Below are positions 1 through 64,000 of a DNA stretch of 64,000 nucleotides, piece after piece (positions within the stretch are counted from its first letter, which is position 1; each line of letters starts with the position of its first letter). The translations under genes were made by a program, and so were the position numbers. The stretch lies in assembly GCA_024235695.1 (NCBI GenBank), contig JACKLX010000020.1, forward strand, positions 1 through 64,000, read 5' to 3'. Origin of the DNA: Accumulibacter sp. (GTDB taxonomy: Bacteria; Pseudomonadota; Gammaproteobacteria; Burkholderiales; Rhodocyclaceae). The notes under the pieces are model-generated. The model did not search any database and was not told the origin of the DNA. It saw nothing but the letters and a program-made list of their open reading frames with translations.

Positions 1-912
<912 letters not shown>

Positions 913-948
913 GCTGCCATCCTCCGGGGAAATTTGTCCATGCGCTTC

Positions 949-977
949 AGATGGGGACGGACGGCCGCCAAGTCAAC
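949..977 (-). promoter_or_regulatory. Sigma-32-type heat-shock promoter of clpB
   Basis: On the minus strand a -35-like GTTGACT (971-977) is followed after 14 bases by CCCCATCT (949-956), a full match to the RpoH -10 consensus CCCCATNT. The predicted transcript would start near 942 and carry a leader of about 30 bases. The -10 match is strong; the -35 matches CTTGAAA at 4 of 7 positions. Control of clpB by RpoH is established in other proteobacteria. Confidence 0.6.
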
Positions 978-1104
978 GCGTCAAGGCGTATTTCCCCGTT
1001 TTTCCGCACCATTCCGTTCCCAGGCACCCTCGCCGGGCTTGCTGCCGCAGCGATCGGCACCGATCGCGGCGTCACTGGTCGCCAGGCGGGCCACTGGCTA
1101 CGGA

Positions 1105-1557
1105 TCAATCGTGCCAGCGATCAGCGGCCTGATCGTCGGCCTCGCGCGCGTCCACCCAGCGCGCGCCCTCGCTGGTCACTTCGCGCTTCCAGAAGGGAGC
1201 GCGCGTCTTGAGGTAATCCATGATGAACTGGCAGGCGGCGAAGACCTCACCGCGGTGCGCGCCGGTGACGGCCACCAGGACGATCTGGTCGGTTGGCAGC
1301 AGGCGGCCGACGCGGTGGATCACCAGCGCGTCGATGATCGCCCAGCGCCGGCTGGCTTCGCCGATAATCGCCGTCAACGCCTTCTCGGTCATCCCCGGAT
1401 AGTGCTCGAGGGTCATTTCGGAAACGCCGCTACCGTCGTTGACGTCGCGCACCAAGCCGACGAAGGATGCCAGCGCGCCGATCCGCGGGTCGCCCTGGCG
1501 CAGTGCCGTCAGTTCGGCGCCGACGTCGAAATCGGCCTCCTGCACGCGTACCGGCAT
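1105..1557 (-). CDS. moaE: Molybdopterin synthase catalytic subunit MoaE
   Basis: This 150-residue protein is the large subunit of molybdopterin synthase, which inserts two sulfurs carried by MoaD thiocarboxylate into cyclic pyranopterin monophosphate. Family landmarks are visible: FVGLVRD near residue 32, LEHYPGM near 51, IHRVGRL near 80, and the lysine-bearing APFWKRE near 120, where the active-site lysine sits. The length fits the family (about 150). The ATG lies one base after the moaD stop, so translation is probably coupled. The C-terminal tail after WVDA is acidic and poorly conserved. Confidence 0.95.
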   Translation of the reverse strand: MPVRVQEADFDVGAELTALRQGDPRIGALASFVGLVRDVNDGSGVSEMTLEHYPGMTEKALTAIIGEASRRWAIIDALVIHRVGRLLPTDQIVLVAVTGAHRGEVFAACQFIMDYLKTRAPFWKREVTSEGARWVDAREADDQAADRWHD

Positions 1558-1558
1558 C

Positions 1559-1816
1559 TCAGCCGCCCGTCACCGGCGGGAAGAATGCGACTTCGTCGCC
1601 GGCGCGCAGCGGCGAATCCGGCCTCGCCATCTCCTGGTTGACCGCGCAGCGGAGGTTCCTGATCGTCGCCAGGCCCTGCCATCGACCACCGCGAGCTGCC
1701 AGCAGGGCGAGCAGGCCGGCGACGTCGCTCACCCCGGCCGGCAGCTCCAGTTGCTCGCAGCCCTGGCCGACGCGCTCGCGCAAGCCGGCAAAATACAAAA
1801 TCTTCACGGTCTTCAC
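1559..1816 (-). CDS. moaD: Molybdopterin synthase sulfur-carrier subunit MoaD
   Basis: Small ubiquitin-fold protein of about 85 residues ending in the diagnostic Gly-Gly (PPVTGG), which is adenylated and converted to a thiocarboxylate to deliver sulfur to MoaE. The open frame starts upstream at a GTG at 1825, but the GTG at 1816 has a better-placed GAGG eight bases upstream, and the usual MoaD beginning (VKxLYFAGLRE) follows closely. The start is therefore a choice among GTG codons at 1825, 1816 and 1807. It lies 13 bases after the moeA stop and one base before moaE. Confidence 0.92.
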   Translation of the reverse strand: MKTVKILYFAGLRERVGQGCEQLELPAGVSDVAGLLALLAARGGRWQGLATIRNLRCAVNQEMARPDSPLRAGDEVAFFPPVTGG

Positions 1817-1829
1817 GATCCACACCTCG

Positions 1830-3035
1830 CTAAGCCAGCAACTCCGAAAACGGCGCGAAGCGCACCGTGTCGCCGCGCCGGATGATCTGCCGCGGCGGGT
1901 TGTCGATCAGTCCGTCGCCCCACACCGCCGAAGTCAGTACGCCCGAACCCTGCTGTGGGAAAAGCGCGACGCCGCCGTCGACCGTCGACCTGGCGCGCAG
2001 GAACTCACGCCGTGCATCGGGCCGCAGCCAGTCGAAATCGGCACGCAGCGGATAGCTCGCCGGCGCCAGCCGCGCGACGCCCTGCATCTTCAGCAGGAAA
2101 GGCCGCACCAGCATCAGGAAAGTGACGAAGCTCGATACCGGATTCCCGGGCAGGCCAATGAACGCCACTTCGCGCCCGGCTGCTGCCACCTGACCGAACG
2201 CCAGCGGCTTGCCCGGCTTGATCGCGATCTGCCACATCTCGAGCCGCCCCTCGGCCTCGACGGCGGCCCTGACGTGATCCTCCTCGCCGACCGAAACGCC
2301 GCCCGAGGTGAGGATCAGATCGTTGTCGCCAGCCGCTTCGCGCAGCGCCTGGCGGGTCGCCGCGAGGTCGTCGGCAACCTGCCCGTGGTCGCGGACTTCG
2401 CAGCCCAGTTGCTCGAGCAGACCGCGCAACAGGAAACGGTTGGCATTGTAGATCGACCCGGCCGGCAACGCTTCGCCAGGCATGCGCAGTTCGTCGCCGG
2501 TAAAGAACACCGCCACCCGCAAGCGTCGGAAGACCGGCAGGCTGGCGATCCCCACCGACGCTGCCAGGGCCGTGTCCTGTGGCCGCAGCCGCTGCCCGGC
2601 GGCGAGGATCTCGCTGCCGGCGGCGATGTCGCTGCCGGCCCGGCGGATGTGGTCTCCCGCCGCTGGGCGGTGACCGATCAGTACCTCGGCAGCAAGCGGC
2701 TGGCAGTATTCCTGCATCACCACCGCGTCGGCACCGGCCGGGATCGGCGCACCGGTGAAGATTCTTGCGGCGGTTCCCGGCAGCAGCCGGCAGCCGATGC
2801 TGCCGGCGGCGATGCGCTGGCTTACCGGAAGTTTCGCCGGCAGCTCGCTCAGGTCGGCGACGGCGACCGCATAGCCGTCCATTGCCGAGTTGTCGAGCGG
2901 CGGCGCGTCGAGCGCGGAGCGCTGCGCAGCGGCCAGTACCCGCCCGACGGCTGCCAGCGTGGGCCGCGAGCAAACCTCGGCGACCGCCGGCGCGCCAGCC
3001 AGCAAGCGGGCCAGCGCCAGTTCAAAGGACAGCAT
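1830..3035 (-). CDS. moeA: Molybdopterin molybdenumtransferase MoeA
   Basis: 401 residues, the usual MoeA length. MoeA inserts molybdate into adenylylated molybdopterin. Visible landmarks are the N-terminal LDAPPLDNSAMDGYAV segment near 40, FTGAPIPAGADAVV near 95, the central MoCF_biosynth motif (TSGGVSVGEEDHV near 245), the GKPLAFGQV region and GLPGNPVSSFVTF near 300. A strong GGAGG precedes the ATG by eight bases. The gene heads the moeA-moaD-moaE run; mobB ends about 125 bases upstream of it. Confidence 0.95.
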   Translation of the reverse strand: MLSFELALARLLAGAPAVAEVCSRPTLAAVGRVLAAAQRSALDAPPLDNSAMDGYAVAVADLSELPAKLPVSQRIAAGSIGCRLLPGTAARIFTGAPIPAGADAVVMQEYCQPLAAEVLIGHRPAAGDHIRRAGSDIAAGSEILAAGQRLRPQDTALAASVGIASLPVFRRLRVAVFFTGDELRMPGEALPAGSIYNANRFLLRGLLEQLGCEVRDHGQVADDLAATRQALREAAGDNDLILTSGGVSVGEEDHVRAAVEAEGRLEMWQIAIKPGKPLAFGQVAAAGREVAFIGLPGNPVSSFVTFLMLVRPFLLKMQGVARLAPASYPLRADFDWLRPDARREFLRARSTVDGGVALFPQQGSGVLTSAVWGDGLIDNPPRQIIRRGDTVRFAPFSELLA

Positions 3036-3159
3036 GCGTCTTCCCTCCTAACCTTCATGAAGTGTGGACACACCTCAAGGCATGAAAATCATGACTGTTT
3101 CCCTCATTCCCGCCCGCACCAGCGGGCGAAGGACGATTGCTGAGCCGATCAAGCGACTT

Positions 3160-3666
3160 TCACGGCAACTGGACGGCGTCGAGGACGAAGCGGACGATCG
3201 CCGGCGCATCGTTCAAATCGAACGTGGCGAGGTCGCAGGGCGGACTCGACGGCAGCTTCTGGTCGCAGGCGACGGCGACGATCTGGCGATGGTCGGGCCA
3301 CAACGGCGGCTTGCCGTTGGCCGGACGATAGACCTCGAGCGTCGGAATTTCCTCGCCCTTGAAACCCTCGACGAGGACCAGGTCGCAGGGCGCGAAGTGG
3401 GCGACGCACTCGGCCAGCGACGGTTCCGGAGCACCGCGCAACTCGTTCATCAGGACCCAGCGCGAAGCGCTGGCCAGCAGGACTTCGCTGGCTCCCGCCT
3501 GGCGGTGGCGGAAAGAGTCCTTTCCCGGTCGGTCGATATCGAAGTGGTGATGGGTGTGCTTGATCACCGACACCCGCAAACCGCGCGCGACAATCAGCGG
3601 CAGCAGCTTCTCCAGAAGCGTGGTCTTGCCTGAGCCGGAATAGCCGGCAATGCCGAAGACGTTCAT
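3160..3666 (-). CDS. mobB: Molybdopterin-guanine dinucleotide biosynthesis adaptor MobB
   Basis: 168-residue P-loop GTP-binding protein that assists MobA in attaching GMP to molybdopterin. The Walker A (GYSGSGKTTLLEKLL) lies at residues 8-22, HTHHHFDIDRPGKDS near 41-55 and the DLVLVEGFKGE motif near 95. The ATG at 3664-3666 overlaps the stop of the upstream ATP-grasp gene in an ATGA arrangement, which supports this start over the Met two codons upstream. MobB marks an MGD-type cofactor pathway; mobA is not in the window. Confidence 0.93.
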   Translation of the reverse strand: MNVFGIAGYSGSGKTTLLEKLLPLIVARGLRVSVIKHTHHHFDIDRPGKDSFRHRQAGASEVLLASASRWVLMNELRGAPEPSLAECVAHFAPCDLVLVEGFKGEEIPTLEVYRPANGKPPLWPDHRQIVAVACDQKLPSSPPCDLATFDLNDAPAIVRFVLDAVQLP

Positions 3667-5006
3667 CGGCATCCGCCGGGCGGCTGGCCCTGACAGGCGA
3701 CCGGCAGAACCGCGGCAAAACCGCCGCCGGGGGTCCGGAAGTTGGTCGTCTGACCACGGTAGACGCGCGCCGAAACCAGTTGCACGGCGCCGCGATAGAC
3801 GTAGTTGCGCAGGTCCAGCTTGAAATCCTGCTCGACGCCATCGACCAGCAGCCGCCTCCCCGAAGGCGCCACCAGCGCCTGCGCGACATATCCTCCGCGC
3901 GCGATCTCCTCGAAGACACGGCGGGTGAGCTTGTCGCCACGGTACGCCGCCTTGCTGCCAAAACCGGCCGCCGGTTTGAAGAACCACTGCCTGCGGGTCG
4001 CCCAGAAGGCTTCGGCATTGCCCGCAATGACTTCCTCGGTACGCGGAATGCCGCTGGCCAGCAACTGCCGCTGCCGCTCGCCGACGCCGATCTGCGCCAG
4101 CCACTGGCCATCGCCGAGGGCGACGAGATTGCGTTTGTCGGCGTACAGCGCGTGCATCTGCGGGTGTGGCGTCAGCACCACGGCGTCGGCCAGATAGGCG
4201 GCGCGCAGGGCCGCCTGCGGCGGTTCGTCGAGCGCGAAATCGGTCAGCCGGTTGTAAACCAGGTCGACACGCTCGCCGCGACACCACAGACAGCGGCCAT
4301 CGAAGGCCAGCTCGGCCGGGTCGGCGACCACGGCCGAGATGCCGTTGGTTTCGAAGAGCTGCCGGAAGAGCTCGAACTCGGGTGCCAGATACTGCTCGGC
4401 CGGGCGCTGATCGACGATCGCGACACGCGCCAGCGGCCGGTCGGGCGAGTCTCCGGTCGCCAGCCGCCATTCCTCGCGGAACATGGCGACGAAGCTCGCT
4501 TCGATCGGCGCCGAAATCGGCATCATCCTCGCCACCGGTTCGCAACAGGCGCGCTGGGCTCGCAGCAGGCGGGCATTGAGCAGCGCGCCGCCCGCATTCG
4601 AATTGATCTCGATCAGCTGCGGTCCGGCCGGGCCGAGATGGAAGTCGTAACCGAGAAAGACGCCGGCCGCGGCCGGTGTGTGCCTGGCCACTGCCGGCGC
4701 GTGCGCGAGGACGCGCTGACGATAGGCAGGCAGCGCGAGAACCTCCTCGAGCGCGGCGATGATCTGTGCCATTCGCGATAGATGCGCCTCGCTGACGAAG
4801 ACGACGCTGTCGGAAAACAGATGCGGCCGGGTCGCCAGCAGCTCGGCGTGGGTCAGCGTCCCGTCGCCGCCTTCGAGCGCCTGCTTGAGCGACTGCCGAT
4901 CGACCGAAATGCACGCGCAGCCGCGATTGAGCCACTCGGCGGCGGCGCCACAATCGGCCGGCAGCAGGTCCGCCAGGAGCGGCGGCAGGGCTTCGTCGAT
5001 CAGCAC
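3663..5006 (-). CDS. ATP-grasp-like ligase with permuted motif order (function unknown)
   Basis: 447 residues starting at a GTG that overlaps the end of the upstream helicase gene by seven bases, with GAGG seven bases ahead. The ATP-grasp hallmarks appear in reversed order. The acidic metal-binding segment GPQLIEINSNAGG (E133, N135) comes first, and the lysine/glycine-loop strand WFFKPAAGFGSKAAY (K344) comes about 210 residues later, followed by a strand-rich end containing DFKLDLRNYVY. This order resembles circularly permuted ATP-grasp enzymes such as those related to glutathionylspermidine synthetase. Substrate unknown. Tight linkage with mobB and the helicase gene shows co-transcription but does not define a pathway. 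Confidence 0.6.
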   Translation of the reverse strand: MLIDEALPPLLADLLPADCGAAAEWLNRGCACISVDRQSLKQALEGGDGTLTHAELLATRPHLFSDSVVFVSEAHLSRMAQIIAALEEVLALPAYRQRVLAHAPAVARHTPAAAGVFLGYDFHLGPAGPQLIEINSNAGGALLNARLLRAQRACCEPVARMMPISAPIEASFVAMFREEWRLATGDSPDRPLARVAIVDQRPAEQYLAPEFELFRQLFETNGISAVVADPAELAFDGRCLWCRGERVDLVYNRLTDFALDEPPQAALRAAYLADAVVLTPHPQMHALYADKRNLVALGDGQWLAQIGVGERQRQLLASGIPRTEEVIAGNAEAFWATRRQWFFKPAAGFGSKAAYRGDKLTRRVFEEIARGGYVAQALVAPSGRRLLVDGVEQDFKLDLRNYVYRGAVQLVSARVYRGQTTNFRTPGGGFAAVLPVACQGQPPGGCR

Positions 5007-6952
5007 TGGAGCGCCTCGATCGCCTGGTCCGCAGCGAAGAAATCAAGCGCCTCGGCGAGTTCGCGGGTCCGCTTCATTGGCGGCAGACTGCGCCAGATGC
5101 GCTTGCCGTAGGGCTTGCTGATCAGGCGAGGGTCGCAGATCATCAGCACGCCACGGTCGCTTTCGTCACGAATCAGGCGTCCGGCGCCCTGCTTGACGTT
5201 GATCACCGTGCGCGGCAACTGGTACTCGATGAAGGCATTGCGACCCTCGCTGCGCAGCCGCTCGATGCGCGCCGAGAGCACCGGATCGTCGGGTGGCGCG
5301 AACGGCAGCTTGTCGATGACCACCAGCGACAGCGCCTCGCCGCGGACGTCGACGCCCTCCCAGAAACTCTGACTGCCGATCAGGATGGCGTTGCCGAGCC
5401 GGCGGAAGCGTTCGAGCAGTTCGTTCTTGCTGCGCTCACCCTGCAGGAGCAGCGGCAGTTCCAGACCGGCACGCTGCAGCTGTTCGACGAGCAACTCGTG
5501 CGTACGACGCATCGCGCGCAGCGAGGTGCACAGGAAGAAAGCACGGCCGCCGCTCGCCTTGAGCAGAGGGAGGGCGGCCTTGACGACCGCCTCGGTGTAA
5601 CCCGGGCTATTCGGATCCGGCAGGTTTCGCGGCGCGTAGAGCAGCGCCTGCCGCGGGTAGTCGAACGGACTCTCCCAGCGCACCGAAGCGGCGTCACCGA
5701 GCCCCATCTCGGCGCAATAGTGCGTGAAATCGTCCTGCACCGCGAGCGTCGCCGAGGTGAATATCCAGGCCCTCGGATGGCCACTCATCTGCTTGTGCAT
5801 GATTTCGGCGATCACCAGCGGCGTCGCGTTGAGCTGCAGCGCGTGCGTATGCGTTTCGCCCCAGCGGACGAAGTCGGCGTTGGCGCCGCTCTGCCAGTTC
5901 CGCAGGCGGGTCAGCAGCTCGCCGGCTCGCCGCCAGCAGTTCTCGAGGCCTTCCGAACGTTGCGCCTGGGTTTCCAGCAGCGCGCCGAGCGCTGCCAGTT
6001 CGCCGACCACGCCGGCGACCGCTTCGGCGAAGCCCGCGCGTCCTTCGAGTTGCAGCAGGGCGAAGCGCGCCGGCTCGACCGGCAGCGTCAGGCGCAGGTC
6101 GCGCAGTGCTTTTTCGAGCGCGCCGCAGGCGCCTGGCAGGTCGAGGCAGTCGCGCGCCGAAGCCAGCCCGGCGATCTGCGTGTCGCGCAGCAGCTCGACG
6201 AGTTGCGCGGTCGACAGGCTCTCGCCGAAGAACAGGCTGGCGACTTCCGGCAACTGGTGCGCCTCGTCGAAAATCACCGTGTTGCACGCCGGCAACAGCT
6301 CGGCGGTGCCTTCGTCGCGCAGCATCACGTCGGCGAAGAACAGGTGATGGTTGACCACCACCAGGTCGGCGGCCAGCGCCTCGCGGCGCGCCGCGAGCAC
6401 GAAGCATTCCTTGTGCTGCGGGCAGTCCTGACCGAGACAGTTGTCGCGCGTCGAGGTAACCATCCCCCAAACCGTCGCGTTCTCCGGCACGTCGGCACAT
6501 TCGGCCTTGTCACCGCTGCGCGTGTGGCGGGCAAAACGCGCAATGCGCTGCGCGTACGCGGCGTCTTCGCGTGACAGGAAGCGACCGTCGGCGAGTGACC
6601 GCTCGAGGTGGTAGTGACACAGATAGTTGGCACGCCCCTTGAGCAGCGCCACCTTGACCGGCGTCTTGAGCAGCTTGCGGATGGTCGGAATGTCGCGCGA
6701 AAAGAGCTGGTCCTGGAGATTCCGGGTGCCGGTGGAGACGATCACCTTGCCGCCGGAGAGCAGCGCCGGCACCAGATAGGCATAGGTCTTGCCCGTGCCG
6801 GTACCGGCCTCGGCGACCAACACGCGATTGTCGGCGATCGCCGAGGCGATGCTCTCGGCGAGTTCAAGCTGCTGGCGACGCAGACGATAGCCGGGGACCC
6901 CGGCCGCCAGCGGGCCGTCGGCAGAAAAGACTTGGGAAAGCAAGGCGTTCAT
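5000..6952 (-). CDS. DinG/YoaA-type XPD-like ATP-dependent DNA helicase
   Basis: 650-residue superfamily 2 helicase. Motif I is EAGTGTGKT near residue 50 and the DEAH box is VIFDEAHQLPEV near 230. Four cysteines between them (one in NYLCHYH and three in the DNCLGQDCPQHKEC segment) match the iron-sulfur cluster position of XPD/DinG-like 5'-3' helicases. The C-terminal half has GSQSFWEGVDVRG and the final QGAGRLIRDESDRG motif VI. The start chosen is the Met at 6952; another ATG at 6979 has no ribosome-binding site. Proteins of this group resolve stalled-fork or R-loop structures. Followed by a 7-base overlap with the ATP-grasp gene. Confidence 0.9.
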   Translation of the reverse strand: MNALLSQVFSADGPLAAGVPGYRLRRQQLELAESIASAIADNRVLVAEAGTGTGKTYAYLVPALLSGGKVIVSTGTRNLQDQLFSRDIPTIRKLLKTPVKVALLKGRANYLCHYHLERSLADGRFLSREDAAYAQRIARFARHTRSGDKAECADVPENATVWGMVTSTRDNCLGQDCPQHKECFVLAARREALAADLVVVNHHLFFADVMLRDEGTAELLPACNTVIFDEAHQLPEVASLFFGESLSTAQLVELLRDTQIAGLASARDCLDLPGACGALEKALRDLRLTLPVEPARFALLQLEGRAGFAEAVAGVVGELAALGALLETQAQRSEGLENCWRRAGELLTRLRNWQSGANADFVRWGETHTHALQLNATPLVIAEIMHKQMSGHPRAWIFTSATLAVQDDFTHYCAEMGLGDAASVRWESPFDYPRQALLYAPRNLPDPNSPGYTEAVVKAALPLLKASGGRAFFLCTSLRAMRRTHELLVEQLQRAGLELPLLLQGERSKNELLERFRRLGNAILIGSQSFWEGVDVRGEALSLVVIDKLPFAPPDDPVLSARIERLRSEGRNAFIEYQLPRTVINVKQGAGRLIRDESDRGVLMICDPRLISKPYGKRIWRSLPPMKRTRELAEALDFFAADQAIEALQC

Positions 6953-7019
6953 GCGCGGTTCGTCGGAAGCAGCGCGCATGCTAACAGATGCTGGCGCAGC
7001 CAGCGCGGCCAGCGGCCGA

Positions 7020-7868
7020 CTATTGGTTCGCTTCCTGCATCAGGTCGCGCAGGAATTCGACGGGAATGGCGAAACTGATCCCCGAGGGCTTGCTCAGGAC
7101 AGCCTCCTTGGTTTCCTTGACGAACACCATGTTGATGATCCCCACCACCTCGCCGTGAACGACCTCGTAGAGCGGCCCGCCACTGTTTCCCGGATAGGCC
7201 GTGGCGTCGAGCTGGTAGATATCGAAGCTGCCGCGCCGCAGCCGCTGGATCACCCGCGCGTCGAGTTGCCGCGCGTTCGGCCCGGGCAGGACGATCGGCG
7301 TCACCGCCGAGATGATGCCGCGATGCGTCACCGGCGACAGACCAAGCACGGCGCCGATCGGAAAGCCGGTAAACGCCACCGACTGCCCCTCGCGCACCTT
7401 GCCCGAATCGTGCAGCTTCAGCGCCGGCAGCGCCTGGCCATCGACGCGCAACAGCGTCAGGTCGTGCATCTTGTCGAGTGCGACCGACCTTGCCGCGCGT
7501 TGCTGCACGCTCGAACCGGGCGGACGCGCCAGAATCACCAGCACTTCGCCGGCCGCCTCGTCGATCTTGTCGGGCACGACGTGCGCGTTGGTCGCGACGT
7601 GCCGGCCATCGCCGACGACGAAACCCGTTCCGCGCATCATGAACTGCGGGCTGCGCGTCCTTTGGTAGGTACCGACGACGACGACCGAGGGCTTGATCTG
7701 CTCGATGACGTCCGACAGGTCGGCAATGGCCGGCGCCGCGACCGACAACAGGCCGGCAAGGAGCGCCAGGACGCGGACGCCGAGCGCCGCCAGAACCGCC
7801 GTTCGGCTGGTCCGCGCCGTGGATGGCGCGGCCGTTGCCGCGTCGCAGTGCAACAAGCAGGAATTCAT
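7020..7868 (-). CDS. Exported trypsin-like serine protease (DegP-like catalytic domain, no PDZ)
   Basis: 282 residues with an N-terminal hydrophobic stretch (about residues 28-48) ending in a signal peptidase-like AIA site, so probably periplasmic. The chymotrypsin-fold triad is visible: His96 in NAHVV, Asp136 in HDLTLL and Ser229 in GNSGGPL. Unlike DegP/DegS there is no PDZ domain after the protease. The ATG is preceded by AAGGAG at good spacing. The gene ends 67 bases before the helicase start and may share its transcript. Protein quality control is likely, but the substrate is unknown. Confidence 0.85.
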   Translation of the reverse strand: MNSCLLHCDAATAAPSTARTSRTAVLAALGVRVLALLAGLLSVAAPAIADLSDVIEQIKPSVVVVGTYQRTRSPQFMMRGTGFVVGDGRHVATNAHVVPDKIDEAAGEVLVILARPPGSSVQQRAARSVALDKMHDLTLLRVDGQALPALKLHDSGKVREGQSVAFTGFPIGAVLGLSPVTHRGIISAVTPIVLPGPNARQLDARVIQRLRRGSFDIYQLDATAYPGNSGGPLYEVVHGEVVGIINMVFVKETKEAVLSKPSGISFAIPVEFLRDLMQEANQ

Positions 7869-7963
7869 CGTACTCCTTCAATGCCGATCATCGATGCCGC
7901 TTCGGCGGCTGCGCCGCGGCGCGGTGCAGGCAGCCCCTGCCCGGTCGCCGCCGACCTCGACCG

Positions 7964-8890
7964 TTACGAACCCTGGGCGACGCGAATCCGTGGCAATTCC
8001 GGCGAAGGCGTCGTCACGCGGGCATCGTACGGGTGTTCGTCGCGCTGAAAGAGGCTCATGATCCGCTTCACGTAGCCGCGCGTCTCGGCGTAGGGTGGCA
8101 CGCCGCGGAAGCGGTTGACCGCCCCTTCGCCGGCGTTGTAGGCGGCCGCGACCAGACTGACGTCGCCTTCGAAATACGCCAGCAGCCAGCGCAGGTAGGC
8201 AAGCCCGCCGCGCAGGTTCTGCTCGGGGTCGAACGGCCGGGTGACGTTGAAGCGCGCCGAGGTATCCGGTATCAGCTGCATCAGACCCTGAGCGTTCTTG
8301 TTCGACAGCGCCTGCGGGTTGAAATTGGATTCGGCGCGGATCACCGCCAGTGCCAGGCGCGGACTGACGCCGTATTCGGGCGCCAGCTGCCTGACCAGAC
8401 CGAAAACCATTTTCTGCTCGTCGGTCCTGGCCACCAGCACATCGCGGCCATCGTCGGCGAGAATCGCCGGACGCATGCATTCGGGTACCGCCGAGCCCGG
8501 TTCGCCGACGAAACGCTGCATTTTCTGCGACTGGACGTGTCCCTGCCGGGCCGCCAGACTGAAGAAGTAGGCCGCCCGCGCGTCGTCGCGCTCGATGCCA
8601 CGACCATTGGCATACATCCAGCCGAGACTGAACTGCGCCTCGGGATCGCCAAGACGGGCGCCGTCACAATACAGCCTGGCCGCCCGTAGCGGATCCTTTG
8701 GCACACCTTCGCCATGCTCATAAGTCAAGGCTTCGCGGCGAATCGCCAGGCGACGCTCACTGTCGGCGTCAGCGGCCTTCTCGGCAGCGGCATGCGCCGA
8801 CGACGCCAGGGTGGCGACGCTCAGCAGGCCGCAAAAGAGCAGCGCCCCTCGACGCAGCAGCAGCGGGCAGCGAAGACAGGCGGCTTTCAT
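7964..8890 (-). CDS. Lytic transglycosylase (SLT domain) with Sel1-like repeats
   Basis: 308 residues. A signal peptide (residues 1-33, ending SAHA) is followed by two Sel1/TPR-like repeats ([18 protein letters not shown], and [21 protein letters not shown]). A C-terminal SLT domain has the catalytic Glu in [15 protein letters not shown], then [13 protein letters not shown] and [10 protein letters not shown]. It cleaves peptidoglycan glycan strands in the periplasm. The ATG at 8890 overlaps the stop of the upstream epimerase gene (ATGA), so it belongs to the exopolysaccharide operon and could open the wall for export machinery. A longer frame starting at 8932 is less likely. Confidence 0.9.
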
Positions 8891-9965
8891 CCGCAAGCCT
8901 CGTCGGCAGTGGCAAAGCGCGACACGTACCACGGCATCGCCGCCCGCACGCCTGCCTCGAGCCGGTGACTGGGCTGGTAGCCAAGCAAACGCCTGGCCTT
9001 GCCGATGTCGGCCTGTGAATGACGCACGTCGCCCGCCCGGAAGTCACCGTATACCGGTTGCACGCGGCTCACTTCGGGCCGAAACTCCGCCAGCGCGTCG
9101 CGCAGGATCTCGAACAGCCGATTCAGCGACGTCCGGCCGTCGACGGCGACGTTGTAAACCTGGTTGACCGCTGCCGGATCGTCGCTGGTCGCAGCCAGCA
9201 GGTTGGCCTGCACGGCGTTGTCGATGAAACAGAAATCACGGCTCGTTTCGCCGTCGCCGTTGATCGTCACCGCTTCGTCGAGCAGCATCGCCCGCGTCCA
9301 GCGCGGAATCACCGCAGCGTAAGCGCCTTGCGGATCCTGCCGCGCGCCGAAGATGTTGAAGTAGCGCAGGCCGATCGACGGAAAACCGTAGCAGCGGGTA
9401 AACACGTCGGCGTAGAGCTCGTTCACCAGCTTGCTCACGGCATAGGGTGAAAGGGGCCGGCCGATGCGCTCTTCGACCTTGGGCAGCTCCTGATGATCGC
9501 CGTAGGTCGAACTCGAAGCGGCATAGATGAAGCGTTTGACGCCCGCGTCGCGAGCGGCCAGCAGCATGTTGAGAAAGCCATCGACGTTGCTGCGGTTGGT
9601 CGCCACGGGGTCGGCCAGGGAGCGCGGCACCGAACCCAGTGCCGCCTGATGGAGGACGAAATCCACCTCCTGGCAGGCCGCGCGGCAGGCGTCGAGGTCG
9701 CGAATGTCGGCCTCGATGAAACGATGACGCGCCCACTGCTCGGCGCTGACCAGCGACCGCACTTCGTCGACATTCCGCTGGTGACCGGTGGCGAAGTTGT
9801 CGAGACCGACGACGGTCTGGTCGAGTCCGAGCAGCGCCTGAACGAGATGCGAGCCGATGAAACCGGCACTGCCGGTCACCAGCCAGCGCGCAGGCTGCCC
9901 GCGCAAGCGCCGGCCGAGCGCCGCGAGCGCGGCCGGGGAGTCAAGACCGGGCACGCCGGGGAAAC

Positions 9966-9969
<4 letters not shown>
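8887..9969 (-). CDS. UDP-sugar C4-epimerase, SDR family (TviC/WbpP-like)
   Basis: About 360 residues. A Rossmann [15 protein letters not shown] near residue 35, the catalytic serine cluster [10 protein letters not shown] and the YAVSK Tyr-Lys pair define an extended SDR epimerase. The sequence resembles the epimerases that act on UDP-GlcNAc or UDP-GlcNAcA in capsule synthesis. The GTG at 9967-9969 overlaps the stop of the upstream dehydrogenase gene (GTGA), which fixes the likely start; the open frame itself extends further. Acting after the neighbouring dehydrogenase, it probably makes UDP-GalNAcA or a similar uronic precursor for the exopolysaccharide. Exact substrate inferred. Confidence 0.87.
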
Positions 9970-11246
<1,277 letters not shown>

Positions 11247-11293
11247 GAAGCCTTCATCCTTTCGATACCATTCGTTGGCCACCTCGTCGGCGC

Positions 11294-14083
11294 TCAAAGC
11301 CCCTGCAGCAGGGACGCCACCTCCGCCTGCGCCGGGAACTCGTCGCCGAGCTTGGCGAGCTGCTCCAGCTCCTTCCTGGCCTCGCCCTTCTGGCCGGTCT
11401 TGATCAGCGCCCGGGCGTAGTTGAGACGAATCTGCGAGGCCTGCGGCGACAGCTCCAGCGCCTTCTTGAGCTGCTCCAGGCCGCGTGCGCTGTCGCCCTT
11501 GTCGACCAGCAGGACGCCGAGGGTATCGAGTATCGCCGGTTGATTCGGAGCCAGCTTGTTCGCTTTCTCGGCGTACTCGACGGCTTTCGGATCCTTGAGC
11601 TGTCCGGCAACCCAGGCCATGTTGTTGAGCACTGCCGGGTCGTTCGGTTGCGCCTCGAGCATCTCCCGATAACGCTTGGCGGCACCGGCATAATCCTTGC
11701 GCATGGTCGCAATTTCGGCCACGTAAAGGCGGAAACGCGCGTCCTTCGGATGATCCTTGATCCAGCCCTCAGCGAACTTGTCGGCTTCGGCGGCGTTGCC
11801 ACTGGCCTGCAGCGCAGCCATCAGCTTGATCGCCAGATCGCTGGTTCCGGGAACCTTCTTGAGGCCTTCACGATAGACCGCCACGGCCTCTGGCCAATCC
11901 TTCTTGGCGTAGTAGATGTCGCCCTCGAAGATGTAGCCGATGCCCTCGGTCGGTCGCTGCTTCTGCACCTCACGCGCGACGATGATCGCTTCCGGGCGTC
12001 GGCCGGCATCGATCTCGAGCATGATGATCCCGCGCTGCGCCTGCAAGGAGTCGGGCTGGACCTTAAGCGCCTTGCGCAGGCTCTGCAGCGCGCCCTCCTT
12101 GTTCTTCGCCGCGACCTCGACTTCGGCCATGCGCAGATACGGCATCACCAGATCAGGCTTCAGCGCCGCCAGCTTGCCGTAGGTGACCAGCGCCTGATTG
12201 TAGTCGCCGGCTGCCTGCTGCGCACGGCCGACACCGTCGAGAATCTCCGGACGATCCGGGAGAACGACAAGTGCCTCCTGGGCCGCCGCGAGCGCGCTCT
12301 TGACCTCGTTCTTGCCAAGATACAGACCGATCAGCGCCAGACGCGGAGCCGGCGCGGTGGGGTTGGCCGCCACCGCCCGTTTGATCAGCGCCGCGATCTG
12401 TTCGGTCGAGCCACCGGCCTTGGCTTCCATCTGGGCCAGCGCCAGGAGCGCCTGCACGCTCGAGGGATCCTTGACCAGCAGCGCCTCGAGGCGCTTCTTG
12501 GCTTCCCCGGGCTTCTTCTCGAAGATGTCCAGATTCGCCAGGTTGGCCGTCGCCGGGTAGTAGACCGGGTTCAACGACAGCGCTTTCTCAAAGCTCTTGC
12601 GGGCGCCGGCGATATCCTTCTTGCCGAGCAGCGCCGTACCTTGCAGGTTGAAGACCAGGGGGTTGTCCGGCTGCTTCTTCTCCAGTACGGCAATCGCCTT
12701 CAGCGCCTTGTCGAATTCGCGACGCTGCAGGTGCGCGGCGATCAGCGCCAGATCGGCCCGATTGCCGGGGTCGGCGGCAGCGACGTCCTCGAGATCGCGC
12801 AGCGCCATTTCGCTGTCGCCGGTCGCCAGATTGACCAGCGCCAGCGAGGTCTTCTTGCCGGCATTCTGCGGATCGAGCGTTGCCGCCTTGGCGAAGTACT
12901 TGCCGCTCTTCTCGACATCGCCGTTCTGCAGAAAGACCTGGCCGGCAAGCGCCAGCATGTTCGAATCCTTGTCGATCTGGTCAAGCACCGGTTCGAGAAT
13001 GTTCAGCGCCTTGGCCGGCTGCTGGTTGCGCAGATAGCTGGCGATCAGCACGCGTCGGGCGATACCGAGCGGCGGCGTCTTGGGCAGCGCTTTCAACAGG
13101 TAGGCCTCGGCCTGCGGGTAGGCCTTCAGTTCGTACTCGATGAGCCCGGCCAACTGCAGTCCAAGCGGGCTTTCCGGCGCGTACTTGAGTTGCAGCAGGA
13201 TCGCTTCCTTGGCGGCCGCGTAGTCTTTCGTCTGATACGCCAGCAGCGCCCGCAGGTAGTTGGTCTGCGGATGATTCGGGGCAAGCTTCTGCAACTCGGC
13301 GAGTTCCTTGCCGGCCTCGTCGGTCTTGCCTTCGGCCATCAGGACCTTGACCACGGCGGCCAGGGCGGGCAGGAAGGTCGGCTTGATCGCCAGCGCCTTG
13401 CGGTAGGCCACCAGGGCAGCCGGCCCATCACCCTGCGCGGACAACAGATCACCCTTGAGCTGCCAGGCTTCATAGAGGTCTGGCGAGCGCTCGATCGCGG
13501 CTTCGATCAGTTCCAGCGCACCGGGCAGATCCCCCTTGGTTCCCCGTACCGCCGCCTGGCCGATCAACGCCGGTCCGTAGCCCGGTTGCGCCGCGAGGGC
13601 CGCGGCAAAGGCAACATCGGCCTGTTCCGCCTGCCCCAGGCTCAGATAGGCTTGCGCCAGGGTCGTCTTGAGATCGGCCTTCGACTCCGGCGAGGAAAGC
13701 TCGAGCCTGGCCATTTCATCGACCACTTCCTGCGCCCGGCCCAAGGCCAGCATGGTGCGAGCCAGCACCGGTGTCACCTGGTCGGCGGGATAGTTGAAGT
13801 TGCGCGCCTTGCGTAGCTCGACTTCGGCACCGGTCGGCTCGCCGGCATCAAGCAGTGCCTTGCCGAGCAGGAAACGCGCCTCCGCCATTTCGGGATTCTG
13901 TTGCAAGGCGTTCTTGAGCTGGATGGTGGCCGCCTTGTGGTCGTGCTTGGCCAGATACTCCTTCGCCGATGCCAGCATCGCGTCCGGCTTTTCTCCCCCG
14001 CCGCAGCCGACCAGGAGCAGCGCGGCCAGCAAACCCGAGATGGTCGCCTTGCGCAGTGTGTGCATTGAGTTACGAGTAGTCAT
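11294..14083 (-). CDS. prsT: PEP-CTERM system TPR-repeat lipoprotein PrsT
   Basis: 929-residue lipoprotein. A signal peptide with lipobox (LLLVGCGGG, Cys near 27) is followed by more than 20 tandem TPR motifs of about 34 residues covering nearly the whole protein (for example ALLAYQTKDYAAAKEAILLQ). This matches the PEP_TPR_lipo family that accompanies PrsK/PrsR and XrtA/PEP-CTERM loci, thought to scaffold polysaccharide export or assembly at the outer membrane. The ATG at 14083 has GGAG seven bases upstream; the open frame begins at an earlier GTG. It lies between the two-component genes and the nucleotide-sugar genes. Confidence 0.92.
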   Translation of the reverse strand: MTTRNSMHTLRKATISGLLAALLLVGCGGGEKPDAMLASAKEYLAKHDHKAATIQLKNALQQNPEMAEARFLLGKALLDAGEPTGAEVELRKARNFNYPADQVTPVLARTMLALGRAQEVVDEMARLELSSPESKADLKTTLAQAYLSLGQAEQADVAFAAALAAQPGYGPALIGQAAVRGTKGDLPGALELIEAAIERSPDLYEAWQLKGDLLSAQGDGPAALVAYRKALAIKPTFLPALAAVVKVLMAEGKTDEAGKELAELQKLAPNHPQTNYLRALLAYQTKDYAAAKEAILLQLKYAPESPLGLQLAGLIEYELKAYPQAEAYLLKALPKTPPLGIARRVLIASYLRNQQPAKALNILEPVLDQIDKDSNMLALAGQVFLQNGDVEKSGKYFAKAATLDPQNAGKKTSLALVNLATGDSEMALRDLEDVAAADPGNRADLALIAAHLQRREFDKALKAIAVLEKKQPDNPLVFNLQGTALLGKKDIAGARKSFEKALSLNPVYYPATANLANLDIFEKKPGEAKKRLEALLVKDPSSVQALLALAQMEAKAGGSTEQIAALIKRAVAANPTAPAPRLALIGLYLGKNEVKSALAAAQEALVVLPDRPEILDGVGRAQQAAGDYNQALVTYGKLAALKPDLVMPYLRMAEVEVAAKNKEGALQSLRKALKVQPDSLQAQRGIIMLEIDAGRRPEAIIVAREVQKQRPTEGIGYIFEGDIYYAKKDWPEAVAVYREGLKKVPGTSDLAIKLMAALQASGNAAEADKFAEGWIKDHPKDARFRLYVAEIATMRKDYAGAAKRYREMLEAQPNDPAVLNNMAWVAGQLKDPKAVEYAEKANKLAPNQPAILDTLGVLLVDKGDSARGLEQLKKALELSPQASQIRLNYARALIKTGQKGEARKELEQLAKLGDEFPAQAEVASLLQGL

Positions 14084-14127
14084 GAGTGTCTCCACAAAGT
14101 GGCAAAAGATTGTTCGGCAAGAGGCCG

Positions 14128-15486
14128 CTACTTCAATCCAAATCGATGCATCAGGTCGTACAGCGTCGGACGGCTGACACCGATCAGTTCGGCGGCCCGC
14201 ACGACATTGCCGTCGGCGCGTGCCAGGGCGGTGATGATCACCCGCCGCTCGGCGTCATCCCGCGCCTGTCGCAGGTCAAGCAAATTTTCGTGCAGCGGCT
14301 CACCAGCGCCCAGGCCGATGTCGTCGGCAGTGATCTGACTGCCCTCGGCCATGATCACCGCCCGTTTGATGCAGTTCTCCAGCTCGCGCACGTTGCCGGG
14401 CCAGCTGTGCGCTTCGACCGCCCGAACGGCGTCTTCTCGCATGGTCATCGCGCCGCGATTCTGTTCTGCGGCAAAGCGCCTGACGAAAGCATGCGCCAGC
14501 AAGGCGGCGTCGCCAGACCGCGCACGCAGTGGGGGAATGTTTACCACAATTTCGGCCAGGCGATAGAACAAATCCTCACGAAAACGTCCTTCGGCAATCA
14601 GGGATTTGAGATCCTGGTGCGTGGCGCAGACGATCCGTACGTTCACCGGTATCTCCTGGCGCCCACCAATCCGCTCGATCACCCGCTCCTGCAGGAAACG
14701 CAGCAGCTTGGCCTGCAGCGCGTGCGGCAGATCACCGATTTCGTCGAGCATCAGGGTGCCGTTGTTGGCGGTTTCGATCTTGCCGGGAGTCGTCTTGCCG
14801 GCGCCGGTGAAAGCCCCTTTCTCGTAACCGAACAGCTCGCTCTCGAGCAGGTTGTCGGGAATGGCCGCGCAGTTGATCGCCACGAAGCGCTCGCGGCGGC
14901 GCGCCGACGACTCATGCACTGCCCGTGCCAGAACTTCCTTGCCGGTGCCGCTTTCGCCAAGCAGCAGCACGGTGGCGTCGCTGACCGAGACCTTTTCGAT
15001 CGTCCGGCAGACGCGCAGCAACTCCGGGTCGCGGGTCAGCAGGCCGGAGAGAACATCGGGCTGCTGCATCGACTGCAGTCGCTTGTTCTCCTGCTGCAGT
15101 TCGTAAAGGCGATAGGCACGTTCGATCGTCAGACCGAGCATTTCGATTTCGAAGGGTTTGGCAAAGAAGTCGTAAGCGCCGAGAGCGACGGCGCGCAAAG
15201 CGTTGGCCCGGTCGTTCTGGCCGGTAAGAACGATGATCTTGGTGTCGGGCGCCAGGGTGAGGATTTCCTCGAGCAGTTTGAACCCTTCCGACACCGAATC
15301 GGCGTCGGGCGGCAGACCGAGATCCATCGTCACCACCGGCGGCTGGTAACGGCGCACCTGCGCCAGCGCGCTCTCGCGATCATCCGCGGTCAAAGCATCG
15401 TACTGGTCAAAGGCCCAGCGGATCTGCTTCTGCAGCGCCCGATCGTCCTCGACGATCAGCAGGTGCGGCAACTTCTCGGAACTCAT
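14128..15486 (-). CDS. prsR: Sigma-54-dependent response regulator PrsR
   Basis: 452 residues in NtrC layout. The receiver domain (1-125) has phospho-acceptor Asp55 in TMDLGLP and Lys110 in FAKPF. The AAA+ domain has Walker A GESGTGKE at 177-184 and the sigma-54 contact loop GAFTGA at 224-229. A C-terminal Fis-type helix-turn-helix carries NVVRAAELIGVSRPTLYDLM. It is the cognate regulator of PrsK, whose gene it overlaps by four bases (ATGA). In floc-forming betaproteobacteria, PrsK/PrsR with RpoN are linked to expression of PEP-CTERM proteins. Confidence 0.93.
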   Translation of the reverse strand: MSSEKLPHLLIVEDDRALQKQIRWAFDQYDALTADDRESALAQVRRYQPPVVTMDLGLPPDADSVSEGFKLLEEILTLAPDTKIIVLTGQNDRANALRAVALGAYDFFAKPFEIEMLGLTIERAYRLYELQQENKRLQSMQQPDVLSGLLTRDPELLRVCRTIEKVSVSDATVLLLGESGTGKEVLARAVHESSARRRERFVAINCAAIPDNLLESELFGYEKGAFTGAGKTTPGKIETANNGTLMLDEIGDLPHALQAKLLRFLQERVIERIGGRQEIPVNVRIVCATHQDLKSLIAEGRFREDLFYRLAEIVVNIPPLRARSGDAALLAHAFVRRFAAEQNRGAMTMREDAVRAVEAHSWPGNVRELENCIKRAVIMAEGSQITADDIGLGAGEPLHENLLDLRQARDDAERRVIITALARADGNVVRAAELIGVSRPTLYDLMHRFGLK

Positions 15487-17594
15487 TCAGACTCCTCGGA
15501 TGAATCTGCCGAATCACTCACCGATCCGGCGTCAAACAGTGGCAGCAGCAATTTGACCTGGGTGCCGACATCGACGGCGCTGTCTACCGACAGCCTGCCA
15601 CCCAATTCATGAACGTACTGGAAGCTCTCGTAGGCGCCGATCCCCATGCCTGTCGGCTTGGTCGTCTGAAACGGTTTGAACAGGCGCTCGCGGACGAATT
15701 CGGGACTCATCCCGTGGCCGGTATCGCCGACCTCGACCAGCGCGTTGCTGCCCTGACGGGCCAGCCGCAGCCAGACCCGGCCGCCCTGCTCGGTAGCCTC
15801 CAGCGCGTTCTGCACGAGATGGCCGATCACCCGCTCGATCCGGTCTTCGTGCCCGCGGGCAACCAGTCGTTCCTCGATGGTCAACTCGACGTCTCTGCCC
15901 TGTCCCGACTTGGCGGTCTGGATCCGCCGCACCGCGTCGGCCAGGTCGATGCCGCGCGGCCCGTCGAGCGGTGTCGCACCTTCTCGGAGTTGCAGCATCA
16001 ACTGGCGCATCCGCTCGACCGAGTTCTCGACGGTCATCAGCATGTCCTTCTGGAACTCCGGGTTGTCGCGATGGCGTTCGGCGTTCTTGAGCATCAGCGA
16101 CAGCTGTGCGACGATGTTCTTCAGGTCATGCACGACGAACGCCGACATGCGGTTGAAGGAGTCGAACTTGCGGACTTCGAGCAGGGCTTCGCTGCCCTGC
16201 ATCTGGCCGAGAAATGCCCCGGCCTGACGGCCAGCGGTCTTCAGGAGGTCGTTGACCTCCCAGTTCACATCGATCCTGGCGCGCGCCGTGGCCAGCACCA
16301 CGAAAGCAATCAGTTCGTTGCCGGTGGTCAGGGGAACGACCAGCCAGGCGTTCGGCACCTCGACCAGCCACGACGGCAGGGCGAGACCATCGTAGCGACG
16401 CGGCAGCGAGCGATACTCCTCGAGGTTGATCACCCAACCACTATCGAGCAGAAACTTGCACAAGGTGCTGCCGTCGTCCTCGGTGGCCGCCGACACCGGC
16501 ATGTTCCAGCACGCCGCCTGGGCGAAGAAACGTCCCGACGGATCCTTCAGCCACAGTGCACCACCCGGACTCTCGACCATGTCGGCGAGGCCACGCACGG
16601 CATGACGTCCCATGCCGGAGAAACCATCCTGTGACGAAAGGGTCTGGGTAAAGCGCAACCACTCTTCCCGATAGTCGTAGCGGTAACTGAAGAAGTGCTT
16701 GCCGACCATCACCCGTAGCCGTGCCCGCATCGAACCCGAGAAAGTCAGCGCGACGAGCACCAGCATGGCGGCAAAGAGCAGCGCCAGTTGCAGGGCACGT
16801 CCCCATTCGCCGCCAAACAGGCGGACGTAATAGCCGGCGGAAGCCATGAACAGCAGATAGATGCCGACAATCACCAGCGTCGCGGACTGCAGGGCGGCGC
16901 GCTGCGACATCACCAGCCGGCGCTTCCAGTCGTGGCTGCGAATCGCCGACAGGGCGACCAGCGGCAATCCGACCGCGTGCGCAAAGCCGCGAATACTGAA
17001 GGCATCGGCATCGACGCGGTTGAACAGCAGCGCGTCGGAATAGAGATAGAGGTCGAACAGGAAGGTACCGCCGAGACCGAGGCACAGTGGCTTGATGCTC
17101 CACCGGAAATCGGGCGACACGTTGCGGAACAACTGCTCGATAAGCACCAGACCGAAGACGCTCATCGCCAGCGACGTGAACAAGGCCAGGCGTTGCGCCG
17201 GCAGCATAAGGTCGACGCCGAAGACGGCCAGCAGCTGCGAGCCGAGGCCGGCGATGAACAACAGCAGCGCGACCATTCCCAGCCAGCCGATACGGTCCGG
17301 CGAACGCTCTCCTTCGGCCGCCTCGGGCTTCATCAGGACCAGCAGGAAGAGGTACCAGCCGCCGAAGCGCAGGGCGTCGGCCAACAGGCTGCCGGCGTAG
17401 AAGACGACCTGCCCGGTCAGCGCGTAGGCCATGCCGAGCAGTCCCCAAAGCGCGCACAGGCACACTGCCAGGAACATCGCGCGACTGCGTCCGCCGGCGC
17501 GCCAACCCGACGCCAGGTACAGCGCCAGCAGGGCCGCCAGCAGTCCGGCCAGGCCGTAACTCCACGCCGAAACCAATGCCATCTTGCTGTCCAT
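15483..17594 (-). CDS. prsK: Membrane sensor histidine kinase PrsK
   Basis: 703 residues. The N-terminal third holds about eight to ten transmembrane helices, followed by a GAF-like region (about 320-460), a phospho-acceptor motif FVVHDLKNIVAQLS near 500 and an HATPase_c domain with IGHLVQNALEAT (N box), VEVGDTGHGM (G1) and GMGIGAYESFQ (G2). This is the PEP_his_kin architecture. It phosphorylates PrsR in response to an unknown envelope signal. The ATG at 17594 lies downstream of an AGGA stretch. The gene overlaps prsR by four bases. Confidence 0.92.
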   Translation of the reverse strand: MDSKMALVSAWSYGLAGLLAALLALYLASGWRAGGRSRAMFLAVCLCALWGLLGMAYALTGQVVFYAGSLLADALRFGGWYLFLLVLMKPEAAEGERSPDRIGWLGMVALLLFIAGLGSQLLAVFGVDLMLPAQRLALFTSLAMSVFGLVLIEQLFRNVSPDFRWSIKPLCLGLGGTFLFDLYLYSDALLFNRVDADAFSIRGFAHAVGLPLVALSAIRSHDWKRRLVMSQRAALQSATLVIVGIYLLFMASAGYYVRLFGGEWGRALQLALLFAAMLVLVALTFSGSMRARLRVMVGKHFFSYRYDYREEWLRFTQTLSSQDGFSGMGRHAVRGLADMVESPGGALWLKDPSGRFFAQAACWNMPVSAATEDDGSTLCKFLLDSGWVINLEEYRSLPRRYDGLALPSWLVEVPNAWLVVPLTTGNELIAFVVLATARARIDVNWEVNDLLKTAGRQAGAFLGQMQGSEALLEVRKFDSFNRMSAFVVHDLKNIVAQLSLMLKNAERHRDNPEFQKDMLMTVENSVERMRQLMLQLREGATPLDGPRGIDLADAVRRIQTAKSGQGRDVELTIEERLVARGHEDRIERVIGHLVQNALEATEQGGRVWLRLARQGSNALVEVGDTGHGMSPEFVRERLFKPFQTTKPTGMGIGAYESFQYVHELGGRLSVDSAVDVGTQVKLLLPLFDAGSVSDSADSSEESE

Positions 17595-17655
17595 TACCGT
17601 TCCTGCTCCTCGTCAATCGACACCGGCCGGCACACCAGACAGATCGGCAGAACCC

Positions 17656-19038
17656 TCACTGGGCGCCCTTGCCGGTCAACACGACGCCCACGGTCTGGAA
17701 GAGGATCACGATATCGAGGAACAGGCTGTGGTTCTTGACATAGAACAAATCGTACTGCAGCTTCTGGATCGAATCGTCGATCGTCGAACCATAGTGGTAG
17801 CTGACCTGTGCCCAGCCGGTCACGCCGGGCTTGACACTGTGACGGACGGCATAGAACGGCACGTCGCGGGTCAGCTGGTCGACAAAATACGGCCGCTCCG
17901 GGCGTGGCCCGACCAGGCTCATGTCGCCGGCGAGGACGCTGTACAACTGCGGCAACTCGTCGATGCGCAGTTTGCGGATGAATCTGCCGACCCGCGTCAC
18001 GCGATCGTCGTTGACCGTCGCCCAGCGCGGCTGACCATCGCTTTCGGCATCGTTGCGCATGCTGCGAAACTTGATCACGTTGAACAGGCGGCCCTCGAGG
18101 CCCACCCGCTCCTGCCGGTAGAACACCGGAAAGCCGCTCTCGATGACGATCAGCAGAGCGGTGAGCAGCATCACCGGCGTCGCCAGCAGCAACAGGATGG
18201 TCGCGACGACGATATCGAACAGGCGCTTGACAACGGTCCGCCGCCAGCCCTGCCGAAAGCCCTCGCCAAAAATCAGCCAGCTGACCCGCAGCGAGTCGAT
18301 ACGAATCTGCCCGAGCGCGCGTTCGAAGTAGCTCGCCAGGTCGAGGACCTTGACGCCCGACAGCTTGCAGTCGAGCAGTTCGCGCAGCGGTAGCGCGCCA
18401 CCGCGGCGCTCGCGCACGGCGACAATGATCTCATCGACTTTCAGGGAATGCGCGGTGTCCGACAGCGACATCTCACGCGGCAGGAGCACCTGCGCGGGGA
18501 CGACGATCTCGGCGTCGGTCGGGCTGGGATAGAAACCGACGATCTCGATCTCGGGATCGGACTTGCGCAGCACGCGGCCGACGTTCTCGGCCTCGGCTCC
18601 GGCACCGAACACCAGCACCCGGTGACTGAGCAACATGCCGCTGCGGCTGTGCGCCGAATGGACGCGGTGAACCAGCGTCGCAAAAAGGGCCGCCAGCCCG
18701 GAAAGCAGCATGAAACCCCGGTCGACCTCGGCCACCGAGAGCAGTGCGAAGACGACGTAGGCGAGCGGAATGGCCAGGTACAGCGACAACACCGCACGCG
18801 CCCGTGTCTCTTCCCGGGTGCGGTTGTGGATCCGCTGGTAGATACCCAGCCAGGCGTTGAAAACGATTGTCGCCAGGGCGAAGATCACCGCATAGAAGGC
18901 GACCTTCTCGAGTGCGAGCTGGCCGCCACGGCCGATCCAGACGGCAACGAGGATCACGCAGACCACCGGGAACATCAGGTCGATCGCTACCCGGGCAATG
19001 GTCGTCCGATAGAACCAATGATTGAACACCTTGATCAC
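17656..19038 (-). CDS. Exopolysaccharide polyprenyl glycosylphosphotransferase (EpsB/TIGR03013-like)
   Basis: About 460 residues. Four to five N-terminal membrane helices, then a CoA-binding-like nucleotide domain ([18 protein letters not shown] near 145) and the bacterial sugar transferase domain at the C-terminus, with [37 protein letters not shown] and [28 protein letters not shown]. It transfers the first sugar phosphate of the repeat unit onto undecaprenyl phosphate in the inner membrane. The GTG at 19038 has AGGGG about seven bases upstream and gives the normal family start. First gene of the prs/EPS run; 61 bases separate it from prsK. Confidence 0.9.
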
Positions 19039-19214
19039 GATAGACCCCTTGCAAGTGCGAACCTGAAAACTGCTCGTTGATGTTCCGCTTGCCCAGGCTT
19101 GGCCGGAAAACGGCACAACTCGGCGAACGTCACGAAACGAAGGCTATCAGCGCATGGATATGAAGACCGTGACCTAGTTCACAGGAACCGGGCAATACAC
19201 CATGAGGCGAGCCG

Positions 19215-19229
19215 GCAGGCGCCGCGCCA
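19215..19229 (-). promoter_or_regulatory. Candidate sigma-54 (-24/-12) promoter upstream of the sugar transferase
   Basis: On the minus strand TGGCGC-N5-CTGC fits the RpoN consensus TGGCAC-N5-TTGC at eight of ten positions with correct GG-N10-GC spacing. It lies about 175 bases upstream of the sugar transferase start in a 282-base gap. Because the operon encodes the sigma-54 activator PrsR, self-regulation is plausible, but one match in GC-rich DNA is weak evidence. A second candidate in the same gap is TATAAT at 19315-19320 without a recognisable -35. Confidence 0.3.
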
Positions 19230-19320
19230 TGGCAAAGAAACTACCGTCGGAAACCGTCGCAAACCTTTGATAAAACATGTTCTTGTACTTTTTTGTCGAA
19301 TGACTTATGCCACGATTATA

Positions 19321-21366
19321 CTATCCGTGGTGACCGTCGGCGCCCTTGTGGGCGGCAGGCAGACGCTCGGGGGCGTCTTCGCAGGAAGTTCCGTCGAGGA
19401 ACAGGGCAGAGCATAGCAGCAAGAAGAACAGAAAAGCAGTCCGCGGCATGTCCAGCAGGCTGGAAAAGACACCGACCACCAGACTGCCAAGCAGGGCGGC
19501 GAACAGATAGGGGGCCAGTACCTGCGTCCGTCCGGGACCGCGCAGCAGATTGGCCAGGGCCAGCAGCAGCAGCGCCAGCAGCAGCAGCAGGCCGACCAGG
19601 CCCTGGTCGATCAGCATCTCGAGAAAAAGATTGTCGACATGCCAGGGCACGAAGTAATCGTGACCGGCAAAGAACCAATGCCGCATGCCGTCGGCAAAGG
19701 CACCGTTACGCAGCAATTCGCGGCCATCCGGTGCCCGTACGCTGAGATTGTCGAGGTCGATCGATGCCGCCGGCCCGAGCAGCTGCAAGGCCAGAAATCC
19801 CGGCCCGGGCGACTGCCACCAGCCGGCGGACGCCTCACCCGCGGTGAGCTGTAGCGAGAAATGCTGCCATTGCCCGCCGCCCGGGTGCGCCAGCACCGCC
19901 TGGCGACCGCAAGGTTCGGCATACAACAGCTGCCTCTGGCACAGTTCCGCGCGCAGGCGGACTGCCTGCGTCGCGCGCAGGTCGATGGCCAGGGTGTAGT
20001 TCGCCTCGACCAGCGGCGGCACGCGCTGCAACAGGTCGAACGCTCCCGGCAGCTGCACGGCCTGCGCCGGGCCGTAGGCGCGCAGGTAGCGGCCGGCGCG
20101 CGGCGCCGGTTCATCGACGATTCGCAGCCCACCCGGTATCGCCCGTTCGGGCACCGCCCGCGAATAGTTGGCCGGAAAACGCCCCAGCCCGCGACCGAAC
20201 GCGACCTCCGCTGGCCCGCGCAGCAGGTCCAACCCCTCCGACCAGTGCTGCAGGCGGCCGCCCAGGTCGCGCTTGCTGGCCGACAGGCGCTCACCCATGA
20301 AATCGCCCAGTGCGAGCACCGCGACCACCTCGAATGCCAGCACCACCACCAGCACCCGCCCGCCCCACAGCCGCCAGCGCTCGGGCGCTCGGCACCCGAC
20401 GCCAGACGGCGACGGCGCTGTGGTCGCGCGAAGAAGGCGGCTGAGGATCAGCAAGCCGACGCCGACGGCGAGATAGACGCCGCGCGAGAAACTCGTCAAA
20501 CAGGCGTAAGTGGCGATCACCGCCAGCACCGCGGCGAGCGTCCAGCGCCACGGACCGGGCGCCTGCAGGACCGCGTAGACGGCAAACGGCACCGCCATCG
20601 CGAGAAAGCCATCGAGCGCCGCGCCGCCGACGTGCATCTCCCAGAACAGGGCCGTGCTGCGATACGCCGTCGAGAAATCGAACAGCCCGGGATAGCCGGC
20701 GCGTTCGCGGACGATGGCCAGCGACGCCAGCGCCAGTCCGGTCGCCACGCCGACGGCCAGGCGCCGTGTCAGCATCGCCGGGGCAAGGCGCAGCATGCCG
20801 CGCAACGACGGCAACAAGAGCAGCATCAGCAGATAGCTCTTGCCGACGCGCAGGCTGTTCAGGGGCTCCTGGTAGGCGTCGAACCAGGTCAGCGGCGGAA
20901 TCCCGGCGGGCCAGTCCGCACCGCCCGTCGCAAGGGCATCGGCGAGGCCGCGCAGCAGGGCCAGCAACCACGACAAGGCGAGCAGGATCAGGCCGAGCGA
21001 CGCCAGCCGAAACCACTTCGCGTGGCCGGACGGCGCGCCCTGCCGCGCCGGCCGAGCGGCAGACGATCGCCCGAGCAGGGCGTGCGCGTGGCTGCCAAGC
21101 ACCGCGCCGAGGAGCAGCAGATCGAACTCTTCGACAGCGATCCAGCCGGTCCACGCCGAGAGCCCGGCGACCGGCAGCAGCGCCGGTAGCAGCAGCGGCC
21201 AGATCGTTGGACGCAGACCAACGGCGACCGACCAGCCCAGGAAAGCGACGCTCGACCAGAGCGCCGACAGGGGATGATTCAGGGCGATGAACAGCCCCAG
21301 CAGGCCGGCGAAAGCCGCCGCGGCGGCGTGCAGCCAGTTCACCAGAAAACTCCACGAGCGGCGCAA
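19321..21366 (-). CDS. O-antigen ligase/polymerase-like membrane protein with a large soluble insert
   Basis: 681 residues with about 12 predicted membrane helices. The Wzy/WaaL signature is split: FGRGLGRFPANY at 390-401 and WHVDNLFLEMLIDQGLVGL at 575-593 would normally be close together in the large periplasmic loop. Between them (about 403-573) is a soluble segment that ends with IDLDNLSVRAPDGREL and LLRNGAFADGMRHW, typical of a galactose-binding-like or CBM-like beta-sandwich. The likely role is polymerisation or ligation of the exopolysaccharide, with the insert binding glycan. Tail ends in a His-rich short stretch. It precedes the EPS operon on the same strand. Confidence 0.75.
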   Translation of the reverse strand: MRRSWSFLVNWLHAAAAAFAGLLGLFIALNHPLSALWSSVAFLGWSVAVGLRPTIWPLLLPALLPVAGLSAWTGWIAVEEFDLLLLGAVLGSHAHALLGRSSAARPARQGAPSGHAKWFRLASLGLILLALSWLLALLRGLADALATGGADWPAGIPPLTWFDAYQEPLNSLRVGKSYLLMLLLLPSLRGMLRLAPAMLTRRLAVGVATGLALASLAIVRERAGYPGLFDFSTAYRSTALFWEMHVGGAALDGFLAMAVPFAVYAVLQAPGPWRWTLAAVLAVIATYACLTSFSRGVYLAVGVGLLILSRLLRATTAPSPSGVGCRAPERWRLWGGRVLVVVLAFEVVAVLALGDFMGERLSASKRDLGGRLQHWSEGLDLLRGPAEVAFGRGLGRFPANYSRAVPERAIPGGLRIVDEPAPRAGRYLRAYGPAQAVQLPGAFDLLQRVPPLVEANYTLAIDLRATQAVRLRAELCQRQLLYAEPCGRQAVLAHPGGGQWQHFSLQLTAGEASAGWWQSPGPGFLALQLLGPAASIDLDNLSVRAPDGRELLRNGAFADGMRHWFFAGHDYFVPWHVDNLFLEMLIDQGLVGLLLLLALLLLALANLLRGPGRTQVLAPYLFAALLGSLVVGVFSSLLDMPRTAFLFFLLLCSALFLDGTSCEDAPERLPAAHKGADGHHG

Positions 21367-21430
21367 GAAATGTCGCAGCGTGCGCCGCTGACCAGCGAAG
21401 ACGGCACCGGCTGCGGCCAGGGCACGGCAG

Positions 21431-21658
21431 TCAGCACTCGTCGCGGGCTATTCTCAAGGCTTCGCGCAGCACACCGAGGTCACCGACGTGATTGGCAAGA
21501 AGAAGGATCAGGCGCGCGTTGAGCAGCGCGCTCTGCTCGTCGGAAAGACCGCGGTGCGCGTCGAGCAGGGCCTCGTAGAAGTCGTCACCGGGCGAGAAGG
21601 CTCGCAGATAGCGCTTGCCGGACTCGCCGAAGTTCGCCTCGGTAATCAGCGTCGTCAT
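21431..21658 (-). CDS. Small DUF2783-like protein, partner of the FAD monooxygenase
   Basis: 75 residues (MTTLITEANFGESGKRYLRA...). The ATG overlaps the stop of the monooxygenase gene (ATGA), so the two are co-translated. The sequence resembles the small DUF2783 proteins that accompany FAD-dependent hydroxylases. Charged helices, no signal peptide or metal motif. Function unknown; a subunit or stabilising partner of the flavoprotein is an inference from linkage. Confidence 0.65.
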   Translation of the reverse strand: MTTLITEANFGESGKRYLRAFSPGDDFYEALLDAHRGLSDEQSALLNARLILLLANHVGDLGVLREALRIARDEC

Positions 21659-23358
21659 ACGGGTTTCTCCGCTGCGGGCGTGCAGGTGGCGCGCGCCAGC
21701 GCCGCACGAATCGCCGCGCCGTCGAAGCAACGCCAGCGCGCGCTGACGTGCTGGTCCGGCCGGAAGAGGTACACCGTACCGGCCCTGGCGTCGTAACGCT
21801 CGGCGTAGCGACCGCGGCGATCCTCGAGGACCCGCAAGCCCGCCGACCCGGAACCGTGCTGCAAGGCCAGCAGCGCCACTTCGACGCCAAACGGGCCGCC
21901 GGCCAGCGCCAGCAGCGCGGCCGCCGCCGACGCCTCCAGGGCAGCCGGATGATCGACGGTGCACAACACCATGAAATGATTGCCGACCGCGTCAAGCAAC
22001 CAGCCGTCGCGGCCGTCCTCGCGGATCGGCGCGTCGGCCATCGGCGCGCCGGGAATCATTTCGCCGGCAAACGCATCGCGGTCAGCTGTATTGAGTGACG
22101 ACTTCGAAAGATATGCCGGCACCGACAGCCGACCCGAGTTGACCAGCGCCCGTGCGAAGGGATAGCGGCGCGCCAGGGTCAGCACGGCGTTGCGAAAATT
22201 CAGCGACGTCTTGCTCTTGGGCGTGATGAAGTCGGTCGATCGCGTCGAGTTCAGCAGATTCTCGTCGGCCGCGAACTCGCGCTCCTCGGCATAGCTGTCG
22301 AGCAAGCTTTCCGGCGCCTTGCCGTCGACCACCAGCTGCAACTTCCAGACCAGGTTGTCGGCGTCCTGGATACCCGAATTGGCGCCACGCGCGCCGAACG
22401 GGCTGACCTGATGCGCGGAATCACCGACGAACAGCACGCGGCCCTGCCGAAAGCCGCTCATCCGCCGGCACTGGAAGGTATACACGCTGACCCATTCGAG
22501 CTCGAACACCCGCTCATCGCCGAGCATCGCCTGAATCCGCGGAATTACCCGCTCGGGCTTCTTCTCTTCTTCCGGATCGGCCTGCCAGCCGAGCTGGAAG
22601 TCGATTCGCCAGACGTTGTCGGCCTGGCGATGCAGCAGGACCGACTGCCCCGGATGGAACGGCGGGTCGAACCAGAACCAGCGCTCGGCTGGAAAATCGG
22701 CCTTCATCACCACGTCGGCGATCAGGAAGCGGTCCATGAACACCTGACCTTCGACCTCGAGGCCCAGCATTCGGCGAATGCTGCTGCGCGCACCGTCGGC
22801 GACGATCAGCCAGTCGCACTGGAGCGCGTAGACGCCATCCGGCGTCTCGACCTGCAGCCCGACGCCTGGCCGCTCGCCTGGCTGCTCGTTCTGCCGGACA
22901 GCGACGACCCGGTTCTTCCAGCGCAGGTCGATGCCCGGCAGTTCCTGTGCGCGCCTGACCAGGAACTCCTCCAGGTAGTACTGCTGCAGGTTGATCATTC
23001 CGGGACGCTTGTGATCGGGCTGCGCCAGCAGTTGGAAGTTGTACACCTCTTCTTCGCGAAAAAAAGTGCGACCGACGTTCCAGCTGACGCCCTTGTCCAC
23101 GCAGCGGTCACCAACACCCAGCCGGTCGAGCACCTCGAGCGCGCGCTTGGCGTAGCAGACGCCGCGCGAGCCGACCGAGACGCTGTCATCGTCGTCGAGC
23201 AGCAGCACCGCCGTCCCCTGCTGGGCGAGATCGATCGCCGCCGCCAGGCCGACCGGACCGGCACCGACAACGACCACCGGATATCGCCGCGGCTCGCCAC
23301 CCTGCAGCTCGGCGGGCGGCCGATAGGCAAACCTCGGATAGGTGTAGGTACTCAGCAT
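21655..23358 (-). CDS. Class A FAD-dependent aromatic monooxygenase (MhpA-like)
   Basis: 567 residues. The N-terminal GxGxxG fold is VVVGAGPVGLAAAIDLAQQG (about 29-48). The central DG motif is LIVADGARSSIRRMLG and the second FAD motif is FVGDSAHQVSPFGARGANSGIQD near 310. A C-terminal thioredoxin-like domain is present, as in phenol and 3-hydroxyphenylpropionate hydroxylases. Such enzymes hydroxylate an aromatic ring using NAD(P)H and O2. The substrate cannot be read from sequence; the neighbouring uptake and acyl-CoA genes suggest an organic acid. Good GGAG-type site before the ATG. Confidence 0.85.
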   Translation of the reverse strand: MLSTYTYPRFAYRPPAELQGGEPRRYPVVVVGAGPVGLAAAIDLAQQGTAVLLLDDDDSVSVGSRGVCYAKRALEVLDRLGVGDRCVDKGVSWNVGRTFFREEEVYNFQLLAQPDHKRPGMINLQQYYLEEFLVRRAQELPGIDLRWKNRVVAVRQNEQPGERPGVGLQVETPDGVYALQCDWLIVADGARSSIRRMLGLEVEGQVFMDRFLIADVVMKADFPAERWFWFDPPFHPGQSVLLHRQADNVWRIDFQLGWQADPEEEKKPERVIPRIQAMLGDERVFELEWVSVYTFQCRRMSGFRQGRVLFVGDSAHQVSPFGARGANSGIQDADNLVWKLQLVVDGKAPESLLDSYAEEREFAADENLLNSTRSTDFITPKSKTSLNFRNAVLTLARRYPFARALVNSGRLSVPAYLSKSSLNTADRDAFAGEMIPGAPMADAPIREDGRDGWLLDAVGNHFMVLCTVDHPAALEASAAAALLALAGGPFGVEVALLALQHGSGSAGLRVLEDRRGRYAERYDARAGTVYLFRPDQHVSARWRCFDGAAIRAALARATCTPAAEKPV

Positions 23359-23403
23359 GACCCTCTCCCCGACTGGCCGCTCGGCGGCTGCCGGCGCGGT
23401 GAC

Positions 23404-24369
23404 TCAGTCGGTGGCCTGCAGCCCGTGCCACATCTCGCGGTCGCGTGCGGCCGTCCAGATTCGCGGATGGCGGATGCCGCTCGCCTCGTCGATCGCCCTG
23501 ACGACGTCGAAGGGCAGGCAGTGCTCGTAGATGAAGACCTGCGCGAACTTCGGGTCCATCGCCCGGCGGGTGTGCGCCATCGCCTGCTTGAGGTTCATGC
23601 CCGCAGCCACCGCTTGCCGCGCGCAGGCGAACAGGGTGGTGACGAAGTCGGCGGTGTACTCCAGGCCGCGGGCCACTTCGGCCGGGCAGCTCAAGGCCGG
23701 GCCGCGTCCCGGCAGCAACTTTTCGGCGCCCAACTGGCGGAGAGCGGCCAAGGTCGTCGGCCAGTCCTCGAGTTGCGCGTCGCCGGTGTAGCACGCCGCG
23801 TCGCACTCGACCAGGTCGCCGGAGAACAGCACCTTCTCGGACGGTACCCAGACCACCGTGTCACCCCTGGTGTGGCCCGCACCAGGGTGCATCACCTGCA
23901 CTTCCAGCCCGCTCATCCACAACGTCATCGCCTCCCGGAACACCAGCGTCGGCCAGGTCAGTCCCGGGATCGATCCAAAGTCCTGGAACAGCCGCGGGAA
24001 GCGCTCGTACTCCGATTGCATGTCCTCGGCACCGCGCTCGACGATCAACTCGTAGGTGCCCTGGCTGGCGATGATCTCCTGCAGGCCCTCGGCCCGATAC
24101 GCCGACGCGCCAAGCACACGGACGGCGTGATAGTGCGAGAGTACGACGTACTTGATCGGCTTGTCGGTCAGGCGGCGAATCTCGGCGATCAGGCGCGCTG
24201 CCATTACCGGTGTCGCCAGGGTGTCAACGATCAGCACGTTGTCGTCGCCGATGATCACCCCGGTATTGGGGTCGCCTTCGGCGGTATAGCCCCAGCAATG
24301 CTCGGAAAGCTGGACGAAGGTCGTCTTCTTCTCTTCGAGGTCGGCGACCGATGCGAATTGCTTGTTCAT
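23404..24369 (-). CDS. Metallo-beta-lactamase-fold hydrolase lacking the HxHxxDH aspartate
   Basis: 321 residues with an MBL fold: VLIVDTLATPVMAARLI near 46, VVLSHYHAVRVLGASAY at 76-91, HPGAGHTRGDTVVW near 150 and FSGDLVECDAACYTG near 170. Motif 1, normally HxHxDH, reads HYHAVRV, so the metal-2 ligands Asp and His are absent while H79 and H81 remain. It may bind one metal or use a different chemistry. A GGAG sits ahead of the ATG. It is 45 bases upstream of the monooxygenase gene and probably in its operon. Confidence 0.8.
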   Translation of the reverse strand: MNKQFASVADLEEKKTTFVQLSEHCWGYTAEGDPNTGVIIGDDNVLIVDTLATPVMAARLIAEIRRLTDKPIKYVVLSHYHAVRVLGASAYRAEGLQEIIASQGTYELIVERGAEDMQSEYERFPRLFQDFGSIPGLTWPTLVFREAMTLWMSGLEVQVMHPGAGHTRGDTVVWVPSEKVLFSGDLVECDAACYTGDAQLEDWPTTLAALRQLGAEKLLPGRGPALSCPAEVARGLEYTADFVTTLFACARQAVAAGMNLKQAMAHTRRAMDPKFAQVFIYEHCLPFDVVRAIDEASGIRHPRIWTAARDREMWHGLQATD

Positions 24370-24678
24370 GCGCTGCTCCAGGAAATGCCGAAGGCGTCAG
24401 GATCGTCCGGCGCGAGCTGGCAGCGGTCGGCACGCTGGCGATGCTTGCCCGACGGCAACCGGTCTTTGCCGTGATCCGCATCGATTCTGTCGTCGTCGGC
24501 CAGCGTCTGTCAATCGAGCACGGCCCCCGGGCCCCGCTCGTCAGGCGATCGCACTCGGCCGACCGACGCAGGCTGCTCACCGCCACCAGCGCAGAGGCCG
24601 CCGTTCGACCAGGCTAGATGCCCGCTCGAACGGCGGCCTCGATGCCAGCAAGGTGCTGGCCGGGTGCAGGCCGCGTCG
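24370..24678. other. 309-base gap between the TRAP permease gene and the MBL hydrolase gene
   Basis: No credible gene. It holds a long perfect inverted repeat near its right end (listed separately) and must carry the promoter of the MBL/monooxygenase operon, but I do not see convincing -35/-10 boxes. Confidence 0.5.
24594..24640. terminator. 15-bp perfect inverted repeat, probable transcription terminator
   Basis: GAGGCCGCCGTTCGA (24594-24608) and its exact complement (24626-24640) are separated by 17 bases. The hairpin begins 39 bases after the TRAP permease stop codon on the minus strand. No U-tract follows, so it is not a canonical intrinsic terminator. It could end transcription weakly or protect the 3' end of the transporter mRNA. 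Confidence 0.5.
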
Positions 24679-27285
24679 CTAAGCGGCCGCCGGCTTCGGC
24701 TCCTGGTCCGCCAACAGCCGGGCCCGGCGACGCTGGACGACGACGACCAGGGCCAGCAGTACCAGCGCGGGAATGAAGAACCACTCCTTGGCGGGTCGCT
24801 CGGCCGCCAGTTCAAGCGCGGTGATGCTGAAGCCCTGCTCGATCCCGAGTTTGGCGGCGCGGCTGCCAAACTTGACGCCCAGGATATCGACCTGATCACC
24901 CGACGCCATGAGGCTCAAACCGATCGCGTTGAGGCGCTGCAGGGCAGGCGCCGGCGCGCCGAGCGGCAGCAGAACGCCCTTCGACACCTTCTTGCCATTG
25001 AGGTCCTCGCCCTCGATCCAGACCCGCAGACCCGTACCGGCAGGCGCCGCTTCGACGACCTCCATGATCTTGGTCGGCGGCAGCTTGTCGTAAGGCGGAT
25101 GGACGATATCCATCCAGAAGCCCGGACGGAACAGGGTGAAGGTCACCAGCAGCAGGACCAACGCCTCCCACCACCGGTTGCGTGCCATGAACCAGCCCTG
25201 CGTCGCAGCGGCGAACAGCAGGTTGGCGAGGATGGCGGTGGCAATCGTCAGGAACAGGTGCCAGGCACTGTCGATGCCGATCAGCAGCAACTGCGTGTTG
25301 AAGATGAACATGAAGGGCAGGATCGCCGTCCGGATGCTGTAACCGAAAGCCGTGACCCCGACCTTGATCGGATCGGTGCGCGCCACCCCGGCGGCGGCGT
25401 ACGAGGCCAGGCCAACCGGCGGCGTGACGTCGGCCATCAGTCCGAAATAGAAGACGAACAGATGCACGGCAATCAACGGTACCAGCAGGCCGCTTTGCGC
25501 ACCGAGTTCGACGACGACCGGCGCCATCAGCGTGGACACCACGATGTAGTTGGCCGTCGTCGGCAGACCCATGCCAAGAATCAGGCAGATCACCGCCACC
25601 AGTCCGAGCATGATCATCAGGTTGCCACCCGAGATCAGTTCGACCAGTTCGCTCATCACCAGACCGATGCCGGTCAGCGTCACGGTGCCGACGATGATGC
25701 CGGCGGACGCCGTGGCGATGCCGATGCCGATCATGTTGCGGGCACCGGTGACCAGGCCGTCAAGCAGGTCCTGAAAGCCCTGGCGGACTGCCTCGCCGAT
25801 GTCGCCGCGCTGGCGGAACGAAGCGATGATCGGCCGCTGCGTGACCAGGATGAACATCAGAAACACCGTCGCCCAGAAAGCGGACAGCGCCGGCGACAGT
25901 TCCTCGACCATCAGGTTCCAGATCAGCACCACCACCGGCAGCAGGAAGTGCAAGCCCGATTTCAGCGTCGGGCCGGCATCGGGCAGGTGCTCGATCGGCT
26001 TGTCCGGATCGTCCATGAGCAGTTCCGGATAGCGGGTACCGAACTTCAACAGGCCGATGTAGGCAGCCATCATCAGCACGCCGACGATGTAGATCGAGGC
26101 GTCGCCAAAGACGTTCTTGAGCCAGCCAAAGCCGTAATAGACGATACCGGCGAGGATGACCATGCCGGAAACGGTCATCAGGAAGGAAATCAAGCGCGAG
26201 CTGAACGTCGCCTCGTGCTGGTGCGGGATGCCGCGGATGTCGGCCTTCATCGCTTCGAGATGCACGATGTAGAACAACGCGATGTAAGAGATCATCGCCG
26301 GCAGGATGGCGTGCTTGAGGACCTGCGTGTAGGGAATGCCGACGTACTCGACCATCAGGAACGCGGCAGCGCCCATCACCGGCGGCATGATCTGGCCGTC
26401 GACCGAGGCCGCAACCTCGACCGCCGCCGCCTTGTCGGGACGATAGCCGACCCGCTTCATCAATGGAATGGTGAACGTGCCGGTGGTCACCACGTTGGCG
26501 ATCGACGACCCCGAGATCAGGCCGGTACAGGCCGAGGCGACGACCGCAGCCTTTGCCGGCCCACCGCGCAGGTGACCGAGCAGCGAGATCGCCGACTTGA
26601 TGAAGTAATTGCCGGCACCGGCGGTTTCCAGCAGCGCGCCGAACAGCACGAAGAGAAAGATGAAGCCCGACGAGACGCCGAGCGCGACACCGAAGACGCC
26701 CTCGGTGCTCAGCCACAGGTGCGACATGCCCTTGCCGAGCGAAGCGCCCTTGTGGGCGATGAGGTCCGGCATGTAGGGTCCGAGGAAGATGTAGCCGATG
26801 AAGATGGTCGCCAGGATGACCATCGGCAGGCCAAGGGCGCGCCGCGCAGCCTCAAGCAACAGCACGATGCCGGCAACCGACGCGACCAGGTCGAGGGTCG
26901 TCGGTTGGCCGGGTCGGGTGGACAACTCGGAGTAGAAAACGAAGAGATACGACGCACAGAAGACGCCAACCAGCGCCAGAATCCAGTCCACGATCGGCAC
27001 ATGGTCGCGCGGCGAGTGCTTGAACGCCGGGTAGGCGAGAAAGGCGAGAAAGATCGCGAAAGCCAGATGGACCGAACGCGACTCGGTGTCATTGAGTACC
27101 AGAACGCCCAGTGAATACGGTAGCGGCGAGGCGATCCAGAGTTGGAAAAGCGACCACGCCAATGCCGTAAGCATGATCAGCTTGGCGACCGGACCGGTCG
27201 GCTTGCGACCGCCCGTGTCGGATTCGGCGACCAGTTGTTTGAGCTGCTCGTCGGTCAGGACGGCAGCCGTTTCTTTTTCAGCCAT
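24679..27285 (-). CDS. Fused TRAP transporter permease (DctQM type)
   Basis: 868-residue integral membrane protein with the small Q-type domain fused ahead of the large M-type domain (TRAP_fused). Many helices run from about residue 25 to 690, including SGSSIANVVTTGTFTIPLMKRVGY near 252 and LGMGLPTTANYIVVSTLMAPV near 565, both hallmarks of the permease. The C-terminal ~150 residues form an extra region (DUF3394-like) with further helices. It imports an organic acid using a cation gradient together with the TAXI binding protein encoded upstream. Start ATG at 27285; the 110-base gap before it contains a strong hairpin. Confidence 0.93.
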   Translation of the reverse strand: MAEKETAAVLTDEQLKQLVAESDTGGRKPTGPVAKLIMLTALAWSLFQLWIASPLPYSLGVLVLNDTESRSVHLAFAIFLAFLAYPAFKHSPRDHVPIVDWILALVGVFCASYLFVFYSELSTRPGQPTTLDLVASVAGIVLLLEAARRALGLPMVILATIFIGYIFLGPYMPDLIAHKGASLGKGMSHLWLSTEGVFGVALGVSSGFIFLFVLFGALLETAGAGNYFIKSAISLLGHLRGGPAKAAVVASACTGLISGSSIANVVTTGTFTIPLMKRVGYRPDKAAAVEVAASVDGQIMPPVMGAAAFLMVEYVGIPYTQVLKHAILPAMISYIALFYIVHLEAMKADIRGIPHQHEATFSSRLISFLMTVSGMVILAGIVYYGFGWLKNVFGDASIYIVGVLMMAAYIGLLKFGTRYPELLMDDPDKPIEHLPDAGPTLKSGLHFLLPVVVLIWNLMVEELSPALSAFWATVFLMFILVTQRPIIASFRQRGDIGEAVRQGFQDLLDGLVTGARNMIGIGIATASAGIIVGTVTLTGIGLVMSELVELISGGNLMIMLGLVAVICLILGMGLPTTANYIVVSTLMAPVVVELGAQSGLLVPLIAVHLFVFYFGLMADVTPPVGLASYAAAGVARTDPIKVGVTAFGYSIRTAILPFMFIFNTQLLLIGIDSAWHLFLTIATAILANLLFAAATQGWFMARNRWWEALVLLLVTFTLFRPGFWMDIVHPPYDKLPPTKIMEVVEAAPAGTGLRVWIEGEDLNGKKVSKGVLLPLGAPAPALQRLNAIGLSLMASGDQVDILGVKFGSRAAKLGIEQGFSITALELAAERPAKEWFFIPALVLLALVVVVQRRRARLLADQEPKPAAA

Positions 27286-27311
27286 GTGCGCACCTCCGTA
27301 GACTTCAAGGA

Positions 27312-27337
27312 CTGACGGCCCCGATCGGGGCCGTCAG
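27312..27337. repeat. 26-bp perfect palindrome (hairpin) between TAXI and TRAP genes
   Basis: CTGACGGCCCC, GATC, GGGGCCGTCAG forms an 11-bp GC-rich stem with a four-base loop, located between the binding-protein stop (27396) and the permease start (27285). No U-tract follows, so partial termination or 3' mRNA protection is more likely than full termination. That would raise binding-protein levels above permease, a common arrangement in binding-protein-dependent transporters. Confidence 0.75.
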
Positions 27338-27395
27338 CAGGTCCATCACCGGGAAGGGCTGCCGTTTCGCCGATCCCGGAATTCGTCGGACCGGC

Positions 27396-28361
27396 TTACA
27401 TCCAGCCTTTCTCCTTGTAGTACTTCACGGCGCCGTCATGCAGCGGTGCCGACAGGCCGTTCTTGATCATCTCCTTCGGATCGAGATGAGCGAATGCCGG
27501 ATGCAGCTTCTTGAAGTCGTCCAGATTGTCGAAGACGGCTTTCACCATGGCATAGACAACGTCGTTGGGAACCTTCGACGACGAGACAAAGGCGGCAACG
27601 ACGCCGAAGGTGTTGATCGGATTGGGGTTGTGTGCGTACATTCCACCCGGGATGGTCACTGCGGCATAGTACGGATACTTCTTGACCAGAGCATCGACCG
27701 CCGGACCGATGATATTGACCAGCTGTGCGTGACAGGTGGTGGTCGGATCCTGGATGTTCGCCGACGGGTTGCCGACGACATAGGCGAAACCGTCGATCTT
27801 GTTGTCGCACAGCGCGGCGCCGTGTTCGTCGGCCTTCATCTCGGAGACCAGCGAGAAATCGCTGGTCTTCATGCCCATCGCCGGCAGCAGGATATCCATC
27901 GTCGCACGCTGCCCGGAGCCCGGATTGCCGATATTGAAGCGTTTGCCCTTGAAGTCGAGCAGCGAAGTGACCTTGGCGTCCTCGCGGGCGAGGACGACCA
28001 GCGGCTCGGGATGAATCGAGAAAACCGAGCGCAAGTCGCCAAAAGCGGCACCCTTGAACTGATTTTCTCCCTTCAACGCGTTGTAGGCGACGTCGGACTG
28101 CGCCACGCCGAAGTCGAGCTCACCGGCCTTGATCGTATTGACGTTGTACACCGAGCCACCGGTGCTCTCGACCGAGCAGCGAATGCCGTGCGTTTTCTTT
28201 TCCTTGTTCATCAGCCGGCAGATCGCTCCGCCCGCCGCGTAATAGACGCCGGTCACGCCGCCGGTACCGATGGTGACGAACTTCTGCTGCGCAAATGCTG
28301 CCGGGCTGGCGAGGCTCGCTGTCACCGCCAGGGCGGCGGCAAGGGTGGTGAGTTTCTTCAT
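27396..28361 (-). CDS. TAXI-family TRAP transporter solute-binding protein
   Basis: 321 residues. A signal peptide (1-24, ending AFA) is followed by [26 protein letters not shown], the diagnostic TAXI start. Later motifs include [16 protein letters not shown] near 80 and [15 protein letters not shown] near 145. It is a periplasmic substrate receptor for the fused permease encoded downstream. The substrate is unknown; related systems take up dicarboxylates, glutamate or aromatic acids. AAGGAAGGAG provides a strong ribosome-binding site. Confidence 0.93.
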
Positions 28362-28382
28362 CGTATGTCTCCTTCCTTATGG

Positions 28383-28411
28383 TTTATCAATGAGGACAAG
28401 CATTGTGTCGA
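28383..28411 (-). promoter_or_regulatory. Candidate sigma-70 promoter of the TAXI-TRAP operon
   Basis: Minus-strand TCGACA (28406-28411), 17-base spacer, GATAAA (28383-28388). The -35 matches 5 of 6 and the -10 matches 4 of 6 positions. The predicted leader is very short (about 15 bases) but contains the ribosome-binding site. Confidence 0.35.
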
Positions 28412-28701
28412 CGACCACCGGCAGCGGACGCATGAAGAAAGGAAGGCGCATGATCAACGCATCCACTTTCCGGCAAAGCCGCATTGTGTCCGAGCGGCGT
28501 CGCGTCAGCACCTTTCATTGCCATCCGTGCTGTTGACTCATCTCGACCCGCCGTGAAACTCCGCTCGCAGCAGCCAAGAAAAGCAAACGACAATGGACTG
28601 TACACATAAAACAGGCTCTCGCCTAGACCAATTTCAAGCAAATGGCGAAGACCATTCGGCGGCACCAGTTTCCTTGCCTGGCGGCTGTTGCAGCGCAGCA
28701 G
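28412..28701. other. Gap between the enoyl-CoA hydratase and TAXI genes
   Basis: The whole gap spans 28362-28701 (340 bases). Apart from the candidate promoter near the TAXI start I see no gene, no convincing terminator and no repeat. The sequence near 28580-28640 is noticeably more AT-rich than the surroundings. Confidence 0.5.
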
Positions 28702-29490
28702 TCATGTCTTCAGCATCTTGCGGACGGCCTCCAGATGCTCGGCCTCGTTATGACACATGCCCTGGAACGACGCACACAGATCGAGAAAATCCTTCAACTC
28801 CATGCGTTGTGCCATTTTCATCAGTCGTTTGGTCAGGCGAAGAGCCTTTGGCGGCTGCGCAGCTATGCGCTCGGCAAGTTCTCGCGTCTTTGGCATCAGA
28901 TTGCCGGGTTCGAATACCTCGAGGACGATACCAAGCGTCTTGGCCTCATCGGCGCTGACCATGCGGCCACTGAGTGTCAACTCGAATGCCTGCTGATAAC
29001 CGATCAATCGCTGCATGAACCAGGCGCCACCGTCGCCGGGAATGATCCCCAGATTGAGGAAGGTTTCGCCGAACTTCGCCCGGTTCGACGCCAGCCGGAT
29101 GTCGGCCATGTTGGCAAGATCGAAGCCGGCACCGATGGCGGCACCGTTCACCGCCGCGATCAGCGGAATCTCGACGTCGTGCAGCGCCAGCGGAATTCTC
29201 TGTATGCCGCGACGATAGCGCTGCGCCACTTCGGCGACGTCACCTGCAAAATCGCCGCTGCGCCCGGCCATGTCCTTGACATTGCCACCGGCAGAGAACG
29301 CCGAGCCGGCACCGGTAATCACCAATACCGAGACCTCCGCGCACCGGTTGACCCATTGCGCGACGTGGACGATGTCGTCGATCAGCTGCGTGCCGGTCAG
29401 GGCGTTGCGGACGTCGTCGCGATTGAGCGTCAGCACCGCAACCCGCTGGTCGACCTCGAGCAGGGCGTCGCAAAGGGTCGGCATCTTCAT
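28702..29490 (-). CDS. Enoyl-CoA hydratase/isomerase family protein
   Basis: 262-residue crotonase-fold protein. Oxyanion-hole and active-site segments are visible: GSAFSAGGNVKDMAGRSGD near 62-80, IAAVNGAAIGAGFDLANMADIRLAS near 110-134 and FLNLGIIPGDGGAWFMQRLIG near 142-162. Glu residues at the classic catalytic positions are not obvious (GDGGAW replaces the usual PGAGG), so it may be an isomerase or act on an unusual acyl-CoA. The ATG overlaps the acyl-CoA synthetase gene stop (ATGA). Confidence 0.88.
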   Translation of the reverse strand: MKMPTLCDALLEVDQRVAVLTLNRDDVRNALTGTQLIDDIVHVAQWVNRCAEVSVLVITGAGSAFSAGGNVKDMAGRSGDFAGDVAEVAQRYRRGIQRIPLALHDVEIPLIAAVNGAAIGAGFDLANMADIRLASNRAKFGETFLNLGIIPGDGGAWFMQRLIGYQQAFELTLSGRMVSADEAKTLGIVLEVFEPGNLMPKTRELAERIAAQPPKALRLTKRLMKMAQRMELKDFLDLCASFQGMCHNEAEHLEAVRKMLKT

Positions 29491-31685
29491 CGCTGGCCGC
29501 CCTTCCCGCCGGCAACGTCCCTGGCACAGCGGTCGACAATGATTCGCGCATCGACCACGGCATAGCCGTCATCAAGAGCGATTACCGGGTTAAGGTCCAG
29601 TTCCGCCAGTTGCGAATACGCCTGGACGATGGCCGAGACCTTCAACAACAGATCGATCAGCGCTGCCCGGTCGACCGCGGCTTCGCCACGCACCCCCCCG
29701 AGGATCTTGTGCGACTTGATCTGATCGAGCATCGACGAAGCGTCGTCGTACGACAGTGGTATGGCACGGAAGACGACGTCCTCGAGGATCTCGACGAAGA
29801 TGCCGCCGAGCCCGAACATCAGCACCGGCCCGAAGATCGGGTCGCGAACGACGCCGATGATCACCTCGGTACCCTTGCGCGCCATCGGCGTCACCAGCAC
29901 CCCCTCGATCGCCGCGTCGGGGTCGTAGCGGCGGGCGGCCGCGATGATTTCGTCGAACGCGACGCGCATGCGGCCTTCGCCGCGCAGGTCGAGCTTGACG
30001 CCGCCGGCATCCGACTTGTGCAGGATATCCCTGGACACCACCTTCATCGCCACCGGCTGGTCGCCGAAGTGCTCGGCGATCGCTGCCAGGTCGGCGGCAT
30101 CACCGGCCAGCCGCTCCTCCGGTACCGCGATGCCATGCGCACGCAGCAGGTTCTTGGCCTCGAACTCGAAAAGGTCGCGGCCCTCGGCTTGTGCCGCGGC
30201 AAGAGCGGCCTGCGCTTCGTGATTGGGCAGCGCCGCCGGCACGGCTTCCCGGCCGGCGCAGGCCGCCAGGTAGATGCCGCGTTCGCCCAGGGCCGAGAGC
30301 ACGCGTACCGCCTGTTCGATCGAACTGTAGACCGGCAGGCCGGCCTCGTGCAGTCGCCGCAAGGCCGGTGGGTTGACCGGTGCGTAGAGGCTGTAGACCA
30401 CCAGCGGCTTGTCGGTCTTGCGCGCCAGTTCGATCATCGACTCGGCGCCACGCATCTCGCCGCCCAGCAGGTCTTCAGCAAAGCGGGTGTGATAGCCGCC
30501 GAACATGCCGACCAGGAAGATGCTGTCGACGCCGTCGTCTCCGGCGACGATTTCCAGGCAGTCGGCGAGCAGCGCCGGATTGGCATCGCTGCTGCCGGCA
30601 ACATCGACCGGATTGACCAGCGACGCTTGCGGGAAGAGGATTTCAGCCAGGCGCCGGCGCGTCGCTTCGCTCAACTCGGCGAGTTCGAGCCCGGCTTCGG
30701 CCAACCGGTCGGAGGCGATGGTCGCCTGGCCGCCGCCGTCGGCGACGACCGCAACGCGCTTGCCGCGCGCCTTCTGCAGCAGCGCCAGGCCCTCCGCAAC
30801 CGGCAGGATCTCGTCCGAATTCTGCACCACGCTGACGCCGACCTGGCGCAACAGATCGACGGTCATCGCGTAGCTGCCGGCCAGCGCGCCGGTGTGCGAA
30901 CTGGCCGCCTTCTGACCCGCCTCGGTCGAACCGGACTTGTATACCACCACCGGCTTGAGCGCCGTGATCTCGCGCGCCGCATCGAGGAAACGGCGTCCGT
31001 CACGAAAGCCTTCGACGTAGAGCGTGGCAACGCGCGTGTGCGGATCTTCACCGAGGTAGCGCAGGTAGTCGTTGAAACCGATGTCGGCCTGATTGCCCGG
31101 TCCGGCATAGGTGCTGAAACCGACGTGACCGTTGCGCTCGGCTTCGAGCACCAGCGACAGCAGCATGTTGCCCGATTGCGAAATGAGACCGATGTCGCCC
31201 GCCTTGATGTTGCTCAGCGCCAGCAGGTTGACCTTCTTGTGCAGGTTGAACATCCCGGAGGTATTCGGCCCGATGACGCGCACGCCACCCTGGCGCGCCG
31301 CAGCCAGCATCTCCTGCTCCAGCCTGATGCCCTCCGGGCGACCCGTTTCGCGGAAGCCGCTGGCCAGAACCACGGCCCCCTTGACGCCTTTCTTGCCGCA
31401 TTCGAGCAGCAAGGCTGGCACCGAGGAAGCCGGCGTGCAGATCAACGCCAGATCGGCAGTAGCCGGAATGTCGGCCAGCGACGGATACGCCTTGACGCCG
31501 AGAACCCTGTCGACCCGGGGGTTGATCGGGTAGATCTTGCCTGCGTAGCCATCCTTGATCAGTCCTACCATGGCCTTGTAGCCGCGCTTGGTAGGGTCGG
31601 CCGAGGCGCCGACGATGGCGATCGAATCGGGAGAGAGAAAGTCATGCAGCGGGCTGCGCTGCCTTGCCGGGGCAAGGGTATTCAT
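29487..31685 (-). CDS. ADP-forming acyl-CoA synthetase, fused alpha-beta type
   Basis: 732 residues. The N-terminal CoA-binding domain begins SPDSIAIVGASADPTKRGY, with GLISQSGNMLLSL near 190. The phosphohistidine-loop region KAASSHTGALAGSY lies near 280. The C-terminal ATP-grasp domain begins LLRAHGIAVPEERL near 520 and carries VAMKVVSRDILHKSDAGGVKLDL. It interconverts a carboxylic acid, CoA and ATP with acyl-CoA, ADP and phosphate. The GNAT domain seen in Pat/PatZ proteins is absent. The ATG at 31685 is one base after the neighbouring hydratase stop. Probably activates the substrate imported by the TRAP system. Confidence 0.88.
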   Translation of the reverse strand: MNTLAPARQRSPLHDFLSPDSIAIVGASADPTKRGYKAMVGLIKDGYAGKIYPINPRVDRVLGVKAYPSLADIPATADLALICTPASSVPALLLECGKKGVKGAVVLASGFRETGRPEGIRLEQEMLAAARQGGVRVIGPNTSGMFNLHKKVNLLALSNIKAGDIGLISQSGNMLLSLVLEAERNGHVGFSTYAGPGNQADIGFNDYLRYLGEDPHTRVATLYVEGFRDGRRFLDAAREITALKPVVVYKSGSTEAGQKAASSHTGALAGSYAMTVDLLRQVGVSVVQNSDEILPVAEGLALLQKARGKRVAVVADGGGQATIASDRLAEAGLELAELSEATRRRLAEILFPQASLVNPVDVAGSSDANPALLADCLEIVAGDDGVDSIFLVGMFGGYHTRFAEDLLGGEMRGAESMIELARKTDKPLVVYSLYAPVNPPALRRLHEAGLPVYSSIEQAVRVLSALGERGIYLAACAGREAVPAALPNHEAQAALAAAQAEGRDLFEFEAKNLLRAHGIAVPEERLAGDAADLAAIAEHFGDQPVAMKVVSRDILHKSDAGGVKLDLRGEGRMRVAFDEIIAAARRYDPDAAIEGVLVTPMARKGTEVIIGVVRDPIFGPVLMFGLGGIFVEILEDVVFRAIPLSYDDASSMLDQIKSHKILGGVRGEAAVDRAALIDLLLKVSAIVQAYSQLAELDLNPVIALDDGYAVVDARIIVDRCARDVAGGKGGQR

Positions 31686-31686
31686 G

Positions 31687-32469
31687 TCAGCAACCCTTGA
31701 ACACGGGCGGGCGTTTTTCGGCGAAGGCATCGATGCCTTCCTGCCAGTCCTGCGTCGTACCGACGAAGGTCATCCCTTCGAGTTCGGCGGTCAGCGCGGC
31801 GTCGAGCGTTCGTTCAGCGGCCATGTTCAGCTGTTCCTTGGCAAGCTGCATCGACAAGGGCGCCTTGCTGGCAATCCTGCTGGCGAACTCACGCGCCGCG
31901 TCGAGGAATCCCTGGTCCGGCAACACGCGATTGGCAAGTCCGATGCGCACCGCCTCGTCGCCCTTGATCCGTTCGCCGAGGAACACCAGCTCGCGTGCCT
32001 TGGCCAGCCCCACCAGGCGCGGCAGCAGATAGGTGACGCCCCCACCGAGGAAGGTGCCGATGCCCACCTCGGGCAGGCCGATCTGCGCGCTCTCGGCCAT
32101 CAGGATGAAGTCGGAAGCAATCGCCATTTCGGCACCGGCGCCCAGCGCGAAGCCATTGACCGCGGCGATCACCGGCTTCGACAGCAACAGCAGCCGCTTG
32201 CAGACGATCTGCTCGCCGCGCAGATACTGGCGACGGTCGAAGGCCGTGCGCCCCGCCTTGTGCGCCTTGAGATCGGCACCAACGCAGAACGCCCGACCCT
32301 CGCCGGTCAACAACACGACGCGCACATCAGCATCCGCCTCGGCCACACCGAGGGCAGCATTGAGTTCGTCGTAGAGCTGCTGGGTGACCGCGTTGAGCCG
32401 CTCCGGTCTGTTCAGTCGAATCTCGGCGATCCCGTCAGCGGATCGATAGATGATCGTTTCGGTCAGCAC
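31687..32469 (-). CDS. Enoyl-CoA hydratase/isomerase family protein (second copy)
   Basis: About 260 residues of crotonase fold: LNRPERLNAVTQQLYDEL near 18, GEGRAFCVGADLKAHKAG near 61-78, VIAAVNGFALGAGAEMAIASDFILMA near 100-125 and QIGLPEVGIGTFLGGGVTYLLPRLVG near 130-155. Glu in PEVGIG fits the first catalytic glutamate. The GTG at 32469 has GGAGG ten bases upstream; a second GTG two codons earlier (32475) sits too close to that site. Only distantly related to the other hydratase in this block, so it is not a recent duplication. Confidence 0.87.
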   Translation of the reverse strand: MLTETIIYRSADGIAEIRLNRPERLNAVTQQLYDELNAALGVAEADADVRVVLLTGEGRAFCVGADLKAHKAGRTAFDRRQYLRGEQIVCKRLLLLSKPVIAAVNGFALGAGAEMAIASDFILMAESAQIGLPEVGIGTFLGGGVTYLLPRLVGLAKARELVFLGERIKGDEAVRIGLANRVLPDQGFLDAAREFASRIASKAPLSMQLAKEQLNMAAERTLDAALTAELEGMTFVGTTQDWQEGIDAFAEKRPPVFKGC

Positions 32470-32548
32470 AGACACGACTCCTCCGGCTTCAGCAGGCAAA
32501 AAAACGAAAGGGCGCGACTCGACAACCGGGGAGGCGCGCCGAATGGTC

Positions 32549-35314
32549 TCAAGCGGGCAGTTCCTGAATCGACGACGGTGACGCCTCGAGTGCCGCGAGC
32601 GCCGACTCGGTAAAGATGCGCAAGCCGAGTTCGGGCCGGTAGCCATGGATTTCCTTGACGTCCAGCGCACGCATGAAGGTGATGATTTCCTGACTGATCA
32701 CCTGGCCCGGGACGAGAATCGGAAAACCGGGCGGATACGGAATGACGAAGGTGGTAGATACCAGCTGGCGGCCGGCGGCAATGGCTTTCTCGATGGCATT
32801 GCCCTCGATCGGCACGTAATCGCACTTGCTTTCGTCGTAGGCCAGAAAATACGCCGATCGAATGTCTCCCTCTGGCGTCCCCTCGCCCGAGCTCAGGCGA
32901 AACGAATCGTGGAAACAACTGAAGTCCGGCAAGGGCGGCAAGTCCTCGCGCAAAGCCTTGACCCTGCGGTCGAATATCTTGCGCTCGACGTTGCTGGCGT
33001 AGTCGAGGCGCTCGTCGAGGTCGCGCGCGATGTTGACCAGCACTTCGATCAGGTAGGCCACCGACGAGCGCGTGGTGCCGATGTTGGTCATGAAGAGCAC
33101 CGTATTGCGCGAGGTCTTGTTGATCTGAATGCCGTGCCTGTCCATCAGGATGGCATTCTTGAAGGTGTCGCCATCCCAGCCCGAACCCGATACCGACAGC
33201 GTGATTCGGGTCGCGTCGAGGACGAATTCATCTTCCGTCCAGGCGCTCATGATGTCGCTCCAGCCGTGTTCCGGATCCCAGTAGCTCTTGATCCCCGACT
33301 TGCGATACTCGGCCGGAATCATCTCGGCAACGGTCAGGACGTGAAAATACTTGCTGATCTGCGGGTGGGTATTGATCACCTTGCGCAGTGACATCGCCTG
33401 TTCGACCTGACGCTGGATCAGCTCGAAGCCCTCGAGTTCAACCTGCCGTCTGCCGATGTCGAGCGAGGCGATGATCTGGTAGTTCGGCGAGGTCGAGGTG
33501 TGCGTCATGTAGGCCTCGTGAAACGCCTGTTCGACCTCGTCCTTGAAGTCCTGATCGTGCACATGGATCATCGAGCCCTGGCGCAGCGAGGTCAGCGTCT
33601 TGTGCGTGGACTGGGTGGCATAGGCCCGCACGCGCACCTTGTCGGGATCCGGCATCAGCCGGGTCTTGAGCAGCGTTTCATCGTCGGCGTCGGCCATTTT
33701 CGCCTGGTACTTGGCGTAGGCGGCGCGGTACTCGTCGGAACGATAGCGCTCGCGCAGCTGGGCAGCGCAGTGCATCGCCGTCCGCCGCCGGTAGGCAGGG
33801 CCAAAGCGGGCGAAAGCGAACCACGCCTCGTCCCACAGGAAAACCAGGTCGTGTTTGATCGCCAGACACTCCTCCATCACCCGCTCGACGTTGTAGACGA
33901 TACCGTCGAAGGTACAGTTGGTCAGCAGCAGCATGCGCACGCGGTCGAGCTTGCCCGCCGCCTTCAACTCCAGCAGCCGGTGCTTGATCTCCCTGATCGG
34001 CACCGCGCCGTACATCGAAAAGTCGTTGAGCGGATAACTGTCGAGATAGACCACCTGCGCGCCCGCCAGGACCATGCCGTAGTGGTGGGACTTGTGGCAG
34101 TCACGGTCGATCAGCACGATGTCGCCCGGGCGGACGATCGCCTGCACGACGATCTTGTTGCAGGTGGACGTGCCGTTGGTGGCGAAGAAGGTCTGCTTCG
34201 CACCGAACGCACGCGCCGCCTTTTCCTGCGCTCTCTTGATCGGACCGTGCGGCTCCAGCAGGCTGTCGAGCCCGCCCGAGGTCGCCGACGTTTCGGCGAG
34301 AAAGATGTTCATGCCGTAGAAGTCACCCATGTCCTTGATCCAGTGGGAGCAGGTGATCGACTTGCCGCGGCTGATCGGCATGGCATGGAAAACGCCGGTC
34401 GGCTTGCGGGCGTATTCGGTCAGGGCGTTGAAGAACGGCGCCTCGAAGCGCTTGGCGACACCACGCAGGATGTTCAGGTGCAGGTCGAGATGGTCTTCCT
34501 GGTTGTAGAACACACGCTGGCAGTTGCCGAGCCTGGTACCGGCGATCTCCTCGACCGACTGATCGGTGAACAGGTACACGTCGAGCTCCGGACGAAGCTT
34601 GGCGATCGACCGGCACAACTCGGGACCGTACTCTTTCGGTTCAATGGCGTCGAGGGCCTCCTCGTCGAGCCGCGACAGGTAGCGGTGGAGAAGTTCCAGG
34701 GTCTGCTCCGACTCGCGCTTCAGACCGTTGCGAACCACCACCGCCTGCAGATTGTGGTTGAACATCACGGCGATCAAGGCATCGGTGAGGCTGGGTACGA
34801 ACACCAGTTCATAGACGAAGGGGTCTTCCGGACGCCGCATGGCGCCCAAAGTGCGGCGCAGATTCGCTTCCTGCATCGCCGACAGGCTATCTACGATCAG
34901 CACTTCAAAGTAGAGCAAGTCCTTGCCGCGATGCTCATTGGAGTCGTCGTCCGGACTGCCCTCGAACAACTCATCGACATCGTGGTGATGAGGATTCTGC
35001 CGATAGCTGTTGCTCAGCAGCGAGCGACAGATGTTGCGCACGGCGCCGGCAAGTACGTCAAAGCGACCCGTGACGACCAGTTCGCCGAGCCGGCCGAAGG
35101 TATCGTGACCCGGAAACGCCCAGTAAAGCTCGATCGGACGCAAGGCATCGAGCAATTCGACGACCTTGTTCTCGGCGTAGGTCCGCTTGCGTTCCGACTG
35201 ACTTTCAGCGAGTTGTTCGCTGGCGATTTTCAGAGCACTCCAGCGGTCGGTCCGCAGTTGCAGTGCGCTGTAGTATTCACCCAGGGATTTCTTGCTCTTG
35301 CTGTCCGCCTTCAT
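32549..35314 (-). CDS. Large Orn/Lys/Arg decarboxylase (fold-type I PLP enzyme)
   Basis: 921 residues, longer than classical inducible decarboxylases (about 715-755). The N-terminal ~300 residues are a receiver-like wing plus an extended region. The PLP domain shows FFATNGTSTCNKIVVQAI near 377-394, LIDRDCHKSHHYGMVLAGA near 401-419, LWDEAWFAFARF (D495) and the Schiff-base lysine K572 in QSTHKTLTSLRQGS. It should release a di- or polyamine from arginine, lysine or ornithine; which one cannot be read safely. The ATG overlaps the C45 gene stop (ATGA), so it is the last gene of the five-gene amine cluster. Confidence 0.88.
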   Translation of the reverse strand: MKADSKSKKSLGEYYSALQLRTDRWSALKIASEQLAESQSERKRTYAENKVVELLDALRPIELYWAFPGHDTFGRLGELVVTGRFDVLAGAVRNICRSLLSNSYRQNPHHHDVDELFEGSPDDDSNEHRGKDLLYFEVLIVDSLSAMQEANLRRTLGAMRRPEDPFVYELVFVPSLTDALIAVMFNHNLQAVVVRNGLKRESEQTLELLHRYLSRLDEEALDAIEPKEYGPELCRSIAKLRPELDVYLFTDQSVEEIAGTRLGNCQRVFYNQEDHLDLHLNILRGVAKRFEAPFFNALTEYARKPTGVFHAMPISRGKSITCSHWIKDMGDFYGMNIFLAETSATSGGLDSLLEPHGPIKRAQEKAARAFGAKQTFFATNGTSTCNKIVVQAIVRPGDIVLIDRDCHKSHHYGMVLAGAQVVYLDSYPLNDFSMYGAVPIREIKHRLLELKAAGKLDRVRMLLLTNCTFDGIVYNVERVMEECLAIKHDLVFLWDEAWFAFARFGPAYRRRTAMHCAAQLRERYRSDEYRAAYAKYQAKMADADDETLLKTRLMPDPDKVRVRAYATQSTHKTLTSLRQGSMIHVHDQDFKDEVEQAFHEAYMTHTSTSPNYQIIASLDIGRRQVELEGFELIQRQVEQAMSLRKVINTHPQISKYFHVLTVAEMIPAEYRKSGIKSYWDPEHGWSDIMSAWTEDEFVLDATRITLSVSGSGWDGDTFKNAILMDRHGIQINKTSRNTVLFMTNIGTTRSSVAYLIEVLVNIARDLDERLDYASNVERKIFDRRVKALREDLPPLPDFSCFHDSFRLSSGEGTPEGDIRSAYFLAYDESKCDYVPIEGNAIEKAIAAGRQLVSTTFVIPYPPGFPILVPGQVISQEIITFMRALDVKEIHGYRPELGLRIFTESALAALEASPSSIQELPA

Positions 35315-36357
35315 TTTCCTGTCTCCTCACGCAGATCAGTAGCGCGTGTAATGTGATGCGGCTGTGGCGAATTGCCAAACTGGATGAGCCGCTCGCCCAG
35401 TTCGAAATCGGCAAATGACTGCGACCAGGTGACCCCCGGCCAGAAGAAATCGGCGCGCCCTTCGGTTGGCCAGTAAGCAGCCGAATAGAGCGTTCCCAGA
35501 CCGCGCGCAAAGGCCGTCGAATAGATCGGCGGCCGCAGGAAGGAAGCAATCAGCGCCTCGCTGCTCAGCGTCGTGTCCTCGACCATCAGCATCAGCTGGC
35601 GGAGACGCTCGACCGTCGACGTGGCACGAGCGTGCTGATGCCACTCGACCTTCTGCTGGTGGTTGGTCGCTGCCGCCATGCGGCTGATCTCGCCGCTCTT
35701 GCCGGGGGCCAGATAGACCGTCGCGAAATCACCACCGCGGTCAACGACCGTCACGTTGTAACTCATGTGTACCGGGACGCGCGCCAGCGCCGCACTGGCC
35801 TCTTCGGTGCGCGTGCAGGTTTCGAGCACATAGCGCAGCACCAACGGCACCCCGAAGCCTTCGCCGACGTCCAGGCGACCGCCAAACGACAGGGAGACGG
35901 CGAGTCCGTCTTCATTGATGCCGTCGAGCAGGCCCCACACGCAGTCGCTGAGGCCGATCACCTGACGGCCATTCCACGCCGTCTTCAGAATCACGCCCTC
36001 GCACAACTGCGGCGGATAGTCGTAGTTGCGCACCAGCAGCGGCTGCTCGCCAAGCCAGACCAGCTGCGAACATGCCGTAACGTACGGCGGCGGGCAGAAC
36101 AGCGACAGAAAGCGCGCCTCCAGATCGCCACCGCCGGCAAGCTCGGCGAGTTTGTCGAAGGTTGGCAACAGTTCCGGCATGTGCTTGCGAAGCGCCCGCA
36201 GGCAGGGCAGATAGTAGGGGCGCGCCGCTTCGCCGCCCTGCAGGTACCAGCGGCGATACGACGGCCAGAACTCGCCGAACAGCTTTTGCCAGATCGCACC
36301 GGGCCGTGCTTCCTCCAACGCGCGGAACAGCAGCGACTGGCTCTGAATCAGCGGCAT
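35311..36357 (-). CDS. C45-family (penicillin acyltransferase-like) Ntn hydrolase/acyltransferase
   Basis: 348 residues. The likely self-cleaving nucleophile is Cys96 (VTACSQLVW), followed by LLVRNYDYPP (111-114 NYDY), which matches the RNxDx motif of acyl-CoA:6-aminopenicillanate acyltransferase-like proteins. Further landmarks are LSDCVWGLLDGINEDGLAVSLSFGG and ATNHQQ. These enzymes make or break amide bonds, often on amino acids or small peptides. The ATG at 36357 is chosen; the open frame extends 19 codons further into the preceding ATP-grasp gene. Translation is coupled to the decarboxylase downstream. Confidence 0.8.
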   Translation of the reverse strand: MPLIQSQSLLFRALEEARPGAIWQKLFGEFWPSYRRWYLQGGEAARPYYLPCLRALRKHMPELLPTFDKLAELAGGGDLEARFLSLFCPPPYVTACSQLVWLGEQPLLVRNYDYPPQLCEGVILKTAWNGRQVIGLSDCVWGLLDGINEDGLAVSLSFGGRLDVGEGFGVPLVLRYVLETCTRTEEASAALARVPVHMSYNVTVVDRGGDFATVYLAPGKSGEISRMAAATNHQQKVEWHQHARATSTVERLRQLMLMVEDTTLSSEALIASFLRPPIYSTAFARGLGTLYSAAYWPTEGRADFFWPGVTWSQSFADFELGERLIQFGNSPQPHHITRATDLREETGK

Positions 36358-36373
36358 GTGGCCCGACCGGCGT

Positions 36374-37843
36374 TCAGAGGATCTTGAACGCCCCGGCTGA
36401 CGGCGCCGGTTCATGGACGGCGGTATCCAGCGGGCGACCCCGGTAGAAGCTCTGAATGCCGCTGATCCAGTTCAACGCCCGCTGATTGAGCTTGAACTCC
36501 TCGGTCATCGAGCGGCCGCGGGTGATCAGGATACCCAGATCGGCACCTTCGTAGCGGTAATCACCGGGCCCGGTGATCCGCAGCCAGAGCGCCTCGTGCT
36601 CGCCCTCGACGGCAAGACGGTGATAGTCGAAGCGGTGATAGGTCACGTTGCCAGCGTCGTCCATCCGGTAAATCCCCGACTCCGGCGCGTGCTCGACGAT
36701 GTCCACCGCCTCGTCGGTGTATTTCATCACCAGCTGGCTCCAGCTGTCGATGTACTTGGGGTTCTTCCAGCGCTCGTTCATCGCCGCCACGTTGAGATCG
36801 AACTCGGCGCCGCTGAACTCCAGCAGATGGAAGAAGAACAGCGGCGCGTCGGCATAGGCAAAAGCGGCATGGTTGGTCATCGGGCTGGCGCCGCAGACGC
36901 GCGGATTGAGTTCGCCGAGATAGACCTCTTCGGTATCCTGATCGATCAGGAAGTCGAGGTCGAAATAGCCGCGGTAGCCTTCCTTGAGCAACTGGTTACC
37001 GAAGGCGTAGGCCGAGTCTCGTGCCTTGATCCGTGCTTTTTCCGGAAACGCCCCCGGGAAAACCTCGTTGCCGCACCAGCCGCCCTTGTAGGGGGTCAGT
37101 TCCCTGGCGCCGACGATCTCGGTCAGCAGCGGCCCGACGACCGTGCCACAACGGGTCACGCAGGCTTCGAGGGTCCCGCCGCGACAGTTGATCCGCTTCA
37201 TCACCTTGACTTCGGGATCCTTGACGATCTCGTCGGCGTACTTCTTCCATTCCTCTTCGTTGGAGATGAAGAAGGTGGTGTGACCCGAGTCGCCAAAAGC
37301 AGACTGAATCACCAGATCACTACCCAGGCCATGCTCCTTCGTCAGCTCGAGCAGTTGCTGGTAGCTTTCGACCTTGGCCAGCACGTTCGGCACCGACGGC
37401 ACACCGGCCTTGTTGCCGATGCGCACCGTTTCCATCTTGTTGTCGCAGCGCTGCCGCAGCGACGCCGGCGGAAACCACAGCTCGATACCCAACTCCTTGC
37501 ACAATTCCTCGGTCTTCTCGTCGAACATCAGGAACACGGCGACCGGGTCGCCACCGCGCCGCTTGATGTAGTCGATCACCTCCTTGTTCTGCAACAGGTA
37601 GTTGTTGATGTCCTCGATGCCCTCGAACTCGGGGTGTGCCTGTTCGGCGGGGACAAAGACGTTCGGATGGCGGCCGTCGTAACAGTCGATGTAGTTGATG
37701 TGCTTGAAGTGCGGCACGCGGTCATCCATGCCCGCCAGGTTGAAGTTGGTGGCACTGATGAAGTAGATCGGACGCTCGTTGCGATGGAAGAACAGGCGCA
37801 AATCCGACATGCTGGTGATTACGGACGTCTCTGGCTGAGTCAT
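36374..37843 (-). CDS. ATP-grasp carboxylate-amine ligase (often labelled biotin carboxylase-like)
   Basis: 489 residues from the ATG at 37843, which has a strong AGGAGA site. ATP-grasp landmarks: CDNKMETVRIGNKAGVPSVP (133-152), the SAFGDSGHTTFF glycine loop (181-192), and metal-binding Glu311 and Asn313 in GELNPRVCGASP. No biotinyl or carboxylase partner is nearby, so amide ligation of an amino acid or amine is more likely than carboxylation. The frame continues upstream for at least 50 codons through a hydrophobic helix (VALATAVAAVLAVGVLAA) and an EKN/PEKN-rich linker; a start at 37996 would give a membrane-anchored form. Confidence 0.8.
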   Translation of the reverse strand: MTQPETSVITSMSDLRLFFHRNERPIYFISATNFNLAGMDDRVPHFKHINYIDCYDGRHPNVFVPAEQAHPEFEGIEDINNYLLQNKEVIDYIKRRGGDPVAVFLMFDEKTEELCKELGIELWFPPASLRQRCDNKMETVRIGNKAGVPSVPNVLAKVESYQQLLELTKEHGLGSDLVIQSAFGDSGHTTFFISNEEEWKKYADEIVKDPEVKVMKRINCRGGTLEACVTRCGTVVGPLLTEIVGARELTPYKGGWCGNEVFPGAFPEKARIKARDSAYAFGNQLLKEGYRGYFDLDFLIDQDTEEVYLGELNPRVCGASPMTNHAAFAYADAPLFFFHLLEFSGAEFDLNVAAMNERWKNPKYIDSWSQLVMKYTDEAVDIVEHAPESGIYRMDDAGNVTYHRFDYHRLAVEGEHEALWLRITGPGDYRYEGADLGILITRGRSMTEEFKLNQRALNWISGIQSFYRGRPLDTAVHEPAPSAGAFKIL

Positions 37844-38045
37844 CTCTTGTCTCCTCTGGGGCTGGGTGTTTTTTTCGGGCGGGGCGTTTTTCTCGGGCTG
37901 GGAATTTTTCTCGGACGACGTCTGGTTGCGGCTTCGCCGCGCCGCCAGAACCCCGACGGCGAGAACGGCGGCAACGGCCGTGGCAAGCGCCACCATGAAG
38001 TTCAACTGCTGCTCTCGGGTTGACCGGGTGGCCGACGGCTCAAGC

Positions 38046-39026
38046 TCACGGATGGTACGGTGCAGCAATCTCCACCGGCGACGCCGTGGCGCCGATGTCG
38101 GCAACGCGGACGATGGCGCCGTCCGGGCCGGCGATGGCGCCTGCCGGCAGCCCCACCGGGTCGGAACGTGAGCCGCGCGTCGGCTTGATCAGTGGCCCCA
38201 GACTGTTCAGGTAGTCCTCTTCCTTGCCGAGGTGCTTCTGGTAGACGGGAAACTCGATCGGCCGGTCACGGAAGCTCTTGAGCGTCTGGCCCAGGCCACG
38301 GATGCCGACCTCGCGCTCGCGACGCACGCGCGACAGATCGATTTCGACCGGAATGATCTCTTCACCGCCGCCCGCCTGGTGGACGACGTAACCCGAAGGT
38401 CCAACGACGATCGACTGGCCGGTGCCGCAGTCGCCAACCCCGTTGACGTCGAAGAAGTAGCACTGGTTGATGGTCGCGCTGGCACGGGCGATCGGCAGCT
38501 CGACATCGCGGTCGATGGTGTCGGTCATGGTCGGATGGAGAATGCACTCGGCACCCATCGACACCAGCGTGCGGGTGGTTTCCGGGAACCACATGTCGTA
38601 GCAGATCGAGACCCCGAAGCGTCCGATATTCGGCACGTCGAAGACGCAGAATTCGGTACCCGGCTTGATTCCCATCTCGTACGGCAGGAAGGGAAACATC
38701 TTGCGGTAGCGGGTGACCACCTTGCCGTTCGGACCGATCACCGGAGTGGTGTTGAAAACGTTGTCGCCGATGCGTTCGAACATCGATCCGGGCAGCAGCC
38801 AGAGGCCGTGCTTGGCGGCCATCTGGCAGAAGATCTGCTCGGCGGGGCCAGCCGTGGGTTGAGCGTGGTACGGCTGCGGCCCGTAGGGTGCCAGCTCGCT
38901 GAAAACCACCATCTGGACCCAGGGAAAACGAGCCATGACGACGTCCAGCTTGTGTCCCATCGCGGTGATGTTCTCATGCTCCATCGAGATGTTCATCTGG
39001 ATGCCAGCGATTGAAAAAGGAATCAT
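38046..39026 (-). CDS. Nitrilase-superfamily carbon-nitrogen hydrolase
   Basis: 326 residues with the Glu-Lys-Cys triad: Glu44 in VFSELAPYG, Lys109 in YRKMFPF and Cys142 in SICYDMWFPE. The fold matches amidases such as N-carbamoylputrescine amidase, omega-amidase and aliphatic amidases; the exact substrate is unclear. A C-terminal extension beyond the catalytic domain (about residues 275-326) is Gly/Ala rich. GGAG precedes the ATG. It sits between the aminotransferase and the ATP-grasp ligase genes, suggesting it hydrolyses the amide product made or processed by them. Confidence 0.87.
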   Translation of the reverse strand: MIPFSIAGIQMNISMEHENITAMGHKLDVVMARFPWVQMVVFSELAPYGPQPYHAQPTAGPAEQIFCQMAAKHGLWLLPGSMFERIGDNVFNTTPVIGPNGKVVTRYRKMFPFLPYEMGIKPGTEFCVFDVPNIGRFGVSICYDMWFPETTRTLVSMGAECILHPTMTDTIDRDVELPIARASATINQCYFFDVNGVGDCGTGQSIVVGPSGYVVHQAGGGEEIIPVEIDLSRVRREREVGIRGLGQTLKSFRDRPIEFPVYQKHLGKEEDYLNSLGPLIKPTRGSRSDPVGLPAGAIAGPDGAIVRVADIGATASPVEIAAPYHP

Positions 39027-39125
39027 GAAGTACTTTCTCCTGCCGCTTCTTGTGAGCGTACGTCAGGTGTTGGGGTGGCGGTCAGCGGCGGCGCCGTGCC
39101 GCCGCTCGGGTCACGAACGACGGCG

Positions 39126-40430
39126 TCAGGCGCCGATCGCCTGCAGTGACGCGTCGATGATGTCCAGGCCTTCATCGAGCAGCGCCTGCGGGATGGTCAG
39201 CGGGATCATCACCCGCAGTACATTACCGTGCGCGCCGCACAACAGCAACAGCAAACCACGTCTGGCCGCCTCGTTCTTCAGCGCGGTGGCCATGTCTGCC
39301 GCTGGCTGCCGGGCATCACCGTTGCGGCAGAACTCGACCGCCGTCATCGCCCCGAGGCCACGCACGTCAACGATGCTCGAATACGTCTTCTGCATGCTTG
39401 CGAAGCGGCGCCGCATGTGCTCGCCGAGAGCTTCCGAGCGGGCGCACAGCTTTTCCTCTTCGATCACGTCGAGAACCGCCAGCGCGCCGGCCACCGCCAC
39501 CGGGCTGCCGGCGTAAGTCGAACCGAGACCGCCGACTTCCGCGGCGTCCATGATCGGCGCCTTGCCAACGATGGCGGCAACCGGCAGCCCGCCACCAAGA
39601 CCCTTGGCCAGGGTGATGATGTCAGGCTCGACACCATAGTGTTCGGTCGCGAACAACTTGCCGCAACGGGCGATGCCGCTCTGCACTTCGTCGGCGACCA
39701 GCAGGATCCCGTGCGCGTCGCAAAGCGTCCGCAGGCGGCGCAGGAAGGTCAGCGGCGCCGGCAGGTAACCGCCCTCACCCTGCACCGGCTCGATGACGAT
39801 GGCGCCGACCTGCGACGCTTCGATGCTGCAGGCAAACAGGCGCTCGATCGCCGTCATCGAGTCGTCTTCCGAGACGCCGTGCAGCGCACTCGGGAACGGC
39901 ACGTGAAATATCCCGGCGGGAAACGGCCCGAACTTGATCTTGTACGGCGCCACCTTGCCGGTCAGAGCCAGACCGAACATGGTGCGGCCATGGAAACCGC
40001 CGCCAAAGGCAATCACGCCGGTCCGCCCGGTCGCCGCGCGGGCGATCTTGACGGCGTTCTCGACGGCTTCCGCGCCGGTATTGACCAGGAAGGATTTCTT
40101 CGGCGTCGTTCCCGGCGCGGCGGCGTTGAGCCGCTCGCACAACTCGACGTACGATTCGTAGGCCACCACCTGAAAGCAGGTATGCGTGAATGCTGCCAGC
40201 TGCCGAGCTGCGGCAGCAACCACCCGGGGATGGCAGTGGCCGGTATTGACCACCGCGATGCCGGCACAGAAGTCGATCCAGCGACGGCCTTCGACGTCCC
40301 AGATTTCGGCGTTTTCGGCTCGTTCAGCAAACAAGGCATGTCCCTGGCCGACACCTCTGGGCAACGCCGCCTGGCGCCTGGCCATCAAGCTGGCATTGGT
40401 TTGCCGGGTCGCTTCGTCAGCTGCGTTCAT
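39126..40430 (-). CDS. Class III aminotransferase (4-aminobutyrate/omega-amino acid type)
   Basis: 434 residues. Motifs: DVEGRRWIDFCAGIAVVNTGH near 45-65, LVNTGAEAVENAVKIAR at 115-131, FHGRTMFGLALTG at 147-159, Asp247 in LVADEVQSG and the PLP lysine K276 in ITLAKGLGGG. It closely resembles GabT-type enzymes that transfer an omega-amino group to 2-oxoglutarate. The ATG at 40430 follows GGAGAAGG; the longer open frame to 40637 lacks a ribosome-binding site and crosses the divergent promoter. First gene of the amine cluster, opposite a MocR regulator. Confidence 0.9.
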   Translation of the reverse strand: MNAADEATRQTNASLMARRQAALPRGVGQGHALFAERAENAEIWDVEGRRWIDFCAGIAVVNTGHCHPRVVAAAARQLAAFTHTCFQVVAYESYVELCERLNAAAPGTTPKKSFLVNTGAEAVENAVKIARAATGRTGVIAFGGGFHGRTMFGLALTGKVAPYKIKFGPFPAGIFHVPFPSALHGVSEDDSMTAIERLFACSIEASQVGAIVIEPVQGEGGYLPAPLTFLRRLRTLCDAHGILLVADEVQSGIARCGKLFATEHYGVEPDIITLAKGLGGGLPVAAIVGKAPIMDAAEVGGLGSTYAGSPVAVAGALAVLDVIEEEKLCARSEALGEHMRRRFASMQKTYSSIVDVRGLGAMTAVEFCRNGDARQPAADMATALKNEAARRGLLLLLCGAHGNVLRVMIPLTIPQALLDEGLDIIDASLQAIGA

Positions 40431-40660
40431 GTCCTTCTCCTGTGCTGTTGGCCCGCTGGCGCAGTTGATCGCAGCAATCCAGACAGGCCTGATTTCGGGA
40501 TGATCGCCAATCCCGTCGCTGCACCGCCTCGTCACCGACCCGCGGCACCGTCGCCAGCGGTCGCCACCATGCACCATCTTGGGTTGACTGTACGCGCAAG
40601 AGCGGCACACAATCGGACCAATTCTTGACGCGAACATGATACCAATCGCCCCCGGTCGCT
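40431..40660. promoter_or_regulatory. Divergent control region between the aminotransferase operon and the MocR regulator
   Basis: Two direct copies of ACCAAT (40617-40622 and 40641-40646) lie 24 bases apart; the second sits in ATACCAAT, close to the ATACCA element bound by GabR. On the plus strand TTGACT (40584-40589), an 18-base spacer and CACAAT (40608-40613) could form a promoter for the regulator, whose ATG is at 40661. MocR proteins generally bind direct repeats in such shared regions. The repeats are read directly; their role is inferred. Confidence 0.45.
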
Positions 40661-42193
40661 ATGGACAAGTCCTTGTGCATGGAGCTCATTCGACAGCGCT
40701 TCGAAGGCGAGCCGAGTGGATCGCGAAAACAGACCGCCCTTTACCTCGCCATCCGGCGCCTGATCCTTGACGGGGAATTGCGACCGGGTAGTCCGCTGCC
40801 GCCGACGCGCCAACTGACGTCCGAACTCGGCCTGAGCCGCAGCACTCTGGTACGCGTCTATGAGCAGCTACTGGTCGAGGGGTATCTACAGAGCCGTGGT
40901 GGCTCCGGCACGATGGTGTCCGAAGCGCTGCCGGTCGCGGCGGCCAGCCACGCGCCGCGCGGCCGCCTGTCGGGACACGGCACCAGCCTGTCACGGCGTG
41001 GCGTCGACATCGCGCAGCATGCCAACAGCAACCCGATACAGGGCGGCGCCTTCGTGCCCGGCATGCCCGACGTCGGGCTGTTTCCCTTCGAGACCTGGCG
41101 ACGGCTGCTGTCCAAACACCTTCGCTTCGAGCAGCGCCACCTCGCTCGTTACAGCCACGGCGGCTATGGCCCGCTGAAGGCGGTCCTCGCCGACTACCTG
41201 CGCGCCGCACGCATGATGACGTGTTCGCCACGGCAGATCCTGATCCTCAACGGTTCCCATCAAGCGATCGATCTGTGCGCACGAATGCTCTGCGACGACG
41301 GCGATCGGGTGTGGATGGAGGACCCCGGCTACTGGGGCGCGAGCAACGTGTTGCGCGCCAATGGTCTGCGTATCGACCCGATTCCGGTGGACGACCAGGG
41401 CATCTCGCTGCCGGCGCCCGACCCGGCATCGCCACCGCGCCTGATCTTCGTCACCCCGTCGAGCCAGTACCCCACCGGCGTGGTGATGTCACTGAGCCGC
41501 CGCATGCAGCTGCTGGAACTGGCCACGACGCACAACGCCTGGGTAATCGAGGACGACTACGACAACGAGATCCGCTATCACCCATACACCATCGGATCGC
41601 TGTTCGGACAGGCACGATCACCCCGGGTCATCCATCTCGGCACCTTCAGCAAGACGATGTTTCCCGGCCTGCGCCTCGCCTACCTGGTGGTCCCCGAACA
41701 CCTCGCCGAAGCCTTTGCCATCGGCAACGCCGAGCTCTACCGTGAAGGACGGATGATCGAACAGGCGGCGCTCGCCGACTTCATCGACGAAGGACACCTG
41801 AGCAGCCATCTGCGGCGTGTGCGCATCATCTATCAGGAACGCCGCAACGCGCTGCGCCGGGCGATCGAATCACGCCTCGGCAACCTGGTGAGCACCACTG
41901 GCGGCCTTGCCGGCCTGCACCTGCCCTACTTCTTCAACCAGCCGCTGGACGACGTCGCTCTCTCGCAGGAAGTGCTCGACGCCGGCATGGTGTTGCGGCC
42001 GCTCTCGATGTATTACGCCGACGCCCGGCGCAGTCGCTCGGGGATGTTGCTCGGCTTTGCCGCGGTTGACGCAGCCAGCATCGAAGCGGCCGCCGACCGC
42101 TTGTGCCGCATCGTCGAACGCCGGCTCGCGCGCGAGCAATGCGAGGTGCGGCAGCGTCCAGGCCTGGACCGCGCCTCCGCAGAACGGCCATGA
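40661..42193 (+). CDS. MocR/GabR-type PLP-dependent transcriptional regulator
   Basis: 510 residues. The N-terminal GntR winged helix (about 24-90) has PLPPTRQLTSELGLSRSTLVRVYEQLLVEGYL. The C-terminal aminotransferase-like domain has LILNGSHQAIDLCARML near 194, VTPSSQYPTGVVMS, IEDDYDNEIRY near 297 and the PLP-binding lysine K331 in GTFSKTMFPGLR. It probably senses an amine or amino acid as a PLP adduct and controls the divergent amine cluster. It is the only rightward gene between 1 and 49143. ATG at 40661; a second Met six codons later is possible. Confidence 0.92.
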   Translation: MDKSLCMELIRQRFEGEPSGSRKQTALYLAIRRLILDGELRPGSPLPPTRQLTSELGLSRSTLVRVYEQLLVEGYLQSRGGSGTMVSEALPVAAASHAPRGRLSGHGTSLSRRGVDIAQHANSNPIQGGAFVPGMPDVGLFPFETWRRLLSKHLRFEQRHLARYSHGGYGPLKAVLADYLRAARMMTCSPRQILILNGSHQAIDLCARMLCDDGDRVWMEDPGYWGASNVLRANGLRIDPIPVDDQGISLPAPDPASPPRLIFVTPSSQYPTGVVMSLSRRMQLLELATTHNAWVIEDDYDNEIRYHPYTIGSLFGQARSPRVIHLGTFSKTMFPGLRLAYLVVPEHLAEAFAIGNAELYREGRMIEQAALADFIDEGHLSSHLRRVRIIYQERRNALRRAIESRLGNLVSTTGGLAGLHLPYFFNQPLDDVALSQEVLDAGMVLRPLSMYYADARRSRSGMLLGFAAVDAASIEAAADRLCRIVERRLAREQCEVRQRPGLDRASAERP

Positions 42194-42494
42194 CTCGTCG
42201 CGACATCCGCGATAACGAAAGCGATGACCGCTTCGCGCACGTGCCATGTGCTTTCCGGCCTGCCAAACAGCGATTCAGAATCGGTCCGCTGCCGTTCCTT
42301 GACCTGTCATTCGCGATTTTCAGGTGACGGCAGGTCGTCGGCTGGAGCGACCATTGGCGCCACCCTGCGTGGACGACCGGCAGGCGCCGATAACGGCCAT
42401 TGAAGGTGGGGAATGGCAACACAGCGTGTCGACCTCGACAGGCAACTTCCCCAGCCGCCTCGGCATCGACTCCCGCGGCTGCAAGAGCGGCGCC
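42194..42494. other. 301-base gap after the MocR gene
   Basis: I see no credible gene, terminator hairpin or repeat. It separates the amine cluster from the stress island and may mark the island boundary. Confidence 0.4.
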
Positions 42495-42788
42495 TTAGGG
42501 TCGACAGCCGGCTGAGGACGTTACAGCAGGGTTTCGTTCTCCGGCATAGGCCCAGTTGAGATAGGCAAGCCGCAAGCGGATCAGGTCGCGCTGCGCGGCC
42601 TGATCGCCGCGCGACGCACGACTGAAAAGCGCCTGAAAGCACTCCTCGCTGGCATCGGCGATATCGGCCGGCGCGGTCGACTCCGGCAGACCGACGATTT
42701 CATTGAGCCGAGGAATCCCGTCTACCATCGCCAGCCCCGGCTTGACCGGTTGCGGCGTACCAGGCGGCTTGCCGGGGGAGGCTGACAC
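42495..42788 (-). CDS. Small hypothetical protein, possibly the displaced C-terminus of the upstream gene
   Basis: 97 residues from a GTG at 42788 (VSASPGKPPGTPQPVKPGL...), with a plausible helical C-terminus (FQALFSRASRGDQAAQRDLIRLRLAYLNWAY). No ribosome-binding site stands out. It overlaps the upstream gene by 89 bases in another frame, and the two proteins share the junction at GVGKRVS, so a frameshift in a single original gene is likely. I do not recognise a family. Confidence 0.5.
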   Translation of the reverse strand: MSASPGKPPGTPQPVKPGLAMVDGIPRLNEIVGLPESTAPADIADASEECFQALFSRASRGDQAAQRDLIRLRLAYLNWAYAGERNPAVTSSAGCRP

Positions 42789-43164
42789 GCTTGCCGACGC
42801 CTGCCAGAGCCACCGCCATTTTCAGCGGTTCGTCGTGCATGGCCAGCAGCAGCAACAAACCGGTGCGCAGCAGTTCGCCTATCTTGGCGCTGCGGTCCAA
42901 TGTCTCCGGGCGTTGCTTGCGCGCGCCGAGTTGGGCATGTTCGTCGCCCGTCAGCGTGCAACGCCGTGACTCCGGCTTCTGCCTCTTTGCCTTTGTTGCC
43001 TTCGCCCCGGCTGGCTTTGGCGGACTGGTCATGCCGGAAATTTCCGCATTCGGCCTTGCCGCCAGCGCCTTGGCCAGCCGTATGCGCCGGATCGCCGTGA
43101 TCCCCGGTTCGGCGGCGGTGGAAACAAGCGTTTTGGCCGGCGCCTCGGGGTTTGCTTCTGGCAT
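42700..43164 (-). CDS. Hypothetical basic protein, first gene after an island promoter
   Basis: 154 residues with a Pro/Ala/Lys-rich N-terminus (basic, probably disordered to about 70), then a folded-looking segment TLTGDEHAQLGARKQRPETL and SAKIGELLRTGLLLLLAMHDEP. This resembles small betaproteobacterial proteins of unknown function with an ELLRAGL-type helix. GAGGAG lies six bases before the ATG. It is the first gene after the tandem-dyad promoter at 43300-43367. Its C-terminus after GVGKRVS may be out of frame (see the overlapping downstream gene). Confidence 0.6.
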   Translation of the reverse strand: MPEANPEAPAKTLVSTAAEPGITAIRRIRLAKALAARPNAEISGMTSPPKPAGAKATKAKRQKPESRRCTLTGDEHAQLGARKQRPETLDRSAKIGELLRTGLLLLLAMHDEPLKMAVALAGVGKRVSLPRQAAWYAATGQAGAGDGRRDSSAQ

Positions 43165-43299
43165 TCATGTCTCCTCGGATCTGTCTTTTGTCGGCCAACC
43201 GGCTAGTCCGGGGCTGCCACGCAGCGATGAACGCGCACAATCGAGCCGGCAGTCAAGCCAGCCCGGAGGCCAAAGCTGTCCGCAGCGGACAATGGTGCG

Positions 43300-43367
43300 A
43301 TCTTATTCAGACAGGCCCGATTTGAAAATGCCCGCCGAGGAGTATTCGGACTACCGGCTTTCGGGTA
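43300..43367 (-). promoter_or_regulatory. Tandem NarL-type dyad promoter 1 (drives the hypothetical pair leftward)
   Basis: Read on the minus strand: distal dyad TACC-N8-GGTA (43352-43367), four bases, proximal dyad GAATAC-N10-GCATTT (43326-43347), -35 TTTTCA (43323-43328) overlapping the proximal dyad by three bases, a 17-base spacer and -10 TAAGAT (43300-43305). The dyads are 23 bp apart. The distal-facing proximal half-site TACTCCT fits the NarL heptamer TACYYMT exactly. The predicted leader to the ATG at 43164 is about 130 bases. Confidence 0.7.
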
Positions 43368-43400
43368 AGCCGGGTGTTGGCTGCCGATGGCGGCAGCCGG

Positions 43401-44045
43401 TCAGGGTATTACCAGCCCGGTGCGAACTGCGTAGCGGGTCAATTCCACGACGTTATGCAGTTCCAGCTTGCGCATCAGGTTGCGCCGATGTACATCCACC
43501 GTGCTCGGTGCAATATGCAACTCGGCGGCGATGTCGGGCGCGCTCTTGCCTTCGGCCAGCAGCGTCGCCACCTGCACTTCGCGTCGCGACAGGACGCGGC
43601 TATCGGCCTGCCCTGCTGCGCCACCCCGCTCGCGCAGGCCGTCTGCGATCAGGGCGGCCACCTCGGAGCACAGATAGCTGCGCCCGGCCACCACGTTGCG
43701 TATGCCCTGCTTCAACTCGGCGCCGGCAGCCGATTTCGCGATATAGCCGCTGGCGCCGATATCGAGCATCTGCTGGATGATGCGTCGGTCGAGATAGGTG
43801 GACAAGGCCAGCACCTTGATTTCGGGCCGCCGGGCAAGCAGGCGCCGCGTGGTTTCGATGCCCGACAGGCCGGGCATGGCGACATCCATCACCACCACCG
43901 CGGGCGACAGTTCCCCGGCCAGGCGTAACGCCGTCTCGCCATCGCCGACTGCCGCCACCACTTCGATCCCATCGTCCTGCTCGAGGACGGTGCGCAGGGC
44001 GTCGCGCACCATCCTATGGTCATCGACAAGCATTATTCGGATCAT
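43401..44045 (-). CDS. NarL/LuxR-type response regulator
   Basis: 214 residues. Receiver domain with VDDH at 7-10, phospho-acceptor Asp54 in VVMDVAMPG and Lys104-region IAKSAAG. The C-terminal LuxR/GerE helix-turn-helix (about 148-210) has LSRREVQVATLLAEGKSAPDIAAELHIAPSTVDVHRRNLMRKL. It pairs with the HisKA_3 kinase encoded immediately upstream (26-base overlap). As the only NarL-type DNA-binding regulator in the island, it is the natural candidate to bind the TAC-N10-GTA dyads found before five island operons. Confidence 0.94.
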   Translation of the reverse strand: MIRIMLVDDHRMVRDALRTVLEQDDGIEVVAAVGDGETALRLAGELSPAVVVMDVAMPGLSGIETTRRLLARRPEIKVLALSTYLDRRIIQQMLDIGASGYIAKSAAGAELKQGIRNVVAGRSYLCSEVAALIADGLRERGGAAGQADSRVLSRREVQVATLLAEGKSAPDIAAELHIAPSTVDVHRRNLMRKLELHNVVELTRYAVRTGLVIP

Positions 44046-46077
44046 CGCAGATCTCCTTTCCGTTCAAGATGCGGGGCACGCTGACGGTAACCGTGGTGCC
44101 ATTGCCGGGGCTGCTGTCGACTTCGATTTCGCCGCCGAGATTGGTGATCCGTTCATAGATCGAGCGCAGGCCGAAGCTATGGTGCCCGCACCATTCGCCG
44201 AAGTGTTCGGCCGGATCGAAGCCGCAGCCCGCATCGCTCACCACGATCACCAGGCGGGCACCGTCGCAGACGCAGGTCAGGCTGGCATTGTTCACCCCGG
44301 CATGCTTGGCGACGTTGATCAGCAGTTCCCGCGCCGAGCGGTAGAGTACCGCCTGAATTTCATCGCCCAGGCGCTTGCCGCAGGGATCGAAATCGACATG
44401 CACCGCCAGGCCGTAAACCCGCTGCATTTCGTCGCCCAGCCATTCCAGAGCGGCTGCCAGGCCCAGCCTCTGCAGGACCGGCGGACTCAGTTGCGCGGTA
44501 ATGTCGCGCGCCGCGCGGTCGGCCTGCTCCACCAGGTCCACCACCTGTGCGATCTCGGCCGGTTGCGTGGCGCCGGGCAGCGAGGTCAGCTTGATCTTGA
44601 TCACGGCCAGCAACTGGCCGAGGTTGTCGTGCAGGTCCTCCGCCAGCATGCGTCGCTCGCGCTCTTCGGTCATGGTCAACTGGGCAGAGAGTCTGCGCAC
44701 CTGCGTGGTACGTTCGAGAACCTTGGCTTCCAGGCTCGCGGCCAGTTCGACCAGCTTCTCCTCGGCCTGCCGGCGCCGGGTGATATCCACCATGATCCCG
44801 CGCAGCCAGCGCGGCGCACCCTTCTCCTCAATCACCGTAACGACGTCGTGCAGCCAGACCGTGCGTCCGTCGTCCGCGATGAAGCGATATTCGAAGTCGT
44901 GGGCTGCCAGGTCCCGCGTGCCGGACTGGCGATATTCCGGCGCCCACTCCCTGTCGAGCGGGTGCAGGTGTTGCGTCCAGAAACCCGGCTGCAGCCACTC
45001 GGCGATCGGGTAGCCCAGCAGACGCTCCGCCTGCCTGCTGACGAAGGTGAAGTCGAAGGTCAGCGCGTCGGCTTCCCAGACGATGCCGTCGGTGGTGTTG
45101 ACGATGTCGCGGATGTGTTGCCGGGCCTTCTCGAGAGACTCTTCCGTCCGCCTCTGCAGGGTGACATCGCGATCGACGCCGCGGTAACCCACCAGCCTTC
45201 CCGCCGCATCGCGGATCGGTGTGCCGCTGCTCAGCGTGTCATGCTGACCGCCTGCCGAGTCGACGACGATGTTGTACAGGTCGCGAAAGGATTCCTCGCG
45301 CCCGACGATGCCTGCAAAGGCCTCGCCCACGCGCAGCGCTTCGTCGGGAGGCATCAGGTCAAAGGCCGTCTTGCCGATGATTCCGTCCGGCGCATAGCCG
45401 AGCAGCGCCCGCACGCTCTCCGAAGCGTAGGTATAGCGTCCTTCGGTATCCACTTCCCAGATCCAGTCCGCGGATATGTCGGCCACGTCGCGAAAGCGCC
45501 GCTCGGAGTCACGCAGGGCGCGCTCCACCAATTTTTGCGCCGTGACATCGACCACCACGGCACGGCAGTCCTGCAGGTCGGGGGAGAGCGTTGCGCTGAT
45601 CCGCACCATCCGCGACACGCCGTCGATCGCCAGTTCGAGGTCGCTATCCTGCCCTGGTTGACCCGCAAAGGCGGCCTTCAGGAAGTCGCCAAAAGCCGCT
45701 CGCGAAGCCTCGGCCACGAAGACGGCGAATCGGCAGCCGATCAGCCGGCCGCGCTCCAGTCCGAGCAGTCGTGCGCCGGCCAGGTTGACCCGGGAAATCG
45801 CGCCGTCGCGCCCGAGGGTGAAAAAGCCGACCGGCGAAAAGTCATAGAAATCGGCAAAATGTTCCATCGCCGCTTCCACCTCGGCGCGCACCTGGCGCAG
45901 CTCCTCGTTCTGCAACTCCAGCTCGATCTGGTGCACCTCCAGCTCATGCAGCAGGCGCTCCCTGTCCTCCGCCGCGACCGGGGACGCGCCGTCCGGCGTC
46001 GCGGTTTGCAGCAGTGCCTCGGCGCGCCGGCGCAGTGGCGCGGTGTCACCGTCGTCGCGGGGTGCAGGCGTTTTCAC
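44020..46077 (-). CDS. PAS-domain sensor histidine kinase (HisKA_3/NarX-UhpB class)
   Basis: 685 residues without obvious membrane helices, so probably cytosolic. An N-terminal coiled coil (ELEVHQIELELQNEELRQVRAEVE) is followed by three PAS/PAC units (roughly 70-190, 190-320 and 320-450). The HisKA_3 phospho-acceptor is EDLHDNLGQLLAVIKIKL near 535, and the HATPase_c domain has NVAKHAGVNNA (N box), VSDAGCGFDP (G1) and GLRSIYERITNLGG (G2). PAS domains could sense redox state, oxygen or a ligand, but no haem motif is certain. Its ATG overlaps the CheB/CheR gene by four bases. Confidence 0.92.
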   Translation of the reverse strand: MKTPAPRDDGDTAPLRRRAEALLQTATPDGASPVAAEDRERLLHELEVHQIELELQNEELRQVRAEVEAAMEHFADFYDFSPVGFFTLGRDGAISRVNLAGARLLGLERGRLIGCRFAVFVAEASRAAFGDFLKAAFAGQPGQDSDLELAIDGVSRMVRISATLSPDLQDCRAVVVDVTAQKLVERALRDSERRFRDVADISADWIWEVDTEGRYTYASESVRALLGYAPDGIIGKTAFDLMPPDEALRVGEAFAGIVGREESFRDLYNIVVDSAGGQHDTLSSGTPIRDAAGRLVGYRGVDRDVTLQRRTEESLEKARQHIRDIVNTTDGIVWEADALTFDFTFVSRQAERLLGYPIAEWLQPGFWTQHLHPLDREWAPEYRQSGTRDLAAHDFEYRFIADDGRTVWLHDVVTVIEEKGAPRWLRGIMVDITRRRQAEEKLVELAASLEAKVLERTTQVRRLSAQLTMTEERERRMLAEDLHDNLGQLLAVIKIKLTSLPGATQPAEIAQVVDLVEQADRAARDITAQLSPPVLQRLGLAAALEWLGDEMQRVYGLAVHVDFDPCGKRLGDEIQAVLYRSARELLINVAKHAGVNNASLTCVCDGARLVIVVSDAGCGFDPAEHFGEWCGHHSFGLRSIYERITNLGGEIEVDSSPGNGTTVTVSVPRILNGKEICDDPNNACR

Positions 46078-48851
46078 GGGCTGCGCCGCCGCAGCGTCGC
46101 CAGCGCCTCGCTGCCCGCCTGCGCCGCGCCTGTCAGTTGCGCGATGCGCTGTTCGAGCACCGCCTGTGCCTCGCGCAAGACGGCCTCCACAGAGCGCGCG
46201 TCGTCGAGTTGCGCGCCCTGTTCGCTGACGCGGCCCTGCATCACGGCCAGCGCCTCGCGCAGCGTCGCTTCCAGCGTCTTGGCCGTGCTGATATCGACAA
46301 ACGTGATCACCACGCCATCGATGCGGTTGGCCTGGGTGCGGTAGGGCATGATGCGCACCGTGAACCAGCGGCCGTCGCGCGCGGCGACCTGCCGCTCGCG
46401 AAACACCAGCGAGCGCAGCACCGCGCGCGCATCGTCCGCCAGCGCCGGGTAGTCCAGTTCGGTGGCGAGGTCGGTCACGGGCCTGCCGGCGTCGCCGGGA
46501 ATCAGCCTGATGATGCTGGCGGTCTGGGTGGTGAAGCGCCGCACCTTGAGCTGGTCGTCGAGGAACAGCGTGGCGATGTCGGTGCTGTTGAGCAGGTTCT
46601 TCATGTCGTCGCTGGACTGCGACAGTTCGTCCACCTTGGCCGTCAGCTCGTGGTTGACCGTCTGCAGTTCCTCGTTCATCGACTGCATCTCTTCCTTCGA
46701 CGTGGTCAACTCCTCGTTGGTGCTTTGCAATTCCTCGTTGGTGCTCTGCAATTCCTCGTTGGCTGACTTGAGCTCCTCCTGCGAGGTCTGCATTTCTTCG
46801 CGGGTGGTCTGCAGTTCCTCAGAGGCCTGCTGCACCTGCTGCGCCAACTCGGCCAGGCACGACTGCTCGGCGCTGGCTCGCACCGCCTTGCCCGGCGCCT
46901 TGACTGCCGGCGCCGCGCCGACGTCAATGAACACCACCAGCACCATGCCGCGCAGTACCGCCGGCTCGGCCAGCGCATGGATGGTGACACTCACGTGCTG
47001 GCTGTCACCATTGTTGTCGAGCACGAGATCCTTCATCGTGACCGCCGTTTTCTCGCGCACGGCCTTGGCGAATGCACCATTGATGGGGCCGGCCAGGCCT
47101 TCGCGGGCCATGGCGAACAGGTTCAGGTTGGCCTTGCCGATCGCCGGCTCGAGATATTTTCCGGTCCTGCCGCTGATATACACCAGGTCGCCCTTGTCGG
47201 TGGTCAGCACTGCGGCCGGCGCATAACACCGCAGCAGCAGCGCCTCGATCTCGGCCTGCAGGCTGGCGGCGGGACTGGCCGGCGGCGGCGTCAGCGCGGG
47301 CAAGGAAACCGCCACATCGGCGCGGCCGCGGGCATGGCCGATGGGAAATTCGACGGGCGTCATGCGCGGCGAATCGTCCCGGCGCCGGTAGATCCGGTTC
47401 TTGCCCGGCAGCGCGGCAAACAGGTCGGTCGCCGCGCCGATGGTTTCGGACCCGCCCAGCAGCAGCGTGCCGCCGGGGTTGAGGCTGTAGTGGAACAGCG
47501 GCAGCAGCTTCTTCTGCAGGTCGGCATCGAGGTAGATCAGCAGGTTGCGGCAGGAAAGCAGGTCGAGCTTGGTAAACGGCGGATCCATGACCAGGTTCTG
47601 CTGGGCAAAGATCACCATTTCGCGGATTTCTTTATTGAGCTTGTAACCGCGTTCCTCCTGCACGAAGAAGCGGCGCAGTCGCTCATCCGTTACATCGGCC
47701 GCGATGTTGGCGGGATAGGCAGCGGTACGGGCATTTTCGATGGCGTCCTGGTCGAGGTCGGTGGCGAATATCTGCAGCGAATACAAGGCCGCGGGCTTCA
47801 GCCGCTCCAGCGCTTCGCGAAAGACGATGGCCAGCGAATAGGCCTCCTCGCCGGTCGAGCAGGCCGGCACCCAGGCGCGCAGCATGCCGCCGTCGGGATG
47901 GGCGGCCAGCAGGGCCGGGACGACCTCGCCGCCGACCTGCGCCCAGAGCGGCGGATCGCGGAAGAAACGGGTGACGCCGATCAGGAGTTCCTTGAACAGC
48001 AGGCCCGCCTCCTGCGGATTTTCCCGCAGATAGCGCACGTAGTCGGCAATGCGCGGCAACTGGTGCAGGCCCATGCGCCGCTCGATGCGACGGTAGATGG
48101 TGCTCTTCTTGTAAAGCGAGAAATCGTGGCCGGTCTGCGCGCGCAGGATCAACACGACCTTTTCCAGGCCGCTCTGGTTCTTGTCGTCGAGTTCGTTCGC
48201 GGGCCGCGCGACCAGCAGCGGCACGTGCTGCAAATAGGACGCGATTCGGCCGGCGAGTTCCTCCGCCGGCGCAACGACGTCGGCCAACCCGGCATCCTTG
48301 GCGCTGCGCGGCATGCCGTCGAACTTGGCCGTCGCCGGGGTCTGGACGAAGACCGCGCCCGCCATTTCTTTGATCGCGCGCAAACCCAGCGTGCCGTCCG
48401 AGCCCATGCCGGAAAGGATCACGCCGACGCTGTGCTCCTGCTGGTCGGCGGCCAGAGAACGGAAGAAATAGTCGATGGGCAGGCGCAGGCCGCGTGGCGC
48501 CGCCGGTTCGAGCAGGTGCAGCACGCCGTGCAGGATCGACAGGTCGCGGTTGGGTGGGATCAGGTAGACATGATCCGGCTCGACCTTCATGCGGTCCCTG
48601 ATCTGTTCCACCGGCATCGGGGTGGCTCTTTGCAGAAGTTCGGCCATGACACCCTTGTGGGTCGGATCAAGGTGCTGGACCACAACGAAGGCCATGCCGC
48701 TGGCGGCCGGCACGTGTCTGAAGAAGAGTTCCAGCGCCTCCAGCCCGCCGGCCGAGGCGCCGATGCCGACGATCGTGAATGCAGCGCCGGGCGCCGGCAA
48801 TGCTGCGGCCGGATTGGCGGAAACGTTCCTGGTCGACTTCCTGGCTACCAT
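46074..48851 (-). CDS. CheB-CheR-coiled coil-PAS fusion protein
   Basis: About 925 residues. An N-terminal CheB methylesterase domain (GIGASAGGLEALELFF near 30, VVVQHLDPTHKG, VILSGMGSDGTLGLRAIKEMAG) is followed by a CheR methyltransferase (about 210-480, with WVPACSTGEEAYSLAIVFREAL and FDLLSCRNLLIYLD-like segment) and a PAS-like region. A long heptad coiled coil of repeated NEELQSTNEEL units leads to a final PAS (about 780-880) and coiled coil. Such fusions act in signalling rather than in classical chemotaxis arrays. No Tar-type receptors are nearby, so it probably feeds the adjacent kinase. The ATG at 48851 follows AAGGA. Confidence 0.92.
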   Translation of the reverse strand: MVARKSTRNVSANPAAALPAPGAAFTIVGIGASAGGLEALELFFRHVPAASGMAFVVVQHLDPTHKGVMAELLQRATPMPVEQIRDRMKVEPDHVYLIPPNRDLSILHGVLHLLEPAAPRGLRLPIDYFFRSLAADQQEHSVGVILSGMGSDGTLGLRAIKEMAGAVFVQTPATAKFDGMPRSAKDAGLADVVAPAEELAGRIASYLQHVPLLVARPANELDDKNQSGLEKVVLILRAQTGHDFSLYKKSTIYRRIERRMGLHQLPRIADYVRYLRENPQEAGLLFKELLIGVTRFFRDPPLWAQVGGEVVPALLAAHPDGGMLRAWVPACSTGEEAYSLAIVFREALERLKPAALYSLQIFATDLDQDAIENARTAAYPANIAADVTDERLRRFFVQEERGYKLNKEIREMVIFAQQNLVMDPPFTKLDLLSCRNLLIYLDADLQKKLLPLFHYSLNPGGTLLLGGSETIGAATDLFAALPGKNRIYRRRDDSPRMTPVEFPIGHARGRADVAVSLPALTPPPASPAASLQAEIEALLLRCYAPAAVLTTDKGDLVYISGRTGKYLEPAIGKANLNLFAMAREGLAGPINGAFAKAVREKTAVTMKDLVLDNNGDSQHVSVTIHALAEPAVLRGMVLVVFIDVGAAPAVKAPGKAVRASAEQSCLAELAQQVQQASEELQTTREEMQTSQEELKSANEELQSTNEELQSTNEELTTSKEEMQSMNEELQTVNHELTAKVDELSQSSDDMKNLLNSTDIATLFLDDQLKVRRFTTQTASIIRLIPGDAGRPVTDLATELDYPALADDARAVLRSLVFRERQVAARDGRWFTVRIMPYRTQANRIDGVVITFVDISTAKTLEATLREALAVMQGRVSEQGAQLDDARSVEAVLREAQAVLEQRIAQLTGAAQAGSEALATLRRRSP

Positions 48852-48990
48852 GGTCTTCCTTTTTCCTGGCGGCACGATCGCAGAAATTGTAGCGCGGCCG
48901 GCAACCGCAATCTGGTTACCCGAACTGTGTATCCACTATACCGCCGCATTGCCGCGGCTGAAGTAATCCGCGGCATCGCCCGGCGCTGAA

Positions 48991-49057
48991 TACCGTGAAG
49001 TCATTAGCCTGAATACCCCGCGTTTGGTATTTACAGTCCTGCTGCAATACCTAAACT
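48991..49057 (+). promoter_or_regulatory. Tandem NarL-type dyad promoter 2 (drives BCAM0308-like, amrS rightward)
   Basis: Distal dyad TACC-N8-ATTA (48991-49006; right half degenerate), four bases, proximal dyad GAATAC-N10-GTATTT (49011-49032), -35 TTTACA (49030-49035) overlapping by three, a 16-base spacer and -10 TAAACT (49052-49057). Dyad starts are 23 bp apart. The transcript would begin near 49064, 80 bases before the ATG at 49144. The rest of the 292-base divergent gap (48852-49143) shows no gene; I found no equally good site facing the CheB/CheR gene. Confidence 0.7.
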
Positions 49058-49143
49058 CGGACTCGTTGGAAACGGCTCTTGACGATGCGTCGACATCGTG
49101 AGCCATGGTCCGCCGAGGACTCCCCGAGCAAAGGAAATCCGCC

Positions 49144-49644
49144 ATGAACAGCAGAACCATCCCCCCCGGCTTTCACCCGGTCCGGCATGATCGCCTGTTG
49201 CTGGAACAGACCCACGACGCCTATCGGCTCAAGGGCAAGCTGCCGGAACCCACGGTCTGCCCGCAATGCGGCGCGGTATTTCACAACGGGCGCTGGGCAT
49301 GGGACGACGCGCCAGCGCAGGCGCATCACGAAACCTGCCCCGCCTGCCATCGCCTGAATGACAAGTTCCCCGCCGGCTTCGTCAGCCTGGGCGGGGAATT
49401 CTTCGCCGCCCACCGCGACGAGATCCTGGCTCTGATACGCCACGAGGAGCAGCGCGAGCGGCAGGATCATCCGCTCAAGCGCCTGATGGCGATCGAGGAC
49501 GATGGCGGCGGCGTGATGGTCACCACCAGCGACGTGCATCTGGCGCGTGCTATCGGCGAGGCCGTCCATCGCGCCTACCAGGGTGAACTCGAGTTCCACT
49601 ACAAGCCGGACGACAAGCTGCTGCGCGTGCATTGGACCCGCTGA
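49144..49644 (+). CDS. BCAM0308-family zinc-ribbon-like protein
   Basis: 166 residues. Two CxxC pairs (CPQC near 38-41 and CPAC near 63-66) flank FHNGRWAWDD and suggest a zinc ribbon, followed by an alpha/beta C-terminal half (LKRLMAIEDDGGGVMVTTSDVHLARAIGEAVHRAYQGELEF) that could bind RNA or a metal. The sequence resembles the conserved BCAM0308 protein of the Burkholderia low-oxygen-activated locus; biochemical role unknown. AAAGGA precedes the ATG. It is followed by amrS after 31 bases. Confidence 0.7.
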   Translation: MNSRTIPPGFHPVRHDRLLLEQTHDAYRLKGKLPEPTVCPQCGAVFHNGRWAWDDAPAQAHHETCPACHRLNDKFPAGFVSLGGEFFAAHRDEILALIRHEEQRERQDHPLKRLMAIEDDGGGVMVTTSDVHLARAIGEAVHRAYQGELEFHYKPDDKLLRVHWTR

Positions 49645-49675
49645 AAGCTCCCGACGAAAAGGAGGCTTGTTTCTG

Positions 49676-50781
<1,106 letters not shown>

Positions 50782-50788
<7 letters not shown>

Positions 50789-50949
50789 ACAAACCGGCGG
50801 TCCGCCGCGCCGTTGCCCTGCTGCTGATCGTGCTCGGCGCCCTTGTGATCTTTTTCGCAACCGAGACATGGGCGGGCATGGCGCTGGTGGCGCTCGGCGT
50901 CTCGCTTGAAATAATCGGCATCGCGCTGCGCCATCGCGAACCCCCGTGA
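50782..50949 (+). CDS. Small two-helix membrane protein
   Basis: 55 residues beginning MLNKPAVRR, with two hydrophobic segments (about 10-27 and 30-47) and a short charged tail RHREPP. The ATG lies inside the last codons of amrS (7-base overlap), so translation is probably coupled. No family recognised. Its conserved-looking position right after amrS suggests a membrane role in the same stress response. Confidence 0.6.
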
Positions 50950-51010
50950 ATGGCGAATCAGAATCCCTTCCTCGATTCCGCTTGAAGTGAGCTTGGCGTC
51001 TGCCGCGGGG

Positions 51011-51250
51011 CTATGACTGCGACCGCGTCAGCGGCACAAAAGCGACCATCAGGATGCTCCGGCTGCTGACGGAACCATCGATCTGTTTCTCGACGAGCAG
51101 CAGTTGCTGCACACCTCCGGCCTGCCCGACCGGGATGAGCAGCCGCGCCCCCGGCTTCAACTGCTCGAGGAGCGGCGGCGGAATATGCGGCGCGGCCGCG
51201 ATGACGATGATGCCGTCGAAGGGCGCATACCCATTCTCTAGGTTTCCCAT
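51011..51250 (-). pseudogene. pcm: 3' remnant of protein-L-isoaspartate O-methyltransferase (pcm)
   Basis: The 79 codons encode only the last third of Pcm: [38 protein letters not shown], which aligns with the end of the family, whereas full-length Pcm has about 210-220 residues including the SAM-binding GxGxG. The missing 5' part is not found in any frame; polX lies directly upstream. An ATG at 51250 preceded by GGGAGA could still express the fragment, but it lacks the cofactor site. Pcm normally repairs isoaspartyl damage and occurs in stress islands of this type. Confidence 0.75.
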
Positions 51251-51275
51251 GTCATCTCCCAATTGGTCGACCTCC

Positions 51276-53005
51276 TCATCGCCGCACCTGTGCCAGCAGT
51301 CGCCGCAGCTCTGGCAGCGGCCGCGTGTTGAGCACGTCCGCCGCCGCCAGCCAGCCGCGCCGCGCCTGGCCGATGCCCAGGCGCAGGTGGACGAAGTCGT
51401 CGCGGCTGTGTGCGTCCGAGTTGATGGCGACCAGCACGCCCTCCTCCTTCGCCATGATGCAGTGGCTGTCGAGCAGGTCGAGCCGTTCGGGGTGGGCATT
51501 CAGTTCAAGGAAGCAGCCGCGCCGGCGCGCATGGCGGATCACGCGCAGCATGTCGACGTCGTAGGGCGCACGGCTATCGATGACGCGGCCGGTGGGATGC
51601 GCCAGGAGCGTGAAGCAGGGGTTGTCCATGGCGCGCAGAATGCGCTCGGTCTGCCTGGCGCGCGGCAGGTCGAAACGGCTGTGCACGGCGCCGATGACGA
51701 GATCGAGCCGCGCCAGCGAGGCATCGGGCAGGTCGAGGCTGCCGTCCTCGAGGACGTCCACCTCGATGCCCTTCAACAGCACGATGCCTTCGAGGTTCTG
51801 GTTCAGGCGGTCGATTGCGTCGCATTGCTCGGCCAGCCGGCGCGGATCGAGGCCGTGGGCCATGGCCAGGCGCCGCGAGTGCTCGGTGATGGCGAGGTAG
51901 GACAAGCCCAGCACCTTCGCCGCCAGCGCCATCTGCGCCAGCGTATGGTGGCCGTCGGTGGCCGTGGTGTGGACGTGCAAGTCGCCGCGCAGGTCGGCCA
52001 GGTCCACCAGCTGCGGCAAGCGGCCGGCCCGCGCGGCGGTAATCTCGCCGCGGTCCTCGCGCAGTTCGGGGGCGATGAAGGGCAGGCCCAGCGCGGCATA
52101 GACGGATGTCTCGTCGGCGCCGGCGATCCGCTCGCGGCCGCGGAAGACGCCATATTCGTTGAGCTTGAGGCCGCGTTCCTGCGCCAGGCGGCGCAGCGTG
52201 ATGTTGTGTGTCTTCGAGCCGGTGAAGTAGCACAGCGCGGCGCCGTAAGATGCCTCATCGACCACGCGCAGATCCACCTGCAGCCCGCTCTTCAGCACCA
52301 CGCTGGCGCGCGTCGGCCCCTGCGAGAGCACCTCGGCCACCGCATCGTAGGCGACGAAGCGGGCCTTGACCGGACTGTCGTCTGCGGCAACGACCAGGAT
52401 GTCGAGATCGCCGACCGTCTCACGGCAGCGGCGGTAACTTCCCGCCACCTCGACCCGCGGCTGACGCCGTGGGCGGCGGAAAGCCAGGCTACCAGCGAGC
52501 CGGCATACTGCGCCGCGGTCGCCAGCTTGATACGCCGCGCCTTGGACAGATGGGCCTCGATGGCCTGCAGGATGTTGGCCTCCGTCTTCGCACCGAAGCC
52601 GGGCAGATCGCGGATGAGGCCGTCGCGGGCGGCGCGCGCCACTTGCTCCGGCGTCTGCACATCGAGTTCATGCCAGAGCATGCGCACCCGCTTCGGGCCG
52701 AGGCCCGGCATGTGCAGCAGTTCGGTGATCGCCGGCGGCAACTCGGCTTGCAGCTTTTTCAGGGCCCGGCAGCTTCCCGTGGCGACGATTTCGCGCATCT
52801 TTGCCGCCAGGTCGTCGCCGATGCCCGGCAGCTCCGTCAGATCCTCGCCCAGCGTGACCATGGCACGCACTTCTCTAGCCATTGCGGCCACTATGCGTGC
52901 GGCATTGCGGTAGGCCCGGATGCGGAAGGGATTGGCCTGCTGAATGTCGAGCAGGTCGGCGATCTCCTCGAAAACCGCTGCAATGTCCGCGTTGTGGATC
53001 GGCAT
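51276..53005 (-). pseudogene. polX: DNA polymerase/3'-5' exonuclease PolX, interrupted by a one-base frameshift
   Basis: Two frames together make a complete PolX of about 575 residues. The first (53005 to about 52458) has the helix-hairpin-helix domain: FEEIADLLDIQQANPFRIRAYRNAAR, LPGIGDDLAAKMREI and MPGLGPKRVRMLW. The second (about 52460 to 51276) has the nucleotidyltransferase GSYRRCRETVGDLDILVV and the PHP domain GDLHVHTTATDGHHTL with AITEHSRR and INSDAH. The join occurs near 52453-52459 in a C/G run; restoring one base gives the expected HGVSRRVEVAGSYRR. Base-excision repair polymerase. True inactivation or a consensus error cannot be told apart. Confidence 0.85.
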
Positions 53006-53017
53006 GTCGGCCGCGGA

Positions 53018-54430
53018 TCAGAACACGCGGAAATTGCAGAACTGCCACGGATCGTCCCGAACGAGCTGTTCCGGGAAGAAGTCCTGGCGCTCCTTGAGCG
53101 GCGTCCAGTCGGAATAGACGCCGACCACATCGCCCAGATAGGGGCGGCAGAATGCAAGGAACTCATCGAAGGGCAATTCGTCCGGATCGACAATGCCGCG
53201 CCGCGGATTGCGCATGGCCCACACCACCCCCGCCACCACGCCGACGGCAACCTGCAAGGTCGTTGCCGAATTGTATGGGGCGAGCCTGCGCGCCGACTCG
53301 GTCGACAGCCGCGATCCAAGCCAGTAGGCACCGCGCGGATGCCCCATCAGCAACACACCGAGCTCATCGACGCCTTCAGCTTCCTCACGGATGATGCGCT
53401 TGCTGTCCTGGTGTCGCCATTCCCGTGCCGCAAGCTCGTGCAGGGACAGTACGGCGTCGTCGCAGGGATGGTAGGCGTAGTGGCAGGTGGGACGGTATTC
53501 CGGCTGTATTCCAGCACCCACCGTCAAATAGTCGGCGATCGATATGGCTTCGCCATGGGTGATCAGGAAAGCATGCATGGGCTCGGCGAGAGGCGTCCAG
53601 CTGCGCACCCGTGTCGCCGCACCAGGCCGTTCCAGGTAGATGGCCGCCTCGCAGCCATAGCCGTGACGGCGAGCGTCGCTCGGGAAATGCCGCTCGTGGC
53701 TGCCCCAGCCCAGTTCGGCCGGCTGCGAGCCTTCGCCGATGAAGCCATCGACGGACCAGGTATTGACGAACTCGCCCACTCGCTTTCTGGAGTCGGCCAA
53801 CTGCCAGTCACGCTCGGCAATTTGGATGACCCTGACGTTCAGCGACCGGGCCAGTCGCCCCCAGCCGGCCCGGTCGGCCGGCGCCCCTGCGGCGCGACCG
53901 CCGTCGCGGGCGATGTCGAGCAGGGCCTGTTTGACCAGATGCGACACCCAGCCGGGATTGGCGCCGTGCGTCAGCACCGCCGTCGGCGCGCCCGCCACGC
54001 GCAGGGCACGGGCGGCCTCGCGCAAGCCGTAGTTCGAGCGGGCCGAGGCCGTCATCGCCGGATCGGTGTAGCCTCCTTGCCACGGCTCGATGCATGCATC
54101 GAGATAAAGAACACCCCGCTCCCGACAATAGCGGATGAGCTCGACGCTGGCGACATTGATGGCCAGGTTGAGAAGAAAATCGCCCGCTCCGAGCAGGCCA
54201 TCCAGGATCCGGCGGTAGTTTTCCGGCACCAGCGGCGTGACCTGATGGTGCACACCGTAACTTCCGGCCTCGTCGCTGCCGCTTTCATCGGCCGTGACGA
54301 TGGTCAATTGCTGCGGCGCGATCGCGATATGGCGCAACAGGAGCGGCAGCACGCCCTGCCCGATGGCGCCGAAGCCGACCATCACCATTCGACCGCGAAA
54401 CTCGAACGCTTGCTGGTAACCGTCGACCAT
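53018..54430 (-). CDS. Homospermidine synthase
   Basis: 470 residues of the bacterial homospermidine synthase/saccharopine reductase fold. N-terminal MVMVGFGAIGQGVLPLLLRH (Rossmann, about 15-34), LNLAINVASVELIRYCRERGVLYLDACIEPW near 95-125, LTHGANPGWVSHLVKQAL near 160 and NTWSVDGFIGEGSQPAELGWGSHE near 235. It makes homospermidine from two putrescines, or from putrescine plus spermidine, using NAD+. The start at 54430 is one base after the nicotinamidase-like gene stop; polX follows after 12 bases. Polyamines stabilise nucleic acids, consistent with the stress context. Confidence 0.9.
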   Translation of the reverse strand: MVDGYQQAFEFRGRMVMVGFGAIGQGVLPLLLRHIAIAPQQLTIVTADESGSDEAGSYGVHHQVTPLVPENYRRILDGLLGAGDFLLNLAINVASVELIRYCRERGVLYLDACIEPWQGGYTDPAMTASARSNYGLREAARALRVAGAPTAVLTHGANPGWVSHLVKQALLDIARDGGRAAGAPADRAGWGRLARSLNVRVIQIAERDWQLADSRKRVGEFVNTWSVDGFIGEGSQPAELGWGSHERHFPSDARRHGYGCEAAIYLERPGAATRVRSWTPLAEPMHAFLITHGEAISIADYLTVGAGIQPEYRPTCHYAYHPCDDAVLSLHELAAREWRHQDSKRIIREEAEGVDELGVLLMGHPRGAYWLGSRLSTESARRLAPYNSATTLQVAVGVVAGVVWAMRNPRRGIVDPDELPFDEFLAFCRPYLGDVVGVYSDWTPLKERQDFFPEQLVRDDPWQFCNFRVF

Positions 54431-54431
54431 C

Positions 54432-55238
54432 TCAGGCTCGCTGCCAGTCGATTTGCCGCGCCATTTGGCGCAGCGGTGCAGCCACGTCGACGGCATAGGC
54501 AAGCACGTCGTCGGTGCTGCGCAAGGCCGGCGGCAGCGCCGCCACCGCATGCTCGTCGAGGGTGGCGCGCACGCGCCGCGCATGGTCGCGGAGATCGCCG
54601 CTGTCGATACGCACCGTCTGGATCCCGTTGCCGTCCGCGCGCAGCCGCTGCATCACCGGAATCAGCGCGGCCGCCGCCGACTCGGTATCGTCGGTATCGA
54701 TCAGCAGAGTGGTGGCAGCGCGATGCGGGCGGGCGAAATGTTCGAAGGCGCGCATGACATCCGCCAGCACCACCACGGCGTAGCGCAGTCGCCGTGCATC
54801 CAGCACCGACTGCAGCACGCAGCAATCGGTGGCCAGCCCGCCGACGAACAGCCTGCGAACTCCTGCCTCCTGCAGTCGACGATGCAGGTCGGTGCCGGAG
54901 AACCCCGAGTAGGCCTCGGCATCGCGGCCGGTGGCCTTGGCCGCGCCGACGACGCCGGCGGGCAATTCCAGGTCGTCGGCAAAGGCGGCGCCGTGAGTGC
55001 CGGCGATGCAGTGCGCCGGCCACGGTCCGCCTTGTTCGCGTAACGACCAGTGGTCCGCGGGATGCCAGTCGAAGGTGGCGAAGATCGGCAATCCCTCGGC
55101 CGTGAAGCGGAAAATCCAGCTGTTGAGCGGGGCCACTACCGCATCGCCATCCAGCACGGCAAGACTGCCGCCCGCCGTGAAATCGCGTTGAACGCCGGGG
55201 ATCTGCAGCGCATCACCGGCTTGCAATCGTGGACTCAT
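54432..55238 (-). CDS. Nicotinamidase-like protein fused to a nicotinate phosphoribosyltransferase fragment; catalytic Asp lost
   Basis: 268 residues. Residues 1-165 follow nicotinamidase (PncA): VQRDFTAGGSLAVLDGDAVV, metal site DWHPADHW near 57-64, Lys101 and nucleophile Cys140 in GGLATDCCVLQ. But the catalytic Asp of the VDVQ motif is Gly15 (PGVQRDF). From about 172, TTLLIDTDDTESAAA and IQTVRIDSGDLRDHARRV match an internal part of nicotinate phosphoribosyltransferase (PncB), then the protein ends. It looks like a deletion joining neighbouring pncA and pncB genes. Nicotinamidase activity is doubtful, and the PncB part is far too short to work. Confidence 0.75.
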   Translation of the reverse strand: MSPRLQAGDALQIPGVQRDFTAGGSLAVLDGDAVVAPLNSWIFRFTAEGLPIFATFDWHPADHWSLREQGGPWPAHCIAGTHGAAFADDLELPAGVVGAAKATGRDAEAYSGFSGTDLHRRLQEAGVRRLFVGGLATDCCVLQSVLDARRLRYAVVVLADVMRAFEHFARPHRAATTLLIDTDDTESAAAALIPVMQRLRADGNGIQTVRIDSGDLRDHARRVRATLDEHAVAALPPALRSTDDVLAYAVDVAAPLRQMARQIDWQRA

Positions 55239-55265
55239 GATCGTCGGCCACGGGCTGTTGCCCGA

Positions 55266-55742
55266 TCAACGCTGCCGCTGGTAGTAGCCGACCAGTTCGG
55301 CGCGAGCCAGGACATGCCCTTGCATGGCCTGCTCCAGGCGTTCCTTGGTCGGCGGCTTCAGTTCGGGCAACAGGACATCCAGGGCAAATAGCTTATGCAC
55401 GTAGCGATGCCTGCCTACGGGCGGACAGGGCCCGCCGTACCCGGTACGCTGCCAGTCATTGAGCCCTTGCCGGGTTCCCGGCGGCAGACTCCCGGCCTTG
55501 ACGCCCTCGTCCAGGCCCGTGGCGCAGGCAGGAAGGTTGTAGAGAACCCAGTGCACCCAGGTCATGGTCGGCGCCGCAGGATTCGGAGCGTCCGGATCAT
55601 CGACGATCAGGGCGAGACTTTGCGTCCCGGCAGGCAGTCCTGCCCATGCTAGTTGCGGCGAGATGTCGGCGCCGTCGCAGGTATGACGCGGGGGAATAAT
55701 GCCGCCGGCCGCGAATGATGCCGAGCCAAACGTAAAGGGCAT
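55266..55742 (-). CDS. YbhB/YbcL-type Raf kinase inhibitor-like (PEBP) protein
   Basis: 158 residues of phosphatidylethanolamine-binding protein fold: IPPRHTCDGADISPQLAWAGLP near 16-37, LALIVDDPDAPNP near 43-55, TWVHWVLYNLP near 60 and YGGPCPPVGRHRYVHKLFALD near 102-122. The DPDAP and GPCPP motifs line the ligand pocket. Bacterial function unknown. The ATG at 55742 has AAAGGGAGG upstream; an open frame to a TTG at 55838 would add a weak signal-like segment. First gene of a leftward operon with nicotinamidase-like, homospermidine synthase and polX genes, behind tandem-dyad promoter 3. Confidence 0.88.
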   Translation of the reverse strand: MPFTFGSASFAAGGIIPPRHTCDGADISPQLAWAGLPAGTQSLALIVDDPDAPNPAAPTMTWVHWVLYNLPACATGLDEGVKAGSLPPGTRQGLNDWQRTGYGGPCPPVGRHRYVHKLFALDVLLPELKPPTKERLEQAMQGHVLARAELVGYYQRQR

Positions 55743-55962
55743 GAAGCCTCCCTTTCCTCGATCGAGGTGGCTGTCGGCAGCGACTGCGATCGCAGCGGCA
55801 GGCAGCACACTCAACAGTCCAGTGTAAGAAACGACCAAGAGATCTTCCCGGCTCCGGCGGGTTCATGACTCGGACTCCCCTCCTGACGATCCCTTCGGGT
55901 CCGGCATGATCAACCTCGCTCGGCCAGACCCGGATTCCGCATGACTCCGGGCGCCACAGCCC

Positions 55963-56030
55963 AGCTTAGGGAGGCCGGGCAAGCATGCAAATACCCGAGC
56001 AGGAGTATTTGGAGTACCTGTAATCAGGTA
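55963..56030 (-). promoter_or_regulatory. Tandem NarL-type dyad promoter 3 (drives the ybhB-like/nicotinamidase/polX operon leftward)
   Basis: Minus-strand order: distal dyad TACC-N8-GGTA (56015-56030, part of an 8-4-8 perfect inverted repeat at 56013-56032), four bases, proximal dyad AAATAC-N10-GTATTT (55989-56010), -35 TTTGCA (55986-55991) overlapping by three, a 17-base spacer and -10 TAAGCT (55963-55968). Dyad starts are 23 bp apart. One proximal half-site, TACTCCT, fits the NarL heptamer TACYYMT exactly. Confidence 0.72.
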
Positions 56031-56096
56031 CTTCATTCATGAGAACCCGGAACCCTGCGCGATGTTGTCGGTATTGTGGCCTGCCTTCCCTGGCGC

Positions 56097-56164
56097 TACC
56101 TATACACGGGTATCGACAATACGGAATTCACGGTATATCCGCGATGCATGGGAATGACTATTGT
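56097..56164 (+). promoter_or_regulatory. Tandem NarL-type dyad promoter 4 (drives cfa/reductase/hsp20 rightward)
   Basis: Distal dyad TACC-N8-GGTA (56097-56112), four bases, proximal dyad CAATAC-N10-GTATAT (56117-56138), a poor -35 TATCCG (56136-56141) overlapping by three, a 17-base spacer and -10 TATTGT (56159-56164). Dyad starts are 23 bp apart. The predicted start near 56171 leaves an 88-base leader before the cfa ATG at 56259. Confidence 0.68.
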
Positions 56165-56258
56165 TGCAGCGTGTGCACTTCGGTGGCCTGCCGGTTCGTG
56201 CCAGGCGGGAATCCATCGTTGCGAGGGGCAAGCCGCAGCAAACGGACGGGGCAGGCAA

Positions 56259-57539
56259 ATGGGTCAGCAGCAAACCAATCCGGCGAGTAATCCGGTCAGC
56301 GGGCAATCCGGCGACGAACGGGCCATCGTTCGTCCGGCGCGGCCCGCCCTGGACGCTGCGGTGTCGGCACTGGCGGCTGTTCTGCTGAAGCGGGTGCTCG
56401 AATCGATAGGCAACCCGGGGCTCCGGTTCGTGCTGTGGAACGGGGACGAAATTCCCCGCCACAGGGATGCGAAATCGGGGCGCATCCTGATTCATGACAT
56501 GGCTGCCCTGCTCAGGCTGGTAGCCAATCCGGCCATGAATTTCGGTGAAATGTATGCGTCGCGTCGCATCGACGTTCAAGGTGACCTCCCGGAACTGCTT
56601 GAACAGGTCTATCGCGCCCTGCCCAGAGAAGACGGCGTCACCGACAAGCGTTTGCGGCTCGGCGCCTGGCTCGATGCACAGCGCCACTCGCTGCGGCAGG
56701 CGCGCAACAACATCCGTCATCACTATGATTTCGGAAACGATTTCTACAAGCTTTGGCTCGATCGGGAAATGATCTATACCTGCGCCTATTTCCCGGCGCC
56801 GGCCATCGACCTGGAAAGCGCTCAGCGGGCAAAAATGCAGCATATCTGCCGCAAGCTGCGCCTGAAGCCCGGCGAGAAGGTCATCGAGGCCGGCTGCGGC
56901 TGGGGCGCCATGGCGCTGCACATGGCGCGGCAGCACGGGGTGTCGGTGCAGGCCTACAACATTTCGCGCGAACAGATTTCCTTTGCGCGGGAGCGCGCCC
57001 GGCAGGAGGGCTTCGGCGCCCAGGTCGAGTTCATCGAGGACGATTACCGCAACGCGCGTGGCAAGTTCGATGCCTTCGTCTCCGTCGGCATGCTGGAGCA
57101 CGTGGGGCCCGAACGCTACGAGGAACTCGGCCACCTGATTGACGGAGTGCTGGCGGATCACGGACGCGGCCTGATCCATTCCATCGGGCGCGACTACCCG
57201 CAAGCCCTGAATGCATGGACCGAACGCCGTATCTTTCCTGCGGCCTGTCCGCCCAGCCTGTCGCAGATGATGAACATCTTCGAACCCTGCGGCTTTTCCG
57301 TTCTCGACGTGGAAAATCTGCGCCTGCACTATGCCAAGACGCTGGAACACTGGCTGCAACGCTTCGAGGCCAACGCCGCGGCGGTCGAAGCCATGTTCGA
57401 TCCGACCGTGGCGCGTACCTGGCGGCTGTATCTCGCCGGCTCGCTCGCCGCCTTCAGGGCCGGCAACATGCAGTTGTTCCAGGTGCTGTTCGCCCGCTCG
57501 CGCGACAACCGGATCCCCTGGACCCGGGATGCCCCCTGA
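56259..57539 (+). CDS. cfa: Cyclopropane-fatty-acyl-phospholipid synthase
   Basis: 426 residues. An N-terminal lipid-binding region (about 30-150) precedes the methyltransferase domain: NNIRHHYDFGNDFYKLWLD near 150-168, MIYTCAYF, the SAM-binding VIEAGCGWGAMALHMA near 209-224, YNISREQISFARERA and VSVGMLEHVGPERYEE near 275. It methylenates unsaturated acyl chains of membrane phospholipids using SAM, a stationary-phase and stress membrane change. The ATG at 56259 is chosen because it starts the conserved protein; the frame extends upstream through the promoter. Eight bases separate it from the reductase gene. Confidence 0.93.
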   Translation: MGQQQTNPASNPVSGQSGDERAIVRPARPALDAAVSALAAVLLKRVLESIGNPGLRFVLWNGDEIPRHRDAKSGRILIHDMAALLRLVANPAMNFGEMYASRRIDVQGDLPELLEQVYRALPREDGVTDKRLRLGAWLDAQRHSLRQARNNIRHHYDFGNDFYKLWLDREMIYTCAYFPAPAIDLESAQRAKMQHICRKLRLKPGEKVIEAGCGWGAMALHMARQHGVSVQAYNISREQISFARERARQEGFGAQVEFIEDDYRNARGKFDAFVSVGMLEHVGPERYEELGHLIDGVLADHGRGLIHSIGRDYPQALNAWTERRIFPAACPPSLSQMMNIFEPCGFSVLDVENLRLHYAKTLEHWLQRFEANAAAVEAMFDPTVARTWRLYLAGSLAAFRAGNMQLFQVLFARSRDNRIPWTRDAP

Positions 57540-57547
57540 AGACCACC

Positions 57548-58666
57548 ATGGAAACCTGTGACGCGCTGATCATTGGCGGTGGCCCGGCGGGTTCTTCCTG
57601 CGCCCGGCAACTGCGCCGTCATGGCCTGGACGTGATGGTAATGGACCAGGCGGAATTCCCCCGCGACAAGGTGTGCGCCGGCTGGATCACGCCGGCCGTG
57701 CTGCGCACCCTGGAAATCGATCCGCGCGCGTATGCGCGGCAACACACCCTGCAGCCCATCCGGGCCTTCCGCACTGGCCTGATCGACGACCGGCCGCTGA
57801 CCAGCAGATATCCGGACACGATCAGCTACGGCATTCGCCGCAGTGAGTTCGACGACTACCTGCTGAAGCGCACGGATGCCCGCCTCGCCCTCGGACAGCC
57901 GATGGAATCCCTGCGCCGGGAAGGCAGCCGCTGGGTGATCAACGATGCCGTCAGGACGCCACTGCTGATCGGCGCCGGCGGGCACTTTTGCCCGGTCGCC
58001 CGCCACCTCGGCGCAAGAGTCGGCGGCGGCGACACGGCGGTGGTGGCGAAGGAGGTCGAGTTCGAGATGGACGCGGGACAAATCGCCGCCTGCGAGGTCA
58101 AGCCGGAGATGCCGGAACTCTACTTCTGCGAGGACCTCTCGGGCTACGGCTGGTGCATACGCAAGGGCCGGTTTCTGAATATCGGTCTGGGCATGGAACG
58201 GGCCCAGGGACTGAACCGTGCACTCGCACGCTTGTGCCGCTTCCTCGAACAGAGCGGCCGCATCCCGCCGGATATTCCGGACCGGTTTCGTGGCCATGCC
58301 TATCTGCTCTACGGACGATCGGATCGCAAACTGCTGGACGACGGCGTGCTGCTGCTCGGCGATGCGGCAGGAGTGGCCTGCCCGCGCAGCGGCGAGGGAA
58401 TCCTGCCCGCCGTCGAATCGGGCCTGATGGCTGCAGCGACGGTGCTGCAGGCCGTCGGCGACTACCGCGGGGACCGGCTGGCTACCTATCGGGAGCGCTT
58501 GTCGGCACGTTACGGAGTCCCGCCTGGCGGCGCAGCGAACCGTGCAGCTGGAACTCTGCGTAAAGGCCTGGGACGCCTGTTGCTGCGCAGCCGCTGGCTG
58601 ACCCGCCATGTCGTGCTCGATCGCTGGTTTCTGCATGCCGGCCAGGCAGATTTGCAGGGCACATGA
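57548..58666 (+). CDS. FAD-dependent reductase of the geranylgeranyl reductase type
   Basis: 372 residues. N-terminal ALIIGGGPAGSSCARQLRRHG (6-26), the VCAGWITPAVL segment near 42 that resembles the conserved CGG-type region, FDDYLLKR near 102, and LLLGDAAGVACPRSGEGILPAVESG near 276-300. Members of this group reduce isoprenoid or other lipid double bonds, or act as uncharacterised oxidoreductases. Encoded eight bases after cfa, so it may also act on membrane lipids; its substrate is not known. The C-terminal LRSRWLTRHVVLDRWFLHAG is basic and could contact the membrane. Confidence 0.82.
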   Translation: METCDALIIGGGPAGSSCARQLRRHGLDVMVMDQAEFPRDKVCAGWITPAVLRTLEIDPRAYARQHTLQPIRAFRTGLIDDRPLTSRYPDTISYGIRRSEFDDYLLKRTDARLALGQPMESLRREGSRWVINDAVRTPLLIGAGGHFCPVARHLGARVGGGDTAVVAKEVEFEMDAGQIAACEVKPEMPELYFCEDLSGYGWCIRKGRFLNIGLGMERAQGLNRALARLCRFLEQSGRIPPDIPDRFRGHAYLLYGRSDRKLLDDGVLLLGDAAGVACPRSGEGILPAVESGLMAAATVLQAVGDYRGDRLATYRERLSARYGVPPGGAANRAAGTLRKGLGRLLLRSRWLTRHVVLDRWFLHAGQADLQGT

Positions 58667-58706
58667 AACATCGCCCAAAAAGGCATATCAATCAAGGAGA
58701 CTCATC

Positions 58707-59210
58707 ATGCTCGACAGATTGAAGCAGTCCGGAAGGAAGTTCGGACATGAAATCGGACGCGCCTGGGACACCCTGGCGGAAGGCTGGCGGGAAATGTTCA
58801 GCCGCAGCAGCGATGCCCTGACGCAGTTCATCCATGGCAAGGAGGAGCAGCATCCGAAGGGTTCGCTGCTGGCACCCTTCCCGCGCTGGAGCCTGTTGGC
58901 CGGAGAGGTGGAAGAGACCGACAAGGAAATCGTGGTGCGCCTCGAACTACCCGGCATGCAGAAGGAGGATTGCCAGATCGCGGTGGACGGCAACCTGCTC
59001 TACGTCAGCGGCGAGAAGCACGCCGAGCGCTCAAGCCATGAAAGCACCTACCACGTCATGGAACGTGCCTATGGCTCATTCCAGCGCACCATCGCCCTGC
59101 CGCGCAAGGTGTTCGCCGACAAGGCCAAGGCAAGCTTCAAGAACGGCGTGATGACGGTACGCCTGCCCAAGGCGAACGGAGAAAAGTCGCACGCCATCCC
59201 CGTGACCTGA
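58707..59210 (+). CDS. Hsp20-family small heat-shock protein
   Basis: 167 residues. The basic N-terminus (LKQSGRKFGHEIGRAWDTLAEGW) precedes an alpha-crystallin domain: VEETDKEIVVRLELPGMQKEDCQIAVDGN near 70-98, YGSFQRTIALPRKV near 122 and the closing strand FKNGVMTVRLPKA. It prevents aggregation without ATP and hands clients to DnaK/ClpB. AAGGAGA lies before the ATG. It follows the reductase gene by 40 bases and probably belongs to the cfa operon. Clearly different from the second Hsp20 in the island, so not a recent duplicate. Confidence 0.92.
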   Translation: MLDRLKQSGRKFGHEIGRAWDTLAEGWREMFSRSSDALTQFIHGKEEQHPKGSLLAPFPRWSLLAGEVEETDKEIVVRLELPGMQKEDCQIAVDGNLLYVSGEKHAERSSHESTYHVMERAYGSFQRTIALPRKVFADKAKASFKNGVMTVRLPKANGEKSHAIPVT

Positions 59211-59237
59211 CACCGCGGCAGGGGCGTCACGACGGCA

Positions 59238-60239
59238 TCACTGTGACGACCGCATCGCTGCCACCGGTGCCAGCTTGAATGTGACTACGCCAGGGGCGTC
59301 GCCGCGCCGCAGTAGGCCGCCGACGATCAGATCGACCGCCTGCTCGGGCGACAATCCGTGCGCCATGAGCGTTTCCAACTGGTGATGGTCGACGCTGCCG
59401 ATCGCCGCTTCGTGGGTGATCTTGGCCAGCGGGTGGGTCACCTTGACCAGGGGCTGGGCGCTGGCCACCGCCCGGTCCCTGACGATTTCCATGCAATCGA
59501 TGTGGCCGCGACAGCCTTCCGCATTACCTTCGCCGATGCCGATGATCTCGGCCGTGGCGTCGTCGGCCAGAGCGACACGGCTCTTGACCAGGCCGCGCGC
59601 GCCGCGACCTGCCAGCACAAGGCGTTCGCGGATGCGCACGGAATCTCTGCCGCGACCGAACACCCGGGCCGTGAGCTCTGCCACCGCCTCCTCTCCTGCT
59701 TCGATCTCGTAATCGATGTCGAGGCGACCGACACGACCGGTGGTCAGCGAAAAATCGGAGCGGTAGAAACCCCGCGGGCCGACCTTCACGGTCGCCTTCG
59801 GCACCACGCTGACGCCCCCATGGGGACCATGAAAATGCGCTTCCGCGTAGTCGAGCCGGGCGGACGTGCCGATCTCGACCCGGGCATCCATGAGGTGTTC
59901 GACCCGTTCGGCGTCGGGAAAGAAGCAATGCGCGACGATGTCCAGCTTTGCGCCCTCCTCAAGCACCAGGTCCAAGTCGATTCGCTGCCGCCCGTCGGCC
60001 GGCAGCACGGCGAAGCACAGGTGCAGCGGCTGCCTGATATGCGCGTCGCGGGCGACCCGGATGCGGGCCGCTATGCCGTCGGCGTTTTCCCTGGCGTCGA
60101 GTTCCAGTCCGGGCACCTCGCGCCGGCTGAGCAGGTTCTGGCCGCTGGCCATCAGGTGTGCGGTCGCCGTGTCGGCCATCACGGCACGGTCGATGCCGCG
60201 CTGATCGAGGGCCAGCATCAGCCTGTCCAGTTCACCCAT
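59238..60239 (-). CDS. SufB/SufD-family scaffold protein, short form
   Basis: 333 residues, much shorter than SufB (about 480). The core beta-helix is recognisable: VLEEGAKLDIVAHCFFPDAER near 115, IEIGTSARLDYAEAHFHGP-like region, ALADDATAEIIGIGEGNAEGCRGHIDCMEI near 240, and KITHEAAIGSVDHHQLETLMAHGLSPEQAVDLIVGG near 278-313. The cysteine found in SufB before this RGIS-like turn is absent here. It partners with the adjacent ABC ATPase (8-base overlap). Iron-sulfur cluster assembly or repair under stress is inferred; no SufS, SufE or SufU gene is nearby. Confidence 0.8.
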   Translation of the reverse strand: MGELDRLMLALDQRGIDRAVMADTATAHLMASGQNLLSRREVPGLELDARENADGIAARIRVARDAHIRQPLHLCFAVLPADGRQRIDLDLVLEEGAKLDIVAHCFFPDAERVEHLMDARVEIGTSARLDYAEAHFHGPHGGVSVVPKATVKVGPRGFYRSDFSLTTGRVGRLDIDYEIEAGEEAVAELTARVFGRGRDSVRIRERLVLAGRGARGLVKSRVALADDATAEIIGIGEGNAEGCRGHIDCMEIVRDRAVASAQPLVKVTHPLAKITHEAAIGSVDHHQLETLMAHGLSPEQAVDLIVGGLLRRGDAPGVVTFKLAPVAAMRSSQ

Positions 60240-60948
60240 CGTGGCACTCCCTGCCATCGCAGCGCCGGCATGCGCGACCCTGATAGCTGGCCGCCACCGA
60301 TTCCGGATCGCCGCTGCAGACAATGCGGCCGCCGCACAGTTGCGAGGCGCGGTCGGCGATGCGGGTCACCTCCTCGCGGTGGGTGATCAGCAGCACGGCG
60401 CTGCCCCGCTGCTTGAAGTTGCCGATGAGCTTGATGATCTCCCGGATCGACAGCAGGTCGATGCCTGCGGTGGGCTCATCAAGGATCACCAGGCGCGGCG
60501 CCAAGGAAAGCACCGACGCCAGTTCGATGCGCTTGCGCTCGCCGCCGCTGAGCGTCTTGTCCACCTTGCGGTTCACGTAATCCGCCGGCGACAAGCCGAC
60601 CCGCTGCAGGCAATCCTCCACGTCTGCCTTGTTGCGGCCCAAGCTCAGGTAGTCGCGCACCAACAAGCCCTCGAAGCGCGCTGGCTCCTGCCACGCCAGC
60701 GAAATGCCCAGGCGCGCCCGCTCGAACAGCGGCAATCCGTCGATGCGGTGGCCGTCGAAACGAATCTCGCCCTGGTCGAGGCGGTAACCCTCGCAGCCCA
60801 TGATCAGGTAGGCCAGGGCGCTCTTGCCCGTGCCGTTGGTGCCGACCAGAGCATGAATCTCGCCCGCCGGCAGACTCAGGTCAACGCCGTCGAGCAGCGG
60901 CCGCGCCGGCAGGCGGAAAACCAAGCCGGCGATTTCGAGCAGAGCCAT
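60232..60948 (-). CDS. SufC-like ABC ATPase with a C-terminal cysteine tail
   Basis: 238 residues. Walker A GTNGTGKSALAYLIMG near 37-52, Q-loop AWQEPARFEG near 83, the signature LSGGERKRIELASVL near 133, Walker B LVILDEPTAGID and switch His in LLITHREE near 190. The YVNRKVDKTLSGGE context is typical of SufC. An unusual tail carries three cysteines (C227, C230, C235) that could bind metal. It energises the SufB-like scaffold encoded downstream. The gene lies 132 bases after the second hsp20 and may share its transcript. Confidence 0.85.
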   Translation of the reverse strand: MALLEIAGLVFRLPARPLLDGVDLSLPAGEIHALVGTNGTGKSALAYLIMGCEGYRLDQGEIRFDGHRIDGLPLFERARLGISLAWQEPARFEGLLVRDYLSLGRNKADVEDCLQRVGLSPADYVNRKVDKTLSGGERKRIELASVLSLAPRLVILDEPTAGIDLLSIREIIKLIGNFKQRGSAVLLITHREEVTRIADRASQLCGGRIVCSGDPESVAASYQGRACRRCDGRECHDG

Positions 60949-61080
60949 GCGATGCCTTCAAATCCAGCCGACAGCCAGCCTTGACCGGCAAGGACCCAGC
61001 GGTGCGGACCACACCCGCTGCCCGCCCGGATCCTGCACGACGCAGGATTTCCCTTCCCGGAGCGAGCAAGGGACGGAAGT

Positions 61081-61527
61081 TCAGGAAACCGCGATCTGAG
61101 TCGCAGCCGAACCCTCCTTCTTCGGCAGCACGGCCTCCAGCACGCCGTCGGCGTACTTGGCGGAAGCGCCTGTCTGATCGACCTCCTTGTCGAGCATGAA
61201 GCTGCGTGACACCTGTCCGAAATAGCGTTCGCTGTGAACGACTTTCTTGCCTTCCTTCTTCTCGGTTTCCTTCTTCACTTCGGCGCTGATGGAAACCATA
61301 TTGCCGTCCACCGAAATGTGGATATCCTCCTTCTTGACGCCGGGAATGTCAGCCTTGATGGTGTAGGACTTGTCATCCTCGCTCACGTCGAGCTTCATCT
61401 TGGGAGCGGCAGTCGCGCCCTGGAATACCGGCCGCATGACGAAGCCCTTGAACATGTCGTCGAGATCGCCGAAGGGATCGCGACGGGTCATTTCGCTGAA
61501 TGGATCGAAACGGGTTATGTTGGCCAT
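61081..61527 (-). CDS. Hsp20-family small heat-shock protein (HspH/IbpA class A-like)
   Basis: 148 residues with the common start MANITRFDPFSEM, the alpha-crystallin domain (KLDVSEDDKSYTIKADIPGVKKEDIHISVDGN near 45-75), a Lys/Glu-rich loop ETEKKEGKKV, YFGQVSRSFMLDKEV near 103 and ADGVLEAVLPKKEG closing the domain. AAGGAG lies before the ATG at 61527. It is the first gene after tandem-dyad promoter 5 and probably the head of an hsp20-sufC-sufB transcript. Confidence 0.94.
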   Translation of the reverse strand: MANITRFDPFSEMTRRDPFGDLDDMFKGFVMRPVFQGATAAPKMKLDVSEDDKSYTIKADIPGVKKEDIHISVDGNMVSISAEVKKETEKKEGKKVVHSERYFGQVSRSFMLDKEVDQTGASAKYADGVLEAVLPKKEGSAATQIAVS

Positions 61528-61596
61528 GATGATTCTCCTTGTTAACGCAAAAAGAACTGAAGCCTTGCCCACCAAGCCGCTGGAGTCATGGCTGTT

Positions 61597-61664
61597 AAAA
61601 TATCCGGCACAGACCCTAATTGAAATACCGCCGTGGCCGTATCTTGGCTACGGGAAAGGCGGTA
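61597..61664 (-). promoter_or_regulatory. Tandem NarL-type dyad promoter 5 (drives hsp20-sufC-sufB leftward)
   Basis: Minus-strand order: distal dyad TACC-N8-CGTA (61649-61664), four bases, proximal dyad AGATAC-N10-GTATTT (61623-61644), -35 TTTCAA (61620-61625) overlapping by three, a 17-base spacer and -10 TATTTT (61597-61602). Dyad starts are 23 bp apart. The predicted leader to the ATG at 61527 is about 63 bases. I see no sigma-32 promoter here although the gene is an hsp20. Confidence 0.7.
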
Positions 61665-62273
61665 GTGATCGAGTGCCGAGGCCCTGGGATAGGGCCTTTG
61701 CCGCCAGTAACGGGGCTTTGAGCTTCAGGAACACCGTAGCGCCAGCGCCGACTTCCAGCGCCTATAGAAAACCCCGGCGAAACCTCTGCGGGGCGTGTTA
61801 TTGGGCGGTAGCCGGCCTCGCGGGTGGCGGCCGCTTCTGTTCACCGCCGCGACCCTGCCGGCGCACGGATAGAGGTCGCGCCCCGCTACATGGACATCGC
61901 GTCGCAGCTGCCGGCGTTCCTCTGGCGTCATATCGCGCCGTGGCGCCGATTCCTCATCGGGCGAAAATTGCGCGGCACGGGCATCAGGCATCATGCGCTG
62001 CGGCCCGCGGCGACGGCGATCATGAACAACAATTGGAAATGCAATGGGTTTACGTGGAGTTTGGCTGACGCCGCGGGCAGCCGTCCGTTACCGATATTGG
62101 GCCAGCATGCGCGGCGATCTGAAGAAAGGCCCGCCAAGTATCAACTCAAACACTGAGTGATTATCGGTCATCGGTTATCTGGTGACGATGATCGAATGGC
62201 CGCAAAGGGCATAGGAGCGACCCCTCACGATCCTGCCCTCTGCCAATGGCGCAGCACGGACGATGCGCCTAAA
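61665..62273. other. Gene-poor stretch right of the stress island
   Basis: No confident gene. A minus-strand frame at 61725-61994 (89 codons) contains TPEERRQLRRDVHVAGRDLYP, a motif common at the ends of small proteobacterial proteins, but then degenerates, so it may be a gene remnant. A 7-5-7 inverted repeat (AGGCCCT, 61679-61697) followed by TTTG is a weak terminator candidate. The region looks like decaying DNA at the edge of the island. Confidence 0.4.
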
Positions 62274-62785
62274 TCATTCAATCCGAATGACCGCTCCCGC
62301 TGCATAGCCGACGATGGGCAGAAATATCTGAGCGGCGGCAGAGGGTCGATAGCACCAATTGCAGAGCAGCCAAAGCCGCCATTCCGATGGCAACTACTCG
62401 TAGGAAAACCGTGGTCTGTCCCCGGTATTCCTTGAGGCTCCACCCCGTCAACTCAAAACGCCCGGCGGCAAAGTCGCGTGCGTAGACGCGTCCCCAGTCA
62501 TCATCAAACGCGGATGTCACGACCGGCACCAAGGGGTCATTCGAAAACGCCGCCGGTATTTCGATGTTGCTATCGACACTACGGAAATCAACCGAGAACT
62601 GTAGATTGGCTCCACGCGACAAGAAGAAGCCCTTGTTTTTGTCATGCGAGACGCTGAACAGTACAAGCCCAATGTTCTTGCTGGTTGTCATGTCATACGT
62701 CGGGGAAACGTTCCCCGCTCGTTTGGCAGGCGGTAAGCGTAAGCGGCAACATGACCGCACAGAGAGAGGTCCCTAGCCGTTCCAT
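62274..62785 (-). pseudogene. Eroded lipoprotein gene with probable frameshifts
   Basis: The ATG at 62785 has GGGAG seven bases upstream and begins a lipoprotein signal (LCAVMLPLTLTACQTSG), but this frame stops after 30 codons. A second frame continues with SPTYDMTTSKNIGLVLFSVSHDK, FFLSRGANLQFSVDF and YARDFAAGRFELTGWSL, which reads like the body of the same protein; the shift falls in a G run near 62700-62710. Near 62330-62345 a third frame ends with FLPIVGYAAGAVIRIE. Two shifts in 500 bases suggest a dead gene. No family named with confidence. Confidence 0.45.
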
Positions 62786-63129
62786 CGTGCGTCTCCCTGA
62801 TTGACAAGCAGTTGCGCCCTGTCGTTTGTAGGCGCCCAGGGAATAGGGTTTATCTGCCGCCCCGAAGGCACCCGGCTCAATCGCTAGCGGTTCGCTCAAA
62901 AAAATCTGTTGGACCGAAACGAGTATAAGCGGCGCCAGACCACGGTTGCCACCATTGTCCGATATTACTGGAAGTCGACCCGCAAACCGTTCGTTCCCCG
63001 GAATTGTCTCCGAAGCTCGCTAACGGCAGCAATGGCCGGCGAGCGACCCGACCTCGTAAACCGAACTTTAACTGGGCGATCGAATTAAGGATCGGATTGT
63101 TCTGCACTATTTTGATATTGGATGGCCGC
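62786..63129. other. 344-base gap between the lipoprotein remnant and the transposase remnant
   Basis: No gene or repeat that I can support. The left end of the IS1634-type element should lie in the right part of this gap, but without a second copy its terminal repeat cannot be recognised. Confidence 0.4.
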
Positions 63130-64000
63130 TTACTGGGTACGCGCGGGGTTGCCCCCAAGAAGCGCAAAGGCTTTTTCCTGCAGGGGCGTTGGCCGGGTGG
63201 TGAGAATGATCTTGGCTTTTGGGTTGAGGGCCGTATAGGTGACGTTATAGGCGAGCGTGCCCAAATCCTGCATCAAGGTGCGAAAGCTGTGCAGAGGCAT
63301 ACCGTCGTCAGTGCGCCCGCACGCGCTGGGCACTGTAGTGAAGGATCGGGCACACCTTCAGATCGACCGTCTTGATCGAACGGAAAGCACGCTCGCCCTG
63401 CGACAAAATCTTGTAAGCGGCGACCGCGGCATTGGCCTCCAACTTGTCGGCAGCGAGGCTGGTGCGAATGACATACAAGCCGTCGAGCGCCGCCTCCTCG
63501 GCGATCTTCTCCGTCTTGCGCACCCAGGAGAGACTGCTGTCGGTGATCGTCAGCACCAGGTGCTTGGTCATGTGATAGTGGTCGATCGCGCGGCCCGCGC
63601 GCAGCGCAATCTGCGCCGCACCGCGCAGTGGGTTACGAGCCCGCGTCACGGCGGCCGCCACGGTCGCCAGTTCAGCCTCGGTCGCCGCCAGCAGCTCGCC
63701 ACGTTTGCGCGCCCGTTCCTCGGCCAGCAGGGGATTACGACAGACCACCAGGCGCTCACCGGGAAACTGTTCGCTGGTGAGTTCGAGGAGATTGCGTTCG
63801 TCGAACAGAGATGGCTGGAAAGGACCGTGTTCCTGCGCCAGCTGCGCGATCTGCGGCGCCCGCAGGCTGCTGATCCAGGCCATCCCATTGGGCTGGAGGA
63901 CATTGCGGATGCGTGCCGAGGTGATCATCCCCCGATCGCCGACCCAGGCGATCTGCTCGATAGCGAAGCGAGACTTGAGTTTGGCCACTTGCGCGGCGAC
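63130..64000 (-). pseudogene. Broken IS1634-family transposase (IS4-like DDE), runs off the window
   Basis: The frame open at base 64000 encodes QVAKLKSRFAIEQIAWVGDRGMIT, with the second catalytic Asp in VGDRGM, and later LDGLYVIRTSL, AYKILSQGERAFRSIKTVDLKV and RVRAH, then stops at 63308. The family's C-terminal end (LHSFRTLMQDLGTLAYN, RPTPLQEKAFALLGG) continues in another frame down to 63130. The segment normally between them, with a helix after RVRAH, is missing. A deletion plus frameshift has thus inactivated it. The N-terminal part lies outside the window. Confidence 0.8.

Follow-up and report, generated by a model that had tools for sequence, protein, structure and literature searches.

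The DevR/DosR system of Mycobacterium is built on a NarL-family regulator which, in the accessible part of its description (PMC3029386), binds closely packed sites cooperatively in the response to hypoxia, and activates promoters in which the proximal site overlaps the -35 element. For E. coli NarL, the portion available of PMC7419079 describes the ogt promoter as carrying 7-2-7 inverted repeats in tandem, with one site abutting the -35 element. The lxa locus of Burkholderia cenocepacia is induced by low oxygen, is linked to anoxic survival and includes a heat-shock protein; the available excerpts name FNR-family proteins as likely regulators, report FNR-like boxes, and also list the response regulators BCAM0288 and BCAM0322 and the sensor kinase BCAM0323 in the lxa table (PMC4981469, PMC4505428).

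Here we analyzed the first 64,000 nucleotides (the window) of contig JACKLX010000020.1 from an Accumulibacter sp. assembly, in which an 18-kb island probably carries a private switch built like these hypoxia-survival regulons, since the same rigid arrangement of two operators is found at its five promoters and follows the neighboring two-component regulator across many relatives. As in the accessible account of DevR/DosR, the island has a NarL-family regulator and closely packed sites with the proximal one at -35, but it occurs in a different phylum, uses another recognition sequence and keeps nearly one fixed 23-bp register; the hypoxia response is known for DosR. The tandem inverted repeats with one abutting -35 also recall ogt as described in the part available, where, in contrast to the 23 bp of the island, the sites are centered at -44.5 and -77.5, 33 bp apart (PMC7419079). 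Like the lxa locus, the island encodes a heat-shock protein and a protein of the BCAM0308 family (NF040826), which takes its name from that locus; unlike the lxa locus, which has several universal stress proteins, it gave none when 20 proteins of the window were searched with Pfam. In a literature search that mostly excluded subscription papers, we found no description of this tandem-site regulon. The kind is already known (NarL family, DosR-like promoters), and the regulon itself is apparently not yet described.

Five promoters with one tandem-operator design

Each site consists of two TAC-N10-GTA dyads, and the five sites that the first-pass annotation had reported, with left arms 23 bp apart, were all recovered at the same positions: 43329/43352 and 48991/49014 with one mismatch each, and 55992/56015, 56097/56120 and 61626/61649 without any. 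Eight of the ten dyads match all six bases, in agreement with the earlier count, and only one of the nine perfect dyads in the window lies outside the five promoters. Tandem pairs with at most three mismatches number 13 in the window against 1.89 expected, a value equaled by none of 100 shuffles. When offsets from 16 to 60 were scanned in the window, offset 23 gave three perfect and five near-perfect pairs (0–1 mismatch); the only other offset with a near-perfect pair was 18, which gave one. The assembly-wide scan suggested by the first-pass annotation (3,834,642 bases, 83.7% complete) found the pattern to be uncommon elsewhere, with five pairs of 0–1 mismatch, every one inside the island; the nine further pairs at the two-mismatch level are background, as judged by the 31 given by a reversed control pattern, and a two-mismatch match at 61603 was likewise taken as chance. 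The shuffles, the reversed control and the offset scan rule out chance or composition as the source, and the five-site pattern is real and far beyond chance.

In the promoter at 48991 a -10-like hexamer lies 22 nt past the proximal GTA; at the other four promoters the distance is 23 nt. Because this distance is combined with a spacer of 16–17 nt, the -35-like hexamers (e.g. TTTACA, TTTTCA, TTTGCA) begin immediately 3' of the proximal GTA. In this one detail the promoters differ from the earlier description, in that -35 abuts the dyad and does not overlap it by 3 bases; the proposed transcription starts near 43293, 49064, 55956, 56171 and 61590 agree with the -10-like hexamers found. The proximal dyad ends right before the -35-like hexamer; paired NarL-family sites, the proximal of which is at -35, are also the arrangement of DosR/DevR-type promoters. 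Across genera, 63 of 84 distinct tandem sites have a -10-like hexamer 22–23 nt after the GTA (control windows: mean 1.9, maximum 5), and a good -10 is missing at the other 21. Sites of the 48991 type carry -10-like hexamers on both flanks, and so may be used in both directions, in loci L011, L012, L020 and L025, as does one other site in L174; in the window itself the second-direction hexamer at 48991 is weak.

The genes behind the promoters are as follows, with the extents of the five operons being predicted. P1 (43300–43367, minus strand; dyads 43329–43367; -10-like TAAGAT) points left, away from the regulator gene, and is predicted to serve two small-protein genes on the minus strand, 43164–42700 and then 42788–42495. 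Neither product matches a Pfam or NCBIfam family, and their homologs lie behind the regulator in 8 and 10 of 15 close loci, respectively. P2 (48991–49057, plus strand) combines -35-like TTTACA, a 16-nt spacer and -10-like TAAACT; its predicted targets, both on the plus strand, encode the BCAM0308-family protein (49105–49644, likely ATG near 49144; NF040826 lxa_BCAM0308, 218.2 bits, cut-off 100) and an AmmeMemoRadiSam-type radical SAM enzyme (49547–50788; TIGR04337, 611.3 bits, cut-off 220). P3 (55963–56030, minus strand; dyads 55992–56030) has a weak -10-like hexamer, TAAGCT, and would drive minus-strand genes for a PEBP-family protein (55266–55838; PF01161), an isochorismatase-family hydrolase (54432–55238; PF00857) and a saccharopine dehydrogenase-like protein (53018–54583; PF03435, PF16653). 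Downstream of P4 (56097–56164, plus strand; -10-like TATTGT), the predicted plus-strand targets are a cyclopropane-fatty-acid-synthase-like methyltransferase (56259–57539, translated from 56262; PF02353, 272.8 bits), a geranylgeranyl-reductase-like FAD-dependent reductase (57539–58666; TIGR02032, 143.7 bits, under the cut-off of 158.8) and an Hsp20-family small heat-shock protein (58701–59210; PF00011). P5 (61597–61664, minus strand; dyads 61626–61664; -10-like TATTTT) is predicted to serve a second Hsp20-family gene (61575–61081, minus strand, likely ATG near 61527; PF00011). Hsp20 (hspX) is a target of DosR.

The regulator and its putative sensors

The proposed binder of the tandem sites is a NarL/FixJ-family response regulator (43401–44045, minus strand) with Response_reg and GerE domains (PF00072, 90.6 bits; PF00196, 71.4 bits; both above the Pfam cut-off), in whose translated receiver an acidic pair and the segments VVMDVAMPG and IAKS can be seen by eye. 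It differs from E. coli NarL: the NCBIfam NarL model scores 122.9 bits against a cut-off of 250, so that orthology to NarL proper is not indicated, and no model among the 25 listed of 91 NCBIfam models reaches its cut-off. NarL-family regulators bind 7-2-7 inverted heptamers, TACYYMT-N2-AKRRGTA. Compared with this motif, the dyads fit in length and outer bases and differ in the inner bases, since 60 oriented sites give TACCGG-N4-CCGGTA as the consensus of the distal dyad.

A histidine kinase with PAS, HisKA_3 and HATPase_c domains, as judged by profile matches (44020–46077, minus strand), is the likely partner kinase, and its homolog adjoins the regulator in most close loci. A CheB-CheR-PAS fusion protein, assigned by its Pfam domains (46074–48875, minus strand), is a possible upstream signaling partner, with a homolog adjoining the regulator in L013, L014 and L016.

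Sites and regulator in related genomes

Among the loci of close orthologs of the island regulator, 12 of 15 contain tandem sites, 21 in all, whereas the 65 loci of more distant regulators, with 54% identity at most, have no offset-23 site. One close locus that has no offset-23 site, L021, carries two perfect pairs at offset 21; the loci of two Propionivibrio orthologs (L022 and L023, 69–71% identity) have no tandem site. The pattern therefore recurs near orthologous genes, which the first-pass annotation had proposed as a check. Ten of the 15 close loci (L011–L014, L016–L019, L024 and L025) have a P1-like site with offset 23, placed 41–52 nt behind the regulator match. When offsets of 21–25 and 0–1 mismatch were counted, 23 of the 44 loci inspected had a tandem pair 13–156 nt behind the match, 19 of them at offset 23. 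Outside the family the regulator gene has a tandem site in only 2 of 10 regulator-bearing genomes (G545 and G485), which represent two other families. We also considered a terminator at this position and rejected it, because sites of this kind are found upstream of genes at other places too and have a -10 at fixed distance.

Within the family, where presence of the regulator was called at E ≤ 1e-45 with 12 candidates scored per genome, at least three tandem sites occur in 19 of 58 genomes with the regulator versus 1 of 191 without it (249 genomes; Fisher p 1.2e-12, rising to 4.7e-12 when the genome of the window is left out; both values overstate independence because the genomes are related). 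The association is not strict: 39 of the 58 regulator-bearing genomes have fewer than three sites, 17 of them none, while 55 of the 191 others have at least one, and G173 has three sites and no regulator homolog that we could find. On a regulator tree, all 34 regulators labeled tandem-bearing (10 by genome or locus instead of adjacency) fall inside one 43-row clade (support 92/81), and none among the 11 rows outside it; L130, from a genome with five sites, and L030, which has an offset-24 pair, were left unlabeled though eligible, and the label needs seven changes on the tree. As judged from these sequence comparisons, the tandem pattern is lineage-wide. The earlier assignment of the sites to the regulator at 43401–44045 is likewise supported at the level of sequence by co-occurrence in the 249 genomes, adjacency at 23 of 44 loci and recurrent geometry.

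In G137, which belongs to another genus, there are 28 tandem sites; the genes that follow them include those for phasin, cytochrome bd, cyclopropane synthase and redoxin, and at its locus L165 a CMAS-family gene lies behind a tandem site, as at P4. An Hsp20 homolog is found 0.9–1.3 kb after a tandem site in L011, L014 and L017, not directly behind it. BCAM0308-family genes have an upstream tandem site in L011, L012, L013, L020 and L025, and also in G228, G081 and G257; over 30 such loci, this holds for 4 of 10 in regulator-bearing genomes and 0 of 20 in genomes without the regulator. In contrast to the lxa locus, no FNR-like box with at most two mismatches is present at the five island promoters, and none is consistent upstream of the 30 BCAM0308-family genes (best match with one mismatch in one, two in two, and three to four in the rest). 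FNR control of the island was rejected on these grounds. An oxygen signal is supported only indirectly, by gene content: the BCAM0308-family target and the cytochrome bd gene that follows one of the G137 sites.

Origin of the island

None of 27 genus mates, each with 27–50 regulators matching that of the island, has a close ortholog of it (best E 1.5e-41), and the island looks horizontally acquired and foreign to its genus. Misbinning was considered and rejected: the protein encoded at 5000–6979, which we take to be DinG-like, is 90% identical to that of a genus mate versus 66% to that of G028, so that the contig belongs to its genus.

Proposed mechanism and alternatives

Based on these observations, we consider it very probable that the island is controlled by a switch of its own, in which the kinase acts on the regulator and two regulator dimers on the tandem dyads bring about class II activation of five operons. 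We infer the binding, the class II mode of activation, the phosphorylation route and the signal. The PAS histidine kinase at 44020–46077, possibly together with the CheB-CheR-PAS protein, would phosphorylate the regulator, two dimers of which would bind side by side to the inverted repeats with left arms 23 bp apart. The proximal dimer, centered near -43 and abutting -35, would recruit sigma-70 RNA polymerase, and the distal dimer, centered near -66, would stabilize it. Switched on in this way, probably under oxygen or energy limitation, the operons would supply Hsp20 for protein repair, cyclopropane fatty acid synthase for membrane modification, redox and radical SAM functions, and two small proteins whose role is unassigned.

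It is quite unlikely that the sites are bound by another NarL-family regulator of the cell, such as a nitrate regulator, with the neighboring gene a bystander. The site length and outer bases would fit a NarL 7-2-7 half site as given in the available part of PMC7419079, and 34 matches to the island regulator are present in the genome; however, the 27 genus mates have 27–50 matching regulators each and no close ortholog, none of the eight that were included in the family scan has more than one tandem pair, and across genera the pair lies directly behind the gene of the island regulator itself. That the conserved small proteins at 42495–43164 are the DNA-binding factor is scarcely credible: both have been kept next to the site among close relatives, but neither was found (E ≤ 0.001; short queries may miss diverged homologs) in 12 site-bearing genomes (G137, G180, G210, G112, G247, G081, G127, G128, G205, G269, G545 and G485).

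We also regard as very unlikely that the regulator represses, with dimers beside -35 blocking polymerase until a signal frees them. The proximal dyad abuts -35, a place used by repressors too, but the -35 elements seem weak and the -10 spacing is held at 22–23 nt, as for activators; DevR, a NarL-family protein whose sites are closely packed and whose proximal site is at -35, activates according to the accessible part of PMC3029386.

Implications

Somewhat more tentatively than for the island-own switch, we favor a wider reading, in which Rhodocyclaceae and relatives possess a regulator family, not described before, that controls survival regulons by means of a single rigid promoter type with tandem operators. 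It would serve as a genome-wide switch in some genera (G137) and, in the species of the window, as a closed, horizontally acquired cassette of sensors, regulator, all near-perfect operators and targets, with the site behind the regulator gene as the cassette's second own promoter. If so, a DosR-like survival regulon would exist in a group recovered from groundwater and freshwater metagenomes, as judged by record titles, with an operator strict enough for targets to be predicted from sequence alone. It would also provide a candidate regulator for the BCAM0308 family, the AmmeMemoRadiSam enzyme and the two small proteins, the roles of which are unassigned. Finally, the island would be a clear-cut example of promoters moving along with their regulator, and foreign genes that travel in this way would therefore need no link to the host network.

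Tandem dyads and promoter geometry

We searched the window for pairs of TAC-N10-GTA dyads and recovered the five tandem pairs, with left arms 23 bp apart, exactly where the first-pass annotation had placed them, at promoters P1 (43300-43367), P2 (48991-49057), P3 (55963-56030), P4 (56097-56164) and P5 (61597-61664). The 64 kb contain nine perfect dyads, eight within P1-P5 and one solitary at 40869; all four TACC-N8-GGTA dyads lie within P1-P5. When offsets of 16 to 60 were scanned, near-perfect pairs (0-1 mismatch) occurred five times at offset 23 and once at 18. P1-P5 are the only tandem pairs with 0-1 mismatch in the whole assembly, and the nine further pairs with two mismatches represent background level. 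The window is nearly the entire contig (64,054 bases) and the assembly is 83.7% complete; further sites may therefore escape view. FNR-like boxes (TTGAT-N4-ATCAA, up to two mismatches) number 22 in positions 1-64000, against 10 expected from shuffles, and none is found at P1-P5.

Each of P1-P5 has a -10-like hexamer on one side, 22 or 23 nt past the proximal GTA. In four of the five, a -35-like hexamer starting TTT follows that GTA immediately; the hexamer at 56097 is TATCCG. We evaluated this geometry in 84 distinct tandem sites with 0-1 mismatch, counting a site as having a good -10 if, on one or both sides, a hexamer 22 or 23 nt past the GTA has A2 and T6 and agrees with TATAAT in four or more positions. 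Such a hexamer is present at 63 of the 84 sites, while control two-offset windows gave a mean of 1.9 and a maximum of 5. By set, the counts are 4/5 in the window, 19/20 in regulator loci L011-L025, 18/28 in G137 (a genome of another genus), 4/5 in genome G180 (5 of its 10 sites used), 2/5 in G210 (5 of 11) and 16/21 in seven genomes together (G112, G247, G081, G127, G128, G205 and G269; 21 of 35). The consensus of 60 uniquely oriented sites is approximately TACCGG-N4-CCGGTA-N5-AA-TAC-N10-GTA-T, and the base past the last GTA, a position left free in the search, is T in all 60. With the -10 set at -12 to -7, the dyad centres fall near -43 and -66, which is a class II position. It resembles that of DevR targets, whose sites overlap the -35 (PMC3029386), and the proximal centre is close to the NarL site at -44.5 of ogt (PMC7419079).

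Association with a NarL-type regulator

The promoter architecture is real and conserved and tracks one NarL-type regulator, encoded at 43401-44045 (-), for which the tandem sites are very probably the operator. Among the best 80 of 180 regulator loci from a collection scan, 12 of the 15 with a regulator of at least 69% identity carry 21 tandem sites, and near-perfect pairs at offset 23 are absent from all 65 with regulators of at most 54% identity. Two of the remaining three close loci, both from Propionivibrio, are without sites; the third, L021, carries perfect pairs at offset 21 in two places (L021:1400 and L021:3979), one lying 46 nt past the regulator match, and these are a natural spacing variant of the putative operator. 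Among the more distant loci, L029 and L030 carry offset-24 pairs close to the regulator.

Across 249 Rhodocyclaceae genomes (cut-off E<=1e-45, scoring 12 candidates in each) the regulator is present in 58, and genomes with it average 2.6 tandem sites versus 0.35 without. At least one site occurs in 41/58 versus 55/191, and three or more in 19/58 versus 1/191. Since L016, L019 and L024, judged by their matching lengths, appear to be the contigs G028:C58, G166:C58 and G270:C35, the locus and genome sets overlap. One family genome, G173, has three tandem pairs and no regulator homolog at E<=1e-40.

Tandem sites also occur next to the regulator gene: 33 nt separate its stop codon from a tandem pair in the window, and 23 of 44 other loci inspected (two contigs counted twice) have a near-perfect pair 13-156 nt behind the regulator match end, at offset 23 in 19. 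In four genomes with one or two sites each (G094, G214, G238 and G277), a site lies 33-35 nt past the regulator match. Outside the family, the pair is found behind the regulator in two of ten regulator-bearing genomes, perfect at 49 nt in G545 and with one mismatch at 122 nt in G485; the other eight have no tandem pair there. In a 54-row regulator tree, all 34 tandem-labelled regulators (the label assigned by adjacency in 24 and from the locus or genome in 10) fall inside one 43-row clade (support 92/81), and none of the 11 rows outside it, nine loci hand-chosen from L032-L090 plus L026 and L096, bears the label. Regulatory systems of this kind are already known; we found no description of this regulon in the literature searched.

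Predicted targets

With operon extents inferred from gene order, the predicted targets are: for P1, directed away from the regulator, two conserved small proteins without known family; for P2, a BCAM0308-family protein (NF040826, model lxa_BCAM0308) and an AmmeMemoRadiSam radical SAM enzyme; for P3, PEBP, isochorismatase-family and saccharopine-dehydrogenase-like genes; for P4, a cyclopropane-fatty-acid-synthase-like gene, an FAD reductase and Hsp20; and for P5, Hsp20. An ORF judged PAS-like on visual inspection likewise follows a tandem site in loci L011 and L024. The sites upstream of the BCAM0308-family gene at L011:7308, L012:7316, L020:8109 and L025:7307 have -10-like hexamers on both sides and may thus drive transcription in the direction of the sensor and regulator genes as well, a layout that would allow autoregulation.

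Elsewhere in the window, a PolX-type DNA polymerase/PHP gene (51276-53005) consists of two overlapping frames, an HHH part and a palm/thumb/PHP part, a split due to a frameshift or assembly error; in L018 the PolX-type parts stand in close succession. ORFs at 14128-17594 suggest that a sensor kinase is paired with a sigma-54-type regulator beside genes of exopolysaccharide type, an arrangement similar to the PEP-CTERM/XrtA system.

Origin of the island

The contig is native to its genus, because its DinG-like protein (5000-6979) is closer to that of genus mate G011 (90% identity) than to that of G028 (66%). The regulator is 69-88% identical to orthologs from Sulfuritalea-titled records and their genus g2, and its best match in 27 genus mates is no better than 1.5e-41. 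The BCAM0308-family protein shares 58-60% identity with those of four genus mates, 72% with that of G228 and 83% with that of locus L013. Among 30 BCAM0308 loci, out of 42 genomes with a match, a tandem site lies within 500 bases upstream of the gene in 4/10 regulator-bearing genomes versus 0/20 others. Judged from these sequence comparisons, horizontal gain is the simplest reading; repeated loss is a possible alternative. An ORF at the contig end (63308-63988), with only a sub-threshold Pfam match to another family and resembling an IS transposase, may mark the island edge.

Physiological context

One predicted target is a member of the protein family that takes its name from the Burkholderia cenocepacia lxa (low-oxygen-activated) locus. 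Published work ties that locus to FNR-family regulators (PMC4981469, PMC4505428), and it also contains response regulators and a kinase; the oxygen link of the island regulon is therefore a lead.

A larger regulon is predicted in G137, where 28 tandem sites are spread over many contigs versus 0 for the control pattern. Pfam was run on one downstream protein each for 20 of the 28, the ORF choice being uncertain at several; three have no Pfam family. The others comprise three phasins, Omp85, VIT1, a periplasmic binding protein, a TPR protein, a Crp-type regulator, a redoxin, DUF6627, the start of a molybdopterin oxidoreductase, a cyclopropane synthase, cytochrome b561, two hybrid kinases, a lytic transglycosylase and cytochrome bd subunit I. 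The storage-granule, respiration and membrane genes of this set fit a response to energy or oxygen limitation.
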